Origin: a virus
Length of the DNA: 46,768 bases
Direction: 5' to 3' (one strand)
IMG/VR virus record: IMGVR_UViG_3300042400_001112
Location: 1 to 46,768 of that record
Shown here: positions 1 to 46,768 of the stretch, piece after piece
How the letters are laid out: each line of letters opens with the position of its first letter
Position numbering within the stretch: the first letter of the stretch is position 1
The notes under the pieces: model-generated
The model's database searches: none
What the model was told of the DNA's origin: nothing
Seen by the model: only the letters and a program-made list of their open reading frames with translations
Program-made: the position numbers and the translations under genes

Positions 1-1
1 A

Positions 2-226
2 GTATCTCCATCTGTATTAGTTGGTTATGTTTTTTGGGATGATATTGACAATAGATGGGAATTTTGGCAATATTTTAACGTAAATACAGGACCTACAGGA
101 GATTATTATTCATATTTAATAAATAATTCAGATTACCCTGTTAGTACTATTACCGAAAATTGGGCGTCAAACCCGTCACTTACATATTCAATAAACGAGT
201 CCACTTTAGGTGAGTGTCAAATATAA
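2..226 (+). CDS. C-terminal end of a tail/virion surface protein (partial)
   Basis: An open frame enters from the left edge and ends at TAA 224-226, leaving about 74 residues. The piece is rich in Tyr, Trp, Asn, Ser and Thr (for example GYVFWDDIDNRWEFWQYF), as is common in beta-rich phage tail or fibre proteins. The next gene starts 9 bases later and also has a Trp/Tyr-rich N-terminus, so the two probably belong to one structural operon. The true start lies outside the window and no domain is recognised. The role is inferred from composition and neighbours only. Confidence 0.6.
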   Translation, partial: VSPSVLVGYVFWDDIDNRWEFWQYFNVNTGPTGDYYSYLINNSDYPVSTITENWASNPSLTYSINESTLGECQI

Positions 227-235
227 TAAAAAAAT

Positions 236-1231
236 ATGAATATTTGTGTATTAACTGAAATAATAGATAATAAAGAACAAAAGATAGAATCTTATTTATT
301 TAATTTATCTGAGAATATTAATGGTAAATATAGTTGGAATAGTTCTGAAGGATATAAAATATTTTGGTATACAGGAGAAACAAATCAATGGATTTTAAGT
401 GGTATACCAAATACTTTTATTTTTAGTTATACAACAAATGAGATACCTACAAGTGGATGGCAAATTTTAGGATCAAGACCACCAAAACAAATTTTAAATA
501 TTAGAGCAACAACAGGTAATTGTGAAAATGAAATTTTTGTTGATTATAATGTAAATATTAAAAATAGTTCATGTAAATGTAATGGTGAAATAATCATAAA
601 CACATTTAGTGGAGCAAAACCATTTGAATATTTTATTAATAATAAAAAACAAAATGGAAACATAATACAAAATTTGTGTGAGGGTAACTACATAGTCAAA
701 GTCACAGATTCAAATGACAAATCAACTATTAAAAATGTAACAATACCTAAAACTAATAGTACTGAATATTTTATAAGTTTAAATTATAATAAAAATACGG
801 GCGAATTTACACTTAATTGTTATCCTGAATTAACAGGTAACATAAAACTTAAATTTGATTTAATTTATCAAAATGTTCTAAATTATTCACCACAACAAAA
901 TTCTGTTATACAAACAAGTAATGAACAATTATTATTAAATAATAAAAGTGTTGGAGAATATAATTCTTACAAAGAAAACACACAAGTAGTAAATCTACAA
1001 AGGCCTTGTATTGGTACTAACTATAAAATAGTTAAAATTAAAGAATGGAATAATATAATTATTGAAAGTGGTGATATTTTTAATGGTTTTATTTATAGTA
1101 CTTTATCCCCAAATATTGATGTTAAAACCTTGTGTTATAATAGTAATCAAGAATTAACATTAAATTTAAAAAACTTAGAACTAATTAATTGTAATTGTTG
1201 TAACACAACTAAAGTGGTTAATAACAAATAA
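236..1231 (+). CDS. Tail/virion protein with an SprB-like repeat
   Basis: A 331-residue protein without signal peptide or membrane segment. Residues about 113-170 look like one SprB-type repeat, known from the flavobacterial gliding adhesin SprB: CxCNGEIIINTFSGAKPFEY, then NLCEGNYIVKVTDSN and a closing beta strand. The rest is Asn/Thr-rich and likely beta-structured. It ends in a Cys cluster (NCNCC). It sits between two structural genes on the same strand, which supports a tail or adhesin role. The SprB resemblance is by eye and its function in a virion is inferred. A generic Ig-like fold is the alternative. Confidence 0.6.
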   Translation: MNICVLTEIIDNKEQKIESYLFNLSENINGKYSWNSSEGYKIFWYTGETNQWILSGIPNTFIFSYTTNEIPTSGWQILGSRPPKQILNIRATTGNCENEIFVDYNVNIKNSSCKCNGEIIINTFSGAKPFEYFINNKKQNGNIIQNLCEGNYIVKVTDSNDKSTIKNVTIPKTNSTEYFISLNYNKNTGEFTLNCYPELTGNIKLKFDLIYQNVLNYSPQQNSVIQTSNEQLLLNNKSVGEYNSYKENTQVVNLQRPCIGTNYKIVKIKEWNNIIIESGDIFNGFIYSTLSPNIDVKTLCYNSNQELTLNLKNLELINCNCCNTTKVVNNK

Positions 1232-1259
1232 AAAGAGTTATTTAATATTTATTATTTAA

Positions 1260-3932
1260 ATGGCATATATTATAAAAAATACATCGGGTTTAGTTAACAC
1301 AAGAGTAACTGACACTGGAAGAAAAAAATTATCACAAGGTAATTTTAATATTTCTTATTTTCAGATAGGAGATAGTGAAATATCTTATGATAAATTACCA
1401 ACAAATTATAATTATACTAATTCTTTTGTGTTAGAACCACCATTCAATACACAAAATTCAGCCGGAGCTCCTGAATCGAATAGACAAAGTATAAAATACC
1501 CATATTATGTTGATGGATCTAGCGGATCTACATATGGTATACCTTATATGGATTCCTCAGTTGAATCTGTCTATAACAGAGCACCACTAAGAGGATTTTT
1601 TACCGGCAACACAACAGCATCAACAATATCTTGGAGTGCGTTAACAAATGATCAATATGTTGTTAGCGCAAATTATGTTATAGATATGTCAACTTTAATT
1701 GGGACAAACAAAGTTGAAATAATCTATACTGGATGTAATTATACTAATATAAATAAACCATCAATTGGTGATATAATTACAATTTATTATGACGGTAAAG
1801 GGGAATATGATTGTAATTGTATTAATTTACCAACACCTACACCATCGGTAACACCAACAATAACACCATCAACCACACCCCCTATATCAGAAACTTGTAT
1901 TATAATGACAGAGTTGGATGAGTTTTTAATAACAGAATATGGTGACTTTTTAGTTTGGAGTGATTGTGATGGAAGTCCTGTAACTCCATCTGTTAGTCAA
2001 ACGCCTACAACAACACAAACTCCTACTCCTAGTGTAACAAAAAATTATAATCCTTGTGAAACGCCTACACCAACACCAACACCAACAAAAACACCATGTT
2101 TAACACCAACACCAAGTAGACTTTGCCCACCCCCACCCCCACCAAATTGTGTTGTGTCAATGAATTCTTGTTATCAAATATTAACATATAGAATTGTCAA
2201 CGTATGTGAAAATATATTAACATTAGATAGAAATACTCCGGATTTTTGTGGTTTAGTCACAAATAACTGTTACGCAAGAACATTAATATATCCACCAAAT
2301 ATGACATCAATATATGATAGCTTGACACCAAGCCCTCATTGGGGTGAACAAGTAATTGATTTTGAATCTATTTGTGATACAGATCAATTTGATGTTAAGA
2401 TATGGAATATGAATATTCCTTGGACAGAAAATCCAGCAGGATTAGTTCCTACAAAATATGAAGGATATGAGTATTTTGGATCTGTTGATTATATAGGGTC
2501 AAAAGAATATTTTGGTTATAACTCAAGATCAGGACAAACTTTTTTTGTTAATAACACCTTAAGCGCAAAAACAACAGATACTTTTTATTATAATTCACTT
2601 GGTGAAATAGTTGAAGTTGAACCTGAAGAACAAAAGGCTATTGCAATTATACATTATACGAATCAAACAATAGATTTCTTTTATGGTGAAAAATTTGCTT
2701 TAGAACCCTATGACCCAAGTAATCCTGATGATACCACAGGACAAGCAAGAAACTTTAAAGTACATATACCTTGGATAATGTGGCATAAAAATCCTGATTG
2801 TTGTTTTGGTCAAACATTTTGGGTTGATCCTCCTGGATTTGACGATAAAGAACTATTTAAAGTAAGATACATACAAACAACTAAAAATGATGATATGAAC
2901 AATCCTGGTATTAGGTATTATCATTTGTGGGATACTAATGTTAATAAAAACGGATTACCAAACAGAGTTGGAAAAGTTTTCCCTGATAGTAAATTAATTA
3001 TTATTGATGATGAAGAAATTATTGCGGCAATGTCTTACAAATCAAATAGAAATTGGACTTTACCTGCACCACAATTATCATTAATAACACCAAATACATG
3101 TGGACAGGCATCATTAACCGCAGATGGGGTTTTAACAGGTAATGGAGAAACAATGTATGTAACATATCGATTTACAAATAAAAATTGTGGAACAAATTCA
3201 TTACACTCAAATTATTATGTTAAATTGGTTGGAAATAATAACGATTGTACTCCTAATGTTTCTCAAAACGTTGCGGTTAGATTCGGAAGAGAATTTAATT
3301 GTTTAGAATATATTACACCACCATCAACAACTACTACAACAACTTTTTATCCTGTTACAACAACAGGAACAACATATTCACCTATAATTACCTCAACGAC
3401 TACAATATGTCCTACATCTTGTGATATTACTAAAGGGTATTATGTTGAAACATTCCAAATAATATGTCAAAAAGTACCAACAGGACAAAGACCAAATCCT
3501 GCTAATTGGAAAATAATCGACTACACAAATGATTTAGGTGGTATTGTAACACAAGACACTCTAACTAATAATACTTTTGTTATAACTAAAGATTTATATG
3601 AAAATGCTAAACCATATAATTTAGGAAATTATATAAACTTAACTAAACTTGGTAATAATGAACCAGATTTAAATTTTGGAGATGAGTACTATTTTTACGG
3701 ATCTTTTGAAAGTGATATTATGGCCACAATATATGAAATGAAATATAAAATAAATCTTAATTTCACAGAATTTCAAAATACCACAAACCCAACTTGGACA
3801 CCAGGAACAAAATCATATGTAACTGAGATTGCATTATTAGATCAAGATAAAGATATAATGGTTATATCTAAACTACAATCACCTGTTTTAAGACAAGGAA
3901 TACAACAGTATTTGGTTAAAATAGATTTTTAA
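1260..3932 (+). CDS. Large tail structural protein with Thr/Pro linkers
   Basis: An 890-residue protein. The N-terminus (AYIIKNTSGLVNTRVTDTGR, then GNFNISYFQIGDSEI) is a motif I recall at the start of structural proteins in marine Bacteroidota phages. Residues about 190-300 hold mucin-like Thr-Pro runs (TPTPSVTPTITPSTTPP; TPTPTPTKTPCLTPTPS) and a poly-Pro stretch. A second Thr-rich linker (STTTTTTFYPVTTTGTTYSP) lies near residues 690-710. Between the linkers is a large beta-rich region with many Trp, Tyr and paired Cys. This is a multi-domain baseplate, tail-fibre or head-decoration architecture. The exact virion position cannot be read from the sequence. Confidence 0.65.
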   Translation: MAYIIKNTSGLVNTRVTDTGRKKLSQGNFNISYFQIGDSEISYDKLPTNYNYTNSFVLEPPFNTQNSAGAPESNRQSIKYPYYVDGSSGSTYGIPYMDSSVESVYNRAPLRGFFTGNTTASTISWSALTNDQYVVSANYVIDMSTLIGTNKVEIIYTGCNYTNINKPSIGDIITIYYDGKGEYDCNCINLPTPTPSVTPTITPSTTPPISETCIIMTELDEFLITEYGDFLVWSDCDGSPVTPSVSQTPTTTQTPTPSVTKNYNPCETPTPTPTPTKTPCLTPTPSRLCPPPPPPNCVVSMNSCYQILTYRIVNVCENILTLDRNTPDFCGLVTNNCYARTLIYPPNMTSIYDSLTPSPHWGEQVIDFESICDTDQFDVKIWNMNIPWTENPAGLVPTKYEGYEYFGSVDYIGSKEYFGYNSRSGQTFFVNNTLSAKTTDTFYYNSLGEIVEVEPEEQKAIAIIHYTNQTIDFFYGEKFALEPYDPSNPDDTTGQARNFKVHIPWIMWHKNPDCCFGQTFWVDPPGFDDKELFKVRYIQTTKNDDMNNPGIRYYHLWDTNVNKNGLPNRVGKVFPDSKLIIIDDEEIIAAMSYKSNRNWTLPAPQLSLITPNTCGQASLTADGVLTGNGETMYVTYRFTNKNCGTNSLHSNYYVKLVGNNNDCTPNVSQNVAVRFGREFNCLEYITPPSTTTTTTFYPVTTTGTTYSPIITSTTTICPTSCDITKGYYVETFQIICQKVPTGQRPNPANWKIIDYTNDLGGIVTQDTLTNNTFVITKDLYENAKPYNLGNYINLTKLGNNEPDLNFGDEYYFYGSFESDIMATIYEMKYKINLNFTEFQNTTNPTWTPGTKSYVTEIALLDQDKDIMVISKLQSPVLRQGIQQYLVKIDF

Positions 3933-3966
3933 ACTTTAATTTTTTTTAGTTTAAATTATTTTTTAA
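3928..3966 (+). terminator. Possible rho-independent terminator after the tail gene
   Basis: TTTAAACT (3928-3935) pairs with AGTTTAAA (3948-3955), followed by TTATTTTTT. The stem is 8 bp but AT-only, and the stop codon lies inside it, so it is weak. Confidence 0.4.
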
Positions 3967-3977
3967 TAAAAATATTT

Positions 3978-4577
3978 ATGGCAAAAATTAAGAATTCCCC
4001 AAAAGTTTTGGGTTTAGACATCTCAACCAAAACTATAGGATGGGCTTTGTTTGACATACAATCACAAGAACTATTAGAATTAACTCACGTTTCACCAAGA
4101 CCTAAAATTAAAGAGGATGAAAAACTAAAAGAGTTATTACTTAAATGTGAGATTTTTAGAGAAAAACTTTTAGAATATAAAAATTTAGGTATTGTAAGTG
4201 TAGTAATAGAAGAACCATTATTAAATTCCAATAATGTATACACAATACAAACTTTATTAAGATTTAATAGTTTTATTTTTAAAGAAATTTACGAGACTCT
4301 AAACGTAGTTCCAGAATTTATATCCACATACAATTCAAGGAAATTTGCTTTTCCTGACCTTATTAAAGAAAATGAAAAAGGAAAACATGTTTTATTTGGG
4401 GGATTACCAAAAGATATAGACAAAAAAATGATAATTTGGGAAAAAGTGGCCAAAAGAGAACCACAAATAAAGTGGCAATATACAAGAAATAACACTCTTA
4501 AAAAAGAAAATTTTGATCAGACAGATGCTTATACTTGTGTATTAGGATTTATGAGATCAAAAGAAATTTGGAAATAG
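3978..4577 (+). CDS. RuvC-like Holliday-junction resolvase (RNase H fold)
   Basis: A 199-residue protein with the layout of RuvC-family resolvases. An acidic strand opens it (VLGLDISTKTIGWALFD, catalytic Asp near residue 15). A second acidic strand follows (VVIEEPLL, near residue 76), and the C-terminal acidic pair sits in FDQTDAYTCVLG (near 180). The family cuts four-way DNA junctions as a metal-dependent dimer. In phages this debranches replicating DNA before packaging, the role T4 fills with the unrelated endonuclease VII. It lies between tail genes and is closed by a strong terminator, so it may be expressed late. Confidence 0.85.
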   Translation: MAKIKNSPKVLGLDISTKTIGWALFDIQSQELLELTHVSPRPKIKEDEKLKELLLKCEIFREKLLEYKNLGIVSVVIEEPLLNSNNVYTIQTLLRFNSFIFKEIYETLNVVPEFISTYNSRKFAFPDLIKENEKGKHVLFGGLPKDIDKKMIIWEKVAKREPQIKWQYTRNNTLKKENFDQTDAYTCVLGFMRSKEIWK

Positions 4578-4603
4578 TATTGTTTAAAATACCGATAATT
4601 TAG

Positions 4604-4636
4604 AATATCGTCTTTTTAGACGATATTTTTTTTTTT
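4604..4636 (+). terminator. Rho-independent terminator
   Basis: ATATCGTCT (4605-4613) pairs perfectly with AGACGATAT (4618-4626) around a 4-base loop, followed by a long T tract. It ends the plus-strand unit with the resolvase, just before the convergent minus-strand tail gene. Confidence 0.9.
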
Positions 4637-4640
4637 AATG

Positions 4641-6251
4641 TTAACCAACACACAAATCAAATACAGAACCCGCAGGGTCACTAATTCCTGGACCAGAAAT
4701 TGTTAATGTTGTATAAGGGTTAGGTGTTGAAATTATAAATACCCCTGAACCGTTATTACCTAAAGGTGATTCTTGAGGACATTCTGTTGATATTATAGTA
4801 TTATTAATAATTTCAGCACAACAATATTCACAGCTATTAATTATAGGATTTCCTTGATTTGTTGTAAATGTAAATGTCTCATATGATGTTGGGTTTTGAT
4901 AAGAGTAATTAGTAATTCTTATCCTCACATTATTTACAGGAGAATTAAATGTTAATGTATATGTGAATGGATTTGCAACAAATGGGACTCCATAACCTAA
5001 TATCAAATATCCTGTTTGAACTAAAGGACCATCAACACACCAACCTGTAAAATCACCATATAAACCCAATTCAGTTGCGCCACTACCACTGGCAGTCGCT
5101 GTTACACCATTAAATATTATAGATTCACCAAATTGAGGTAAATTAATAACAGAATCACAATTAAAACAAGGTGGTGTTGATGATGGTGTGGGTGTTGGAG
5201 TTAATGTTGGTGTAGGTGTTGGAGTCTTAGAAGGACTTGGAATACATTCTAAACATTTACCTTCATTTTCAGGACCTAATTCAGTTATTAATTCTATTTT
5301 ATCAACACCACTAATATTATCAACAAGTCCTAAGAAAGTTGCACATATAGATTCGTTATTTATTATTGTTTTATAAACGTAACCCTCAATAGGAATATCG
5401 CCATTTATTAATAATAAATCAGTAGTAAAGTACTCAATGCCGGTAAAACAATCTCTAAATTTTTTACTATTTGAGCACCTAATATAATCATCAATAACAT
5501 TAAAAGTGACCAAACCTGAAACTAAACAATTATTAGTTGGTGTTGGTGTTGGACTAGGTGTTTTACTTGGGGTTAAAGTTGGTGTTGGTGTAAATGTTAT
5601 TCCTGTTGCAACAAAATTTAAACTATTACAAACATTTGATGGTGTGGGTGTAACAGTAGGTGTTGGGGTTGGTGTTTTAGTGGGTGTAACAGTAGGTGTT
5701 GGGGTTATATCACAATTAAAATATGCTTCAAAATCAATTAATTCACAATAAGGATATGTTGTAGTTGTTGTTAGTGGACAATATCCTTCAGAAAAAAAAG
5801 AATCACATAGATCAGGACATATACTACTACAAGGAGTTTTACCAAACAAATCACAAGGACCATCTAACACATTAGACACACACCAACATGTATCTCCCGT
5901 AGAATAATATATAACATAAGATCCAGATTCTCCTGTATAATAGGCATAATCATTGTGTATTCCGGCATATAAATAGTTATCGTCATATGTAATTGTATTA
6001 GATATACAGTACTCAATAATTTCACAAGGACATGTTATTATTGATATGATACCTACAGTTGCTTTGTACCTATATATATAAACCCCATCTGAATAATACC
6101 CCCCTATGGTTTCTGAAGAACACAAAGCGTCTGTATATAATAACTCACCTATAGTTAGGCCGTTACCATAAAGTGAAGTTGTAAGTCTCTCATTACAAAG
6201 ATTAGTATTAACAAAATCAAAAGAAAAAACTCCTAAAAATCCACAAGGCAT
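4641..6251 (-). CDS. Cys-rich tail/fibre protein with repeated Thr-Pro linkers
   Basis: A 536-residue minus-strand protein without a signal peptide. It alternates Cys-rich beta domains with three Thr-Pro linkers, for example TPTPTVTPTKTPTPTPTVTP, TPTPTLTPSKTPSPTPTPT and TPTPTPTLTPTPTPSSTPP. The domains are dense in CxC, CxxC and single Cys. The last domain (from about residue 385) is rich in Gly, Asn, Ser and Thr, like a lectin or fibre tip. The same linker type occurs in the plus-strand gene at 1260, so the two probably belong to the same part of the virion. Host-receptor binding is a reasonable inference. The linkers could be glycosylated or act as spacers. Confidence 0.6.
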   Translation of the reverse strand: MPCGFLGVFSFDFVNTNLCNERLTTSLYGNGLTIGELLYTDALCSSETIGGYYSDGVYIYRYKATVGIISIITCPCEIIEYCISNTITYDDNYLYAGIHNDYAYYTGESGSYVIYYSTGDTCWCVSNVLDGPCDLFGKTPCSSICPDLCDSFFSEGYCPLTTTTTYPYCELIDFEAYFNCDITPTPTVTPTKTPTPTPTVTPTPSNVCNSLNFVATGITFTPTPTLTPSKTPSPTPTPTNNCLVSGLVTFNVIDDYIRCSNSKKFRDCFTGIEYFTTDLLLINGDIPIEGYVYKTIINNESICATFLGLVDNISGVDKIELITELGPENEGKCLECIPSPSKTPTPTPTLTPTPTPSSTPPCFNCDSVINLPQFGESIIFNGVTATASGSGATELGLYGDFTGWCVDGPLVQTGYLILGYGVPFVANPFTYTLTFNSPVNNVRIRITNYSYQNPTSYETFTFTTNQGNPIINSCEYCCAEIINNTIISTECPQESPLGNNGSGVFIISTPNPYTTLTISGPGISDPAGSVFDLCVG

Positions 6252-6252
6252 T

Positions 6253-6468
6253 TTATAATGTAATAGTGTTAGTTTTTATACAATCATTATTGTCAACAAT
6301 TTTTACAACAAATTCAGTAAAAGATGAATAAACGTAAGGAACCTCAAAAGTATATGGTATTGATGTAAATGTATTAACATATATACACGTAGATAATGAA
6401 GTATCACAAACCCAAACATCATATGGAGACGATCCGGTTAAATTTGTTATAGTAACTGTTGTTGGCAT
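6253..6468 (-). CDS. Small beta-sandwich tail-associated protein
   Basis: A 71-residue protein directly upstream of the large minus-strand tail gene, with only one base between them, so the two are co-transcribed. The N-terminus MPTTVTITNLTGSSPYDVWV and the pattern of alternating hydrophobic residues, with single Cys in DTSLSTC and NNDC, suggest one small beta-domain. I recall similar short proteins beside tail genes in Bacteroidota phages but know no function. It may be a decoration, collar or chaperone-like partner of the fibre protein. Confidence 0.55.
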   Translation of the reverse strand: MPTTVTITNLTGSSPYDVWVCDTSLSTCIYVNTFTSIPYTFEVPYVYSSFTEFVVKIVDNNDCIKTNTITL

Positions 6469-6513
6469 ATTTTATTATATAATAAATATAGAAAATCAAA
6501 AAAACTTGTGAAG

Positions 6514-6544
6514 TTGATAAACTTATTTATTTAAACTATATTAT
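6514..6544 (+). promoter_or_regulatory. Putative promoter of the primase gene
   Basis: TTGA (6514-6517), 19 bases, then TATATTAT (6537-6544), which ends 5 bases before ATG 6550. This is a variant of the Bacteroidota TTTG-N19/20-TAnnTTTG pattern in the divergent gap 6469-6549. It predicts a nearly leaderless transcript. Confidence 0.45.
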
Positions 6545-6549
6545 ACAAG

Positions 6550-7452
6550 ATGGAAGAACAAGAAGCAATAGTTGAGTTATTAGAAGAAATTTTAGGTGAT
6601 CATGGACTACACTATTCCAATAGAGGACAAATTTCCTTTAATTGTCCTGTTTGTGATGAAGGTAGAAATAAACATAATTTAGAGATAAATTACATTAATA
6701 ATGTATATAAATGTTGGGCTTGTGGTGATAGTGAAGGAACACATGGTTCTTTAGGGAAATTATTTGATAAATTTGGTAGTAAAAAACAAAAAAAACTTTT
6801 TAACATTTTAAGGCCAGATGATACAGAAAAAATAGTTAAAAAGAAAAAACCAAAAGTAGTATTACCTGATAGTTTTACTTTATTCAAAGACTCACACCCT
6901 GTATATCCAGTTAGAAAACAAGCATATAATTATCTTAAAAGTCGTGGTATTACTGATGAAATAATTGAAAGATTTAAAATAGGATTTTGTGATAAAGGAA
7001 GTCATATGGGTAGAATTATAATCCCATCATATAATAAAAAAGGAGAACTTAATTATTATGTTGGAAGAAGTTGGGACCCACATAGTAGGGCAAAGTATCG
7101 TAATCCAGAAGCCGAGAAAGACCAAATTATATTTTGGGAAAATTTGATTGATTGGAATAAAGACATTTATCTTGTAGAAGGGGCATTTGACGGTATGTTC
7201 TTAGATAACCCTGTAGTTATGCTTGGTAAACATATGTCAGAACTTCTTTTTGAAACAATCTACAATAATGCAAAAGGAAATGTTATAATTTGTTTAGATG
7301 GTGACGCTTGGGAAAATGCGGTAAGATTATATCACGAACTAAACGGAGGTGAATTGTGGGGTAAAGTAAAGATTGTAAAACTACCAAATGATAGAGATGT
7401 TTGCGATTTGAAAGGACAAATAAACGAATATTATTATGAAATAAGAGATTAA
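6550..7452 (+). CDS. DnaG-type DNA primase (zinc finger + Toprim)
   Basis: A 300-residue protein that would make RNA primers for lagging-strand synthesis, as T4 gp61 does. The N-terminus carries a zinc-binding domain with C32-P-V-C35 and C55-W-A-C58. The middle resembles a DnaG catalytic core (YLKSRGITDEIIERFKIGFC, GRIIIPSY). The Toprim part shows the glutamate motif YLVEGAFDG (about residues 206-214) and the Asp motif ICLDGDAW (about 247-254). It is shorter than cellular DnaG and lacks an obvious helicase-binding C-terminus, as in many phage primases. It overlaps the next gene as TAATG, so translation is coupled. Confidence 0.88.
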   Translation: MEEQEAIVELLEEILGDHGLHYSNRGQISFNCPVCDEGRNKHNLEINYINNVYKCWACGDSEGTHGSLGKLFDKFGSKKQKKLFNILRPDDTEKIVKKKKPKVVLPDSFTLFKDSHPVYPVRKQAYNYLKSRGITDEIIERFKIGFCDKGSHMGRIIIPSYNKKGELNYYVGRSWDPHSRAKYRNPEAEKDQIIFWENLIDWNKDIYLVEGAFDGMFLDNPVVMLGKHMSELLFETIYNNAKGNVIICLDGDAWENAVRLYHELNGGELWGKVKIVKLPNDRDVCDLKGQINEYYYEIRD

Positions 7453-8315
7453 TGGATTTATATAAAGTAGCACAAGAAATAAGAGATATCTTATCCAAAA
7501 GACAAAAAGAATTTGAATTAACTTTTGAAGAAGATAGTCACAAATACACAATGATGGATTTGGACGGAGAATTAAAAAGTAATTTTCCATCAGTTTCTAA
7601 AGTTATGAAACTTTTTTATGATGAATTTCCATCTGAAAAAAAGGCATATGAAATGTCAGGTGGAGATCCTGACGAAACAGAAAGATTATTAGCGGAATGG
7701 GCGGAAAAAGGAACAAGATCTACAAACATGGGATCAAGGGTTCATTATTTCTTAGAAGAACACACATTAAATGAATTCAATGTTAAAAAACAGGTAAGAC
7801 AACCAATATTTGAATGTGACGCAGAACAAATTGTTATTAGTGATAAAATGATTGTTGCTGGTAAAAACTATGTTGATCTATTAAAACAGAGGGGATGTGT
7901 TTTAATAGATACAGAAATAGTTTTAGGACACCCTGAACTTGGTTATACTGGACAACCAGACAAAGTTTGGTTAGTAGTTGGTACAAGTGGAGAAGTTGGA
8001 ATATTAATTACCGATTGGAAAACAAATCAGGAAAAAAACTTTATTGTACAAAAGTACATTAAACCAATGAGGTCACCTTTTGAATATTTACCAAACAATG
8101 CTTTAGGACATTACAAAATACAACTTCCATTATATGGTAAATTAATTCTTAAAATGCTTGAAGGAACAAAATACGAAAATATAAAATTATTAGGGTGTAT
8201 TATTGTAAGATTAACAGAAGATCGTGAGTATGTTGAATATAGGGTTGATAAATTAACTATTAACACTATACTTGATATGAATATTAAACCAATGTTAAAT
8301 AAATTAAAAAAATAA
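7452..8315 (+). CDS. PD-(D/E)XK family exonuclease
   Basis: A 287-residue protein with the RecB/Cas4-like nuclease core. The N-terminus has DSHKYTM and FPSVSKVMKLF, then GSRVHYFLEEHT supplies the His of the first helix. GYTGQPDKVWLV gives the first catalytic Asp (near 172), and ILITDWKTN (near 184-192) is the D-W-K form of the (D/E)XK strand. The family degrades or trims DNA ends. Beside a primase it probably serves replication, recombination or host-DNA breakdown. No CxxxC iron-sulfur cluster of Cas4 type is visible, so it is not called Cas4. Confidence 0.82.
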   Translation: MDLYKVAQEIRDILSKRQKEFELTFEEDSHKYTMMDLDGELKSNFPSVSKVMKLFYDEFPSEKKAYEMSGGDPDETERLLAEWAEKGTRSTNMGSRVHYFLEEHTLNEFNVKKQVRQPIFECDAEQIVISDKMIVAGKNYVDLLKQRGCVLIDTEIVLGHPELGYTGQPDKVWLVVGTSGEVGILITDWKTNQEKNFIVQKYIKPMRSPFEYLPNNALGHYKIQLPLYGKLILKMLEGTKYENIKLLGCIIVRLTEDREYVEYRVDKLTINTILDMNIKPMLNKLKK

Positions 8316-8321
8316 TATAAA

Positions 8322-8537
8322 ATGGATGATATACTTAAACCAAGAATTGATTTAAAACAACAAGAAACAGTTAAATGTGAAAAATGTGAATCTAAGTTCT
8401 TTAAAGAAGTAACTATGATTAAAAAAGTACCTAAGTTATTAACAGGAAGCCCTGAAGATACTTTGGTACCATTCCCAACATACATGTGTAATGAATGTGG
8501 ACACGTCAATAAAGATTTTGAACTTTTTATTGATTAA
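8322..8537 (+). CDS. Small zinc-ribbon protein
   Basis: A 71-residue protein with two Cys pairs, C19-E-K-C22 and C56-N-E-C59, separated by a charged loop. The second pair is followed by GHVN, a typical zinc-ribbon knuckle. It starts 6 bases after the nuclease gene in the same operon. Such mini-ribbons often bind nucleic acid or a polymerase subunit, but nothing here fixes the target. Confidence 0.7.
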   Translation: MDDILKPRIDLKQQETVKCEKCESKFFKEVTMIKKVPKLLTGSPEDTLVPFPTYMCNECGHVNKDFELFID

Positions 8538-8538
8538 A

Positions 8539-8685
8539 ATGGAAATAGGAAAAATGACAATAAGTGAAGTTTATCCTCACCTAAAAACAATTGCAAATGC
8601 TTATGGTTTAAAACTTAATAGAGTAAAAGATTTTAAATTTGCAAGATTAATTTTAGTAAACCTTTATAATCGAGAATTGGTATGA
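8539..8685 (+). CDS. Hypothetical protein (48 aa)
   Basis: The start at 8539 is preferred over an in-frame ATG at 8491. It places the gene just after the zinc-ribbon stop codon and avoids a long overlap. The product (MEIGKMTISEVYPHLKTIAN onward) is basic and helical (KLNRVKDFKFARLILVNLY), compatible with a small nucleic-acid-binding or adaptor protein. It overlaps the next gene as ATGA. No family is recognised. Confidence 0.5.
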   Translation: MEIGKMTISEVYPHLKTIANAYGLKLNRVKDFKFARLILVNLYNRELV

Positions 8686-8915
8686 CATATAAAGAATTTT
8701 ATATTTGGTTGGAAGGTTATTTACATGGTAAACTTGAAAACAAAAACATAGATATTGGGCCTATAGTTGAAAAAATGCAAGAAGTTAAAGACGTTGACCC
8801 ATTTTTTCCTCACCCGAAAACTTTAATCAACCCGATACAAATACCAACACCACATAACCCATTTAAAGAAGATGGGTATGATGATTTAGGATCTCCACCA
8901 AAAATTGTTATGTAA
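8682..8915 (+). CDS. Hypothetical protein (77 aa)
   Basis: The start overlaps the preceding stop (ATGA), so translation is coupled. The N-terminus TYKEFYIWLEGYLHGKLENK is helical and aromatic, and the C-terminal half is Pro-rich (FFPHPKTLINPIQIPTPHNP), probably unstructured. I recall similar 'YKEFYIWLEGYL' starts in small uncharacterised phage proteins. It is the last gene of the primase operon before a 48-base AT-rich gap. Confidence 0.5.
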   Translation: MTYKEFYIWLEGYLHGKLENKNIDIGPIVEKMQEVKDVDPFFPHPKTLINPIQIPTPHNPFKEDGYDDLGSPPKIVM

Positions 8916-8963
8916 TTTTATTTTTTTTTAATTTATAATATATTTATTAATAAATTATAAATT

Positions 8964-9299
8964 ATGAAAAATATACTATCAAGTTTAACTGATTCTGAAA
9001 AAAGAAGAATCACCGAAATGCATAAAAATGCCACTAAAAGGAATTATTTAAAAGAGGCACAAGATGATGTAAAAATGTGTAAATCTATGCCAAAAAAACC
9101 AACACCAAAATGTAGTGAATTAGGAATATATGATAATTTTAGTCAATCAGCTTTGGCTGGTGGAGAGCCTGTAGTTTATACTGAGGATAATAATGTATTA
9201 TTTGCAATTCCATTTAAAAAAGAATATGAGGTGGCTGGTTATGGGTGTTTAGAAGGGTGTATAGTACCTATGGAAACAAAATTACAAATAGTAAAATAG
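8964..9299 (+). CDS. Small Cys-rich protein with N-terminal cargo-type tag
   Basis: A 111-residue protein. The first 31 residues are a helical, basic leader (MKNILSSLTDSEKRRITEMH, then NATKRNYLKE) ending in L29-K-E31 before Ala, which fits the T4 gp21 prohead-protease rule (I/L)-x-E. An ITE occurs earlier at 16-18. The mature part has four Cys, at CKSM, KCSELG and GCLEGC. The KCSELG region resembles PQCSEAG in the gene at 9891, so the two may be paralogues. It leads a run of four tagged genes. Packaging into the head is inferred, and the function after delivery is unknown. Confidence 0.6.
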   Translation: MKNILSSLTDSEKRRITEMHKNATKRNYLKEAQDDVKMCKSMPKKPTPKCSELGIYDNFSQSALAGGEPVVYTEDNNVLFAIPFKKEYEVAGYGCLEGCIVPMETKLQIVK

Positions 9300-9311
9300 T
9301 TTAACTATATA

Positions 9312-9869
9312 ATGAAAAATATTTTAATTTCTGAGTCTGAAAAAAAACACATCTTAAATTTACATAATAAAGTTAAAATTTTATTATCAGAAAGTGTTTC
9401 GGTCGGAGACAGGGCTCCAGAATTAAAATTAATAGACTTTCAAAAAGGAAGAGATATTTTACTAACCAATTACTTTGGTAAACCTATTATACTTATGTAT
9501 TACTTATATTCATGTAGCTCTTGTATCTCAAGAATGAAACAGATTGTAAATAATAATACAAACAAATATACAACAATACTTGCAACTTATTTAGATTACA
9601 GTAAAGACGCTTATCATGATATAAAAAGTCAAAAAGAAATGTGTGAAAAAAAATCAAATTTAGTACCAGGATCAATAAATGGTTATGATTTATCTAAATC
9701 TAAAATTGAAATGTATAAAAATGCGGATGGAACACATTTAGGTTCTGGAAATCATTACGGAGGAACACCACCAAAAACTGTTTTAATAAATTCTGAAGGT
9801 AATATAACTTATGTTGAGGTTGGTACAGACGAAGAATCTTTTAAAAATGCTTTAAATGAATTAAAATAA
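9312..9869 (+). CDS. Tagged thioredoxin-fold (AhpC/TSA or TlpA-like) protein
   Basis: A 185-residue protein. Residues 1-27 form the leader (MKNILISESEKKHILNLHNK, then VKILLSE) ending L25-S-E27. The rest reads as a peroxiredoxin/TlpA-like domain: SVGDRAPELKLIDF, the redox pair C68-S-S-C71 after YLYS, and the cis-Pro loop GGTPPKTVLIN. The family reduces or forms disulfides or reduces peroxides. No hydrophobic signal peptide or lipobox is present, and the tag occupies that place. It sits among three small Cys-rich tagged genes, which may be its substrates. A head-packaged oxidoreductase is inferred. Confidence 0.75.
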   Translation: MKNILISESEKKHILNLHNKVKILLSESVSVGDRAPELKLIDFQKGRDILLTNYFGKPIILMYYLYSCSSCISRMKQIVNNNTNKYTTILATYLDYSKDAYHDIKSQKEMCEKKSNLVPGSINGYDLSKSKIEMYKNADGTHLGSGNHYGGTPPKTVLINSEGNITYVEVGTDEESFKNALNELK

Positions 9870-9890
9870 AAAATAAAAAAAATAAAAAAA

Positions 9891-10136
9891 ATGAAAAGAT
9901 TGGTAAGATTAGGAGAAAGAGACCTATCAAGAATAGTTAGAAAAGTTATAATGGAACAATCATGTTCGGCAGAAGATCAAAAACCATCTGCAGGTAGACC
10001 ACAATGTTCTGAGGCTGGTGTAACAAGTGGTAAAATAATTTCACTTGGGGAACTTATGTTTTTACATTATAGAGACGAAGCTAATTGTCCTAAATTGTGT
10101 TCGGTAAATCAAGAAACACAAGTAACATTATCTTAA
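9891..10136 (+). CDS. Small Cys-rich protein with N-terminal cargo-type tag
   Basis: An 81-residue protein. The leader MKRLVRLGERDLSRIVRKVI ends I20-M-E22. It matches almost position by position the leader of the gene at 44758 (RLTESDLTRIVKKIISE), although the rest of the two proteins is unrelated. The mature part holds about five Cys (SCSAED, PQCSEAG, NCPKLCS) and resembles the Cys-rich half of the 8964 product. It lies 21 bases after the thioredoxin-fold gene. Confidence 0.6.
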   Translation: MKRLVRLGERDLSRIVRKVIMEQSCSAEDQKPSAGRPQCSEAGVTSGKIISLGELMFLHYRDEANCPKLCSVNQETQVTLS

Positions 10137-10140
10137 TTTT

Positions 10141-10506
10141 GTGAGTTTTAATGTTAAAATAAATAGGGTCAAACAATTAATGGGTTTAATTGTAGAATCT
10201 TTATCTGAAGAAGAAAGGGTTATTTATTATAACAAATGTGAAGGCGGTATAGGAAAAATAGACCCAAATAGTTTTATATTTAACGGAAAACAAATTGATG
10301 ATGAAACTAAAGAAGAAAGAGATGTGATACTTTTTTTAAAAGAACCTGATTTAGAGTATAATGATGGAGATAGTAAAAGTATACCGACATGTTTAGGTGA
10401 AGACAGACCATTAACAGGAAGATGTTTTAATATTTACCCTTGTGAAGAAAATAAAGAATGTGCAACATATGAAGTTGATTGCAAAACTAAAAAAAATCTT
10501 TGGTAA
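10141..10506 (+). CDS. Small Cys-rich protein with N-terminal cargo-type tag (GTG start)
   Basis: GTG 10141 is chosen as start. It lies just after the upstream stop and gives the leader MSFNVKINRVKQLMGLIVES, then LSE, with possible cleavage at I17-V-E19 or L21-S-E23. The next in-frame ATG (10180) would remove most of the leader. The body has about eight Cys (NKCEGG, PTCLGED, GRCFNIYPC, KECATYEVDC) in an acidic background, which suggests a disulfide-rich or metal-binding domain. It is the last of the four-gene tagged run and no family is recognised. Confidence 0.5.
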   Translation: MSFNVKINRVKQLMGLIVESLSEEERVIYYNKCEGGIGKIDPNSFIFNGKQIDDETKEERDVILFLKEPDLEYNDGDSKSIPTCLGEDRPLTGRCFNIYPCEENKECATYEVDCKTKKNLW

Positions 10507-10530
10507 TTTAAAATAAAATTATTACATTTG
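10499..10530 (+). promoter_or_regulatory. Bacteroidota-type promoter (TTTG-N20-TAnnTTTG)
   Basis: TTTG (10499-10502), 20 bases, then TACATTTG (10523-10530). This is an exact match to the known Bacteroides/Flavobacterium sigma-A consensus. The secreted-protein gene starts 18 bases downstream. The -33 box overlaps the end of the previous gene. Confidence 0.75.
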
Positions 10531-10548
10531 TATTCATATATTATTATC

Positions 10549-10923
10549 ATGAATACATTATTTTTTTATTTATTTTTATTTTTTTCATCAACACTTTTAT
10601 CACAAACATTAACATTAAAAACAACAAAGTTAGAAATATGTGATGGTTATGATAATGTTCTTTTTGTGAATGATACTTGTGATATAGTTTTATATATAAA
10701 AAATGACACACTTTCATTAGAAAATTCAAAAACAAATCATAAAAGTTTTTATATATTTTCAGAAATAATAGAAAGTGGTAATGGGTTTATTTCTTGGAAA
10801 TGTAAAGAAGCCGAAGAAAAAGGTGTGATTTTATTTTATTTACAGGAAAAACAAAACAATAACTATATATTTTATATATTTTTTTTAAATCAAACATATA
10901 GGTACTATTGTGAAAAAATATAA
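10549..10923 (+). CDS. Secreted protein with flavobacterial-type signal peptide
   Basis: A 124-residue protein. ATG 10549 is preferred over TTG 10528 because the TTG lies in the promoter box. It starts with a hydrophobic signal peptide (MNTLFFYLFLFFSSTLLSQT), and an end in Ser-Gln is typical of Flavobacteriia. The mature part is a single beta-rich domain with three or four Cys. The gene has its own promoter and terminator, so it is an independent unit resembling a moron. An exported product could act at the host envelope, for example in superinfection exclusion, but this is only inference. Confidence 0.65.
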   Translation: MNTLFFYLFLFFSSTLLSQTLTLKTTKLEICDGYDNVLFVNDTCDIVLYIKNDTLSLENSKTNHKSFYIFSEIIESGNGFISWKCKEAEEKGVILFYLQEKQNNNYIFYIFFLNQTYRYYCEKI

Positions 10924-10929
10924 ATTATT

Positions 10930-10955
10930 AACCCACCCATAAGGTGGGTTTTTTG
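10930..10955 (+). terminator. Rho-independent terminator
   Basis: AACCCACC (10930-10937) pairs with GGTGGGTT (10943-10950) around a 5-base loop and runs into a T6 tract. It closes the single-gene unit of the secreted protein. Confidence 0.9.
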
Positions 10956-10959
10956 TTGA

Positions 10960-10990
10960 TTGACATTTTAATCAAATCTGACTATATTTA
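10960..10990 (+). promoter_or_regulatory. Putative promoter of the gp47/gp46 operon
   Basis: TTGA (10960-10963), 19 bases, then TATATTTA (10983-10990), ending 4 bases before ATG 10995. It directly follows a terminator, so a new promoter is expected here. The near-zero leader predicts a leaderless mRNA. Confidence 0.5.
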
Positions 10991-10994
10991 GTCT

Positions 10995-11774
10995 ATGATA
11001 AAAAAACTTGTACATTTCTCAGACTTACATATAAGGTTATTTAAAGATCACGACCTTTATAGGTTAATAATGGAAGATGCAATTAATCAATGGAAAGAAA
11101 TTGAACCAGATCGTATTGTATTTACAGGAGACCTTGTTCATTCTAAAAACCAAATGACACCTGAGCTCATTGAAATGGTAAGTTGGATTTTAAAAGAATG
11201 TTCTTATATTACAAAAACAATAATTATTCCTGGTAATCACGATTTCCTTGTGAATAACACAGATAGGTTAGACGCTTTATCTCCGATTATCGATTCATTA
11301 AATAACAAAAATATTGTCTATTACAAGGACCGTGGTGTTTATGAAGATGAAAATGTTAGTTGGTGTGTGTACTCTCAATACCAAGGTAATATTCCACCAG
11401 ACTTGAACGTTGCAACCGGGATTAAAGTCGGTTTATTTCACGGACCAATCCAAGGAATGAAAACAGATTTAGGTTTTGATTTTGGTGAAGAGGCATATGA
11501 TGTTGAAAAATTCAATGGGTTAGATATTGTATTATGTGGTGATATTCACAAAAGACAGGAGTTTAAATTTAAAACTGGTAAAGGATATATGATTGGTTCA
11601 CCAATCCAACAGAACATTGGAGAAAGTATCAGAAACCACGGTTTCGGAACTTACGATTTCGGTACCAAAGAATACACATATACTGATCTTTATAACCCAA
11701 GACCATTTCTTAAATTTTCAATAAATTCATTTGAAGATATCGAAAATGGAATTGAAAAATTACATAATTATTAA
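10995..11774 (+). CDS. 47: SbcD/Mre11-type nuclease, T4 gp47 homologue
   Basis: A 259-residue calcineurin-like nuclease subunit. The metal-binding motifs appear in order: HFSDLHIRL, FTGDLVHS, IPGNHDF, GLFHGPI and LCGDIHKRQ. The length is nearer to phage gp47 (about 340) than to bacterial SbcD, with a short C-terminal cap. With the SbcC/gp46 partner (13056) it would form the Mre11-Rad50-type complex that resects DNA ends for recombination-dependent replication. Three small genes separate it from its partner, whereas in T4 the pair is nearly adjacent. Confidence 0.92.
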   Translation: MIKKLVHFSDLHIRLFKDHDLYRLIMEDAINQWKEIEPDRIVFTGDLVHSKNQMTPELIEMVSWILKECSYITKTIIIPGNHDFLVNNTDRLDALSPIIDSLNNKNIVYYKDRGVYEDENVSWCVYSQYQGNIPPDLNVATGIKVGLFHGPIQGMKTDLGFDFGEEAYDVEKFNGLDIVLCGDIHKRQEFKFKTGKGYMIGSPIQQNIGESIRNHGFGTYDFGTKEYTYTDLYNPRPFLKFSINSFEDIENGIEKLHNY

Positions 11775-12362
11775 ATGGAAATACCTAAAGAATTAAAAGA
11801 TAAAATTTGGAACTACTGTAGAATTAATGATATTACAGATTTAAATGCTTTTATTATAAAAACATTAAAAAAAGGTTTTGATATTGAAGTTTATGGATTA
11901 TTAGGAAAAACACTTAATGAAGATGAAAAAGACTTAAAAGTCGGTGTTGTTGAAGAAAAACAATTAATAAAGGAGGTAATTGTTGAAAAACGGGTGGAAG
12001 TACCGGTTGAGGTTATAAAGGAAGTTATTATTGAAAAAGAAATAATAAAAGAAGTTCCTGTTGAAAAGATAGTTACTGTTTATGATAAAAGTGGTGAAAA
12101 GGAACTTGGTGAAAAAGTTGCCAAGTTAGAACAAGAAATGTCTAATAAGGATAAAGAATTAGATGAACTTAGACAAAAATTAGATATTAATTTAGACAAA
12201 ACAAATGAAAAAATGTTACAAGAAACTCTACAAAAGTTACGTAAAGAAATAATAGAAAAGAATAAAAAAATAGAAGAATTAGAAAAAATAAACCAAAGAT
12301 CTGGAAATGATACTATAAATGCCATATTCATGAAAGGATCAAACTTAAAAGATATATTATGA
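11775..12362 (+). CDS. Coiled-coil protein in the gp47-gp46 operon
   Basis: A 195-residue protein starting on the base after the gp47 stop. The first 45 residues look like a small helical domain (IPKELKDKIWNYCRINDITD). A Val/Glu/Lys repeat follows (VEVPVEVIKEVIIEKEIIKE, then VPVEKIV). Residues about 110-185 form a long coiled coil rich in Lys and Glu. It overlaps the next gene by 4 bases (ATGA). It could bridge or regulate the nuclease complex by position, but no family is recognised. Confidence 0.55.
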   Translation: MEIPKELKDKIWNYCRINDITDLNAFIIKTLKKGFDIEVYGLLGKTLNEDEKDLKVGVVEEKQLIKEVIVEKRVEVPVEVIKEVIIEKEIIKEVPVEKIVTVYDKSGEKELGEKVAKLEQEMSNKDKELDELRQKLDINLDKTNEKMLQETLQKLRKEIIEKNKKIEELEKINQRSGNDTINAIFMKGSNLKDIL

Positions 12363-12748
12363 CACAACTATTAATTTGGGCAATGGTTGCCTACGGAATG
12401 ACAAACATTTTGGTCTACGGATCAATATTTAACGGATTAAGACAGTCAATACACAATTGGGGTAATAGTGACTATATGGCCTTTAATGGTCTTGGTAAAT
12501 TCCTATCAGGTCTCATTTCTTGTGTGTTATGTACCTCAACATGGGTAGGTTTCTTTTTATCGCTGGCATATTTTTCACCAAACTCCGATTTGATTGGACT
12601 TAATAAAATTTTATCCGTATTCTTTGACGGGATGTTGTCCGCTGGTTTTGTATGGGCAATTAATTCTGTAATAGAATGGTTTGAGGAAAATAGACCACAA
12701 AAAATTGAAACTTATGTTGAAAAAGAAACAGAAATTTTAAACGATTAA
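12359..12748 (+). CDS. Membrane protein, possibly DUF1360-like
   Basis: A 129-residue protein with an N-terminal hydrophobic segment (LLIWAMVAYGMTNILVYGSI), a central one containing a Cys pair (LISCVLCTSTWVGFFLSLAY), and a C-terminal one before an acidic tail. The C-x-x-C followed by T-x-W-V-G resembles the small DUF1360 membrane family found in phages and bacteria. The match is from memory and not certain. Translation is coupled to the coiled-coil gene, and the role is unknown. Confidence 0.55.
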   Translation: MTQLLIWAMVAYGMTNILVYGSIFNGLRQSIHNWGNSDYMAFNGLGKFLSGLISCVLCTSTWVGFFLSLAYFSPNSDLIGLNKILSVFFDGMLSAGFVWAINSVIEWFEENRPQKIETYVEKETEILND

Positions 12749-12761
12749 AAAAAAATAAAAA

Positions 12762-13052
12762 ATGGGAAAAAAGGCAAAAGAACACAGAAAGAAAGTTGAA
12801 AAAAGAAACAGATTGGTTTCTCAAAAAAAATCCGCTATGCAAAAAGCATTCGACTTGTTAATGAAACAACAAATTGAAAGACTTAAAGATAATGATGGGG
12901 TTGATGTTAGTTTATCAGGTCAACCATTATCTTTTAGTGTTGTTGATACTAATGAAGAATTAAATAGAAATAAAGAAATTAACATTGATGTTGAGACCAC
13001 AAACAAATTTTCCGAATTAAATATAGAAGAAAATAAGGAAGAAGAAGAATAA
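12762..13052 (+). CDS. Hypothetical protein, basic N-terminus and acidic C-terminus
   Basis: A 96-residue protein. Its first half is very basic and helical (MGKKAKEHRKKVEKRNRLVS; QKAFDLLMKQQIERLK), and its C-terminal end is acidic (NIEENKEEEE). It starts 14 bases after the membrane-protein gene and ends 4 bases before gp46. The charge split suggests a disordered nucleic-acid-binding or assembly factor. No family is recognised. Confidence 0.5.
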   Translation: MGKKAKEHRKKVEKRNRLVSQKKSAMQKAFDLLMKQQIERLKDNDGVDVSLSGQPLSFSVVDTNEELNRNKEINIDVETTNKFSELNIEENKEEEE

Positions 13053-13055
13053 TAA

Positions 13056-15431
13056 ATGGATCTATTTAATCCACCAAAACTATACAATTACGACATTATG
13101 ATAAAAGAATTGGATTTTTCAAATTTTGAAAACCCAACTATTCAGGTTGTTTGGGAAGATGTACAAGAAAACTTTACTCAAGATAAAATAAAAAGCATTA
13201 AACACTATTTCCAAAAAAAATATAATACGACTAATGTTAATGTTCTAACTAAGGTTAAAACTAATAATGAAGAAACAATGCAAACTGTTGACGTATCCGT
13301 TAACATTACAGATTCAAATTATCAGTTAGATTTATTAAAAAAATTTTTAGAGGTTAAAGGATATGATAAAAATTTAGATAAAATATTAGAATTAAATAGA
13401 TCTGTTGAAAATAAAATGGAGGAGGGTGATGTTGATGTAACACAGTTTAAAAAATGGTACATTAAAAGTATAGAATTTTCTAATTTCTTATCATATGGTG
13501 AAAATCAAAAAATAAATTTTGATGATCTTAATGGTTTGATTGTTGTTGAATCAGACCCACCAAATTTTGGAGGTAAAACAGTACTATCCGTAGACCTACT
13601 AATGTTTTTATTTTTTAATGAGACAACAAAGACAACAAAGGCAGAGGAAATATTTAATCGATTTACCGATAAAGACTCGGTAGTTGTCAAGGGTGAAATT
13701 ACAATTGATGGTGAAGATTATATAATTCTAAGGAAGATAGAAAGAAAAAAATCAAAAAAAGGAGAGTGGAATGTTAAAACAGAACTGGACTTTTTTAAAA
13801 AATTATATGATGGTAGTTTACAAAATTTTACAGGGGAACAAAGAAGAGAAACGGAAGCATTCATTAAAAACTCAATAGGAACAAAAGAAGATTTTTTAAT
13901 GACAATATTAACAACTGCAACAAATCTTGAAGAACTTTTAGAATCCAAACCAACAGCAAGAGGACAAGTTTTGTCAAGATTTATGGGGTTGGAATTTCTT
14001 AAAAGAAAAGAAGAAGTTGCAAAAGAAATTTATTCTGAATTTAATAAATCAAAAATATCTAACCTATATAGTTCTGAACAATTAAAAACTGATATTGATA
14101 ACTATGTTATTAAAATAAAAGAGGATCAAAATAAGATTAAAGAATGTGAGATAGAACTTAAAGATATTGAGGAAAATATAAATAAAGGTAAACAATATCG
14201 TGATGACATGTTAAATAAAAAACATAACGATATTGATAAAGAAATTTTATTTATGAATCCTGAAGAGTCAAAAAATGAAATAGAAAAATTAAATAACGAA
14301 AAATTAAATATAAATAATAAATTAAATGAATTAAAAGTTATTGAACCATCTGAATTTTATTACGAAGATAAACATGATGATGTTAAAGAAGAATATAACA
14401 AAGTGTTTAAGGAGAAGATTGAGTTGGACACTAAAATAAAAGAAATTGAAAAGTTACAATCTTCGGTTAAAGGAGGAATTAAGTGTGAACACTGTGGTAT
14501 TGAATTAATGAACGCGGCAATTACACAAAAAAAAATATCTGAACTTGATGGTTATATTATACATAAACAGGAGAAAGAGGGTTTAATGCAGGTTTTAACT
14601 GACAAAGAACAAAGTTATGTAAATCTTAAAAAGGAATTTGATGAGTATGAAAAAAATAAACTCATCAAAGAAAAATATGAGTTAAGTATCGAAAGTTGTG
14701 ATCTAAAAATAGAAGGTATAAAGAATAAAATACAAAGGTGGGAAGAAGTCCAAGATAAAATTAAGTCAAATAAAAAAATTGATGAAATGTTAATAAAGGC
14801 CGACCTAAGATTAGAAGAACTTGAAAGAGTTAAAAAGAACAAAGAAAACGAAATATCCTCAACAGAGTATAGTATAAAAACTAATGGTGAAAAGATAGAA
14901 CATAATAAAAATTTAATTTTAAAAATTAAAGAAGAAGAAGAAAAAGACGTAGTCTATAAAGTATATTTAGAAGCCTATGGTAAAAATGGAGTATCCAAGA
15001 CAATAATGAGAACTATGATGCCATTAATAAATTCAGAATTACAAAGATTAATGGAAGATAGTTCTTATTTTAAACTGGAAGTTAGAATAAATGATAAAAG
15101 TGAAGTTGAGTTTATTATGGTTGATAATAGTACGGGTATTGAAAAACTAATGGTTTCAGGGTCTGGATATGAAAAAACAATAGCCTCATTAGCCTTAAGA
15201 TCCGTACTAAGTAAAATTTGCTCATTACCAAAGCCTAATATTGTGGTATTTGATGAGGTATTTGGAAAAATATCTAACGATAATTTAGAAATGGTTTCTG
15301 AGTTTTTCATTAAAATTAAAACTTATTTTGATAAAATATTTTTAATTTCCCACAATCCATTGGTTAATCAATGGGCGGATTCTACAGTAAAAATAACAAA
15401 ACAAAATAACGTATCAAAATTATTAAATTAA
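13056..15431 (+). CDS. 46: SbcC/Rad50-type ATPase, T4 gp46 homologue
   Basis: A 791-residue protein that pairs with the gp47 homologue. Residues 1-130 are an extra N-terminal domain. The ATPase begins at WYIKSIEFSNFLSYGENQKI. The Walker A loop reads ESDPPNFGGKT (about 165-175), with Pro in place of the usual first Gly. A coiled coil on both sides surrounds a zinc hook, C477-E-H-C480. Near the C-terminus are the ABC signature (SGSGYEKTIASLALR, about 698-712), Walker B (NIVVFDEVFG) and the H-loop (FLISHNP). It should tether and process DNA ends. The extra domain and altered P-loop are unusual. Confidence 0.9.
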   Translation: MDLFNPPKLYNYDIMIKELDFSNFENPTIQVVWEDVQENFTQDKIKSIKHYFQKKYNTTNVNVLTKVKTNNEETMQTVDVSVNITDSNYQLDLLKKFLEVKGYDKNLDKILELNRSVENKMEEGDVDVTQFKKWYIKSIEFSNFLSYGENQKINFDDLNGLIVVESDPPNFGGKTVLSVDLLMFLFFNETTKTTKAEEIFNRFTDKDSVVVKGEITIDGEDYIILRKIERKKSKKGEWNVKTELDFFKKLYDGSLQNFTGEQRRETEAFIKNSIGTKEDFLMTILTTATNLEELLESKPTARGQVLSRFMGLEFLKRKEEVAKEIYSEFNKSKISNLYSSEQLKTDIDNYVIKIKEDQNKIKECEIELKDIEENINKGKQYRDDMLNKKHNDIDKEILFMNPEESKNEIEKLNNEKLNINNKLNELKVIEPSEFYYEDKHDDVKEEYNKVFKEKIELDTKIKEIEKLQSSVKGGIKCEHCGIELMNAAITQKKISELDGYIIHKQEKEGLMQVLTDKEQSYVNLKKEFDEYEKNKLIKEKYELSIESCDLKIEGIKNKIQRWEEVQDKIKSNKKIDEMLIKADLRLEELERVKKNKENEISSTEYSIKTNGEKIEHNKNLILKIKEEEEKDVVYKVYLEAYGKNGVSKTIMRTMMPLINSELQRLMEDSSYFKLEVRINDKSEVEFIMVDNSTGIEKLMVSGSGYEKTIASLALRSVLSKICSLPKPNIVVFDEVFGKISNDNLEMVSEFFIKIKTYFDKIFLISHNPLVNQWADSTVKITKQNNVSKLLN

Positions 15432-15432
15432 A

Positions 15433-15464
15433 TTGAGTTTATTAAAAAAAAACAAGTATCTTTG
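15433..15464 (+). promoter_or_regulatory. Bacteroidota-type promoter upstream of the sigma-factor operon
   Basis: TTGA (15433-15436), 20 bases, then TATCTTTG (15457-15464), an exact -7 consensus. ATG 15483 is 18 bases downstream. It would drive the 15483 gene, the sigma factor and the zinc-ribbon gene. Confidence 0.65.
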
Positions 15465-15482
15465 TTTTATAAAATATAATAA

Positions 15483-16013
15483 ATGAAATATATATTGTTT
15501 GTATATCGTTGTGACGATAAAAAAAATGAGACAGAATTTGTTAGTGGTATTGCTCATGAAATCAGTCCTATTGTTAAATCTGATGAAATAAAATTTATTT
15601 TCGGGGAGACAAATGCAGTTTTTCACTTTGAAACTGAAATGTCTTTTCCCGAACTTAATATTTATATGGATTTAGTTAGTAAGGACTTTGAAAATTTTAC
15701 ATACTTTCTTATACCAAAAGGTAAAAATTTTGCAAGTAACATGGACGAAACAAATTTGAATCACCTTATGGAACTTTATCCAGATAAGAAAAAAAGAAAA
15801 CCAAAAAAAGGTATATTCGAATTACCAAAGATAAATCTCAATGAGGAGGAGTTTATTAAAAATTACCTTACATCATTTGACATTAAAGAAAAAAATGAAG
15901 ATACTTGTACGTTAACTGTTGATGAAATTTTGGATAAAATTTTGGATAAAGGAATTAAATCATTAACAGATGCGGAAAAAAATAAACTTGACGAGCATTC
16001 TAAAAATATATAA
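15483..16013 (+). CDS. Hypothetical protein with a Bacteroidota-type C-terminal motif
   Basis: A 176-residue soluble protein. The N-terminal part (KYILFVYRCDD, then FGETNAVFHFETEMSF) is a mixed alpha/beta domain I do not recognise. The C-terminal tail (VDEILDKILDKGIKSLTDAE, then KNKLDEHSK) closely resembles the short helical motif at the C-terminus of Bacteroidota rhomboid-like proteins (DUF6576-type). No membrane segment is present, so it is not a rhomboid. It shares an operon with the sigma factor one base downstream, so a role in transcription control is possible. Confidence 0.6.
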   Translation: MKYILFVYRCDDKKNETEFVSGIAHEISPIVKSDEIKFIFGETNAVFHFETEMSFPELNIYMDLVSKDFENFTYFLIPKGKNFASNMDETNLNHLMELYPDKKKRKPKKGIFELPKINLNEEEFIKNYLTSFDIKEKNEDTCTLTVDEILDKILDKGIKSLTDAEKNKLDEHSKNI

Positions 16014-16014
16014 T

Positions 16015-16815
16015 ATGAAAGATAAAAATGTTGGAGCACCAATAAATCAAGAAGAAATTCATCATTACCTTAAAGACATTAGGAAGATTAAAGTAATGAC
16101 ACCTGATAGGGAAAAAGAACTTGCTAAACTAATGAAATCTGATAGTTTAACATTAAAACAAAGACAACAGATTGAAGAAGAGTTACTTAAAGGTAACTTA
16201 AGATTTGTTATCACAGTAGCAAAACAATATCAAAATCAAGGTATGGATCTTTCAGACCTTATTGCTGAAGGTAATTTTGGTCTAATGAAAGCAATTAAAA
16301 ATTTTGATTGGAATAAAGATTTAAGATTTATTTCTTATGCGGTATGGTGGGTTAAACAATCCATTATTCAATCCCTTAACGACAACGCAAGAACTATAAG
16401 ATTACCTGTAAATGTTGTACAAGATTTACATAAAGCAAAAAAAGAGGTAGAACAAAACGGTAAAAAACTTGACGACAGATTCTCAACTCTACCATCTATT
16501 ATAGATTTAGATATGACTATTAATGAGGATGGAGACACTTTAATAGATATGATATCTAATCCTGATGCTGACTTACCTGATTCAGTATTTAATACAAAAG
16601 ATATTCTTAAAGATAAGTTAATGTCACTTTTAAATGTTTTAGATGATCGTGAAAAAATAATAATTGGGGATTACTTTGGTCTAACAGGAACACCAAGGAC
16701 ATTAGAAGATATTGGGACAGACTTTGGTCTAACAAAAGAAAGGGTTAGGCAAATTAAAGAAAAAGCATTACGTAGATTAAGAAATGATAGTTCAGAATTA
16801 TTTGATTACTTATAA
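16015..16815 (+). CDS. Phage-encoded RNA polymerase sigma-70 factor (RpoD-like)
   Basis: A 266-residue protein. ATG 16015 is preferred over an in-frame GTG-type start at 15970 because it follows the upstream stop at once. Region 1.2 is NQEEIHHYLKDIRKIKVMTP. Region 2 is NLRFVITVAKQYQNQGMDLS, with the -10-binding helix FISYAVWWVKQSIIQSLNDN. Region 4.2 HTH is TLEDIGTDFGLTKERVRQIK. Region 3 is abbreviated compared with host RpoD (about 290 residues in Bacteroidota). It resembles the primary, not the ECF or T4 gp55, class. It may redirect host RNA polymerase to phage promoters. Confidence 0.92.
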   Translation: MKDKNVGAPINQEEIHHYLKDIRKIKVMTPDREKELAKLMKSDSLTLKQRQQIEEELLKGNLRFVITVAKQYQNQGMDLSDLIAEGNFGLMKAIKNFDWNKDLRFISYAVWWVKQSIIQSLNDNARTIRLPVNVVQDLHKAKKEVEQNGKKLDDRFSTLPSIIDLDMTINEDGDTLIDMISNPDADLPDSVFNTKDILKDKLMSLLNVLDDREKIIIGDYFGLTGTPRTLEDIGTDFGLTKERVRQIKEKALRRLRNDSSELFDYL

Positions 16816-16826
16816 AAAATAAAATT

Positions 16827-17273
16827 ATGGGAAGTGTTATAGATTATATTGAATGTCCAAACTGTAGAAAAGAGGCTTTTAGTGACTACTATTATAAGAC
16901 AGGTGAAGAATATGTGGGGTGTAATAATTGTGGATATCATAGATCGGCTTTTTATAAAAGAGATGAAAATGGCAAACTTGTTACTAAAGACGGAACTGAT
17001 GATTATAAATTTGAAAATCTTATCATGGAATTTTCAGAACTTAAAAATCCTTTTGGTTCATATAAAATAAAGACTTACAACTCACCATCAACACAATGTG
17101 GATCTTTTGAAAACGAAGAACAATATTATGAATTTAAAAAAAACATTGAAGAGGACGTTGAAATAGAAGTTTGTTCAGTATCAAGGTTTATTGATGGTGA
17201 AATTAAATTTGAAGTTTTAATTGATAATGGACCTGAAGTAGATTCTTCCGGATTTATGGTTGAGGATAGATAA
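16827..17273 (+). CDS. Zinc-ribbon protein
   Basis: A 148-residue protein with an N-terminal zinc ribbon, C10-P-N-C13 and C32-N-N-C35 (YVGCNNCGYHRSAFY). An alpha/beta region that I do not recognise follows, with an acidic C-terminus. It comes 11 bases after the sigma-factor gene, which fits a transcription-linked role. The structured RNA candidate begins right at its stop codon, so that RNA could be its 3' UTR. Confidence 0.6.
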   Translation: MGSVIDYIECPNCRKEAFSDYYYKTGEEYVGCNNCGYHRSAFYKRDENGKLVTKDGTDDYKFENLIMEFSELKNPFGSYKIKTYNSPSTQCGSFENEEQYYEFKKNIEEDVEIEVCSVSRFIDGEIKFEVLIDNGPEVDSSGFMVEDR

Positions 17274-17406
17274 ACTGGGTTGAACCGAGATTACCCATAC
17301 AACTCGGCGTGATGGGACACGAGGATCCCTGGGTGAAACTCCTCAATTTTATCTATATGGTAAAATGAAACTACGCAACCTCCATCGGTACCGGTGGGGG
17401 TTTTTA
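17274..17406 (+). ncRNA. Structured RNA candidate with pseudoknot potential
   Basis: This gap is clearly richer in G and C than its surroundings and has no ORF of note. TGGGT (17276-17280) can pair with ACCCA (17293-17297), while CCGAG (17285-17289) pairs with CTCGG (17303-17307). The two helices interleave as an H-type pseudoknot. CGTG/CACG (17308-17321) with GGGA/TCCC (17314-17329), and GAGGA/TCCTC (17321-17344), give a second pseudoknot or alternative folds. ATTTTA/TAAAAT (17346-17366) forms a hairpin. CGT (17308-17310) could alternatively close on ACG (17373-17375). TGGGT(T)GAA occurs twice. A strong terminator ends it. It could be a stand-alone sRNA, a 3' UTR element or a leader of the next gene. 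It matches no riboswitch or ribozyme consensus I know. Confidence 0.6.
17377..17406 (+). terminator. Strong rho-independent terminator
   Basis: AACCTCCATCG (17377-17387) pairs with the strand 17392-17402 (ending GGGGTT) around a short GTAC loop, with a T tract running to 17405. Three G-T pairs occur in an 11-bp stem. It ends the structured RNA. Confidence 0.9.
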
Positions 17407-17442
17407 TTTATCTTTAATATTTATTAATTATAATATTTTAAT

Positions 17443-18432
17443 ATGAAAGAGAAATTTTTACCTTGGTTTTTATTATTTTGTGCATTAGGGTTATCAGGAA
17501 CCGCAGCTTATTATAGTGTTGTTGGATTATCTATTGTTTTTGTTGGGGTTGCCATTCCTGTTATTATAATGGGATCATTCCTTGAAATATCAAAAATAGC
17601 AATAGCCACTTATTTACATGACAAATGGAAAGAAACTTATGGGGTTTTAAAAATGTACCTCACAATTGCCCTTATAACTTTATCGTTGATAACATCATTA
17701 GGAATATACGGTTTATTAAGTACAGGTTTCCAAGGAAATATTGCAAAACTTGAAATAAGTGAAAAACAAATAAAAAATGTTGAAGTTAAGAAAAAAAGAT
17801 TTGAAGAAATAAAAACAGAATTAACAAAAGAAAAAACAACACTTGATGGGGACATTACAAAATTAAGAGATGGATTATCAACAAATACTACAACGCAGAC
17901 AGTAGATCAGAGAACAGGACAATTAATTACAAGAGCAAATAATGCAAATAGAAAATCTTTTGAAGGTCAATTAAAAGAGGCCCAAATAAGAAGAGATACA
18001 ATCTCAAAAAGAATTGATGGATATAATGACAGTATTACAAAACTTGATGTTCAGATTCTTGATATGCAATCACAAGATATTAATAGTAGTGAACTTGGGG
18101 CTATTAAATATGTTAGTGAATTACTTGATTGGGATATTAAAAGAACTGCAAATCTTTTTATTTTAATTTTGATTTTTGTTTTTGATCCACTGGCAATTAC
18201 TTTAGTAATAGCAACAAACCAAGCGTTTAAAGGAAAAAGAAAAAAAGATACAATAAATCTTACCCCACAAGTTACCCCACAAGATACCGACCAAGTACCG
18301 ACCAAGTACCGACCAAGTACCGACCAAGTACTTGATGATGAACTATTTAACAGTGAAGATATATTTGAGTTACAAAAAAATAAAGAAATTATTTCTGATA
18401 ACAAAAAAAGATTGGTATATAAGAAAGAGTGA
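17443..18432 (+). CDS. Membrane protein with central coiled coil
   Basis: A 329-residue protein. Three hydrophobic segments lie in the first 95 residues (FLPWFLLFCALGLSGTAAYY; VVGLSIVFVGVAIPVIIMGS; YLTIALITLSLITSLGIYGL). A long coiled coil spans about 100-225, and a fourth membrane segment follows (LFILILIFVFDPLAITLVIA). The C-terminal tail is polar and contains a DNA-level 11-bp tandem repeat. I recall similar proteins in T4-like marine phages, always uncharacterised. Ahead of an amidase and spanin-like genes it could take part in lysis, but it is far larger than a usual holin. Confidence 0.6.
   Translation: MKEKFLPWFLLFCALGLSGTAAYYSVVGLSIVFVGVAIPVIIMGSFLEISKIAIATYLHDKWKETYGVLKMYLTIALITLSLITSLGIYGLLSTGFQGNIAKLEISEKQIKNVEVKKKRFEEIKTELTKEKTTLDGDITKLRDGLSTNTTTQTVDQRTGQLITRANNANRKSFEGQLKEAQIRRDTISKRIDGYNDSITKLDVQILDMQSQDINSSELGAIKYVSELLDWDIKRTANLFILILIFVFDPLAITLVIATNQAFKGKRKKDTINLTPQVTPQDTDQVPTKYRPSTDQVLDDELFNSEDIFELQKNKEIISDNKKRLVYKKE
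18260..18331 (+). repeat. 12-bp and 11-bp tandem repeats inside a coding region
   Basis: TTACCCCACAAG occurs twice (18260-18271, 18272-18283). Then TACCGACCAAG occurs four times in perfect tandem (18285-18295, 18296-18306, 18307-18317, 18318-18328), followed by TAC. Since 11 is not a multiple of three, the repeat is read in all frames (TDQVPTKYRPSTDQV). Gain or loss of a unit would shift the reading frame. Confidence 0.95.
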
Positions 18433-19025
18433 TGGAGATAATTAAATATGGAAATTTTAAAAATGAAAATATTTCTGATATAAAAAAACAGATAATATTA
18501 ATACACTCAAGTAGGAATTCTGAGGAATATTTAACCGCGTTAAAATATAGACACAATGGGTCTTATAGTAAGATTCCTAATTATTTTATAGATAGAGAAG
18601 GTAAGGTCATTAAATTATTAGAAGACAAAAACTACTCAAAATTTTTTTATAAAAATGAAATAAATAAAAAGGCAATTTTTATTTGTTTAGAGAATTTAGG
18701 TTGGTTAGAAAAACAACCACTTAAAAATGGATACATTAACTGGATTGGCAATATTTATAATAGTAATGTCTTCCAAAGAAGATGGAGAGATTATTATTAT
18801 TGGCAACCATACACTGAAGAACAATTAAAATCAACTTCAGAATTGTGTTTGAAAATATGTTATAATAATTCCATAAAAGTAGAAACTTTTGGGCATAACA
18901 CAAAAATAAATGGTATTGAAAATTTTGAAGGTATTGTTACTAAAAGTAATTATTTAAGTGAAATTACTGATTTAAGTCCGGCTTTTAATTTTGAATTATT
19001 TAGTAAATTATTAAAAAATGAATAG
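18432..19025 (+). CDS. Amidase_2/PGRP-fold protein, probable endolysin with altered active site
   Basis: A 197-residue protein. ATG 18432 overlaps the upstream stop as TGATG. The sequence follows the N-acetylmuramoyl-L-alanine amidase pattern: IILIHSSRN (first zinc His near 25), HNGSYSKIPNYFIDREGKVI, IFICLENLG, QLKSTSELCLKICY, GHN, and a tail ITDLSPAFNFELF. Family members cut the sugar-peptide bond of peptidoglycan. The usual late His before the DPGPAF-like motif is not evident (VTKSNYLSEITDLSPAF), so the zinc site may be altered or the protein may only bind the wall. It sits next to spanin-like genes, so a lysis role is likely. Confidence 0.68.
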   Translation: MEIIKYGNFKNENISDIKKQIILIHSSRNSEEYLTALKYRHNGSYSKIPNYFIDREGKVIKLLEDKNYSKFFYKNEINKKAIFICLENLGWLEKQPLKNGYINWIGNIYNSNVFQRRWRDYYYWQPYTEEQLKSTSELCLKICYNNSIKVETFGHNTKINGIENFEGIVTKSNYLSEITDLSPAFNFELFSKLLKNE

Positions 19026-19602
19026 ACAAGAAGAAATAAAAAAACTTTTATCGGCCTCAAGAAATCTTTTAAATCGAGAATCAATAAATGAGTCAACAGA
19101 AATATTAAATAAATATTATGGACTATTAAGTGAAGAAATTAAAGACTATGAAACCGCAGATATTGAAGAAAAAGGAATTGATCAAAGTGAGGAAACCCCA
19201 GAAGATAGAAAATTTGAAAAGAAAAAAACTTATAGAATATCTGGAGGACTAATGAGTATTAACGGAAAAGATAAAAATGAATTGCAATTAACCACAGACG
19301 ACAAAACAGCGTTTCAAGAAACAATGGATGATTTCACAAACGAAGTTTCTGAGTTAGTTGATTTTAACACCCTTAATTTATATCCAAATAACGTAGAATG
19401 GTCAGGTAAAATACAAGATTTAGACATTGAATTTTTCTTTTCAATTGGAGAAACAAATGGTGTTTATATAAATGGGGACATGATAAATATAAATGATGAA
19501 TTTGTTAATTTCATAACTAAGTTAAGGACTTATTATGAAAAATTCAAAACAAAATGGTCAAAAGTTATTGCTAATAGAAAAAAAACACCGAGAGAAAAAT
19601 GA
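19018..19602 (+). CDS. Hypothetical protein of the lysis region
   Basis: A 194-residue acidic protein without membrane segments that overlaps the amidase gene by 8 bases. The N-terminal 40 residues are helical (EEIKKLLSASRNLLNRESIN) and include LLSE near 36-39, possibly a distant version of the cargo leader. The C-terminal part is alpha/beta (LNLYPNNVEWSGKIQDLDIE). It overlaps the next gene by 4 bases. It could be a virion protein, and no family is recognised. Confidence 0.5.
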   Translation: MNRQEEIKKLLSASRNLLNRESINESTEILNKYYGLLSEEIKDYETADIEEKGIDQSEETPEDRKFEKKKTYRISGGLMSINGKDKNELQLTTDDKTAFQETMDDFTNEVSELVDFNTLNLYPNNVEWSGKIQDLDIEFFFSIGETNGVYINGDMININDEFVNFITKLRTYYEKFKTKWSKVIANRKKTPREK

Positions 19603-19952
19603 AAAAATTTTTAATTAAAAATTATAAAGACATTTTATTGGTTTTAATGGTAATTATTTTAACAATAATTTTAATTAAAACATTTAAACCTGTTGAAGAT
19701 AGATCCGAATTGTTAAAATATAAATTGGACCAATTAGATGTTAATATTAACAATATGAAAAAATTACAGATACAACTAAACGATTCAATATCTAATTATA
19801 AAAAAGATATTGAAAAAATTGATGAAAATATACTTAAAATAAAAAGTGAAAAAACAACAATAAACAATTATTATGAGCAAAAGAAAGAAGAAATAGTTGG
19901 AATGACAAAAAAAGAAGTCGATAGCTCATTTAAACAAAGATATAAATATTAA
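19599..19952 (+). CDS. Single-pass membrane coiled-coil protein, inner-spanin-like
   Basis: A 117-residue protein. It has a short basic N-terminus, one membrane segment (DILLVLMVIILTIILIKTF), then a coiled coil to the C-terminus. This is the layout of an Rz-type inner-membrane spanin that bridges the periplasm at the last lysis step. It lies downstream of the amidase and one base before a gene with a signal peptide, as expected of a spanin pair. Spanins are too diverse to confirm by sequence. Confidence 0.55.
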   Translation: MKKFLIKNYKDILLVLMVIILTIILIKTFKPVEDRSELLKYKLDQLDVNINNMKKLQIQLNDSISNYKKDIEKIDENILKIKSEKTTINNYYEQKKEEIVGMTKKEVDSSFKQRYKY

Positions 19953-19953
19953 C

Positions 19954-20370
19954 ATGAAAAAACTTATTTTAATAACATTTTTACTATTATCTAATTTTAT
20001 TTTTTCACAAAATAAAATTAAAAAAGAAGATACAACCACAATTTGTTTTCCTGTTAATGTTGGTAAACAAATATTAAGCGATTTAACTGATTTAGATAAT
20101 CTAAAAAAACAATCTATTTTAGATAAAAAAGAAATACAAGAACTTGAAAGTAAAATAATAAAAGAAGAAGGTATTGTGAAATTTTTAGAAGAAAAAGATA
20201 AGAACAATAATGTTATTATTAAAGATACTGAAGAAAAAGTTAAATTGTTAGATAATGAAAATAAAGAATTAAGAAAAGACATAAAAAAGATCAAGTTTAA
20301 AAATACGGTTATAGAAATTGTTTCAGGGTCACTATTGACAGCATTAACATATATTTTAGTTTTTAAATAA
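19954..20370 (+). CDS. Exported coiled-coil protein with C-terminal membrane segment, spanin-like
   Basis: A 138-residue protein. It begins with a signal peptide (MKKLILITFLLLSNFIFSQN) ending in the Flavobacteriia-style FSQ. A periplasmic stretch with one Cys (TTICFPVNVG) and a coiled coil (about 50-115) follow. A hydrophobic C-terminal segment (VIEIVSGSLLTALTYILVF) closes it. There is no lipobox, so it is not a classical o-spanin. With the 19599 product it could span the envelope during lysis. A unimolecular spanin variant is another reading. Confidence 0.55.
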   Translation: MKKLILITFLLLSNFIFSQNKIKKEDTTTICFPVNVGKQILSDLTDLDNLKKQSILDKKEIQELESKIIKEEGIVKFLEEKDKNNNVIIKDTEEKVKLLDNENKELRKDIKKIKFKNTVIEIVSGSLLTALTYILVFK

Positions 20371-20374
20371 AAAA

Positions 20375-21115
20375 ATGGAAGATTGGAAAGGGGCAATATC
20401 AAAAAGTTTTTCTGAGGTTATAGCTAACGCAAGAGGTTATGAAGGTGGAGATCAATTAGATCCTTCAGATGCCATACAATCAAAAAATGAACTATTGTCT
20501 AATATACAAACAGAGGAAGACAATAATGATGAAAATTTAGATAAAAAAACCCCTAAAGATTTTTTAAGAAAAGGGGTTACAATGAAAGATATACATAACA
20601 TTGTAAAAACATCAAAATCTGCAAATTTTAAAAAAAAAGAAATACAAAAATTATTAAAAGATGGTGAAAAAGTTTTAAATTTTTTAATTTGTGTTAAAGA
20701 AGATCTACCTAAAGTAAAAAAAGAAACTAAAGAAGTAACCGCAACTGGAGGTAGTTCAGGTTCTTATGAAACTTTATTTTCAGGTGAAGAACCAAATATA
20801 AAAAAAGTTGAAGCTACCGAGGCAACATCATCAGCATCATCAGGTTCTTATGAAACAACAGGTGCTTGGGCTAAATCTTTAAGCAAAAAGGATTGGAGGG
20901 GAAGATCTAAAACACAGATACCTGGCGGAAAATTCGTACAGGTTAAAAAAAAATGTAAACGTTTCCCATATTGTAATCAAGGCGATATCAAAGCTCTTAA
21001 TATTTTTGAAAATCAAACGTTAAATACCGTTATTGAAAAAATAAGTAATAGATATCAAATTCATAAAGATATAATTAAAGATATAATATCTAAAGAAATG
21101 AATAAAGTTGATTAA
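20375..21115 (+). CDS. Putative virion protein, function unknown
   Basis: A 246-residue protein. The N-terminus (EDWKGAISKSFSEVIANARG) leads into a helical region rich in Lys and Glu. A Gly/Ser/Thr-rich linker in the middle contains SSGSYET twice (about residues 128-134 and 155-161). The C-terminal domain is basic with two Cys (KKKCKRFPYCNQGDIKALNI). I recall the same C-terminal motif in other Bacteroidota-phage proteins of unknown function. It sits just upstream of a tagged gene. Confidence 0.5.
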   Translation: MEDWKGAISKSFSEVIANARGYEGGDQLDPSDAIQSKNELLSNIQTEEDNNDENLDKKTPKDFLRKGVTMKDIHNIVKTSKSANFKKKEIQKLLKDGEKVLNFLICVKEDLPKVKKETKEVTATGGSSGSYETLFSGEEPNIKKVEATEATSSASSGSYETTGAWAKSLSKKDWRGRSKTQIPGGKFVQVKKKCKRFPYCNQGDIKALNIFENQTLNTVIEKISNRYQIHKDIIKDIISKEMNKVD

Positions 21116-21140
21116 ACATATATTTATAATAAAAAAAGAA

Positions 21141-22532
21141 ATGAGAAATTACAAAAGAATATTATCTGAAAAATATAATACAACAAAATTTAATAGACCT
21201 GGAAAATCGTTTGATTACGTCGAAAATGAAATGGAAGAAGGTAACGCATTTACGGATGCTCTTAGAAGAACCAAAAAAGGTGAAAAATTTAAATTGGGTA
21301 ATAAAGAATATACTGATAGATCTTCTTTAGAAGAGGATGACACAATTTACGAGTTGGAAGTAAATGAAAGTGATATTTGTGAATGTGGAGGTATGAAACT
21401 GGAAGGAGAATGCACAGAATGTGGTATGAAAGAATCCAATCTTTTAGAATTTGATGATGAAGAATATTTAAGAGGGGTTGATGACAGTTGGAGACCAAAT
21501 TTTGATGATATGGATATGGATATAAGTAATCCTGATGAGTTACCAACGTTTAAATCTGACGGAACTTATTTAGGAATGAAACATTCGCCAAATATGGACA
21601 TGGAGTTTGACGATGAATATCCTGATATGAAAATCCCTGATGATAAAGATGATTTTAAGTTTAATGCACCATCACCTGATTACGATTATAGGGAAGATAA
21701 ATATGATGATTTTAAGTTTAATGCACCATCACCTGATTACGATTATAGGGAAGATGAAGATGATTTTAAATCAATGAGAGGTAGATTCTTTGATAAAGAA
21801 GATGAGGAAGATGAGTGGGGTGGTAAGTCAAAAATGTATGAATACGAGATTTTTAATGAGAAATTAGGAAGATCTTTTAGATTAACAGAAGAACAAGTTG
21901 TTAATCTAATTGAAAATTTAGCCGAGGAAAAATTGAAACCAACTAAAAAAACAAGAGGTTATTCTGAATATGAAAAATCTTTCAATAAATCAGGAAAAAA
22001 TAATACAGACTACTATAAAGAAGTTGGTAAAAAAATGAAAGACTATATGAAAGATGGATCAAAAGAATTTTTTAATATGGAACCTGATCATTTTCCTATG
22101 GGTAATGGAGAATTAAAGAAAATGGATAAAATGACTTACATACCTTCAGACAGTGTTGCTGAATATGTTGAAAATTTTACCGCCGCCGCTCTTGAGAATA
22201 TAGACTACGATGAAATTGGACCAAATGAGGAATGGGTAGAATCTAATATAGTAGGGTCATCAAAAACAGGTAACAACCCTAAATGGGCAAATGCTGTTGA
22301 GACCCCAACAAACAAAAAAAGAAACGAAATAAGAGAAAAAAATATGTTGGCTCAAGTAAAAAGAAAGGCATATAATAAATCACCACAACCAATAGTAAAA
22401 GATAGACCTGGTGGTAATGATGCGTCTGATTTATTGGATAAATTGGAAAAAAAATCTAAAAAATCTAAAAATGTTAATGAGGATTTAGAAAGAATCGGTC
22501 AACTTATTTCCTACGATAGAAAAACACAATAA
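21141..22532 (+). CDS. Tagged acidic protein with zinc-ribbon-like motif and 19-residue repeats
   Basis: A 463-residue protein. ATG 21141 is preferred over TTG 21108, which lies inside the previous gene. The leader MRNYKRILSE ends L8-S-E10, the shortest clear tag after the doubtful one at 39179. C80-x-C82 and C91-x-x-C94 form a ribbon-like site. The middle is acidic with two exact copies of a 19-residue unit (DDFKFNAPSPDYDYREDKY). A helical C-terminal region follows. The size, acidity and tag fit an abundant internal head or core protein, but no homologue is recalled. Confidence 0.6.
   Translation: MRNYKRILSEKYNTTKFNRPGKSFDYVENEMEEGNAFTDALRRTKKGEKFKLGNKEYTDRSSLEEDDTIYELEVNESDICECGGMKLEGECTECGMKESNLLEFDDEEYLRGVDDSWRPNFDDMDMDISNPDELPTFKSDGTYLGMKHSPNMDMEFDDEYPDMKIPDDKDDFKFNAPSPDYDYREDKYDDFKFNAPSPDYDYREDEDDFKSMRGRFFDKEDEEDEWGGKSKMYEYEIFNEKLGRSFRLTEEQVVNLIENLAEEKLKPTKKTRGYSEYEKSFNKSGKNNTDYYKEVGKKMKDYMKDGSKEFFNMEPDHFPMGNGELKKMDKMTYIPSDSVAEYVENFTAAALENIDYDEIGPNEEWVESNIVGSSKTGNNPKWANAVETPTNKKRNEIREKNMLAQVKRKAYNKSPQPIVKDRPGGNDASDLLDKLEKKSKKSKNVNEDLERIGQLISYDRKTQ
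21648..21761 (+). repeat. 57-bp tandem repeat, two copies
   Basis: Copy 1 is 21648-21704 and copy 2 is 21705-21761, nearly identical, with the first 11 bases of a third copy from 21768. The 57-bp period keeps the frame and encodes 19 residues, DDFKFNAPSPDYDYREDKY. Confidence 0.9.
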
Positions 22533-22569
22533 TTTACATAAAAATATATTAACTTATAATTATCCATAG

Positions 22570-23043
22570 ATGAACTCTATGGATAATTTTTTTAATTACA
22601 TATCAAAACCAATCAGTAAAGATGATATTGATACTTGGTTTAAAATTAATAATATTTTACCGGAAAAACTTGAGTTATATTATGATTTTTCTTTTTCACT
22701 TTATAATTTAATTAAAGGTACTTTTTTAGGTGAAAATGAAAATTTTGAAACAAATATAAATATGACAGAAGAAGATGTTATAAATCATTTTAAGTGGTGT
22801 TGGAATAAAACAATTGAAAATTTTAAAAAAGAAAGTATCATTTTTACAAATGATGGAGATCATTATAAATATTTTTTATCTTTTTTTACTGATATATTTT
22901 ATAATCAAAATGATAAAAAAATTAAAGATTCTATTGGTGATTTTTTTGATGATATTTTTAATATAGAAAAAACTTTTACTCAGTCTGATTTAGATATAAT
23001 GTTAAACATATATAAATCATTGGACAATAATTTATCTGTTTAA
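22570..23043 (+). CDS. Hypothetical protein (157 aa)
   Basis: An acidic, aromatic-rich soluble protein (MNSMDNFFNYISKPISKDDI onward). An alternative start at 22579 would remove three residues. FFNYISKPISKDDIDTWFKI looks conserved, and I recall similar starts in uncultured marine phages, without a function. The C-terminal half is rich in Phe and Asp. It is separated from neighbours by short AT-rich gaps without a recognisable promoter box. Confidence 0.55.
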   Translation: MNSMDNFFNYISKPISKDDIDTWFKINNILPEKLELYYDFSFSLYNLIKGTFLGENENFETNINMTEEDVINHFKWCWNKTIENFKKESIIFTNDGDHYKYFLSFFTDIFYNQNDKKIKDSIGDFFDDIFNIEKTFTQSDLDIMLNIYKSLDNNLSV

Positions 23044-23102
23044 TATTTACTAAGAATTTAATATTAATATTTTTAAACTAAATAAACGTATAATAATAAA
23101 AA

Positions 23103-23273
23103 ATGGAAACACTTGAAAAAATTAAAGTTTTAACTGAACAGCTTAGTTTAGATACAACAAAATTTTATGGAGGAAACAAAAGTGCTGGAACAAGAGCTAG
23201 AAAATCTGCACAAGAGTTAAAGGCTTTGTTACAACAATTAAGAGGTGAAATTTTAGATAGTAAAAAGGCGTAG
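23103..23273 (+). CDS. Histone H1-like (Hc1) DNA-binding protein
   Basis: A 56-residue protein that matches the short histone H1-like family common in Bacteroidota. A helical N-terminus (KIKVLTEQLSLDTTKFY) leads to GNKSAGTRARKSAQELK and a final helix ALLQQLRGEILDSKK. Family members are basic and chromosome-associated. In a phage it could compact DNA, protect it, or mimic a host nucleoid protein. It ends one base before a membrane-protein gene. The family call rests on the G-N-K-x-A-G-T-R-x-R-K core. Confidence 0.8.
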   Translation: METLEKIKVLTEQLSLDTTKFYGGNKSAGTRARKSAQELKALLQQLRGEILDSKKA

Positions 23274-23274
23274 T

Positions 23275-23469
23275 ATGACTAGCATTTATACAATATATCT
23301 TTTTGTATTTATATTTTCGATATTATCAATATCTAGAATTTTTTTTAAGTTTATTATTTCCCTACTACATTCAGACCCAAAACCAATAGTTTTAAGTGGT
23401 AGGGAAATATTTTTATATGGTTTATCTTTAACTTATTTAATAACATTTTTAATACAGACAAACAGATGA
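23275..23469 (+). CDS. Small membrane protein (64 aa)
   Basis: There are two hydrophobic segments, at the N-terminus (IYTIYLFVFIFSILSISRIF) and the C-terminus (IFLYGLSLTYLITFLIQT), joined by a short polar loop. It overlaps the next gene by 4 bases. The size suits a holin or membrane anchor, but it is not beside the amidase and no family is recognised. Confidence 0.55.
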   Translation: MTSIYTIYLFVFIFSILSISRIFFKFIISLLHSDPKPIVLSGREIFLYGLSLTYLITFLIQTNR

Positions 23470-23882
23470 GCATGTTCCAAGAATTTAGCATACTATTCCC
23501 TTATATACAATCGGTTAGGAAATTAAAAAATTATTTATCTTTTGATATAGAATTTCCTGACACATGGAAATTACCTAAAAAATTTGTAGATGAAAAGAGT
23601 GTTTTAGAAAATAAAACGTCAACACCAAACACAAGATTATTCTCATTTGTAAGCGAATTTAATGAACAATCTATAGATAATCAGATAACTAATATAAAAA
23701 ATATAATTTCTTATAATAAAGAAAGAGAAGAAAAAGAAAGACTATTCCAACAAAAAATAGATGAATTAAAACATATTTTTGAAAAACAAAAGTTAAATGA
23801 TCTACAAGGTTTAAAATTTGAAATAAAATCACCAAAAATTGAGTTAGAAGATGATGAAGAAGAAAAGCAAATTGGAGGCTGA
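23466..23882 (+). CDS. Hypothetical coiled-coil protein (138 aa)
   Basis: The N-terminal part is aromatic (FQEFSILFPYIQSVRKLKNY; FDIEFPDTWKLPKKF). Residues about 75-115 form a charged coiled coil, and the C-terminus is acidic. It overlaps the membrane gene upstream and the next ORF downstream, suggesting a coupled group of three or four genes. No function can be assigned. Confidence 0.55.
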   Translation: MSMFQEFSILFPYIQSVRKLKNYLSFDIEFPDTWKLPKKFVDEKSVLENKTSTPNTRLFSFVSEFNEQSIDNQITNIKNIISYNKEREEKERLFQQKIDELKHIFEKQKLNDLQGLKFEIKSPKIELEDDEEEKQIGG

Positions 23883-24051
23883 AATTGATTGGCTAAAAAA
23901 TGAAATGGAAAAGGATTTGAAAGATTTAGATTTTGAAAAAACAAATTTTATTAATCAAATAAAAAAACTTAAAAAAGAAGAAATATTACCAAAAAAACCT
24001 AATAAACTTACTTTATGGCAGAAAATAAAAAAAATATTGAAGGTATCTTAG
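23851..24051 (+). CDS. Hypothetical small helical protein (66 aa)
   Basis: A Lys/Glu-rich, fully helical protein (KLEAEIDWLKNEMEKDLKDL) with a basic amphipathic C-terminus (LTLWQKIKKILKVS). It overlaps the genes on both sides by about 30 bases. A start at 23902 would avoid the upstream overlap. The ORF is plausible by position, but composition alone cannot prove it. Confidence 0.4.
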   Translation: MMKKKSKLEAEIDWLKNEMEKDLKDLDFEKTNFINQIKKLKKEEILPKKPNKLTLWQKIKKILKVS

Positions 24052-24353
24052 AAAAATTAAACTTAATAACAGATGCCGCTCAAGAATTATTTCCTGAAAG
24101 TAAACAAATATTAATATATGAATTAAAAGAAGAAGATTTTAAAGAAGTTCAGAATAATTTTAGAGAAATTGATAAAAATAAAATGAGATTTAAAATTGAT
24201 ATCTCAGGTAAAGAAATAATTTTTATTAACAATGAAATTTACAATATTGAAGAAGAAAAAATTATTGAAGAAGAAAAAATTATTGAAGAAAAAGTAAATT
24301 TTTGGAAAAAATTATTCTTTAGAAAAAGTGGTAAATCTTCGGTAAAGAAATGA
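24015..24353 (+). CDS. Hypothetical protein (112 aa) with EEKII repeats
   Basis: The body is alpha/beta (EGILEKLNLITDAAQELFPE). A repeated EEEKII segment near residues 77-92 comes from an 18-bp DNA repeat around 24246-24290. The C-terminus is basic (FWKKLFFRKSGKSSVKK). It overlaps the convergent minus-strand gene by 42 bases. No family is recognised. Confidence 0.5.
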   Translation: MAENKKNIEGILEKLNLITDAAQELFPESKQILIYELKEEDFKEVQNNFREIDKNKMRFKIDISGKEIIFINNEIYNIEEEKIIEEEKIIEEKVNFWKKLFFRKSGKSSVKK

Positions 24354-24950
24354 TTTATTAATTCCTTTTTTTTCTAATAAATCATATAAATATTTTTTTT
24401 GTTCTTTAGAAGTATCCTTTACTAAGATACAGTCCAATCTACCTTCAGTTTTTAAAAAAGATTCAAGAACATCAATAAATCTTGAACATTCATCAATAGA
24501 CTTTAAAGAAATTAAATTTAATTGATCGTCATTTTGAATAGCAATTTTATTATTTAATTTAGACAATAATTTTATTCCTGTCTTAGGAAGGTAAATTTTT
24601 AAAAACATATTAAAAGATATTTTATTTTTAGTTTGTACGTCATATACATATTCCTCTTGATTAAAGTCTACAATTTTTAGTAATCTATAGTCAGGATCAT
24701 CTAACCCTACTTTTATTTGTCTACCCAAGGAATCTTTAACAAAATATAAATCAAAATTTGTTGATCCAGACTCTAAAAAACCAATTTCATAATTAGAAGA
24801 TTTACCATTTTCAAACCTAACACCAAATTTTATTTCATTACTTTTTTTAATTAGATTATTAAAATAAATTTTAGCTCTTTCTAGTGTTTTAAATTTATTT
24901 AAAATCTTTTTTCTTTTTTTATTTTTAAATAAAACTATTAGATATTTCAT
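24312..24950 (-). CDS. Hypothetical protein (212 aa)
   Basis: A single minus-strand gene between two plus-strand groups. The protein is basic and alpha/beta (MKYLIVLFKNKKRKKILNKF; KTLERAKIYFNNLIKK), with a later stretch VYDVQTKNKISFNMFLKIYL and a helical C-terminus. I recall the 'FKTLERAKIYFNNLI' pattern from uncharacterised marine phage proteins. Its separate orientation suggests different timing from its neighbours. Confidence 0.55.
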   Translation of the reverse strand: MKYLIVLFKNKKRKKILNKFKTLERAKIYFNNLIKKSNEIKFGVRFENGKSSNYEIGFLESGSTNFDLYFVKDSLGRQIKVGLDDPDYRLLKIVDFNQEEYVYDVQTKNKISFNMFLKIYLPKTGIKLLSKLNNKIAIQNDDQLNLISLKSIDECSRFIDVLESFLKTEGRLDCILVKDTSKEQKKYLYDLLEKKGINKSFLYRRFTTFSKE

Positions 24951-24994
24951 ATTTTTTATCTTATATTACAAATAATACTAAAAATAAATAATAA

Positions 24995-25918
24995 ATGAAC
25001 GCTGAAAATTATTACTCTATTTTAGGTGTTGAGGAAACCGCAACACAAGAAGATATAAAAAAAGCATATAGAAAATTAGCCAAAGAGAATCATCCTGATA
25101 AGGGTGGTGATGAGGAACTATTTAAAAAAATATCAGTTGCTTATGATACTATAGGTGATGAACAAAAAAGAAATGAATATGATATACAAAGAAAAAACCC
25201 TTTTGGTAGTTCTAAATTTAATGAATTTGGAGACATGTTTAATATGTTCACAAGACAATTCAGACAACAAAGAAAACCATCAAGAGTTATTAACTTTTCT
25301 GTAGATATATTAAAAAGTTATAATAATGAAAAAGTTATATTAAATTACAAAAGAAAAGAAAAATGTGATCCTTGTAATGGTACTGGTGGAGATAAAAAAG
25401 TTTGTAATACATGTAAAGGAGAAGGGGTACTTTGGAAACAGATGGGTAGTGGAATGTTTGTACAAATGGTACAAATGGCATGTGATGAATGTAATGGGCT
25501 TGGGTCAACACTAACTAATGCTTGTTACTCTTGTCACGGAAAAGGCACAAAAGAAGAAGTTAAATCTGTTGAGGTTAAAATTCCACATGGAATAGACGAC
25601 GGTCAAATGTTAAGACTTGGAGATATGGGTGACTATGTTGATGGTATTTATGGTGACATATTAGTAAAAATAATTTTAACTAATGAAAATGGATTTGAAA
25701 AAATAGGGGAACATTTAATTTATAATAAATTCTTTAAATTAGAAGATTTTAAAAAGGATAGTTTTGTGGTACCACACCCTGACGGAGATATCTCAATTAA
25801 TTTCCCAAAACATATTGATACGTCTAAACCTTTAAGAGTTAAAGGTAAGGGATTTAAATACCCAAATGTGATCGGAGACTTATTAATAAGACCATATTTA
25901 AAATACGATAGAGATTAA
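24995..25918 (+). CDS. dnaJ: DnaJ (Hsp40) co-chaperone, phage-encoded
   Basis: A 307-residue protein with all parts of a type I DnaJ in shortened form. The J domain (residues 4-62) has H33-P-D35. A short Phe/Met linker follows. The zinc domain has four CxxCxGxG repeats: CDPCNGTG, CNTCKGEG, CDECNGLG and CYSCHGKG (about 124-183). The client-binding C-terminal domain has PHGIDDGQMLRLGDMG. Cellular DnaJ is about 375 residues, and the dimerisation end seems missing. It would recruit host DnaK, perhaps for virion assembly or replication-complex remodelling. Confidence 0.95.
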   Translation: MNAENYYSILGVEETATQEDIKKAYRKLAKENHPDKGGDEELFKKISVAYDTIGDEQKRNEYDIQRKNPFGSSKFNEFGDMFNMFTRQFRQQRKPSRVINFSVDILKSYNNEKVILNYKRKEKCDPCNGTGGDKKVCNTCKGEGVLWKQMGSGMFVQMVQMACDECNGLGSTLTNACYSCHGKGTKEEVKSVEVKIPHGIDDGQMLRLGDMGDYVDGIYGDILVKIILTNENGFEKIGEHLIYNKFFKLEDFKKDSFVVPHPDGDISINFPKHIDTSKPLRVKGKGFKYPNVIGDLLIRPYLKYDRD

Positions 25919-26073
25919 AACCAAGATATAATGTCTTGTACTAATCTAATCGCACCATAAATTGCTAAAGAAAATAATATACCTCCAGATATAACTAAAA
26001 ACATTTGTAAATTTTCCTGACCCTTGTTACATTTACCACATCCGGTAACTTTTGTTGCTTCTTTCTTTTCCAT
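25915..26073 (-). CDS. Small membrane protein with CxxC (52 aa)
   Basis: The N-terminus is charged and carries a Cys pair (TGCGKCNKGQEN). One membrane segment follows (MFLVISGGILFSLAIYGAIR), then a short tail. The stop overlaps the dnaJ stop tail-to-tail. It lies 7 bases downstream of the tagged minus-strand gene, so the two form a small operon. It could be a metal- or redox-sensitive membrane peptide, but no family is recognised. Confidence 0.55.
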   Translation of the reverse strand: MEKKEATKVTGCGKCNKGQENLQMFLVISGGILFSLAIYGAIRLVQDIISWF

Positions 26074-26080
26074 AAAATAA

Positions 26081-26587
26081 TTATAATATTACAGTCCTTA
26101 AATGAAAATACTTTTCTAACATAACTTTTCTTGCTTGAACAACATCTTTCCCATAAAGTTTTAAATAAGTCCCATTATCGGAAAATGTACTTGAGACTAT
26201 TAAAAATGTATTATCCTCATCTCTTGCAAGTATGAATTCAATATAGTCAAATACTTCTTCATCTTCATTATCTTCTCTTTTAAATACAAATTTTATTTTT
26301 TTCTCAGTTGGGTCTTTAGAAAATTCGTATAAAATTTTTTTATATTTATCACGTATTAGACGAGAAAGCATAGTATTAGGTACACCAACTCTTGTATGAA
26401 TATTACTACCTGAATCTATTGCATTTAATATTATATCTTTTATTTCCTCATAACTTAAATTACTTTTCCTGTCTAATGTTTGATGAGTTGTTGCAATAAA
26501 TTTTGGACCTTCTGGTGCGGTAAAAAGCTTGTGGTGTTTACCACGATTTTCTAATATTATACTTTTAAGTACACTTAATACTTTCAT
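26081..26587 (-). CDS. Tagged protein, possibly a nuclease-fold effector
   Basis: A 168-residue protein. ATG 26587 is chosen over 26635 because the longer version would start inside the upstream terminator stem. It also gives a clean leader, MKVLSVLKSIILE, ending I11-L-E13. The body has FIATTHQTLDRKSNLSYEEI, a helix, and a beta-rich C-terminal half (FDYIEFILARDEDNTFLIVS). This order faintly recalls the BECR-fold RNase-like domains of phage polyvalent proteins. That is a guess from pattern only. It is the only tagged gene here on the minus strand. Confidence 0.55.
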   Translation of the reverse strand: MKVLSVLKSIILENRGKHHKLFTAPEGPKFIATTHQTLDRKSNLSYEEIKDIILNAIDSGSNIHTRVGVPNTMLSRLIRDKYKKILYEFSKDPTEKKIKFVFKREDNEDEEVFDYIEFILARDEDNTFLIVSSTFSDNGTYLKLYGKDVVQARKVMLEKYFHLRTVIL

Positions 26588-26608
26588 TACTAATAAATAG
26601 TATAGAAA

Positions 26609-26633
26609 TAAAAAAAGGGGGACAAAGTCCCCC
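26609..26633 (-). terminator. Rho-independent terminator (minus strand)
   Basis: GGGGGAC (26617-26623) and GTCCCCC (26627-26633) form a 7-bp stem with an AAA loop. On the minus strand it is followed by seven T. It ends the short transcript that starts near 26757 and separates it from the gene at 26587. Confidence 0.9.
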
Positions 26634-26661
26634 ATTTATGTTTTTCCTGTTAGGAAGGTAA

Positions 26662-26733
26662 TTAACCTGTCTCTAATAACCGTAAGATGACATCACGACT
26701 TGCGTTTTTTAAATGGTGTACCAAGTCATCCAT
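26662..26733 (-). CDS. Micro-ORF (23 aa) or small RNA unit
   Basis: ATG 26733 to TAA 26662 on the minus strand encodes MDDLVHHLKNASRDVILRLL, then ETG, an amphipathic helix. The unit has a perfect promoter about 30 bases upstream and a strong terminator about 30 bases downstream, giving a transcript of roughly 140 bases. Either the peptide is the product or the transcript acts as an RNA. No known family is recognised. Confidence 0.5.
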   Translation of the reverse strand: MDDLVHHLKNASRDVILRLLETG

Positions 26734-26763
26734 TTTGTTTAGTAGTTAACTACATCAACAATA

Positions 26764-26794
26764 CAAAGATACTGTTTTTTTATTAATTACCAAA
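26764..26794 (-). promoter_or_regulatory. Bacteroidota-type promoter (minus strand)
   Basis: On the minus strand, TTTG (26794-26791), 19 bases, TATCTTTG (26771-26764). Both boxes match the consensus exactly. Transcription would start near 26757 and run to the terminator at 26609. Confidence 0.8.
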
Positions 26795-26816
26795 TAAATT
26801 ATAAAAAAATTTGGTG

Positions 26817-26847
26817 TTGATTAATATGATTAAGTTTATTATTTTTT
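26817..26847 (+). promoter_or_regulatory. Putative promoter of the Dam methylase gene
   Basis: TTGA (26817-26820), 19 bases, then TATTTTTT (26840-26847), ending 4 bases before ATG 26852. The -7 box is a weak match, but the spacing agrees with the other leaderless-type units. The region is back to back with the minus-strand promoter at 26764-26794. Confidence 0.4.
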
Positions 26848-26851
26848 ATAC

Positions 26852-27691
26852 ATGTTAAGTTATATCGGAGGTAAAAGTAAGATTGGAAAGTGGATAGTCC
26901 CTTTTTATGATAAAAATATGGAAACTTACGTTGAAACGTTTGGAGGTATGTTTTGGTGTTTCTATAATATGGATCTAAAACTATACCCAAACCTTAATAA
27001 AGTGGTTTATAATGACTTTAATCCATTAAATTACAACTTATTCAAGTGTGTACAAAATCCATCTGAACTATTAAAGGCAATTAATTCTATTGATTGCCAA
27101 AAACAAGGTGTAGACGTAACACCTGAAATTTATAAAGAACAATTTGTAAGGTTTCAGGCTGAAGTTTTTAATCAAGGTTTCAGCGTAGAACCTGGCGATT
27201 ATGAAGTTGCCGCTAAATATGTTTATATTCTTACACAAGTTTTTAGTGGATCAAAACCTGAGACATCTAATTTTATTGACCTTAAAGGTAAGTATAAGTC
27301 AAAGTATCTAACATTTAGAGATAAGTTATTAAAACCTGATTGGATTGACCACTTTTTAAAAATTACCGATGTTGAAAATATGGATTTTTCAGAAGTTATT
27401 AATAAGTACGATTCAACATCAACATATATATATTTGGACCCACCTTATTGGAAAACAGAAAATTACTATTCAAACCATGATTTTGATAGAAATGATCATG
27501 AGAGATTAGCAAATACCATAAAAAATATAAAAGGAAAGTTTTCACTTTCTTATTATGATTTTCCATTATTATCTGAATGGTTTCCTAAAGAAGATTATAG
27601 ATGGGAGTCTAAACAATTTGCTAAGGCTGCTGCGGCTAAGAAAGGCGAAAAGCAAAATATGGGAGAAGAGATATTGATTATGAACTATTAA
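26852..27691 (+). CDS. dam: DNA adenine methyltransferase, D12 class (Dam-like)
   Basis: A 279-residue protein. It begins with the SAM-binding motif LSYIGGKSKIGKWIVPF, followed by VETFGGMFWCFYNM and VVYNDFNP. The catalytic loop is YIYLDPPYW (DPPY near 196-199). The order of motifs is that of D12-class N6-adenine methyltransferases. No restriction endonuclease lies beside it, so it is an orphan enzyme, likely used to shield phage DNA or mark replication. The target sequence cannot be read from the protein. Confidence 0.93.
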   Translation: MLSYIGGKSKIGKWIVPFYDKNMETYVETFGGMFWCFYNMDLKLYPNLNKVVYNDFNPLNYNLFKCVQNPSELLKAINSIDCQKQGVDVTPEIYKEQFVRFQAEVFNQGFSVEPGDYEVAAKYVYILTQVFSGSKPETSNFIDLKGKYKSKYLTFRDKLLKPDWIDHFLKITDVENMDFSEVINKYDSTSTYIYLDPPYWKTENYYSNHDFDRNDHERLANTIKNIKGKFSLSYYDFPLLSEWFPKEDYRWESKQFAKAAAAKKGEKQNMGEEILIMNY

Positions 27692-27734
27692 GATTTTTTT
27701 TTATATTTAGAATATTTATTAAATAAAAAATATC

Positions 27735-29666
27735 ATGGAACTTGTAAAGTTATTATCAAATATAGTTAAAGAAAATACATCTAAAAATAAAAGAGTACTA
27801 TTAGAATACCCTGAGTCTACAGTTAAAAAATTAGTAGACAAATTCCAAAAACAAACTCAAGATAGTGAAGAAGAAATAAGATCTATAATTTCTGATTTTG
27901 AAAGATTTAAATCGGCATTACCTGGAAATGAGAGAGATATATTTGGATATGACTATCAAAAATTAAAAGATACCGTAACATCTAAGTCCGAAAGTCAAAA
28001 AACTAAAAAAACATTTGATGATGTTTACAATGAGTTCATGAAGAAAAACGCTGGTGCTGATAAGAGGTTAACAAAACTTAATATTAAGAAATTTTTTGAA
28101 ATGAAAGCCTTAGATCCAAAAAGATTTAAGAAAGATATACTTAACATGACTTCACTTGAGTTATCTGCGTTAATTAGAAAAGATTTTGAAAACTTCATGA
28201 AAGAAAAATTAGCTGAAAAGTTAATTAAAGACAATCCACAAGAGAATATTGAACAAATTATGAATAGGGTTGATAGATACGTTGCAAACTATCCTTTAGT
28301 TCCTATTAATACAAAACCGGCTGGAATGATGACTTTTGTAGAGTTTGAACATGTTGTTGACGTTCTACCTATGCAAGATGAGTATAAGATGCCTGAAGTT
28401 GACGTAAGTGATGTTAACGTTACTTATGAAGATGACGATATTTTAATTTTTGAACCAGATCAAAAACATAAGTGTATTAACATTAGAAAAAAATTCGCTC
28501 CTGACAGAAGATGGTGTACATCTTGGGAAGGTTCAGGAAACTATTATTATAATTATAGATTAAGACAAAACTTAACTTTATATTATGTTATTAATAAGAA
28601 CTTAAAGGAAAGTGATGTTAATTTCGCTGTTGTTATTTTAGTTGATTATGATTGGAGAAATAATGTACAATTTAGACTTGCTGATGGAACCAACAGTGGA
28701 AGATTTGCGGGATCTACAGTAATGCCTTGGAGTGAAATCATACAAAAAATACCAAATCTTAAAGGTAAAGAAAAATATTTTGTACCTCATCCATTCCCTG
28801 TTGAACAACAAAGTATGATGATGGCTTTTGAAAGAAAAAATTTAACAACAAATGACCCAATTAAAGAGTTAGGATCAGAAGAAAATGTTGAGTTATGGTT
28901 AGAATTAAGAACACCAGATCTGTCATCACTAGCAAATGGGGCTCTAATATGGGCAAACTTTACACCATATTTAAGACATAAATACATTGGTATGGATGGT
29001 AAACTTACAGGTCCTATGTTAAAGGCATCAGATAAAGAAAGTAAGGACTATTATCTTTCTAAAAAGAGAAAATCATTATTATTAACAGATATAGACAAAT
29101 TGAGTGAGGCCGATGTATCTTTAATTATGAGTGATGAAATGGCCCCTTACCATGAGGCTTTAATTAATGCGTACTCTAAACAACTTGCTAAAAAAGACTT
29201 AGATCTTTCTTATTTACCTATTACATTCCCTAGCGATGCAGCGGCCAAATTTGCTATGATGTTTGGTCTTGAAGTTTTATTTGAAATGTTACCTGAAGAT
29301 ACAAAATTCATAAATTTAGAAAATAAATCAGACAAAGTTGAACCGTTTCACGTACCTTCAAATATATCAAGATTTAAAGGTTTAAAAACTCTTGTTGCTG
29401 ATAATATTATAAAAAGTTTACCTGAGTCTATAGGTGAATGTAAAATGTTAAGTTTTATTAATGTAACCGGTAATAAAGAACTTACAACATTACCAAGATC
29501 CATTGCAAATTTACACTGTCTAACATTCTTATCTGTTTTAGATTCAAGTATTGATGTTAAGAACTTACCAAAAGAATTATTTAAATACATGATGCCAACA
29601 GAAGATTTCTTTATTGTTAATTTCCCTAAAGAGTTAAGAGAAAAAAGAGGATGCCCAACTAGTTAA
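27735..29666 (+). CDS. Tagged protein with WC-motif domain and leucine-rich repeats
   Basis: A 643-residue protein. The N-terminal leader (MELVKLLSNIVKENTSKNKR, then VLLE) ends L22-L-E24. Residues about 40-200 are helical. A domain near 240-340 contains RRWCTSWEGSG then LTLYYVINKNL, shared in outline with the gene at 43047. The C-terminal part (about 520-640) holds leucine-rich repeats of the bacterial type (IIKSLPESIGECKMLSFINV; ELTTLPRSIANLHCLTFLSV). LRR domains usually bind proteins. Delivery into the host with the DNA is inferred from the leader. Confidence 0.65.
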   Translation: MELVKLLSNIVKENTSKNKRVLLEYPESTVKKLVDKFQKQTQDSEEEIRSIISDFERFKSALPGNERDIFGYDYQKLKDTVTSKSESQKTKKTFDDVYNEFMKKNAGADKRLTKLNIKKFFEMKALDPKRFKKDILNMTSLELSALIRKDFENFMKEKLAEKLIKDNPQENIEQIMNRVDRYVANYPLVPINTKPAGMMTFVEFEHVVDVLPMQDEYKMPEVDVSDVNVTYEDDDILIFEPDQKHKCINIRKKFAPDRRWCTSWEGSGNYYYNYRLRQNLTLYYVINKNLKESDVNFAVVILVDYDWRNNVQFRLADGTNSGRFAGSTVMPWSEIIQKIPNLKGKEKYFVPHPFPVEQQSMMMAFERKNLTTNDPIKELGSEENVELWLELRTPDLSSLANGALIWANFTPYLRHKYIGMDGKLTGPMLKASDKESKDYYLSKKRKSLLLTDIDKLSEADVSLIMSDEMAPYHEALINAYSKQLAKKDLDLSYLPITFPSDAAAKFAMMFGLEVLFEMLPEDTKFINLENKSDKVEPFHVPSNISRFKGLKTLVADNIIKSLPESIGECKMLSFINVTGNKELTTLPRSIANLHCLTFLSVLDSSIDVKNLPKELFKYMMPTEDFFIVNFPKELREKRGCPTS

Positions 29667-29667
29667 T

Positions 29668-29958
29668 ATGAAAAACGTAGATATAGAAGTTTATATAAGT
29701 AATCTTATAAATTTTTTTGAAAATAACCCTAATGATCTTTTGGTTTTAATAGGAACCTTACAAAAGGATGATTTCTATAAAAAATTAAAAGAAAGGTCAA
29801 TCAAAAATTTTGAAAATGGCGAAGATTATATTTTAACAAAAAATCAAATTGTTGAAGTTGTATTGGAACTAAAATTACCGATATTAAAAGAAGAAAAGAA
29901 AAATCAGATAGATAAAATTATACAAAAAACAAAATTTGGTGATATAATCTTAAATTAA
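29668..29958 (+). CDS. Hypothetical protein (96 aa)
   Basis: It starts one base after the stop of the LRR gene, so it is co-transcribed. The protein is helical and charged (VDIEVYISNLINFFENNPND; DFYKKLKERSIKNFENGEDY) with no Cys or membrane segment. It could be a partner or chaperone of the LRR protein by position. No family is recognised. Confidence 0.5.
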   Translation: MKNVDIEVYISNLINFFENNPNDLLVLIGTLQKDDFYKKLKERSIKNFENGEDYILTKNQIVEVVLELKLPILKEEKKNQIDKIIQKTKFGDIILN

Positions 29959-29959
29959 G

Positions 29960-29990
29960 TTTGTTGATTAAAAAAAAACAATTATATTTG
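29960..29990 (+). promoter_or_regulatory. Bacteroidota-type promoter (TTTG-N19-TATATTTG)
   Basis: TTTG (29960-29963), 19 bases, then TATATTTG (29983-29990), both exact matches. ATG 30015 is 24 bases further. This also argues against a start at 29961 for the downstream gene. Confidence 0.8.
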
Positions 29991-30014
29991 TATTATAATT
30001 TTAAATCTACAAAA

Positions 30015-30770
30015 ATGATCTACACACCAGAACTTATTAAGACACAAGCACCTTCAGTATTCGCCACTTCACCATCCCCAAAGATGACAAATAAATACAC
30101 ATTTGTACCAACAGATGAAGTATTGGGGTTTTTTGATCGTGAGGGTTGGCAAATTGCATCTGTCAAACAAACAGGTAAAGGTATTCATTCCCTACATGAA
30201 ATTAGATTTCGTAATAGTGAACTTCCTAAAGTTGGAGATACTTTAGTTGAAGCTATAGTTAAAAACTCTCACAATGGTACATCCGCATTTTCGTTAAGTG
30301 CGGGACTTTTTAGACTTGTTTGTTCAAATGGACTAACAGTACCAACAGCAATTGCAGATAAGTTTACAATGAGACACAACCAATTTAAGTTAGATGATGT
30401 AAAAGAATTGGCAGACAACTTCTCAAAAAAATTACCTATGATTGAACAATCTGTAGGTAGGATGATGTCTCGTGAATTAACAACAGACGAAAAAATTCAA
30501 TTTGTTAAAGAATCGGCAAAAATTAGATTTAATGCAGAAAAAACATTATCAGATATGGAGATTTTAGGACTTCTAACACCAAATAGATCTGAAGATGAAG
30601 GCGATGATATGTGGAGAGTTTTTAATACTGTACAAGAAAAATTTATAAGGGGTGGGGTACAAGTTTCTAACCAAAGAGGTAGAATGTCAAAAATGAGAAA
30701 GATTGATAATATACTTGCACAGAACACAATAAATACAAAACTTTGGGAACTAGCTGAAGTAATGATATAA
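30015..30770 (+). CDS. DUF932 (phage/plasmid-like) protein
   Basis: A 251-residue protein. The start at 30015 follows a perfect promoter. The sequence carries the DUF932 pattern: YTFVPTDEVLGFFDREGWQI, HEIRFRNSELPKVGDTLVEA, then FSLSAGLFRLVCSNGLTVPT and a helical C-terminal half. This family is common in phages and plasmids and has no established biochemical role. It forms a single-gene unit with its own terminator. Confidence 0.82.
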   Translation: MIYTPELIKTQAPSVFATSPSPKMTNKYTFVPTDEVLGFFDREGWQIASVKQTGKGIHSLHEIRFRNSELPKVGDTLVEAIVKNSHNGTSAFSLSAGLFRLVCSNGLTVPTAIADKFTMRHNQFKLDDVKELADNFSKKLPMIEQSVGRMMSRELTTDEKIQFVKESAKIRFNAEKTLSDMEILGLLTPNRSEDEGDDMWRVFNTVQEKFIRGGVQVSNQRGRMSKMRKIDNILAQNTINTKLWELAEVMI

Positions 30771-30810
30771 AAATAAAGTGGTGACTTTTCACCACTTTAT
30801 TTTATTTTTA
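30771..30810 (+). terminator. Rho-independent terminator
   Basis: AAATAAAGTGGTGA (30771-30784) pairs perfectly over 14 bp with TCACCACTTTATTT (30789-30802) around CTTT, followed by TATTTTT. It closes the DUF932 unit. Confidence 0.92.
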
Positions 30811-30814
30811 TAAT

Positions 30815-31153
30815 ATGACAAGAAAAGATTATTTTGAAAAAGAGGAAAGTTTTTTAAAACTAATATATGATAAAGAAGGGGTATTATTATCTAAAATAAA
30901 AATAGAAGGTACATTATTATTAACTCCTGAATTACTAATAGAAAAAAATTTTATTTTAGAGTATTGTGATATTTTTGCATATGAAAATGGATTATCATAT
31001 GTTGATGCTATTTTTAGAAATAAATCCAATATTTTTATATATTTATCTAAAAGAGATTCTATTGAAAAGGGATATCAAACAATGATATACTTTAACCCAC
31101 AAAATTTAGAAGAAGTTAAGTTCTTCATAAAAAGTTTATTAAAAATAAAATAA
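30815..31153 (+). CDS. Hypothetical protein (112 aa)
   Basis: A small alpha/beta protein (YFEKEESFLKLIYDKEGVLL; FILEYCDIFAYENGLSYVDA; MIYFNPQNLEEVKFFIKSLL). It follows a terminator and starts a run with thioredoxin one base downstream. No promoter box is evident in the short gap. No family is recognised. Confidence 0.5.
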   Translation: MTRKDYFEKEESFLKLIYDKEGVLLSKIKIEGTLLLTPELLIEKNFILEYCDIFAYENGLSYVDAIFRNKSNIFIYLSKRDSIEKGYQTMIYFNPQNLEEVKFFIKSLLKIK

Positions 31154-31154
31154 A

Positions 31155-31469
31155 ATGGAAATTAGTAGTGTTGATCTAACATATAAGATAAAGTCTGGAA
31201 AAAAAGTTATTGTGGAATTTTGGGCGGAATGGTGCGGACCTTGTAGAATTATGAAACCAATTTTTGAAAAAGTGTCAATAGACAACTCCTCAGAAGTTGA
31301 AATGTATACAATGAATGTAGATTTAAATAGAGAATTTAGTGTTGATCATGGAATTAGAAGTATACCTACGGTAAAAATATTTAATGATGGAAAAGTAGTT
31401 GAAACAAAGGTGGGTATTTTAGGTGAACAAGAAATGAAAGTTATAATAAATAAATTACTATTAAATTAA
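31155..31469 (+). CDS. Thioredoxin
   Basis: A 104-residue protein with a complete thioredoxin fold: VIVEFWAEWCGPCRIMKPIF (active site W26-C27-G-P-C30), MNVDLNREFSVDHGIRSIPT (cis-Pro) and VKIFNDGKVV. It would be a cytoplasmic electron donor. In phages it commonly serves ribonucleotide reductase or, in T7, polymerase processivity. It heads a cluster with a small lipoprotein and glutaredoxin. There is no signal peptide and no cargo tag, unlike the thioredoxin-fold protein at 9312. Confidence 0.93.
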   Translation: MEISSVDLTYKIKSGKKVIVEFWAEWCGPCRIMKPIFEKVSIDNSSEVEMYTMNVDLNREFSVDHGIRSIPTVKIFNDGKVVETKVGILGEQEMKVIINKLLLN

Positions 31470-31470
31470 A

Positions 31471-31629
31471 ATGAATAAAAAAATAATTTCCATTATATTA
31501 ATCTTTTTATTTTTTTCATGTAAAACATCAAAAAATAATTGTGATGCTTATGGAATTATTAATACTAAAGGTAAAGTTTACATTAAAAAAGATACAACTA
31601 AAATTCTAATAAATAAAACTATAAAATAA
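31471..31629 (+). CDS. Small lipoprotein (52 aa)
   Basis: It has a short basic start, a hydrophobic stretch and a lipobox with Cys at residue 17 (IISIILIFLFFSCKTSKNNC). The mature part contains NCDAYG, a motif I recall in small uncharacterised Bacteroidota lipoproteins. It lies between thioredoxin and glutaredoxin with one-base and six-base gaps. A host-derived surface lipoprotein is likely, and an exclusion role is only possible. Confidence 0.65.
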   Translation: MNKKIISIILIFLFFSCKTSKNNCDAYGIINTKGKVYIKKDTTKILINKTIK

Positions 31630-31635
31630 TTAATT

Positions 31636-31923
31636 ATGGATAAAATAGTTGTAATATATACTATGAAAAGTTGTCCTTATTGTCATGAGTTAAAAGAAAT
31701 GTTAGACAAAGAAAATATAGAATATTTTGATAGAGATATTCATGATTATAAAGAAGAATATGATATTTTTGTTGAAATTACTGGTAATGAATATGTACCT
31801 TCTTTTATGACAGTTAAAGAACCTGACGCAAAAAAACCTGAAGTTTTTTTATATGCCCCTGAAAGAGATTTTAATGAACTTGAGGATGGTGTAAAAATAA
31901 TAAAAGAATTTTTAGATAAATAA
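31636..31923 (+). CDS. Glutaredoxin-like protein
   Basis: A 95-residue protein with VVIYTMKSCPYCHELKEMLD (C13-P-Y-C16), then EYVPSFMTVK as the cis-Pro region. It probably reduces disulfides, for example of ribonucleotide reductase, together with the thioredoxin two genes upstream. The C-terminal half departs from textbook glutaredoxin (no clear glutathione-binding GG), so a thioredoxin-like variant is possible. It ends in a bidirectional terminator. Confidence 0.85.
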   Translation: MDKIVVIYTMKSCPYCHELKEMLDKENIEYFDRDIHDYKEEYDIFVEITGNEYVPSFMTVKEPDAKKPEVFLYAPERDFNELEDGVKIIKEFLDK

Positions 31924-31951
31924 AAAAACCACCATTAAGGTGGTTTTTTTA
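31922..31951. terminator. Bidirectional rho-independent terminator
   Basis: AAACCACC (31926-31933) pairs with GGTGGTTT (31939-31946) around ATTAA, with a T tract on the right and an A tract on the left. It serves both the plus-strand glutaredoxin unit and the convergent minus-strand gene at 31952. Confidence 0.9.
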
Positions 31952-32647
31952 TTAAAATATAATTACGTGTTCTAACATGTCTTGAACCATGTAAGGTTTT
32001 TTGTTGTCCTGATCTAACACATCATTAATTAATTCGTATGAGTTTAATTTATTATTAAATTTATTTAAATCAAAATCAAACACATCTAAAACCAAAGATT
32101 TAATTTTATTATTATCTATTTTTGAATTTGATTTTATTTCTATGTTTAGATCTTCATCCGAACTAATAGAAGTTGTATAGAAAAATTCTAAGTCTGAAAC
32201 ACCAAGTAAATTATACATATGATTAAATACGTAGTTAGAATAATATAACATAGATCTTCCACACCCTAAACTATGGCCATATGGAAATTCAGAAGTTACG
32301 ATCATATCTGTAAACGGTTCTGATTTCTCAGTGTAAAGATTTTTATGTATGTAAAACCAAATATTATCTATATCAGGGATTTCAGAACCATATGATATTA
32401 TATCAATTATATTCATGTTTTTTATTTCCGCCCCATCAATATAATCCTTAAATTTATCAAAGAACTCTTCTTTAATAATTTGTAGATCAAGAATTTCTTT
32501 ACTTGTACTTTTACCTGTAACAACAACAAAGTTATTACAGTCTGAAACTTGTATTATACTTTTTTCTAATTTATCTATTTTTGATAGAATAAAGTCAGAA
32601 AATAAATTTACTATAAATCTTTTTGAATTTTTGTTTAATAATCTCAT
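31952..32647 (-). CDS. Hypothetical protein (231 aa)
   Basis: A soluble alpha/beta protein on the minus strand. Conserved-looking pieces are SDCNNFVVVTGKSTSKEILD, TSEFPYGHSLGCGRSMLYYS and the helical stretch YVFNHMYNLLGVSDLEFF. The GHSLGCGRSM loop resembles a nucleotide- or SAM-binding loop and vaguely recalls an archaeal-type AdoMet synthetase, but the rest does not support that. It is followed by a terminator and preceded by two paralogous genes on the same strand. Confidence 0.55.
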   Translation of the reverse strand: MRLLNKNSKRFIVNLFSDFILSKIDKLEKSIIQVSDCNNFVVVTGKSTSKEILDLQIIKEEFFDKFKDYIDGAEIKNMNIIDIISYGSEIPDIDNIWFYIHKNLYTEKSEPFTDMIVTSEFPYGHSLGCGRSMLYYSNYVFNHMYNLLGVSDLEFFYTTSISSDEDLNIEIKSNSKIDNNKIKSLVLDVFDFDLNKFNNKLNSYELINDVLDQDNKKPYMVQDMLEHVIIF

Positions 32648-32696
32648 AATCTATTTTTTTATAATGAATATGAGTTTTATTTGATAATATAAATAG

Positions 32697-33692
32697 TTAA
32701 TAGACGTAATCTAAAAATGAGTTATTAAGGTATTGTTTAACTTTGTAAGAATCTGGATATTCGGGAGTACTAAAAGATAAAAAATCACCACAATGATCAA
32801 AATACCTTGTTAACATGTCTATGTAGTACCTCTCATCAAAAATACAATAACCGTAATTTTCAACACAACTAAAGTATTCATATAAATCATTTTTTAAATG
32901 TTTAATTTTACATAACATAAAATATTTCTTATTGTTGTCTTGTTCCCATTTAAAGTCTGTCGATATATACGAGGATAGTTCTCTTTTTATATCTTCAAAT
33001 ACCTCGTCGTTCCACGCTTCGTTATAAGCCATATTATGTAAACTTCTTAGATTACCTCGTAATTCGTCTAAGTATCCTGACTTTATTAATTCATTAAAAA
33101 CTTTACGATCAGATAAAACATAATTTATATTATTATTGTTAATAACAACATTACCTTCATCATCTGAATTTTCAGAAAAAAAATTTCCACCAAACTCATC
33201 AGAATTTATTTTTTGATTTTTTAAATCTCTAAGTATTATTTCCTTTAATTCATTTAAATTTTTTTCATTTAGTTCTTCTACAATATCATCATAGTAATTA
33301 TAAATTGTATCAGAAAATGCCTCGAACCAATCTTCTTCTAAAACTCTTTCTGCAATTTCTCTACTTGACATAGATCTATAACTACTATCATCAAAGAGAT
33401 TACTTAATTCTATTAATTTTTCAATCTTAACAAAATATTCTTCACCAATTTTTTTTACATCAACAAGTAAATCTAAAAAATAATCAACACCAAATTCATT
33501 TAATAATGTAACACAAAGCTTGTTAATAAAAACATAATCATCAGATTCTCTATAAACATTATAAAGATCAATTTTATCTAATTTACCAACAGCCTTAACA
33601 TAGGCAATAAATCTTTCTAAAGTTTTAAAAATTGGCTCAATCCTATCCCATTTACCTGTATTAAAAAATAATATTAGTTCATCATTTGTCAT
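32697..33692 (-). CDS. Paralogue of the next gene, unknown function (331 aa)
   Basis: An acidic helical protein. It shares an architecture with the product at 33689: an N-terminal TNDELILFFNTGKW segment, a middle MSSREIAERVLEEDWFEAFS, RSLHNMAYNEAWNDEVFEDI, and a closing FSTPEYPDSYKVKQYLNNSF. Its start overlaps the stop of that gene (ATGA), so the two form a tandem duplicate operon. No family is recognised. The acidic, repetitive nature suggests a virion or inhibitor-type protein. Confidence 0.6.
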   Translation of the reverse strand: MTNDELILFFNTGKWDRIEPIFKTLERFIAYVKAVGKLDKIDLYNVYRESDDYVFINKLCVTLLNEFGVDYFLDLLVDVKKIGEEYFVKIEKLIELSNLFDDSSYRSMSSREIAERVLEEDWFEAFSDTIYNYYDDIVEELNEKNLNELKEIILRDLKNQKINSDEFGGNFFSENSDDEGNVVINNNNINYVLSDRKVFNELIKSGYLDELRGNLRSLHNMAYNEAWNDEVFEDIKRELSSYISTDFKWEQDNNKKYFMLCKIKHLKNDLYEYFSCVENYGYCIFDERYYIDMLTRYFDHCGDFLSFSTPEYPDSYKVKQYLNNSFLDYVY

Positions 33693-34819
33693 ATATAATC
33701 ATTAAACATCTCGTTTATATTTTTTTGTGTTCTTCTATAATCCGGATAATCAGGAGTTCTAAAATCAATACAATCCGCTTCGTCGTTATATATTAGTGAT
33801 TTAAATAATTCTGTGTAACTACCAAAGTATTCTAAAAAAGAATCGGTATATACGGATCCAGAATTATCACCTAAAAATTTTCTAATATCACCCTCAAAAT
33901 CTCTTATTTTAATAAATGTGTTATACCTTGTTTTATCCCCAACCCTATACGGGACCTCATTTATTTTACCAATAAAATATTCATCAAGACCACCATAAAC
34001 CAAATCATAAATTTCTCCTTCATATGCGTTGTTTTCTGCATTCCAGTAAAGACTTTTTAACTCATTACCAAGTTCATCTAAATCTTTATCACAAAGTTCA
34101 TTAATTGCAGAATTGTCATCTAACAGTGGTTTAATATCTTGAGATCTTATCGTAAAATAACCTTCAGTTCCTTGTTCTTCGGATAAAGAATGGAAAAAAT
34201 CAGAATCGTAATCCTCTAAAGAAAGTTCAGTATTACCTATCTCTTTAAATATTTTATTACCTAAATAGTCTATATTTGAATCATCTAATTCATCTATTGT
34301 ATCACTAACTTCTCTATCATAATCAAAATACCAATCACGGCCTAAACCTTCTTCACCTAATATTTGTTTTGCAACATCTTGGGCACTAATATCACGCCTG
34401 CTCCCTTTACAGAAAAATTCTGCAAGTTCTTCTCTGTTCCTCAATCTTAGATAAAATCCGTCATCTTTGTAAAAAACATCAGTTATTAACTCACCGGTAA
34501 TAAAAGACATTGCGTCCTCATAATTTGTATCAAGGTAATATAATAGTAAATTATTTTTAATATATTCATCAATATTATGGTAAGTACTTGAAAAATTTTC
34601 AATGTTAATTAATCCGTTATCAATTAAAAATTGAAATAATTCAGGATCATTTTTAAATTCCTCGGCAGGAATGTAAGTGTAATCTATCTCGTCTAATTGA
34701 TTATTTCTTACTAAAAAAGTTAAGAAATTACGAGTCGTTCTAAAAACTTTTAAAAGTTTTTTATAATCATCTCCATCAGAACTATGAAACCACTCTATAA
34801 AATTGTTTAATGTTGCCAT
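33689..34819 (-). CDS. Paralogue of the preceding gene, unknown function (376 aa)
   Basis: It aligns by eye with the 32697 product: DISAQDVAKQILGEEGLGRD against MSSREIAERVLEEDWFEAFS, LKSLYWNAENNAYEGEIYDL against LRSLHNMAYNEAWNDEVFED, and FRTPDYPDYRRTQKNINEMF against FSTPEYPDSYKVKQYLNNSF. It is the first gene of this minus-strand operon, just after a terminator. The common TPxYPD ending may be a functional motif. No function is known. Confidence 0.6.
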   Translation of the reverse strand: MATLNNFIEWFHSSDGDDYKKLLKVFRTTRNFLTFLVRNNQLDEIDYTYIPAEEFKNDPELFQFLIDNGLINIENFSSTYHNIDEYIKNNLLLYYLDTNYEDAMSFITGELITDVFYKDDGFYLRLRNREELAEFFCKGSRRDISAQDVAKQILGEEGLGRDWYFDYDREVSDTIDELDDSNIDYLGNKIFKEIGNTELSLEDYDSDFFHSLSEEQGTEGYFTIRSQDIKPLLDDNSAINELCDKDLDELGNELKSLYWNAENNAYEGEIYDLVYGGLDEYFIGKINEVPYRVGDKTRYNTFIKIRDFEGDIRKFLGDNSGSVYTDSFLEYFGSYTELFKSLIYNDEADCIDFRTPDYPDYRRTQKNINEMFNDYI

Positions 34820-34830
34820 ATATCATAAAT

Positions 34831-34860
34831 ACAAAAAAGGTGGAAAAAAATTCCACCTTA
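34831..34860 (-). terminator. Rho-independent terminator (stem works on both strands)
   Basis: AAGGTGGAA (34837-34845) pairs with TTCCACCTT (34851-34859) over an A5 loop. On the minus strand a T6 run follows, ending the 47-residue gene's transcript. Confidence 0.88.
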
Positions 34861-34885
34861 ATTTTTCTTTGGCCAAAGGAATTAA

Positions 34886-35029
34886 TTACTTTTTATTGTA
34901 GTATTTTTCAACGATCTTCTTTACTGATTCTTGAACAGACTGATTTTTAACAGACGTAGTTTGTTGTCCTGCAGACTGTTGAGAAGGTGTAGAAGGTTGA
35001 TTTCCTTTATTTTTGCAACCACATCCCAT
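34886..35029 (-). CDS. Small Gly/Cys-start protein (47 aa)
   Basis: The product starts MGCGCKNKGNQPSTPSQQSA, continues with a Gln/Ser/Thr-rich linker and ends in a basic helix (VQESVKKIVEKYYNKK). I recall short 'MGCGC' proteins of this type in marine T4-like phages, of unknown role. The CxC start could bind metal. It has its own terminator and lies alone in the 34820-35111 gap, which otherwise holds no clear promoter box. Confidence 0.65.
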   Translation of the reverse strand: MGCGCKNKGNQPSTPSQQSAGQQTTSVKNQSVQESVKKIVEKYYNKK

Positions 35030-35111
35030 AACAAATTGTTTTTAAATAGGTTTATTTGATTATAAATATCACAATAATGTACTATTTGTAAATGTTTCAT
35101 ATTTATATTAT

Positions 35112-36617
35112 ATGAATAATAAATTAAGACTTACTGAAAATATAATAGTAAAAAAAATTCTTAAATTATTGAAAGAGGATGAAGTGGAGAAGGTATATAT
35201 AACCCCAGAAGACTATATTCAATATCTAAGACAAGTTGGATTTATGGCTCATGCTATACCGTATTTGCCACAGTTTAGAGATAAAAAACTTGTAGTAAAA
35301 GGTGATTTAGATGTTAGTAAAATTGACGGTAAACAAAGAATATATAAATTAGGAAATATTGAAGTTACGGGTAATTTAAATGTATCAAATACCGGTATAA
35401 AAAGTCTTGATGATGTTATTGTTGGTGGATATAAAACCTTTTGGAGAACTCCATACGAACAAGTAGTGGAAAGAAGAAAACAAAAGGCAAAATATGACGA
35501 ACAAAATGAAAAAAGAAAAGATAATGAGTGGGATCCTAATGATACCGATAGAGAAGGAGAAATGGCAAATGCGGCATTTGAATATGCCGTTAACAATGGT
35601 AATTTAGAAACTCTAACTGATGATGAAAAAGAAAGGATAAGAGAAATAGAAGAAGAAATACAATCACTTGAAGAACAACAAGAAAATTTAGACTCTGGTG
35701 ATGAGAACTATAGTGAAAAATTTGATGAGATTACAGACAAACAATCAGAACTTGAAGAAGAAAGAGATGAATTATTATCAGATAGAGTTGATGTTTATGA
35801 TTTATATCCTTCAGGTTCACACTATGAATTAAATGAATTCGAATCACTATCAACTAAACAAAGATATGCGGTAGGAACATATAGTGAGGCCGATAGTTCT
35901 TTAGAAACTTACTATGGTGAAATGGTTGATGACGCATCAAATTATTTTGACAATAATTATTTGTCCAATTACATAGATGAAGATAGGGTTAAAGAGTATT
36001 TTAGAGATTCTGTTGAAGAATGGGTTAGAGATGATCCTGATAGTTATGGGGTTGGAAAAGAATTAAGTAGAAGTCAAGAAGAGGAAATTTGGTTACTTGA
36101 AATGGAAAGATGGGTTTATGAGAACGAAGGAGTAAGGGCACCAATAAGGTACCCAACAAAAGAAAAAGATGGGACATTTGACTTTATGGATGCTGAAGAT
36201 AATAACTTACAATACAGAAGAAACGGAAATAATTGGGTTTTGTATAAAGATGGAAAAGTTGTCCCACCTCATCAGTTATATGATGATGAAAACACTGAAG
36301 AACACGATGAAGAACGTGAAAGTAGAATTTCTGATATAGATTATGAAATAGAAGAAATAAAAGATAATCCTGATGGTGATCCTGATGAGGATGAAATAGA
36401 AAGAGCGGTTGAAAATTATTTGGATGACGAGATTGGTTATGATGCATCTAGATGGTTAACTAATATGGGTTATGAAATTTCTGATTGGATAGATACTGGT
36501 GAATTATTAGATGATTTAGTTAGAAATGGGGAGTACGGACAATTAAATAGTCATGATGGTGATTATGATACTATTAATATTAATGGTACTGATTATGTTG
36601 TAATGAGATTAGATTAA
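35112..36617 (+). CDS. Tagged 501-residue acidic protein
   Basis: The leader MNNKLRLTENIIVKKILKLL, then KE, ends L20-K-E22. Residues about 60-105 form short repeated strands (LVVKGDLDVSKIDG; LGNIEVTGNLNVSNTG), like a beta-solenoid. A charged coiled coil follows (about 165-225). The C-terminal half is highly acidic and ends in a domain (YEISDWIDTGELLDDLVRNG, then a final TININGTDYVVMRLD) that I recall at the end of other large marine-phage proteins of unknown function. Size, tag and acidity suggest an internal virion protein. Confidence 0.6.
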   Translation: MNNKLRLTENIIVKKILKLLKEDEVEKVYITPEDYIQYLRQVGFMAHAIPYLPQFRDKKLVVKGDLDVSKIDGKQRIYKLGNIEVTGNLNVSNTGIKSLDDVIVGGYKTFWRTPYEQVVERRKQKAKYDEQNEKRKDNEWDPNDTDREGEMANAAFEYAVNNGNLETLTDDEKERIREIEEEIQSLEEQQENLDSGDENYSEKFDEITDKQSELEEERDELLSDRVDVYDLYPSGSHYELNEFESLSTKQRYAVGTYSEADSSLETYYGEMVDDASNYFDNNYLSNYIDEDRVKEYFRDSVEEWVRDDPDSYGVGKELSRSQEEEIWLLEMERWVYENEGVRAPIRYPTKEKDGTFDFMDAEDNNLQYRRNGNNWVLYKDGKVVPPHQLYDDENTEEHDEERESRISDIDYEIEEIKDNPDGDPDEDEIERAVENYLDDEIGYDASRWLTNMGYEISDWIDTGELLDDLVRNGEYGQLNSHDGDYDTININGTDYVVMRLD

Positions 36618-36656
36618 TCTTTACTGACTAACAAATTATGGTTATTATTATGTCAA

Positions 36657-37427
36657 ATGGCAAGAAAAAAGAAAATAGAATTTTTAATGGACACCGATTG
36701 GATGTTCGAAAAACCAATTGACAGGGAACACAAAGAATATAAGTTACTATCATATTTCCAAAAGATGGGAGAAAAACTTGATAAGATGGAACTTTATCCT
36801 GGATTTATTGAGTTATCATTACACTTAGCAAATGTCCAAACACTTATTAAAGATAAGAAAATTATCTATACCAATAAAAAGTTAGATTCAGTTGATGACG
36901 AGTTATTGGTAAAAGATCTTAAATTAAAAGATATTCCAGAAATTAATAATGAAGAACTAAATGAATTCTTACAGATACTAACATACAGTGCTCCAAGAAT
37001 GTTAGAATATTTCAACATAGCTAAATCAGTTTGGACAATAGTTTACGAAAATGTTGACATGAAACCAAACAAAAGAGCTAAAGAAGAATTTTCTAATACA
37101 GGATATTTTTATTACAACGATACAAAAGAAAATAAAATATATGTTTGGGAATATAATATAAAACCGGCAGCTAAAGGGTCTCCAGAAAGCAAAACAAAAG
37201 TTAATTTAATATACTCAGACCTGAAAAATTTGACTATTACCAAAATAATCAATAATTTTTCAATGTGGAATTCTGAAAATAAAAAGTTACCAGTTTTTGA
37301 AATGATTAGCAAAGGAGATTTCCCCATACATGAAACTTTATTACCTATCTTTAAAAGAAAACTGATTTCTTATATTAATCAGAAAAAAACTTTAGAAAAT
37401 CTTAAAAAAGTAAAAGAAATTATTTAA
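36657..37427 (+). CDS. Hypothetical protein (256 aa)
   Basis: A basic, helical protein. It starts MARKKKIEFLMDTDWMFEKP, then YKLLSYFQKMGEKLDKMELY, LQILTYSAPRMLEYFNIAKS and NLIYSDLKNLTITKIINNFS. I recall this opening in uncharacterised proteins of large marine phages. It ends directly at the start of the DUF3310 gene. The fold and role are unknown. Confidence 0.55.
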   Translation: MARKKKIEFLMDTDWMFEKPIDREHKEYKLLSYFQKMGEKLDKMELYPGFIELSLHLANVQTLIKDKKIIYTNKKLDSVDDELLVKDLKLKDIPEINNEELNEFLQILTYSAPRMLEYFNIAKSVWTIVYENVDMKPNKRAKEEFSNTGYFYYNDTKENKIYVWEYNIKPAAKGSPESKTKVNLIYSDLKNLTITKIINNFSMWNSENKKLPVFEMISKGDFPIHETLLPIFKRKLISYINQKKTLENLKKVKEII

Positions 37428-37640
37428 ATGGAACAAGTAAATCATCCTAACCATTATGGTGGTGAAGATAACCCATATGAAGCAATCAAGGTTATTGATG
37501 CTTGGGACCTTGGGTTTAGTTTAGGGAACACCGTAAAGTATATATCAAGAGCAGGTAAAAAAAATAAAGACAAAGAACTTGAGGACCTTAAAAAGGCTCT
37601 TTGGTATTTACAACATCATATTGAAACATTAGAAAAATAA
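37428..37640 (+). CDS. DUF3310 small phage protein
   Basis: A 70-residue protein matching DUF3310: VNHPNHYGG, EAIKVIDAWDLGFSLGNTVK, YISRAGKKNKDKELEDLKKA and LWYLQHHIE. The family is widespread in phages and often mislabelled as nucleotide kinase. Its conserved His and Arg suggest nucleotide or nucleic-acid contact. It overlaps the next gene as TAATG. Confidence 0.88.
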   Translation: MEQVNHPNHYGGEDNPYEAIKVIDAWDLGFSLGNTVKYISRAGKKNKDKELEDLKKALWYLQHHIETLEK

Positions 37641-38281
37641 TGAAATATTTTTATTTTCTATTAATTTTATTTCTAACATCTTGTATTGAAATAATAGATG
37701 ATTTAAAAATTAATTCTAACGGATCAGGAACTTTTAAATATACTTTAAATCTTAGCTCAAGTAAAATAAAAGTAAAATCTTTATTGGCTTTAGATAGTTT
37801 ATATGGAGAAAGAATACCAAAAGAAAATGAAATAAAACAAAAAATAATTGAATTTAAAACTTGTTTAAAAAAACAAGAAGGAATTACTAATGTTGTTGTT
37901 ACAGAAGATTACGAAAATTATATATTCAAAATACAAATTGATTTTTTAAATGTAGAAAACTTAGAAAAAGGTTTAAAAAATTGTTTTATTCAAAAAGGAG
38001 ACACCCAAGAAGATTGGGTTTCATTTAAAAATAAGATATTAATAAGAAAAATTCCTATTTTATATTTTGATGAAATTAAAAAATTTGGAGAAAATGAGAT
38101 TGATAAAGTTAAAACAGGAACCTATACTTCAATTACAAGGTTTGAGAGTAAAATAGATACATTTGATAATAAATTATCTATTAGATCTAAAAGCAATACT
38201 TCATTAATGGTTAGAATTACACCTGACATGATGTTTTTAAATAAAAACTTATTGGATAATAAAATTACATTAGAAAAATGA
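37640..38281 (+). CDS. Flavobacterial-type lipoprotein
   Basis: A 213-residue protein with a lipobox, Cys at residue 15 (MKYFYFLLILFLTSC). The opening of the mature part (IEIIDDLKINSNGSGTFKYT, then LNLSSSKIKVKSL) closely resembles a chromosomal lipoprotein family I recall from Flavobacteriia. It is therefore probably acquired from a host. It overlaps both neighbours (TAATG and ATGA). A surface-located lipoprotein might block other phages or modify the envelope, but its function is unknown in hosts as well. Confidence 0.7.
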   Translation: MKYFYFLLILFLTSCIEIIDDLKINSNGSGTFKYTLNLSSSKIKVKSLLALDSLYGERIPKENEIKQKIIEFKTCLKKQEGITNVVVTEDYENYIFKIQIDFLNVENLEKGLKNCFIQKGDTQEDWVSFKNKILIRKIPILYFDEIKKFGENEIDKVKTGTYTSITRFESKIDTFDNKLSIRSKSNTSLMVRITPDMMFLNKNLLDNKITLEK

Positions 38282-39138
38282 TAGAAACAGGAAAAATAAT
38301 AAATGGGGATTGTGTTGAGGTAATGAAAACATTACCTGAAGGATGTATTGATTTGGTTGTAACATCACCACCATACGGTGTTGGTATTGATTACGATGTA
38401 CATGAAGATGATGTCGAATTTGAGGAGTATAAAGTATTTGCAAAAAATTGGTTATCAGAAACATACAGGGTTCTTAAAGATGATGGTAGAATTGCTCTTA
38501 ATATTCCTTATGAGATTAATAGACAAAAGAAAGGTGGTAGAATTTTCTTTGTGTCTGAGATGTGGCAAATTATGAAAGAGATTGGTTATGGTTTCTTTGG
38601 TATTGTTGATTTAGAAGAAGATTCACCACATAGAAGTAAAACAACTGCTTGGGGATCGTGGATGTCACCATCAAGTCCCTACATATACAACCCAAAAGAG
38701 TGTGTTATACTTGCGTACAAAAAAAATCATATTAAAAAAATAAAAGGAGAACCACAATGGAAGGGAACGCCAACTGATATTGAACAACCTGACGGAACAA
38801 TTAAAAAGAAAGTTATCTATGAAGAAACAGATAAAAAAGAATTTATTGAACTTGTTTATGGTCAGTGGAATTATTTTGCCGATACTAAGTCACTTACAAA
38901 AGCAACATTCTCTATGGACATCCCAACAAAGGCAATTAAGATATTATCATATAAGAATGATATAATATTGGACCCATTTGCCGGTAGTGGAACAAGTTTA
39001 GTTGCTGCGGAAATATTAGGTAGAAGGTGGTTAGGAATAGAACTATCCCCAAACTATACTGAAGTTGCAAAAACAAGAGTTGAGTATTTTAAAACACTTG
39101 AAAATATAAGTGAATCATTACAAAAAAACCCATCTTAG
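38278..39138 (+). CDS. DNA methyltransferase, class beta (N4-cytosine/N6-adenine)
   Basis: A 286-residue protein. The catalytic motif comes first (INGDCVEVMKTLPEGCIDLV; TSPPY at 29-33). The SAM-binding motif is near the C-terminus (DIILDPFAGSGTSLVAAEIL, then GIELSPNYTEVAKTRVEYF). This order defines class beta enzymes such as CcrM-like and MboII-type. TSPPY is compatible with N6-adenine or N4-cytosine. It is a second orphan methylase besides Dam at 26852, with no restriction partner. The stop lies in the loop of the terminator. Confidence 0.92.
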   Translation: MIETGKIINGDCVEVMKTLPEGCIDLVVTSPPYGVGIDYDVHEDDVEFEEYKVFAKNWLSETYRVLKDDGRIALNIPYEINRQKKGGRIFFVSEMWQIMKEIGYGFFGIVDLEEDSPHRSKTTAWGSWMSPSSPYIYNPKECVILAYKKNHIKKIKGEPQWKGTPTDIEQPDGTIKKKVIYEETDKKEFIELVYGQWNYFADTKSLTKATFSMDIPTKAIKILSYKNDIILDPFAGSGTSLVAAEILGRRWLGIELSPNYTEVAKTRVEYFKTLENISESLQKNPS

Positions 39139-39152
39139 TGTGGGTTTTGTTT
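39123..39152 (+). terminator. Rho-independent terminator overlapping a stop codon
   Basis: AAAACCCA pairs with TGGGTTTT around TCTTAGTG, followed by GTTTTT. The methyltransferase stop TAG sits in the loop, a compact arrangement. Confidence 0.85.
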
Positions 39153-39178
39153 TTATATGTTATTGATATTTATTTTAT

Positions 39179-40561
39179 ATGAAAAAAAGAATAATATCAG
39201 AATCGGGTATAAGAGATATAAATAAATTAGCTAAAAGATACAAAAAAGCAAAAATATATTTTCACCAAGATTTAGACGGAGTAACAACTGCAATTGCAAT
39301 GAAAGAATATTTGGAGAACAACGGTATTAATGTTGTTGATGCTGAAATAATACAATATGGGGATAAAGAGTTTGCAATTAAAAAGTTAGATGCTGAGGGA
39401 GACATTATGCCTGTTTTGGTTGATTTTGCTCACGGGAAACCAATGTTTGTTATACACACCGATCACCACGATACACAAGCTGGTGTTGAAAAAGGAACCG
39501 CAACTTCTTTTAAAAGTTCAAGATCTAACGTTGAAACTATATCTCAAAGCATATCTGCAAAAGAAATTTTCACACAGGAAGATATTACTTTAATTTCTAC
39601 TGTAGATTCCGCAAATTTTGCTCAATATAATATATCTGTAGATGATGTTTTAAAATATCTATTTAAAATAGATAAAAACTCAGATATTAAAAGAAACAAA
39701 ATGTTAATGGGTTTGGTTGCCAATAAATTATTATTAGCATTTAAAAATAAACCAGGGTTTTTAGAAGAATTAGTTTTAGATTGTAAACCTTCGTTACTAA
39801 ATATCTTATTGAAAATTAAATCAATAATGAAAAGAGAAGGATTTGATAATGAAGAAAAATTAACACAAAATCAACAAGATTATATTCAAAGTATGAATGT
39901 TAGTCCTAATGTTAATGTTAGCGGTAACATATTAGTACAGTACGGTGGAGGATATATGACACCACAGGGTTCTTATGATAGATATACACCATTTAAAAAT
40001 AATCCTGACGCTGACTTTTTAGTTATTGCATGGCCAATGGGACTTGTCCAAGCATCATGTAACCCATATAAAAAAGAAAGAGCCCTTAAAGGTGTTGACT
40101 TAGGTGAAATAAAAAATGAGGTTTTAGATGAAATGAACCCAGAACTTGAAAGTATTATAGTGCCAATATCAATTTTAAAAAGAGTTTCAGAACAAAAAGC
40201 AACGTTTAAATCGGTTGGTTTTACATTTAAGGATTTTATGGCAATATACGGAAAAAGCCCGTCATTAAAAGTTTTTGGTAAAAAAGAATCTTTATTCCCG
40301 ATTATAGAAAATATAATGAATAGACCTTATAGGAGTTTAAGTGAAAAACAAAAGGCATTATTAGATAAAATAGTTTTGAATGGTAGAGATATAATAAATG
40401 CTAATTCAGGAGGACATAAATGTATTACTAATATCTCTGGTATTAGTTTTTTATATAGAAAAAAAGACGGTTCAGAACAAAAAAGTTATGTTGATTTAAC
40501 AAAAGAAATACAACAAAAATTTTACGAAATTCTACAAACAAAAATTAATAGCGAAAAATAA
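39179..40561 (+). CDS. DHH-family phosphoesterase
   Basis: A 460-residue protein. The DHH catalytic motifs are IYFHQDLDGVTTAIAMKEYL (D31, D33), VLVDFAHG (D82), FVIHTDHHDT (D95-H96-H97) and STVDSANF (D143). The family includes RecJ, NrnA and GGDEF-linked phosphodiesterases, which cut ssDNA, nanoRNA or cyclic dinucleotides. The C-terminal DHHA1-type domain is not obvious. The N-terminus MKKRIISE-SG ends I6-S-E8 and could be a very short cargo tag. It overlaps the convergent DUF192 gene by 17 bases. A role against cyclic-nucleotide defence signals is possible but unproven. Confidence 0.82.
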   Translation: MKKRIISESGIRDINKLAKRYKKAKIYFHQDLDGVTTAIAMKEYLENNGINVVDAEIIQYGDKEFAIKKLDAEGDIMPVLVDFAHGKPMFVIHTDHHDTQAGVEKGTATSFKSSRSNVETISQSISAKEIFTQEDITLISTVDSANFAQYNISVDDVLKYLFKIDKNSDIKRNKMLMGLVANKLLLAFKNKPGFLEELVLDCKPSLLNILLKIKSIMKREGFDNEEKLTQNQQDYIQSMNVSPNVNVSGNILVQYGGGYMTPQGSYDRYTPFKNNPDADFLVIAWPMGLVQASCNPYKKERALKGVDLGEIKNEVLDEMNPELESIIVPISILKRVSEQKATFKSVGFTFKDFMAIYGKSPSLKVFGKKESLFPIIENIMNRPYRSLSEKQKALLDKIVLNGRDIINANSGGHKCITNISGISFLYRKKDGSEQKSYVDLTKEIQQKFYEILQTKINSEK

Positions 40562-40892
40562 CCTCATCACCTTCATTTATATTATATTCTTTACAGTGAC
40601 CTCCAGGAATTTCTAAAACCATATCACCTGACCCTTTATATCTTTCACAATTATTGGTGTTACATGGTTTACAATTATGATGTATGTTTGAAATTATATT
40701 ATTTTTTATGAATATTATATCCAATGGTATAATACAGTTCTTCATCCAAAAACTATGACTATCATCTTCCATCATAAATAACATACCATCAAACTCATTA
40801 TCAAACTTTTTATTCATCATACCTTTTGCAATATCTTTATTTGTCATTACAGGTTTGACTGTGTATTTGTTATTATTTATTATTATATCCAT
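40545..40892 (-). CDS. DUF192 protein
   Basis: A 115-residue protein with the DUF192 pattern: ANKDIAKGMM-like start (TNKDIAKGMMNKKFDNEFDG), GMLFMMEDDSHSFWMKNCII, PLDIIFI, a paired-Cys segment PCNTNNCERY, and MVLEIPGGHCKEYNINEGDE. The family is small, secreted or cytoplasmic, and of unknown biochemical role. No signal peptide is present. It is divergent from the Nudix gene with only 18 bases between their start codons. Confidence 0.88.
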   Translation of the reverse strand: MDIIINNNKYTVKPVMTNKDIAKGMMNKKFDNEFDGMLFMMEDDSHSFWMKNCIIPLDIIFIKNNIISNIHHNCKPCNTNNCERYKGSGDMVLEIPGGHCKEYNINEGDEVIFRY

Positions 40893-40910
40893 ATTTATAA
40901 ATATTGTATT

Positions 40911-41336
40911 ATGGAGGAATTTAAAAGGTATTCGGGTATAGTTGTAAAAAATGGTAATAAAGTTCTTTTGTGTAAAAGATCACCAACAGAGTCTTTACCA
41001 AACGAGTGGTCAATACCTTCAGGTAAAATAGAGAATAATGAAACACCAAAAGAGGCTGCATTAAGAGAATTCCATGAAGAAACTAATATAAAAATAAAAG
41101 GAGATATAAACATAGTTGACATTTTTAATTTATATAAAAAAGATGGTGAGACAAAAAGAGGGTTGATGTATATTTTTCTACATGATACAAATAAAAATTT
41201 AAATCCTGACATTGAATCTGCAAAAGATGGTCACGAACACACAAAATGCGGGTATTTTGGATTAAATGATAACCCAATAAGCGAAAAAAACGGCGAATTT
41301 AAAAAAATAATACAAAATATTTTAAAAAAATATTGA
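40911..41336 (+). CDS. Nudix hydrolase (MutT-like)
   Basis: A 141-residue protein. The Nudix box is G38-x5-E44-x7-R52-E-F-H-E-E57-T-N-I, with Asn in place of the second Gly. It is preceded by a MutT-like strand set (KVLLCKRSPTESLPNEWSIP). Family members hydrolyse nucleoside diphosphate derivatives such as oxidised dNTPs, ADP-ribose or cap-like RNA ends. The substrate cannot be told from the sequence. NAD-derived or mutagenic nucleotides are typical phage targets. Confidence 0.9.
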   Translation: MEEFKRYSGIVVKNGNKVLLCKRSPTESLPNEWSIPSGKIENNETPKEAALREFHEETNIKIKGDINIVDIFNLYKKDGETKRGLMYIFLHDTNKNLNPDIESAKDGHEHTKCGYFGLNDNPISEKNGEFKKIIQNILKKY

Positions 41337-41353
41337 TTTTACTGTTATTATGT

Positions 41354-41458
41354 TATATTTATTAAACACAAAAAACATTACACCCTTTCAAAATCAGTAA
41401 TGGTTTATCGAAATTAAATCCACAAATTAAGTAAAATTTTTTTGTGGATTTTTTTTAT
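41354..41458 (+). ncRNA. Possible small RNA between Nudix and the 41498 gene
   Basis: The 160-base gap has no ORF. TATATTTA (41354-41361) could be a -7 box, but its -33 partner TTGA (41333-41336) is only 17 bases away. CATTAC and GTAATG (about 41377-41403) form a hairpin, followed by the terminator at 41416. The RNA would be about 90 bases long. It may simply be the 3' UTR of the Nudix gene. Confidence 0.3.
41416..41458 (+). terminator. Rho-independent terminator
   Basis: AAATCCACAAA (41416-41426) pairs with TTTGTGGATTT (41441-41451) over a 14-base loop, followed by a T tract. The 11-bp stem is convincing although the loop is long. Confidence 0.82.
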
Positions 41459-41474
41459 TTCATATTTTTTCCGT

Positions 41475-41482
41475 TATATTTG
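41475..41482 (+). promoter_or_regulatory. Bacteroidota-type -7 box TATATTTG
   Basis: An exact -7 consensus lies 15 bases before ATG 41498. No TTTG is found at the expected -33 distance (a T-run is there), so strength is uncertain. Confidence 0.5.
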
Positions 41483-41497
41483 TAGAAATTAAAACAT

Positions 41498-41689
41498 ATG
41501 AGATCAATTCCTTTGTACATTGTAGTTAATAGTCACCTAAGTGACTCTCTTATCGAAATGGGTTTTAATCCCGAATTGGCAAGTAAAAGAATTCGTTTTG
41601 TAAAAGTGTTAACAAATATGTTCTCTGATCTTAGTCAGAGAATTGAGGAAGATGAATTAAATCGTATTTGGAAAGAAAAAATCAACTAA
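41498..41689 (+). CDS. Hypothetical protein (63 aa)
   Basis: A helical small protein (MRSIPLYIVVNSHLSDSLIE; PELASKRIRFVKVLTNMF; RIEEDELNRIWKEKIN). It has its own -7 box, while the next gene follows after 5 bases. It is compatible with an early-expressed regulator or host-takeover protein. No family is recognised. Confidence 0.55.
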   Translation: MRSIPLYIVVNSHLSDSLIEMGFNPELASKRIRFVKVLTNMFSDLSQRIEEDELNRIWKEKIN

Positions 41690-41694
41690 AAGAC

Positions 41695-42027
41695 ATGGGA
41701 ACTTACATTAACACATTTAAGAAAAAATTTAACAAGAAAGCAACCCTTGACGGACAAGAAGTTGTTGTTGGTAGGGCTACTTTTTTGTGTAAACAAGATT
41801 GGTCGGGTAATTATTCACCGGCCGAAAATAGAGAAATGACAAGAGCATATGATTTGACTGAAAACGATCAACCTGATTATATTATATTTGAAGGTGAAAC
41901 TGTTTTCAAAAACAATAAACGTGGTGTTTGGTCTGATGGATCTGGTTTTTGGTCAGGTATTGATCCCAAAAATGATTTTGTTGGCACATTAAAAAAATCA
42001 GGTAAAAAATTTGTTATTGAGAAATAA
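41695..42027 (+). CDS. Hypothetical protein (110 aa)
   Basis: ATG 41695 is preferred over 41668 because it avoids overlap and follows the upstream stop. The protein is a compact beta-rich domain (ATLDGQEVVVGRATFLCKQD; WSGNYSPAENREMTRAYDLT; DYIIFEGETVFKNNKRGVWS). It sits in the group of small genes with individual promoters. No family is recognised. Confidence 0.5.
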   Translation: MGTYINTFKKKFNKKATLDGQEVVVGRATFLCKQDWSGNYSPAENREMTRAYDLTENDQPDYIIFEGETVFKNNKRGVWSDGSGFWSGIDPKNDFVGTLKKSGKKFVIEK

Positions 42028-42041
42028 TTCGTATATATTTG
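42010..42041 (+). promoter_or_regulatory. Bacteroidota-type promoter giving a leaderless mRNA
   Basis: TTTG (42010-42013), 20 bases, then TATATTTG (42034-42041), with ATG 42046 after only 4 bases. Transcription should start at or next to the start codon. Confidence 0.75.
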
Positions 42042-42045
42042 TATT

Positions 42046-42321
42046 ATGAATAAAGTCGGTTTCAATATTAGAGTTATGAATGAAAAGTTCGGTGATTTAA
42101 TCAACGAAACTTTTATGGACCAAGTACAATTTAAACTTTTTTTGAAAATGGTACATGGTTGTGTTGAATTAGGAGAAGACCTTACTTTCTTCAATGGAGA
42201 TACGTTTTTTGTAAATATACCAAACAAAATTCTTAAAGAATCTGTTATTGTAACTAACGTAAAAGAAATAACAATGACTGAACAAGTTAAGAGTAAAATT
42301 GAAGCTCTTGTAACAAAATAG
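42046..42321 (+). CDS. Hypothetical protein (91 aa)
   Basis: A small acidic alpha/beta protein (NKVGFNIRVMNEKFGDLINE; FKLFLKMVHGCVELGEDLTF; FFVNIPNKILKESVIVTNVK). It is the only gene on its unit, with a promoter that abuts the start codon and a structured 3' region with terminator. No family is recognised. Confidence 0.55.
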   Translation: MNKVGFNIRVMNEKFGDLINETFMDQVQFKLFLKMVHGCVELGEDLTFFNGDTFFVNIPNKILKESVIVTNVKEITMTEQVKSKIEALVTK

Positions 42322-42324
42322 TTT

Positions 42325-42411
42325 CCTTGTTCTATAAAACAAGGTGGTGGAGAGTTGACAATTCAATGTCGACCCAAATTAAAGGAATCAAATTTTTGGT
42401 TCCTTTTTTTG
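42325..42411 (+). ncRNA. Structured 3' UTR or small RNA
   Basis: Three hairpins lie in 87 bases after the stop codon: CCTTGTT/AACAAGG (42325-42344), GTTGAC/GTCGAC (about 42354-42373) and the terminator (42381-42411). The first two are not needed for termination. A processed sRNA or a stabilising 3' element is possible. Confidence 0.45.
42381..42411 (+). terminator. Rho-independent terminator
   Basis: AAGGAATCAA pairs with TTGGTTCCTT (one G-T pair), ending in a seven-T run at 42404-42410. The last T residues also form the -33 box of the next promoter. Confidence 0.85.
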
Positions 42412-42439
42412 TTTTATAAAAAAAATTATATTATCTTTG
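42408..42439 (+). promoter_or_regulatory. Bacteroidota-type promoter overlapping a terminator, leaderless
   Basis: TTTG (42408-42411), 20 bases, then TATCTTTG (42432-42439), with ATG 42444 after 4 bases. The -33 TTTG is made of the last T residues of the preceding terminator. Confidence 0.75.
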
Positions 42440-42443
42440 TTTT

Positions 42444-42656
42444 ATGAAAGTTAACAAGAGAGAACAATTATTTTTAGACAAACTTGAAAAAGAAGGTGTC
42501 GTTTGGAATTTTGATTATATTTTTCTTGAAACTAAAAATAAAAAAGGTCACGACAAGGTTATTGCGTACAAATCTTGGGGTATTGCATATGATTTAATTG
42601 AAAAAGGTTTAATTAAAGTAAACCCTGAAAACGCATCAAGTTGGGTTAAGGCTTAA
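42444..42656 (+). CDS. Hypothetical protein (70 aa)
   Basis: A small basic protein (MKVNKREQLFLDKLEKEGVV; WNFDYIFLETKNKKGHDKVI; WGIAYDLIEKGLIKVN). The layout with a helix then strands resembles a winged-helix-like or PUR-like mini-domain, but that is only an impression. It leads a group with the P-loop gene 4 bases downstream. Confidence 0.55.
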   Translation: MKVNKREQLFLDKLEKEGVVWNFDYIFLETKNKKGHDKVIAYKSWGIAYDLIEKGLIKVNPENASSWVKA

Positions 42657-42660
42657 GAAT

Positions 42661-43050
42661 ATGGAAAAAGTATTATATATTGTAAGAGGAATACCAGGAA
42701 GTGGTAAAAGTACGTTCGCAAAACAATTAACAGCAAATGTGTTTGAGGCTGATCATTATTTTTATGATAATGACGGTAATTATAATTTTGTATCTTCAGA
42801 AATAAAAGACGCACATAAAGAATGCCAAGACAATGTTAGAATGGCTATGGAATCATCCACCCCAAAGATTGCGGTATCAAATACTTCAACAGAAGAATGG
42901 GAAATGAAGATATATCAACAATTGGCGGAAACATACGGGTATGTGGTATTCTCAGTTATTGTGGAAAATAGACATGAAGGTGTAAACCAACACGGAGTTC
43001 CTGAAGATAAATTAGAACAAATGCGTAAAAGATTTCAAATAAAACTATGA
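42661..43050 (+). CDS. P-loop ATPase/kinase-like protein (AAA_33 type)
   Basis: A 129-residue protein with a clear Walker A, G10-I-P-G-S-G-K-S-T, after VLYIVRG. It continues VFEADHYFYDNDGNYNFVSS, AHKECQDNVRMAMESSTPKI and AVSNTSTEEWEM, the pattern of small kinases related to the NEDD4BP2/polynucleotide-kinase N-domain. C-terminal lid residues include HGVPEDKLEQMRKRF. It may phosphorylate nucleic acid or a metabolite. The substrate is not known. It overlaps the next gene as ATGA. Confidence 0.82.
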   Translation: MEKVLYIVRGIPGSGKSTFAKQLTANVFEADHYFYDNDGNYNFVSSEIKDAHKECQDNVRMAMESSTPKIAVSNTSTEEWEMKIYQQLAETYGYVVFSVIVENRHEGVNQHGVPEDKLEQMRKRFQIKL

Positions 43051-44066
43051 GTAGATTAGACAGATTAAAAGAACAACATCCGGATTTGAATATATCATTA
43101 ATTGATATAATTTCTTATTTAGACCCAACCGATTCGTATAAGTATTTGGATTTTTTGATTAAAAACTTCAAAAGAGACAGTCAGTATTATAGTCCAAATA
43201 AAGAGGAGTTCATGGGATATATGGGTGTATTCCTATTTGGTTCTGGTGAGATTGAAACTTTAAATGAATTTGAAAGACATTCAAGAGCAAATAGAATTAA
43301 AATTAAAGATATTAGTCAGTATAGTAATTTTTTAGAATTAAACGAATCTGTTGTCCTTGCGCAAGAAATTGAAAACAGAAAAAAACTTGAAAAAGAAATA
43401 TTAAAGATTCACGAAGATGATACCTGGTTTATTCTAACACCATTAAGTTTTGAAGCGTCACAAGCGTATGGTGCAAACACAAAATGGTGTGTTACACAGG
43501 AAAAGTATTGGAATCAATATTTAACAACTCATAGGTTGATTTATGTTTTAAATAAAAAAACGGATACAAAGATTGCTTTCTCAAGAGATTTTTCAAAAGA
43601 AAAGTTTCAAGCTTGGGACCAATTAGATAAAGAAGTTGACCCAATGTTTATTAACTTTATTCCGGATGAATTGTTTTTAAAAATTAGAAAAGAATTACAA
43701 GAAAATAAAACAACTGGTGATTTAATTGGTTGGGGTGATAATACATCAACTATTAGAAGAATATCGGATTATCCTGAACTTAGAACACCTAGTGATATAG
43801 TAGAAGAATCACTTAGAATATGGGGAAGTGCCACAACTAATAGAGATGTAATTGGACCAATAAACAATGATTCAAGAAGTGTGACTTTTTCAGATGGTAT
43901 GATTGGTAGAATAAGGGAATTAATGAGAAGTAATGATTCTTCACATAGTGTGAATCCGCACCAAACAGTTAGTAATAGTCCAAAAGTAAATTATATTTCA
44001 ACCTATGACGATTATGCAAGACATTATATAACAAATAATGAAAATTATTTAGATGATTTACCTTAA
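43047..44066 (+). CDS. WC-motif domain protein (339 aa)
   Basis: The N-terminal half is helical (LDRLKEQHPDLNISLIDIIS). Around residues 125-185 is the domain also seen in the LRR protein at 27735: GANTKWCVTQ (K146-W-C148), then RLIYVLNKKTDTKIAFSRD. I recall this W-C pattern from many uncharacterised large-phage proteins. The C-terminal third is Ser/Asn-rich and probably flexible. It lacks a cargo tag. It overlaps the P-loop gene upstream, so the two may act together. Confidence 0.6.
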   Translation: MSRLDRLKEQHPDLNISLIDIISYLDPTDSYKYLDFLIKNFKRDSQYYSPNKEEFMGYMGVFLFGSGEIETLNEFERHSRANRIKIKDISQYSNFLELNESVVLAQEIENRKKLEKEILKIHEDDTWFILTPLSFEASQAYGANTKWCVTQEKYWNQYLTTHRLIYVLNKKTDTKIAFSRDFSKEKFQAWDQLDKEVDPMFINFIPDELFLKIRKELQENKTTGDLIGWGDNTSTIRRISDYPELRTPSDIVEESLRIWGSATTNRDVIGPINNDSRSVTFSDGMIGRIRELMRSNDSSHSVNPHQTVSNSPKVNYISTYDDYARHYITNNENYLDDLP

Positions 44067-44077
44067 ATATAAAAATT

Positions 44078-44731
44078 ATGAGCTTTAAAAAAATATTAAC
44101 AACAGGAAAAGTATATATAACTTCAGATACACACTACGGACACAAAAACATTTGTCGAGGCGTGACTAATTGGAGAACACAAGATGGTGAAATTCCCACA
44201 GACTCAACTAGAGATTTCCAAACTATAGAACAAATGAACGAAAGAATAATTGATGGTATAAATCATTATGTTGGTCAAGATGACACATTAATTATGTTAG
44301 GTGATGTATCATTTGGGGGTTTTGATAATATTGGAATATTCTTAGAAAGATTGGTTTGTCACAATATCCACTTGATATTAGGTAACCACGATCACCACAT
44401 AGAAAACAATAGGGATTATATTCAAGGTAGGTTTTTGAGTGTCCAACATTACTTGGAAGTTAAAATAAATGATAGAGACTTTGTCTTATGTCATTATCCA
44501 TTACAGAGCTGGCATGGAATGAACAAAGGAGTTATTCATCTTCACGGACACGTACACTTACCTGAAAACCGTAAATTTGGTAATGGTAAAAAAATGGACG
44601 TTGGTGTTGATGGAAACGGAATGGATCCATATAGTATTGATGAAATAATCAAAATAATGGATAAAAGACCTGTTGCGTTTGAAATGAACGGGGATCACCA
44701 TTTTGACGGATTAGTTGGAGTTGTGGGTTAA
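44078..44731 (+). CDS. Calcineurin-like metallophosphoesterase
   Basis: A 217-residue protein with all metallophosphatase motifs: YITSDTHYGHKNICRG (D17, H19), IMLGDVSFGG, LILGNHDHH, VLCHYPLQSWHG and HLHGHVHLP. It is most like the YfcE/phage phosphoesterase group. Such enzymes hydrolyse phosphodiesters or phosphoproteins, with substrates ranging from cyclic nucleotides to RNA 2',3'-cyclic phosphate. Next to a kinase-like gene it may act in nucleic-acid end repair, which is only an inference. Confidence 0.9.
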   Translation: MSFKKILTTGKVYITSDTHYGHKNICRGVTNWRTQDGEIPTDSTRDFQTIEQMNERIIDGINHYVGQDDTLIMLGDVSFGGFDNIGIFLERLVCHNIHLILGNHDHHIENNRDYIQGRFLSVQHYLEVKINDRDFVLCHYPLQSWHGMNKGVIHLHGHVHLPENRKFGNGKKMDVGVDGNGMDPYSIDEIIKIMDKRPVAFEMNGDHHFDGLVGVVG

Positions 44732-44750
44732 ATCACAACTCCAATATATT
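44715..44750 (+). terminator. Terminator-like hairpin overlapping a stop codon
   Basis: TTGGAGTTGTG (44715-44725) pairs perfectly with CACAACTCCAA (44734-44744), followed by TATATTTATAT. The stop TAA is in the loop. The T tract is interrupted, so termination may be partial. Confidence 0.6.
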
Positions 44751-44757
44751 TATATAT

Positions 44758-45318
44758 ATGAAAAAAATTATAAGACTTACAGAATCAGATTTGACTCGTA
44801 TTGTAAAAAAAATAATATCAGAAACTAGTTTGAGTAGAATACATAGACACATAATGCAACACGATTGTGCGGTAATTACCGGATTTAGGAATAAAATGGA
44901 AAATTGTGCTTTTGATGTTAAAAATAAAGACGAACTTTTAAAAAGATTTGAAAAAAAAGATAGAAATTTTGTATTAAAAAGGGTTTTACTTAATAGTGGG
45001 TATGGTATAACAGATGTTATGGGATCATATGTTGAAAACTATATGACTGATAATGCAATTGAAGTTAAGGAAGAGTCTTTGTTTGTTGTTAACACAATTA
45101 ATGACCCAAAATTTATTGATTTTATTATTACTTTGGGTAAAGTATATTGTCAAGATTCTGTTTTGATAATTAAAAAAGGTGGTAAAAATAACTTTATGGT
45201 TGGTACAAACCATGCAGAATTTCCAGGGTTAGATAAAATTGTAAAACTTGAAGACTTCAAACCTGGGTATGAAGGTGAATTTATGACACGAGTTAATGAT
45301 AGACCTTTTACGTTGTAA
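44758..45318 (+). CDS. Tagged DUF3293-like protein
   Basis: A 186-residue protein. The leader MKKIIRLTESDLTRIVKKII, then SE, ends I20-S-E22, with a second candidate at LTE 7-9. The body follows the DUF3293 pattern: HDCAVITGFRNK, KNKDELLKRFEKK, GYGITDVMGSYVE, EESLFVVNT and CQDSVLIIKKGG. That family has no known function in bacteria. The leader would then be a replacement N-terminus that sends a host-type domain into the capsid. A directly tagged neighbour follows after 14 bases. Confidence 0.68.
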   Translation: MKKIIRLTESDLTRIVKKIISETSLSRIHRHIMQHDCAVITGFRNKMENCAFDVKNKDELLKRFEKKDRNFVLKRVLLNSGYGITDVMGSYVENYMTDNAIEVKEESLFVVNTINDPKFIDFIITLGKVYCQDSVLIIKKGGKNNFMVGTNHAEFPGLDKIVKLEDFKPGYEGEFMTRVNDRPFTL

Positions 45319-45332
45319 CGCTATTTATTATT

Positions 45333-46583
45333 ATGAAAAAAATTATTCTCACAGAAAGACAATTAGATCAATTAAGTAAAAAACTTTTAAGTGAGGCCGT
45401 AGGCGTACCAAAAGGTATAATGGAAGCTGGAGAAAAACTATATTACAGAGTTTTAGATCTATTAAAGAGTATTAATTACGAGGCCGAAGATTATGAATTT
45501 GAATTAACGGATCAAGAATTAGTAGTTTCTGACCTTACAATAGAAACTATACATGTTTCAGTACATGTTGAGCAGATTGACGAATATGACGGTGAACCCG
45601 TAATCGCTTCAATGGGAGTTGCAAACGAATTTCAATTTGACGAAGGAATATTAATGCAAGTAAACGTTAAGAGTAAAGAACTAATGTTATCCATTAATTT
45701 TGTTGTTCCTGAAGATTGGCAAGGTAGTGATTTAGCAAAAACTTTATCTTCGGATGAAATACAAAATATATCTGTTATGGCCCATGAGTTAAAACATAGA
45801 TATGATAGGGATAAGAAAACTCAAGGTCTTGTAGGTGATGTTGCAGATTATCAAGCATATTCATCAGGAAGACTTAGATTTGGAATACCAATAATAGAAA
45901 AATTTATGAGATATAGTTATTTCATACAGATGTCAGAAAATTTAGTTAGACCAACAGAGGTGGCAACAAGAATGGTTCAAAAAGGAATAACTAAAGAACA
46001 ATTTTATGATTTTATGATAAACGATCCTGTTTTTATTGAACTAAAAGAAATACAAAACTTTTCTTTTGATTACTTCATGAATAGTTTATTGAATGAAATG
46101 GATAGGATTGATGGACTTATTGAACATACTGGAAATAACCCAAGTACGATGTCAGAAAGTGAAAAAATTCAATTTGTTTTAAGATTAGTGTATCTAAATT
46201 TAGCAAATGCTAAAGTAGAGTTTTTTGATAATTATTTTTATTCACACCAAGAAAAACTAGCACAAATGTTTGGAGGAGCTATGATGCAACTTTTTAATAA
46301 TCAATTCAAACAGAATGAAGAAAAAGAAAAAGTTAGAATAAAATTTATAAATCATGTAACAAAATATCAAAATAAAGAATCACAATTTTTTGTTGATGAA
46401 TGTGAAAGATTTAATTATGTTGCAACAAAACTTATTAAAAGAATATCAAAAATTTATGCTTTGATTCCTGATGAAAAAGAACAAACAAATGAGTCAATAT
46501 TAGATTGGGAACTACACCAAAAACTTATGGAAAAAAAGTATGGTAAAAGACCAATCCAAAATTCCTACAATTTCAAAAGATAG
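45333..46583 (+). CDS. Tagged HExxH zinc metalloprotease-like protein
   Basis: A 416-residue protein. The leader MKKIILTERQLDQLSKKLLS, then E, ends L19-S-E21. The next 120 residues are beta-rich. The zinc motif is VMAHELKHRYDRD with H151-E152-x-x-H155. A plausible third ligand is E202 or E209 in SENLVRPTEVATR. The C-terminal half is helical. The arrangement fits an injected protease or a structural peptidase-fold protein. Substrate and activity are unknown. Confidence 0.72.
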   Translation: MKKIILTERQLDQLSKKLLSEAVGVPKGIMEAGEKLYYRVLDLLKSINYEAEDYEFELTDQELVVSDLTIETIHVSVHVEQIDEYDGEPVIASMGVANEFQFDEGILMQVNVKSKELMLSINFVVPEDWQGSDLAKTLSSDEIQNISVMAHELKHRYDRDKKTQGLVGDVADYQAYSSGRLRFGIPIIEKFMRYSYFIQMSENLVRPTEVATRMVQKGITKEQFYDFMINDPVFIELKEIQNFSFDYFMNSLLNEMDRIDGLIEHTGNNPSTMSESEKIQFVLRLVYLNLANAKVEFFDNYFYSHQEKLAQMFGGAMMQLFNNQFKQNEEKEKVRIKFINHVTKYQNKESQFFVDECERFNYVATKLIKRISKIYALIPDEKEQTNESILDWELHQKLMEKKYGKRPIQNSYNFKR

Positions 46584-46615
46584 TTTGTAAAATTAAAAAA
46601 CATTTCTTATCTTTG
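46584..46615 (+). promoter_or_regulatory. Bacteroidota-type promoter, leaderless
   Basis: TTTG (46584-46587), 20 bases, then TATCTTTG (46608-46615), with ATG 46621 after 5 bases. The -33 box begins one base after the metalloprotease stop. Confidence 0.78.
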
Positions 46616-46620
46616 TACCC

Positions 46621-46768
46621 ATGTGGACAACTAAAGAAACTAAAAGGGCATATCGTGGGGTAACAATATGGAAGTTTGAAGGATCAAAAGTTAAAGACTC
46701 TTTTAAACGTAGAGACCCACGAACATTCCAAAAAGACGATAACAGATTTACCAAATGGCATTCTTATC
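46621..46768 (+). CDS. N-terminal part of an unknown protein (partial)
   Basis: The frame starts MWTTKETKRAYRGVTIWKFE and runs open off the right edge after 49 codons. It is basic (KDSFKRRDPRTFQKDDNRF) with no recognised domain. The promoter position supports ATG 46621 as the start. It probably continues as a small gene like those at 41498-42656. Confidence 0.6.
   Translation, partial: MWTTKETKRAYRGVTIWKFEGSKVKDSFKRRDPRTFQKDDNRFTKWHSY

Follow-up and report, generated by a model that had tools for sequence, protein, structure and literature searches.

The 46,768-nucleotide stretch of viral DNA analysed here (the window; record IMGVR_UViG_3300042400_001112) raises the question of what is achieved by a short N-terminal leader ending in (I/L)-x-E that an earlier note, made from the letters alone, had pointed out on ten proteins with unrelated bodies and, doubtfully, on an eleventh. 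The note had interpreted the leaders as tags that load proteins into the phage head as in T4, an interpretation that is supported by the sequence checks described below, with packaging, cleavage and injection still to be regarded as inferences. The window represents one fragment of a larger genome, that of a lake-dwelling T4-like phage (290-320 kb) in the freshwater Bacteroidota ‘bS21 phage’ group; the GC content of the window is 27.7%. The passages on these phages in the bS21 paper report genomes of up to 331 kb, Bacteroidota hosts and one genome at 27.3% GC, and leave leaders unmentioned (PMC9723584). The assignment to Bacteroidota hosts is supported by the gene content of two relatives used here, which carry the S21 (bS21) gene in the head cluster and fit the published group as those passages describe it (PMC9723584), and by a cultured relative, Flavobacterium phage immuto. 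No virion proteomics was found for this phage group.

Leader genes in the window

The ten leader proteins and 39179, the doubtful eleventh, were all confirmed as open reading frames, with two corrected starts: that of 21141 falls within a TTG open reading frame listed as 21108, and that of 26081, on the minus strand, is most likely the ATG at 26587. Four leader-protein genes form a run (8964-10506) preceded, 23 nt before the first ATG, by a TATTTAT motif resembling a late promoter (8941..8947, plus strand). The first gene, 8964-9299, encodes a class B leader of 31 residues (8964..9056, plus strand; MKNILSSLTDSEKRRITEMHKNATKRNYLKE/A, ending in LKE31, where the slash marks the predicted cut), and 13 nt behind it begins the gene of a redoxin-like protein (9312-9869) with a class B leader of 27 residues (9312..9392, plus strand; MKNILISESEKKHILNLHNKVKILLSE/S, LSE27). 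Then follow the 22-residue class A leader of 9891-10136 (9891..9956, plus strand; MKRLVRLGERDLSRIVRKVIME/Q, IME22; PSSM score 44.5) and, on 10141-10506, which has a GTG start, a leader classified as class E-like from its sequence and the class E list (10141..10209, plus strand; VSFNVKINRVKQLMGLIVE/SLSE/E), the cut site of which is uncertain, IVE19 and LSE23 being the candidates.

The remaining leader genes lie further along the window. Short leaders are found on 21141-22532 (21141..21170, plus strand; MRNYKRILSE/K, LSE10; TATTTAT at −20), on 26081-26587 (26549..26587, minus strand; MKVLSVLKSIILE/N, ILE13; TATTTAT about 12 nt upstream of the ATG) and on the DHH-like protein 39179-40561 (39179..39202, plus strand; MKKRIISE/S, ISE8; TATTTAT at −12). 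The leader of 35112-36617 ends in LKE22 (35112..35177, plus strand; MNNKLRLTENIIVKKILKLLKE/D; TATTTAT at −12). A class A leader opens the S-adenosylmethionine lyase-family protein 44758-45318 (44758..44823, plus strand; MKKIIRLTESDLTRIVKKIISE/T, ISE22; TATTTAT at −11), and a class C leader opens 45333-46583, a protein with an invariant HExxH motif (45333..45395, plus strand; MKKIILTERQLDQLSKKLLSE/A, LSE21; TATTTAT at −11). The weakest case is 27735-29666 (leader 27735..27812, plus strand; TATTTAT at −22), with candidate sites VKE13 and LLE26, the first of which has V two places before the Glu (P3).

Leader classes, boundary and abundance

The profile over N-termini that the earlier note had suggested could be obtained genome-wide. 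In the main sample (1,913 proteins from five long relatives and the window), class A leaders, which are of the 9891/44758 type (like MKKIIRLTESDLTRIVKRVIxE), open 68 proteins, with 0.0 profile matches in shuffled N-termini and just seven above the same score away from N-termini. Besides class A there are three or more further leader types; of the single leader family first supposed, the common ending (I/L)-x-E stands and the single architecture does not. That the bodies behind similar leaders are unrelated, on the other hand, was borne out by the loss of identity past the final Glu: pairs of proteins are on average 57% identical over the leader but 7% identical over the 17 residues behind it, and the information per column is 3.65 bits at the Glu, 1.26 at the next position and at background thereafter. 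A pairwise-alignment test of this boundary was positive but modest (16% versus 4%); because it is diluted by ordinary start-site differences, the positional and P3 statistics are preferred. The exact cut position is ambiguous, since the leaders also contain an inner (I/L)-(T/S)-E.

Leaders of classes A-C are carried by 19-37 genes per long relative, and the leader pattern occurs in at least 119 stretches of viral contigs. The exact pattern was absent from the genomes of 84,980 species of bacteria and archaea; tblastn of a 22-residue leader against annotated phages returned nothing, the query being too short for significance, and a text search of 5.39 million papers found no occurrence of the leader letters. 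Specificity is not absolute: 14 of the 61 hits of the class C regex lack a nearby [ILV].E, one or more of these being false positives. Among 65 homologues of replication and metabolism genes the leader regex gave a single hit, NrdF, also false, so that leaders are not equally common in non-virion genes; equal frequency there is what the earlier note had named as a refutation.

Upstream motif, protease and capsid protein

TATTTAT is found upstream of 88 of 90 leader A-C genes and 23 of 24 leader D genes; seen from the motif, class A-C leaders occur in 88 of the 412 genes that have it versus 2 of the 422 that do not. Structural genes often have the motif as well (31/43), replication genes seldom (7/29), and its role as a late promoter is inferred from these gene classes, without transcript data.

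A gp21-type prohead protease, to be sought outside the window according to the earlier note, is present in relatives. Peptidase_S77 was identified in 7 of 15 records selected through gp46, including five of the six longest, and in 11 of 15 chosen via leader matches, including all six of at least 232 kb, and the relatives' protease matches T4 gp21 (5jbl, E=2.6e-16). The window fragment itself lacks the protease, so that it cannot demonstrate the enzyme for the phage from which it derives. The relatives' capsid protein matches T4 gp23, and in each of the 11 capsid proteins of the group that were examined, an (I/L)-x-E stands at the position matching T4 E65; at their processing sites T4 gp23 reads LTE65 and T4 gp24 LRE10, in agreement with the mature chain lengths. 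The capsid protein of immuto is an exception, with V-S-E instead of I/L-x-E; this phage has analogous leaders, and one of its genes is annotated as coding for a prohead protease.

Proposed route

From these observations we hold with considerable confidence that the leaders are capsid-targeting propeptides of the T4 kind, carried by a large set of cargo proteins made late; late expression, docking, cleavage, packaging and injection are inferred. Head loading for delivery into the next host is very probable because the tags end at the expected protease cut and their genes stand under what resembles a late switch. The tagged proteins would be made late in infection alongside the head proteins, the leader would dock each of them on the prohead core, and a gp21-type protease would cut after (I/L)-x-E, so that the leader is removed and the free body is left in the head; at least some bodies may then enter the next host together with the DNA.

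The tagged set includes an S-adenosylmethionine lyase, a DHH-like phosphoesterase, peptidases and peptidoglycan hydrolases, the individual roles of which are inferred. The match of 44758 to S-AdoMet_lyase (PF23780) is of 34.3 bits against a curated cut-off of 28, with 35.8 bits for its relative in L166; a PDB sequence search with 44758 gave no match. For 39179, the DHH (PF01368) score of 20.8 bits is below the curated cut-off of 28.1 and a PDB sequence search also gave no match; HQDLDG and DHHD are invariant, and with a model of moderate quality (pLDDT 66) Foldseek gave mainly DHH-type proteins as its top matches (E 2.7e-4). In 45333, H151, E152 and H155 of the HExxH zinc motif are invariant in 17 sequences, and the protein is a putative metallopeptidase on this basis; its family is unassigned, since a fold search found no PDB match with E <= 0.001. 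As a point against the proposed route, several cargo proteins are peptidoglycan-directed and not obviously cytoplasmic effectors.

The leaders could also be cleaved head propeptides on proteins that are mostly structural or scaffold-associated and stay in or on the head, few or none being injected. Leader families 8, 9 and 11 do lie in the head-gene cluster near the terminase, portal and capsid genes, one tagged protein matches the minor head protein family phrog_1067, and injection is not addressed by any computation here. However, most tagged proteins vary between genomes and their genes are scattered, the recognisable ones (S-adenosylmethionine lyase, redoxin, DHH-like, M23 and GH19) are enzymes, unlikely as head building blocks, and T4 injects those of its internal proteins that bear leaders of this kind (PMC12373910), which leaves this alternative improbable.

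Leader exchange and the (I/L)-x-E rule

Orthologues exchange leaders on the same body. Best supported is 39179, the very protein doubted at first, with 28 different leaders in 62 loci, each of which ends in (I/L)-x-E and joins the body at the same residue; 45333 has 15 leaders in 29 loci with (I/L)-x-E kept. Orthologues of 21141 have FLNE, KISE or quite different leaders, those of 35112 class A, class C or short leaders, and those of 26081 also show a swap at the Glu. A gene near the terminase in most relatives reads ..INE/APIDY, ..IKE/APIDY or ..LNE/APIDY, and the S-adenosylmethionine lyase reads IISE/TSLSRI in the window and ..KIVE/SSLSRI in L166, there behind an unrelated longer N-terminus. 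The leader is thus a separable module, by which several dozen varied proteins per genome would share one route.

These data bear on a second alternative, to which we give little credence, namely that the leader stays uncleaved and serves for docking in some other late step (on the tail, the baseplate, or a shared chaperone or partner), the final Glu being a feature of its helix. The leaders look like a short helix or an N-capped amphipathic helix with a conserved inner T/S-E, and several peptidoglycan hydrolases are tagged, as tail lysins might be. However, where the same bodies carry short leaders of 7-10 residues, little except (I/L)-x-E is retained, conservation ends at the Glu, and P3 is limited to I and L rather than open to hydrophobics generally. 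The last point comes from a class-free test of x.E with the Glu at residues 6-30, in which leaders were not preselected: I and L are enriched at P3 (z=9.2 and 10.8), V and F are not (−1.5 and −3.3), and a spacing of 2 between the P3 residue and the Glu stands out (z=13.7). The enrichment resides in genes with TATTTAT (I.E z=8.9, L.E z=8.8; 0.4 and 1.2 without the motif) and persists there when leaders A-D are removed (4.7 and 4.0). In 80 gp46-selected loci it was weak and mixed (L z=3.6, I 1.4, A also 3.8), probably because of redundant copies of one region, and was not counted as support.

A cassette acting at the level of DNA (as a unit of recombination or gene duplication, or as an element of translation start) and without protein function would account for the clustering of leader genes (14-15 adjacent pairs versus about 3-4 expected, in three genomes) and for the strong mutual similarity of class A leaders. 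It was rejected as very unlikely, given that codons common to identical residues are barely above chance (0.56 versus 0.48), upstream DNA is hardly more similar than that of other genes (0.363 versus 0.341), and unrelated short and long leaders share the same ending. Chance, by which a reader picks a motif of residues frequent in AT-rich genomes (I, L, K, E), can draw on the weakness of (I/L)-x-E alone and its small enrichment in the window alone, but is refuted at phage-family level and hardly credible in view of the shuffles, positional expectation, spacing, P3 controls, ortholog swaps and crAss-like phages, in which the same test found no enrichment (I z 0.4, L z −0.1).

Implications

With somewhat less confidence than for the leaders themselves, we think it probable that Bacteroidota jumbo phages load their heads in a modular way, an interchangeable (I/L)-x-E tag and a TATTTAT late promoter being attached to dozens of different proteins per genome. 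If so, leader and motif would allow candidates for pre-loading to be listed, without culture, for a widespread environmental phage group and would reveal the injected effector repertoire of uncultured phages from sequence alone. The functions of T4 internal proteins were worked out singly, as restriction enzyme inhibitors. Little is known of how phages enter the hosts considered here and counter their defences, and the S-adenosylmethionine lyase-family candidate might provide an early block of restriction-modification. With immuto in culture, and with its leaders and annotated protease, the idea is open to experiment now.

Comparison with known systems

crAss001 is of a different head lineage, and crAss-like loci differ from this group in having no (I/L)-x-E leader enrichment. 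In the part of its description available, this Bacteroidota phage carries proteins in its capsid (PMC10172136). phiKZ and SPN3US are, like the present phages, jumbo phages with a gp21-related protease, and their head proteins have N-terminal propeptides, processed by gp175/gp245, many of these proteins being ejected (PMC5694885). They differ in their A-x-E or S-x-E motifs, mostly long propeptides and proteases only distantly related to gp21.

The closest parallel is T4, with its L/I-X-E processing rule and 10-residue CTS, where replacing the Glu by Asp blocks processing (PMC9026906). There, IPI, IPII, IPIII and Alt likewise have a short N-terminal leader with (I/L)-x-E on unrelated bodies, the leader being the only common part of Ip1-3, and the cargo varies between relatives (PMC9026906, PMC12373910); the gp21 protease is homologous and the gp23 propeptide has the same motif. 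With such leaders and the capsid cargo of crAss001 (PMC10172136, as far as available) already known, the novelty seen by the earlier note needs tempering. The differences are several leader architectures per genome, and leader sequences unlike that of T4 ipI, which begins MKTFKEFTSTTTPV, bears no likeness to them by inspection (ipII and ipIII were outside the comparison) and, as annotated, has no [IL]xE in its first 14 residues. The upstream motif is TATTTAT and not the T4 late promoter, TATAAATA. Finally, the hosts are Bacteroidota, and against the three Ips of T4 each long relative has 19-37 class A-C leader genes.

Leader exchange on conserved proteins

The ten open reading frames that the earlier note had credited with probable capsid-targeting and injection leaders ending in (I/L)-x-E, in the manner of T4 internal proteins, are present in the window, and their N-termini open as it described. 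The strongest evidence is the occurrence of the same protein body with differing leaders. The DHH-like protein at 39179 (score below the Pfam cut-off) carries 28 different leaders across 62 loci, including MKKLIKE, MKKRIISE, MKIIITESQYRQIIKE, MKKIVKLTESELTQVIKRMITE and MKDFVIKILTEESKLFLKE, every one ending in (I/L)-x-E before SG(I/L)R, and E8, S9 and G10 are invariant in an alignment of 27 sequences. For the protein at 45333, in which HExxH is invariant and for which a fold search gave no match, 15 leaders of two main lengths were found across 29 loci, with (I/L)-x-E followed by A. Similarly, the body of the S-adenosylmethionine lyase at 44758 (SLSRI...) is preceded by IISE|T (the bar marks the proposed cut) in the window and by ..NKIVE|S in another locus, L166, where the N-terminus is wholly unlike that of the window. 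Leader change was likewise seen for 35112, 21141, 26081 and a gene that in most relatives adjoins terminase. In the AlphaFold model of 45333 the body is well predicted but the leader is a helix of low confidence (mean pLDDT 41 over residues 1–10 and 57 over residues 11–20), as expected of a detachable part.

A protein with a KYYAFDWDDN motif (family 7), HAD-like by inspection, has an (I/L)-x-E leader in four of the five long relatives G002–G006 and none in the fifth. The C-terminal stretch of 45333, NESIxxWxLHQKLMEKKYGKRxI (window 46482–46583), recurs in four further loci (L555, L557–L559): it is found in an unrelated HEVTH peptidase with its own leader (L555/L558) and as the N-terminus of another protein (L557/L559), and is a second movable module.

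Leader classes and the proteins that carry them

Leaders were assigned to classes by profile or regular expressions, with a few false matches included. The class A profile (9891/44758 type, 17 columns) was found near the N-terminus in 68 of 1,913 crude gene calls at a score above 12, against 0.0 per shuffled run. Elsewhere it is rare (six internal positions and one at residues 16–40), and some of these matches are mis-called starts, tandem copies or C-terminal copies. Class B (8964/9312 type) reads MKxFIITEEEKxRILxMH... LxE (26 matches) and class C (45333 type) MKIIITESQYxxLxE (61 matches); class D comprises short leaders, and class E is a fifth type, ..ENIxRIxxMMGLxE. Leaders of classes A–C total 37 in G003, 35 in G002, 24 in G005, 35 in G004 and 19 in G006. 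Mean identity between leaders is 57% versus only 7% over the following 17 residues, and the information content, 3.65 bits at the Glu, is 1.26 at the next residue and soon near the null value of 0.2–0.35.

The oddly placed class A copies (G006 224728–225318 and 262699–263652, G004 141671–142969) comprise two in tandem within one protein, one C-terminal and one internal. A class A-like stretch, RLTEEQVVNLIENLAEE, at residues 247–263 of the 21141 protein (window 21879–21929) is kept in the G006 ortholog and is possibly a second processing site. G002 also holds many similar copies of a protein of about 149 residues, MKIIITENQYKLIKENISLKEKL... (e.g. 166712–167158, 239222–242671), each with a class C leader.

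The 146 leader proteins match only 17 Pfam families, mostly with one protein per family, among them S-adenosylmethionine lyase, redoxin, M23, GH19, PG_binding, LysM, lysozyme and M78; most have no known function, as is expected for an accessory set that changes rapidly.

In order to avoid preselection of leaders, x.E was also counted in all proteins with the Glu at residues 6–30 and compared with the product of column frequencies. Two places before the Glu, I was observed 500 times versus 333 expected (z=9.2) and L 514 versus 321 (z=10.8), while V, M, F, A and K were not enriched. Among spacings of 1–5, a spacing of 2 gave the highest value (z=13.7; spacing 3, z=4.7). Enrichment of R two places after I/L (z=7.1) is expected because of the class A helix, and part of the signal at residues 6–10 is due to an inner (I/L)-(T/S)-E site that A–C leaders also carry. 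One or more [IL].E motifs lie within residues 11–30 in 601 of 1,707 proteins versus 417 expected, an excess of about 35 per long genome. In crAss-like Bacteroidota phages the identical test gave no enrichment of I or L (z=0.4 and −0.1).

Relatives, prohead protease and capsid protein

The window (46,768 bases, GC 27.7%) is a single virus record and a partial genome. Its gp46-type protein (13056–15431) led to 80 kept relatives, viral contigs of up to 322 kb, at 65–83% identity; G002–G006 (291–322 kb) were read end to end. In two of these five, a ribosomal S21 gene (Pfam, above cut-off) lies on the opposite strand inside the head cluster, the signature of the freshwater Bacteroidota bS21 phages (PMC9723584). 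That study describes a 308 kb genome with a GC content of 27.3% and predicts that the hosts are Bacteroidetes, on the grounds of S21 similarity, gene affiliations and a single CRISPR spacer that matches a Flavobacterium genome.

The protease locus is absent from the window fragment; a gp21-type prohead protease, which the earlier note proposed seeking outside it, was indeed found in relatives. Peptidase_S77 exceeded the Pfam cut-off in 7 of 15 gp46-selected relatives and was present in 11 of 15 records picked by leader matches, including all six of at least 232 kb; the G003 protease matches T4 gp21 (5jbl, E=2.6e-16). The capsid protein of the relatives matches T4 gp23 (E ~1e-25), and, judged by this protein, Flavobacterium phage immuto is among the closest cultured relatives (identities of about 40%). 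In all of G002–G006 the capsid protein reads INE|A, residue 60 being the Glu; at the same site, six other relatives show INE, LNE, LSE, IYE, LSE and IYE. The T4 cleavage rule is L/I-X-E (PMC9026906); T4 records read LTE65 in gp23 and LRE10 in gp24, in keeping with mature chains of 456 of 521 and 417 of 427 residues.

A motif upstream of leader genes

Only genes having 25 or more bases of upstream space were considered; TATTTAT was found within 60 bases upstream of 88 of 90 leader A–C genes, 23 of 24 leader D genes, 31 of 43 homologs of annotated immuto structural genes, 7 of 29 replication/metabolic homologs and 289 of 766 others. The background in shuffled sequence is 8.5%, the reverse complement is far rarer, and none of the other 7-mers of the same composition approaches TATTTAT. 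Enrichment of [IL].E is limited to TATTTAT-bearing genes. In the window, the motif precedes 8964 (first gene of the 8964–10506 run), 21141, 27735, 35112, 39179, 44758, 45333 and, counted from its likely start, 26081. TATTTAT is interpreted here as a late promoter, without transcript data. Several replication genes carry in its place TTG..TATATTT-like sites, of the kind typical of Bacteroidota promoters.

In leader genes of the five relatives and the window, the distance from TATTTAT to ATG is bimodal, 11–13 bases (59 genes) and about 19–25 bases, the peaks differing by about one helical turn; almost no untranslated leader would remain in the near-peak genes.

Proposed mechanism and comparison with T4

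T4-style capsid targeting is the most economical reading, although docking, leader removal, head retention and ejection are all inferred, without virion data. Tagged proteins would be made late in infection, the leader would dock each of them on the core, the protease would remove it, and the freed body would be kept in the head and ejected with the DNA. The cut site could be either the inner (I/L)-(T/S)-E or the outer (I/L)-x-E.

In the cultured phage immuto (loci L365–L368), at least four proteins share leaders of the type MENFDLKKFLVENKLTxNSxxLKE and two share MKKQILSEQFxRMQxLAGIITES; these are analogous to, yet different from, those of the window group.

With respect to T4, the leader sequences of this group are unrelated, several leader types occur per genome, the set is larger, and another late promoter is probably used. 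The leaders fail the criterion of homology, and are said to work like the T4 system rather than to be T4 leaders. The internal proteins of T4 also have nothing in common except their leader (PMC12373910), as do the unrelated bodies found here, so that the present system is a variation on a known theme.

Follow-up and report, generated by a model that had tools for sequence, protein, structure and literature searches.

We analysed a stretch of 46,768 nucleotides of viral DNA (positions 1 to 46,768 of the IMG/VR record IMGVR_UViG_3300042400_001112), hereafter called the window, in which a structured RNA element is placed between a zinc-ribbon gene and a membrane-protein gene (17443-18432). A sigma-factor gene (15970-16815) lies upstream of both the zinc-ribbon gene and the element. 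Together with nearby primase, exonuclease, SbcC/SbcD-like and RuvC-like genes, it points to a large T4-like tailed phage. The element extends from 17276, the outer base of helix P1, to approximately 17406. The RNA is about 130 nt long in the window, and its longest versions, among divergent relatives, measure about 180 nt. The features are as follows.

16827-17273, plus strand: zinc-ribbon gene, immediately 5' of the element, with 3 nt between the end of its stop codon and the GGGT of P1
17276-17371, plus strand: conserved RNA core of 96 nt, modelled by covariance model R1 (110 bits, E 1.6e-25; alignments A1 and A2)
17276-17280, plus strand: 5' strand of P1, TGGGT, pairing with ACCCA at 17293-17297; P1 crosses P2 to give an H-type pseudoknot
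17293-17297, plus strand: 3' strand of P1, ACCCA, pairing with 17276-17280
17285-17289, plus strand: 5' strand of P2, CCGAG, pairing with CTCGG at 17303-17307; invariant in all copies
17303-17307, plus strand: 3' strand of P2, CTCGG, pairing with 17285-17289
17313-17330, plus strand: hairpin P3, stem TGGGA/TCCCT, closing C-G with a 3' bulge, pentaloop ACGAG
17331-17343, plus strand: hairpin P4, GGG-TGAAACT-CCT, with a 7-nt loop UGNRANN
17346-17366, plus strand: hairpin P5, 8 bp, followed by conserved GAAAC at 17367-17371
17377-17406, plus strand: intrinsic terminator, 11 pairs (17377-17402), loop of 4, T-rich tail; 3' end of the RNA

The R1 match to the core is the only strong one in the window, which holds a single copy. 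Two observations concern the flanking genes. The zinc-ribbon protein has a sub-threshold Pfam match to the restriction-alleviation protein Lar (E 0.00058). Immediately 5' of the membrane gene, at 17410-17442, an A+T-rich box (TATTTATTAATTATA...) is kept in nearly all relatives and may be a promoter that the phage's own sigma factor recognizes.

A near-invariant pseudoknot followed by variable hairpins

Folded as a single sequence, the element is weakly supported (z -1.98; 7 of 200 shuffles fold as well). We therefore give the comparative evidence from 48 distinct copies (alignment A2), from which R1 was built. The named structure is paired in 96.6% of the cells, compared to 35-49% when it is slid along the alignment. 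Compensatory cells number 127 versus 40.7 in shuffles, and the covariation score is 0.293 versus 0.154. Ten pairs change on both sides: the outer pair of P1, four pairs in P3, one in P4 and four in P5. Covariation across relatives, which the original prediction had named as its check, is thus present. RNAalifold independently recovers P2, most of P3, P4 and P5.

The outer pair of P1 is A-U in 25 copies, U-A in 17 and unpaired in six, and the four inner pairs are invariant. Because P2 and the inner part of P1 do not vary, what backs them is complementarity; the evidence for the proposed pseudoknot thus consists of a single covarying pair together with perfect complementarity. Scans in which the 3' strand of P1, the 5' strand of P2 or all loops were left free did not retrieve any copy with a changed pseudoknot stem, and neither did a scan asking for the P3 region alone; together they added copies with few loop changes. 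The 5' pseudoknot is therefore nearly invariant, while P3, P4 and P5 diverge. Four copies (L047, L176, L177 and L199) carry joint changes in the pseudoknot loops, T to C in L1 and T to A in L2 (GGGTCGAACCGAGATAACCC), which may mark a tertiary contact.

The covarying stems of P3 include GAGA/TCTC, GGTG/CACC, GGGA/TCCC and AAGA/TCTT, with CTGAAC/GTTCAG and TGAATG/CATTCA in divergent copies, and the pentaloop of the family is ACGAN or CTGAA. In P4, the outer pair is A-U in 22, G-U in 16 and G-C in 9 of the 48 copies, and the loop is compatible with a T-loop as well as with a GNRA-type loop. Two divergent groups have a longer stem in place of P4, so the P4 hairpin as such is dispensable. P5 is 97.4% paired in the 48 copies, with 26 distinct stem pairs.

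Most of the helices in the original prediction reappear in this consensus. The GC-rich patch is real (43-46% GC, versus 24-35% in the flanks), the crossing helices TGGGT/ACCCA and CCGAG/CTCGG correspond to P1 and P2, GGGA/TCCC is P3, the predicted hairpin is the A+T-rich P5, and the 11-bp terminator was found at 17377-17402. The second set of crossing helices did not hold up: CGTG/CACG and GAGGA/TCCTC occur in this copy or a few only, relatives having mostly CGGAA and, for example, GATGT at these places. The twice-repeated TGGGT(T)GAA turned out to be P1 plus P4 rather than a conserved repeat (many relatives have AGGTGAA), and no conserved counterpart of the possible closing helix was found.

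A family of RNAs in uncultured phages

Approximately 90 IMG/VR contigs carry the RNA, and an exact 18-mer search gave 87 contigs. With the membrane protein as bait we fetched 80 IMG/VR loci, a number of which have a near-identical element upstream of the membrane gene. Two divergent groups (L081/L088 and L096/L117/L120/L148/L161; those scored reach 62-73 bits) retain the pseudoknot, CGGAA, P3 and P4. They are equipped with a promoter of their own and a terminator, and are found in different genomic surroundings; the L096/L117 group has an extra 3' domain. We infer that the carriers are uncultured tailed viruses of Bacteroidetes-type bacteria, because of the promoter type and because the membrane protein has a 33% match to a Flavobacterium phage.

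Exact pseudoknot patterns are absent from all 84,980 species genomes of bacteria and archaea that were scanned. A DNA search of cultured phages gave no match to the RNA, and one of plasmids gave only weak partial matches of about 25-35 nt. Model searches of Flavobacterium phage immuto, of an uncultured 735-kb phage, of a Microcystis phage and of a 635-kb phage with a relative of gene X (see below) gave nothing above chance. Pattern hits in L167-L174 and L200 were discarded as chance matches, the rest of the motif being missing. Against Rfam 15 the window has no match at the gathering threshold, and the best sub-threshold hits are chance-like (E >= 0.5), in line with the earlier remark that the element resembles no known consensus. 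Rfam searches over the loci of divergent copies gave no match at the RNA, and ARAGORN found no tRNA or tmRNA in the window or in selected loci. Among the open-access papers searched, none was found to describe such an RNA in Bacteroidetes phages. We conclude that the RNA is a real, previously uncatalogued small RNA gene and represents a new family of structured small RNAs of phages. R1 and the consensus provide a ready covariance model for this family, which is missing from Rfam.

Two ways of being transcribed

We surveyed 65 distinct contexts of the RNA, and the terminator is found in all of them. A -7 box TAnnTTTG, of the established Bacteroidetes promoter type, ends 11-23 nt before GGGT in 20 contexts (1.2 expected from shuffles), 13 of which also have TTG at a -33-like spacing. 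In 36 contexts the RNA directly follows the stop codon of a long ORF, at a distance of -1 to 17 nt and most often 3 nt. No context (0/65) has both the promoter and the upstream stop codon. By inspection, several of the remaining nine either continue from an ORF that is shorter or truncated, or show a promoter-like site at a greater distance. The window copy lies behind the zinc-ribbon stop codon without a promoter of its own, and as that codon ends 3 nt before GGGT, the RNA is here the 3' end of the zinc-ribbon mRNA. Among relatives the upstream gene varies (sigma factor, zinc-ribbon, others, or none where the RNA has its own promoter), and the downstream gene is in many cases convergent, on the opposite strand.

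Whatever precedes, the 5' boundary is sharp at P1. Because a promoter or an upstream ORF is combined with a terminator that is always there, the unit runs from P1 to the terminator, with transcription supplied either way. Judged from these arrangements, the RNA would be transcribed in two alternative modes, either independently, from a Bacteroidetes-type promoter of its own, or as the tail of an mRNA that begins upstream. With a promoter in 20 and a terminator in all 65 contexts, it has the transcription unit of its own that characterizes trans-acting small RNAs; these elements, and the different or absent upstream genes, support the phage small RNA that had been among the options originally put forward.

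The fused arrangement, seen in the window and in most copies, is also what one would expect of a cis-acting 3' UTR element, whose pseudoknot and terminator would protect or regulate the mRNA that they end (sigma factor, zinc-ribbon or others). The 36 contexts within 17 nt of a long-ORF stop codon favour it, but the 20 with their own promoter have no gene in front, and the upstream genes are mutually unrelated; we consider it rather unlikely. The narrower proposal of a 3' UTR element of the zinc-ribbon gene stands as far as position here and in some relatives is concerned, and fails wherever the RNA comes after the sigma-factor gene, a different gene or a promoter of its own.

A second candidate small RNA was observed near the sigma factor, at approximately 3690-3850 of L021 (plus strand) and 7430-7600 of L127 (reverse-complement coordinates). 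It has a Bacteroidetes-type promoter (TATCTTTG), conserved GTCGGGAAGCTTACTCC...GTGTGTCGGGTTTAAATTCCTCGAATCGGACCGA and a terminator, and Rfam gave no family at threshold over L021. In L131 and L136 a shortened remnant of it precedes the present RNA, to which it is fused.

An accessory cassette, often next to a putative RNA endonuclease gene

Each contig with a match has one copy of the RNA. On the tree of the membrane protein, up to 13 changes are needed to explain which members have the RNA, and well-supported branches require at least six of them; of two identical membrane proteins, one comes with the RNA and the other without. All 37 checked relatives that have no copy near the membrane gene also lack the RNA elsewhere on the contig, although these contigs may be fragments. 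The loci L032 and L033 illustrate modular exchange next to the sigma factor: between flanks that are 97% identical, L032 alone has a cassette of promoter, RNA, terminator and gene X, which takes the place of a bare terminator. From these comparisons, the RNA is an accessory single-copy cassette that has been gained or lost repeatedly.

Gene X is a convergent gene for a protein of about 125-151 aa, often located just beyond the RNA terminator.

L030:3535-3957, minus strand: gene X, single-copy accessory gene; relatives in alignments A3 and A4

Of the 36 membrane-gene loci with the RNA, 22 have gene X after it, and gene X also accompanies both divergent RNA types, in other contexts. Its predicted structural model (pLDDT 78.5) resembles models of viral site-specific RNA endonucleases (E 8.7e-5), and weakly matches T4 RegB in the PDB (E 0.23, poor superposition). 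Gene X is thereby predicted to encode a RegB-like site-specific RNA endonuclease. The RNA might then be an inhibitor, guide or substrate of this enzyme, as the frequent adjacency and the likeness of the model would suggest. However, the structural match to RegB is weak, large contigs of 214, 273 and 292 kb have the RNA without gene X, and the reverse is seen at 19 loci, where gene X is present and the RNA missing. Strict dependency is rejected, as each occurs without the other. We regard the proposed relationship as unlikely, and functional pairing of the two as a lead, no more.

Proposed function

We hypothesize that the RNA is an accessory trans-acting small RNA of phages, whose pseudoknot binds a conserved partner, a reading to which we give an even chance. 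The accessory distribution, combined with independent expression, favours an RNA that acts in trans on such a partner during infection. The RNA would accumulate as a discrete, terminator-capped molecule. Because the 5' knot hardly changes while the rest does, the RNA probably acts on its own, gripping the partner. Conservation of both pseudoknot arms, with the rest free to vary, suggests a site recognized by shape and sequence, not an antisense seed. The near-invariant pseudoknot would be the working site and its partner most likely a protein or ribonucleoprotein, of host or phage, with P3-P5 mainly serving to scaffold and stabilize the pseudoknot. Repeated gain and loss as single-copy cassettes makes an optional role in infection, in which for example a host factor is sequestered or modulated, more likely than one in a core step of the phage cycle.

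We speculate further that the pseudoknot is the core of a new class of functional RNA, with which the phage inactivates or reprograms some conserved machinery of the host, be it a defence nuclease, RNA polymerase or the ribosome, and which has spread as a small phage cassette, sometimes together with a RegB-like RNase; this is possible, yet on balance doubtful. Phage RNAs that act by structure and not as antisense are few. As structural support is clear, the core near-constant and the distribution patchy, the partner can be sought directly by RNA pull-down.

The accessory distribution, solitary copy and frequent own promoter are also what might be expected of a counter-defence decoy mimicking a host RNA, such as a CRISPR repeat in the manner of Racr or a type III antitoxin in the manner of pseudo-ToxI, and both principles are known in phages (PMC10651486, PMC3475682). 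Against a decoy, which we hold to be quite improbable, stand the absence of the exact pseudoknot patterns from all 84,980 genomes, meaning that no host sequence copied letter for letter was seen, and the lack of tandem repeats and of an adjacent toxin. A self-cleaving ribozyme, which would free the RNA from the upstream mRNA at its 5' boundary, could account for the compact, near-invariant pseudoknot core with conserved adenosines and for the sharp start at P1; it is still less probable, as no Rfam ribozyme matches and many copies start near P1 from their own promoter, so that cleavage would be unneeded.

A leader or riboswitch controlling the membrane gene, an option of the original prediction, agrees with the location of that gene, which in the window and in some relatives starts some 165-200 nt farther on and is read from the same strand, but is refuted by the terminator that always lies between, by a convergent next gene in many relatives and by divergent phages in which the RNA is far from the membrane gene; with a terminator in 65 of 65 contexts, the RNA does not occupy the 5' UTR position of a cis-regulator, and we give this reading very little credence. 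Least credible of all is that a short coding sequence (TTG AAC CGA GAT TAC CCN ... stop) explains the conserved 5' stretch: a TTG-started frame of 10-13 codons is open in most copies, but third codon positions in P1 and P2 are invariant, L047 and L199 have lost the start, the frame of L199 has a one-base insertion, and one-base indels follow in P3.

Comparison with known systems

The trans-acting RNA that we favour can be set beside several known kinds of RNA. One comparison is with species C and D of T4, small stable RNAs with no known function, also from a T4-like phage. Phage small RNAs known so far are mostly base-pairing regulators. In contrast to these, what is conserved in the RNA described here is both arms of a pseudoknot instead of an unpaired seed. 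It shares with phage small RNAs that it is small, phage-encoded and terminator-ended, and made from its own promoter or at an mRNA 3' end (review PMC12197685).

The manA and wcaG motifs, from T4-like cyanophages, lie in 5' UTRs (PMC2864571). Such candidates were likewise recognized by covariation in T4-like phages or metagenomes and their function is unknown, but the present RNA lies outside 5' UTRs and does not match an Rfam model. Racr RNA anti-CRISPRs of phages mimic CRISPR repeats (PMC10651486). They are similar in being solitary accessory RNA units of phages, and differ in that the exact patterns of the core described here occur in no searched bacterial genome. From a type III antitoxin the RNA is set apart by its single copy per contig, with the membrane gene or gene X as next gene. 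Unlike ToxI, it has neither tandem repeats nor a ToxN-type gene in the transcript, and its core has three more hairpins; what it has in common with ToxI and the phage mimic of ToxI (PMC3475682) is an H-type pseudoknot RNA with a terminator.
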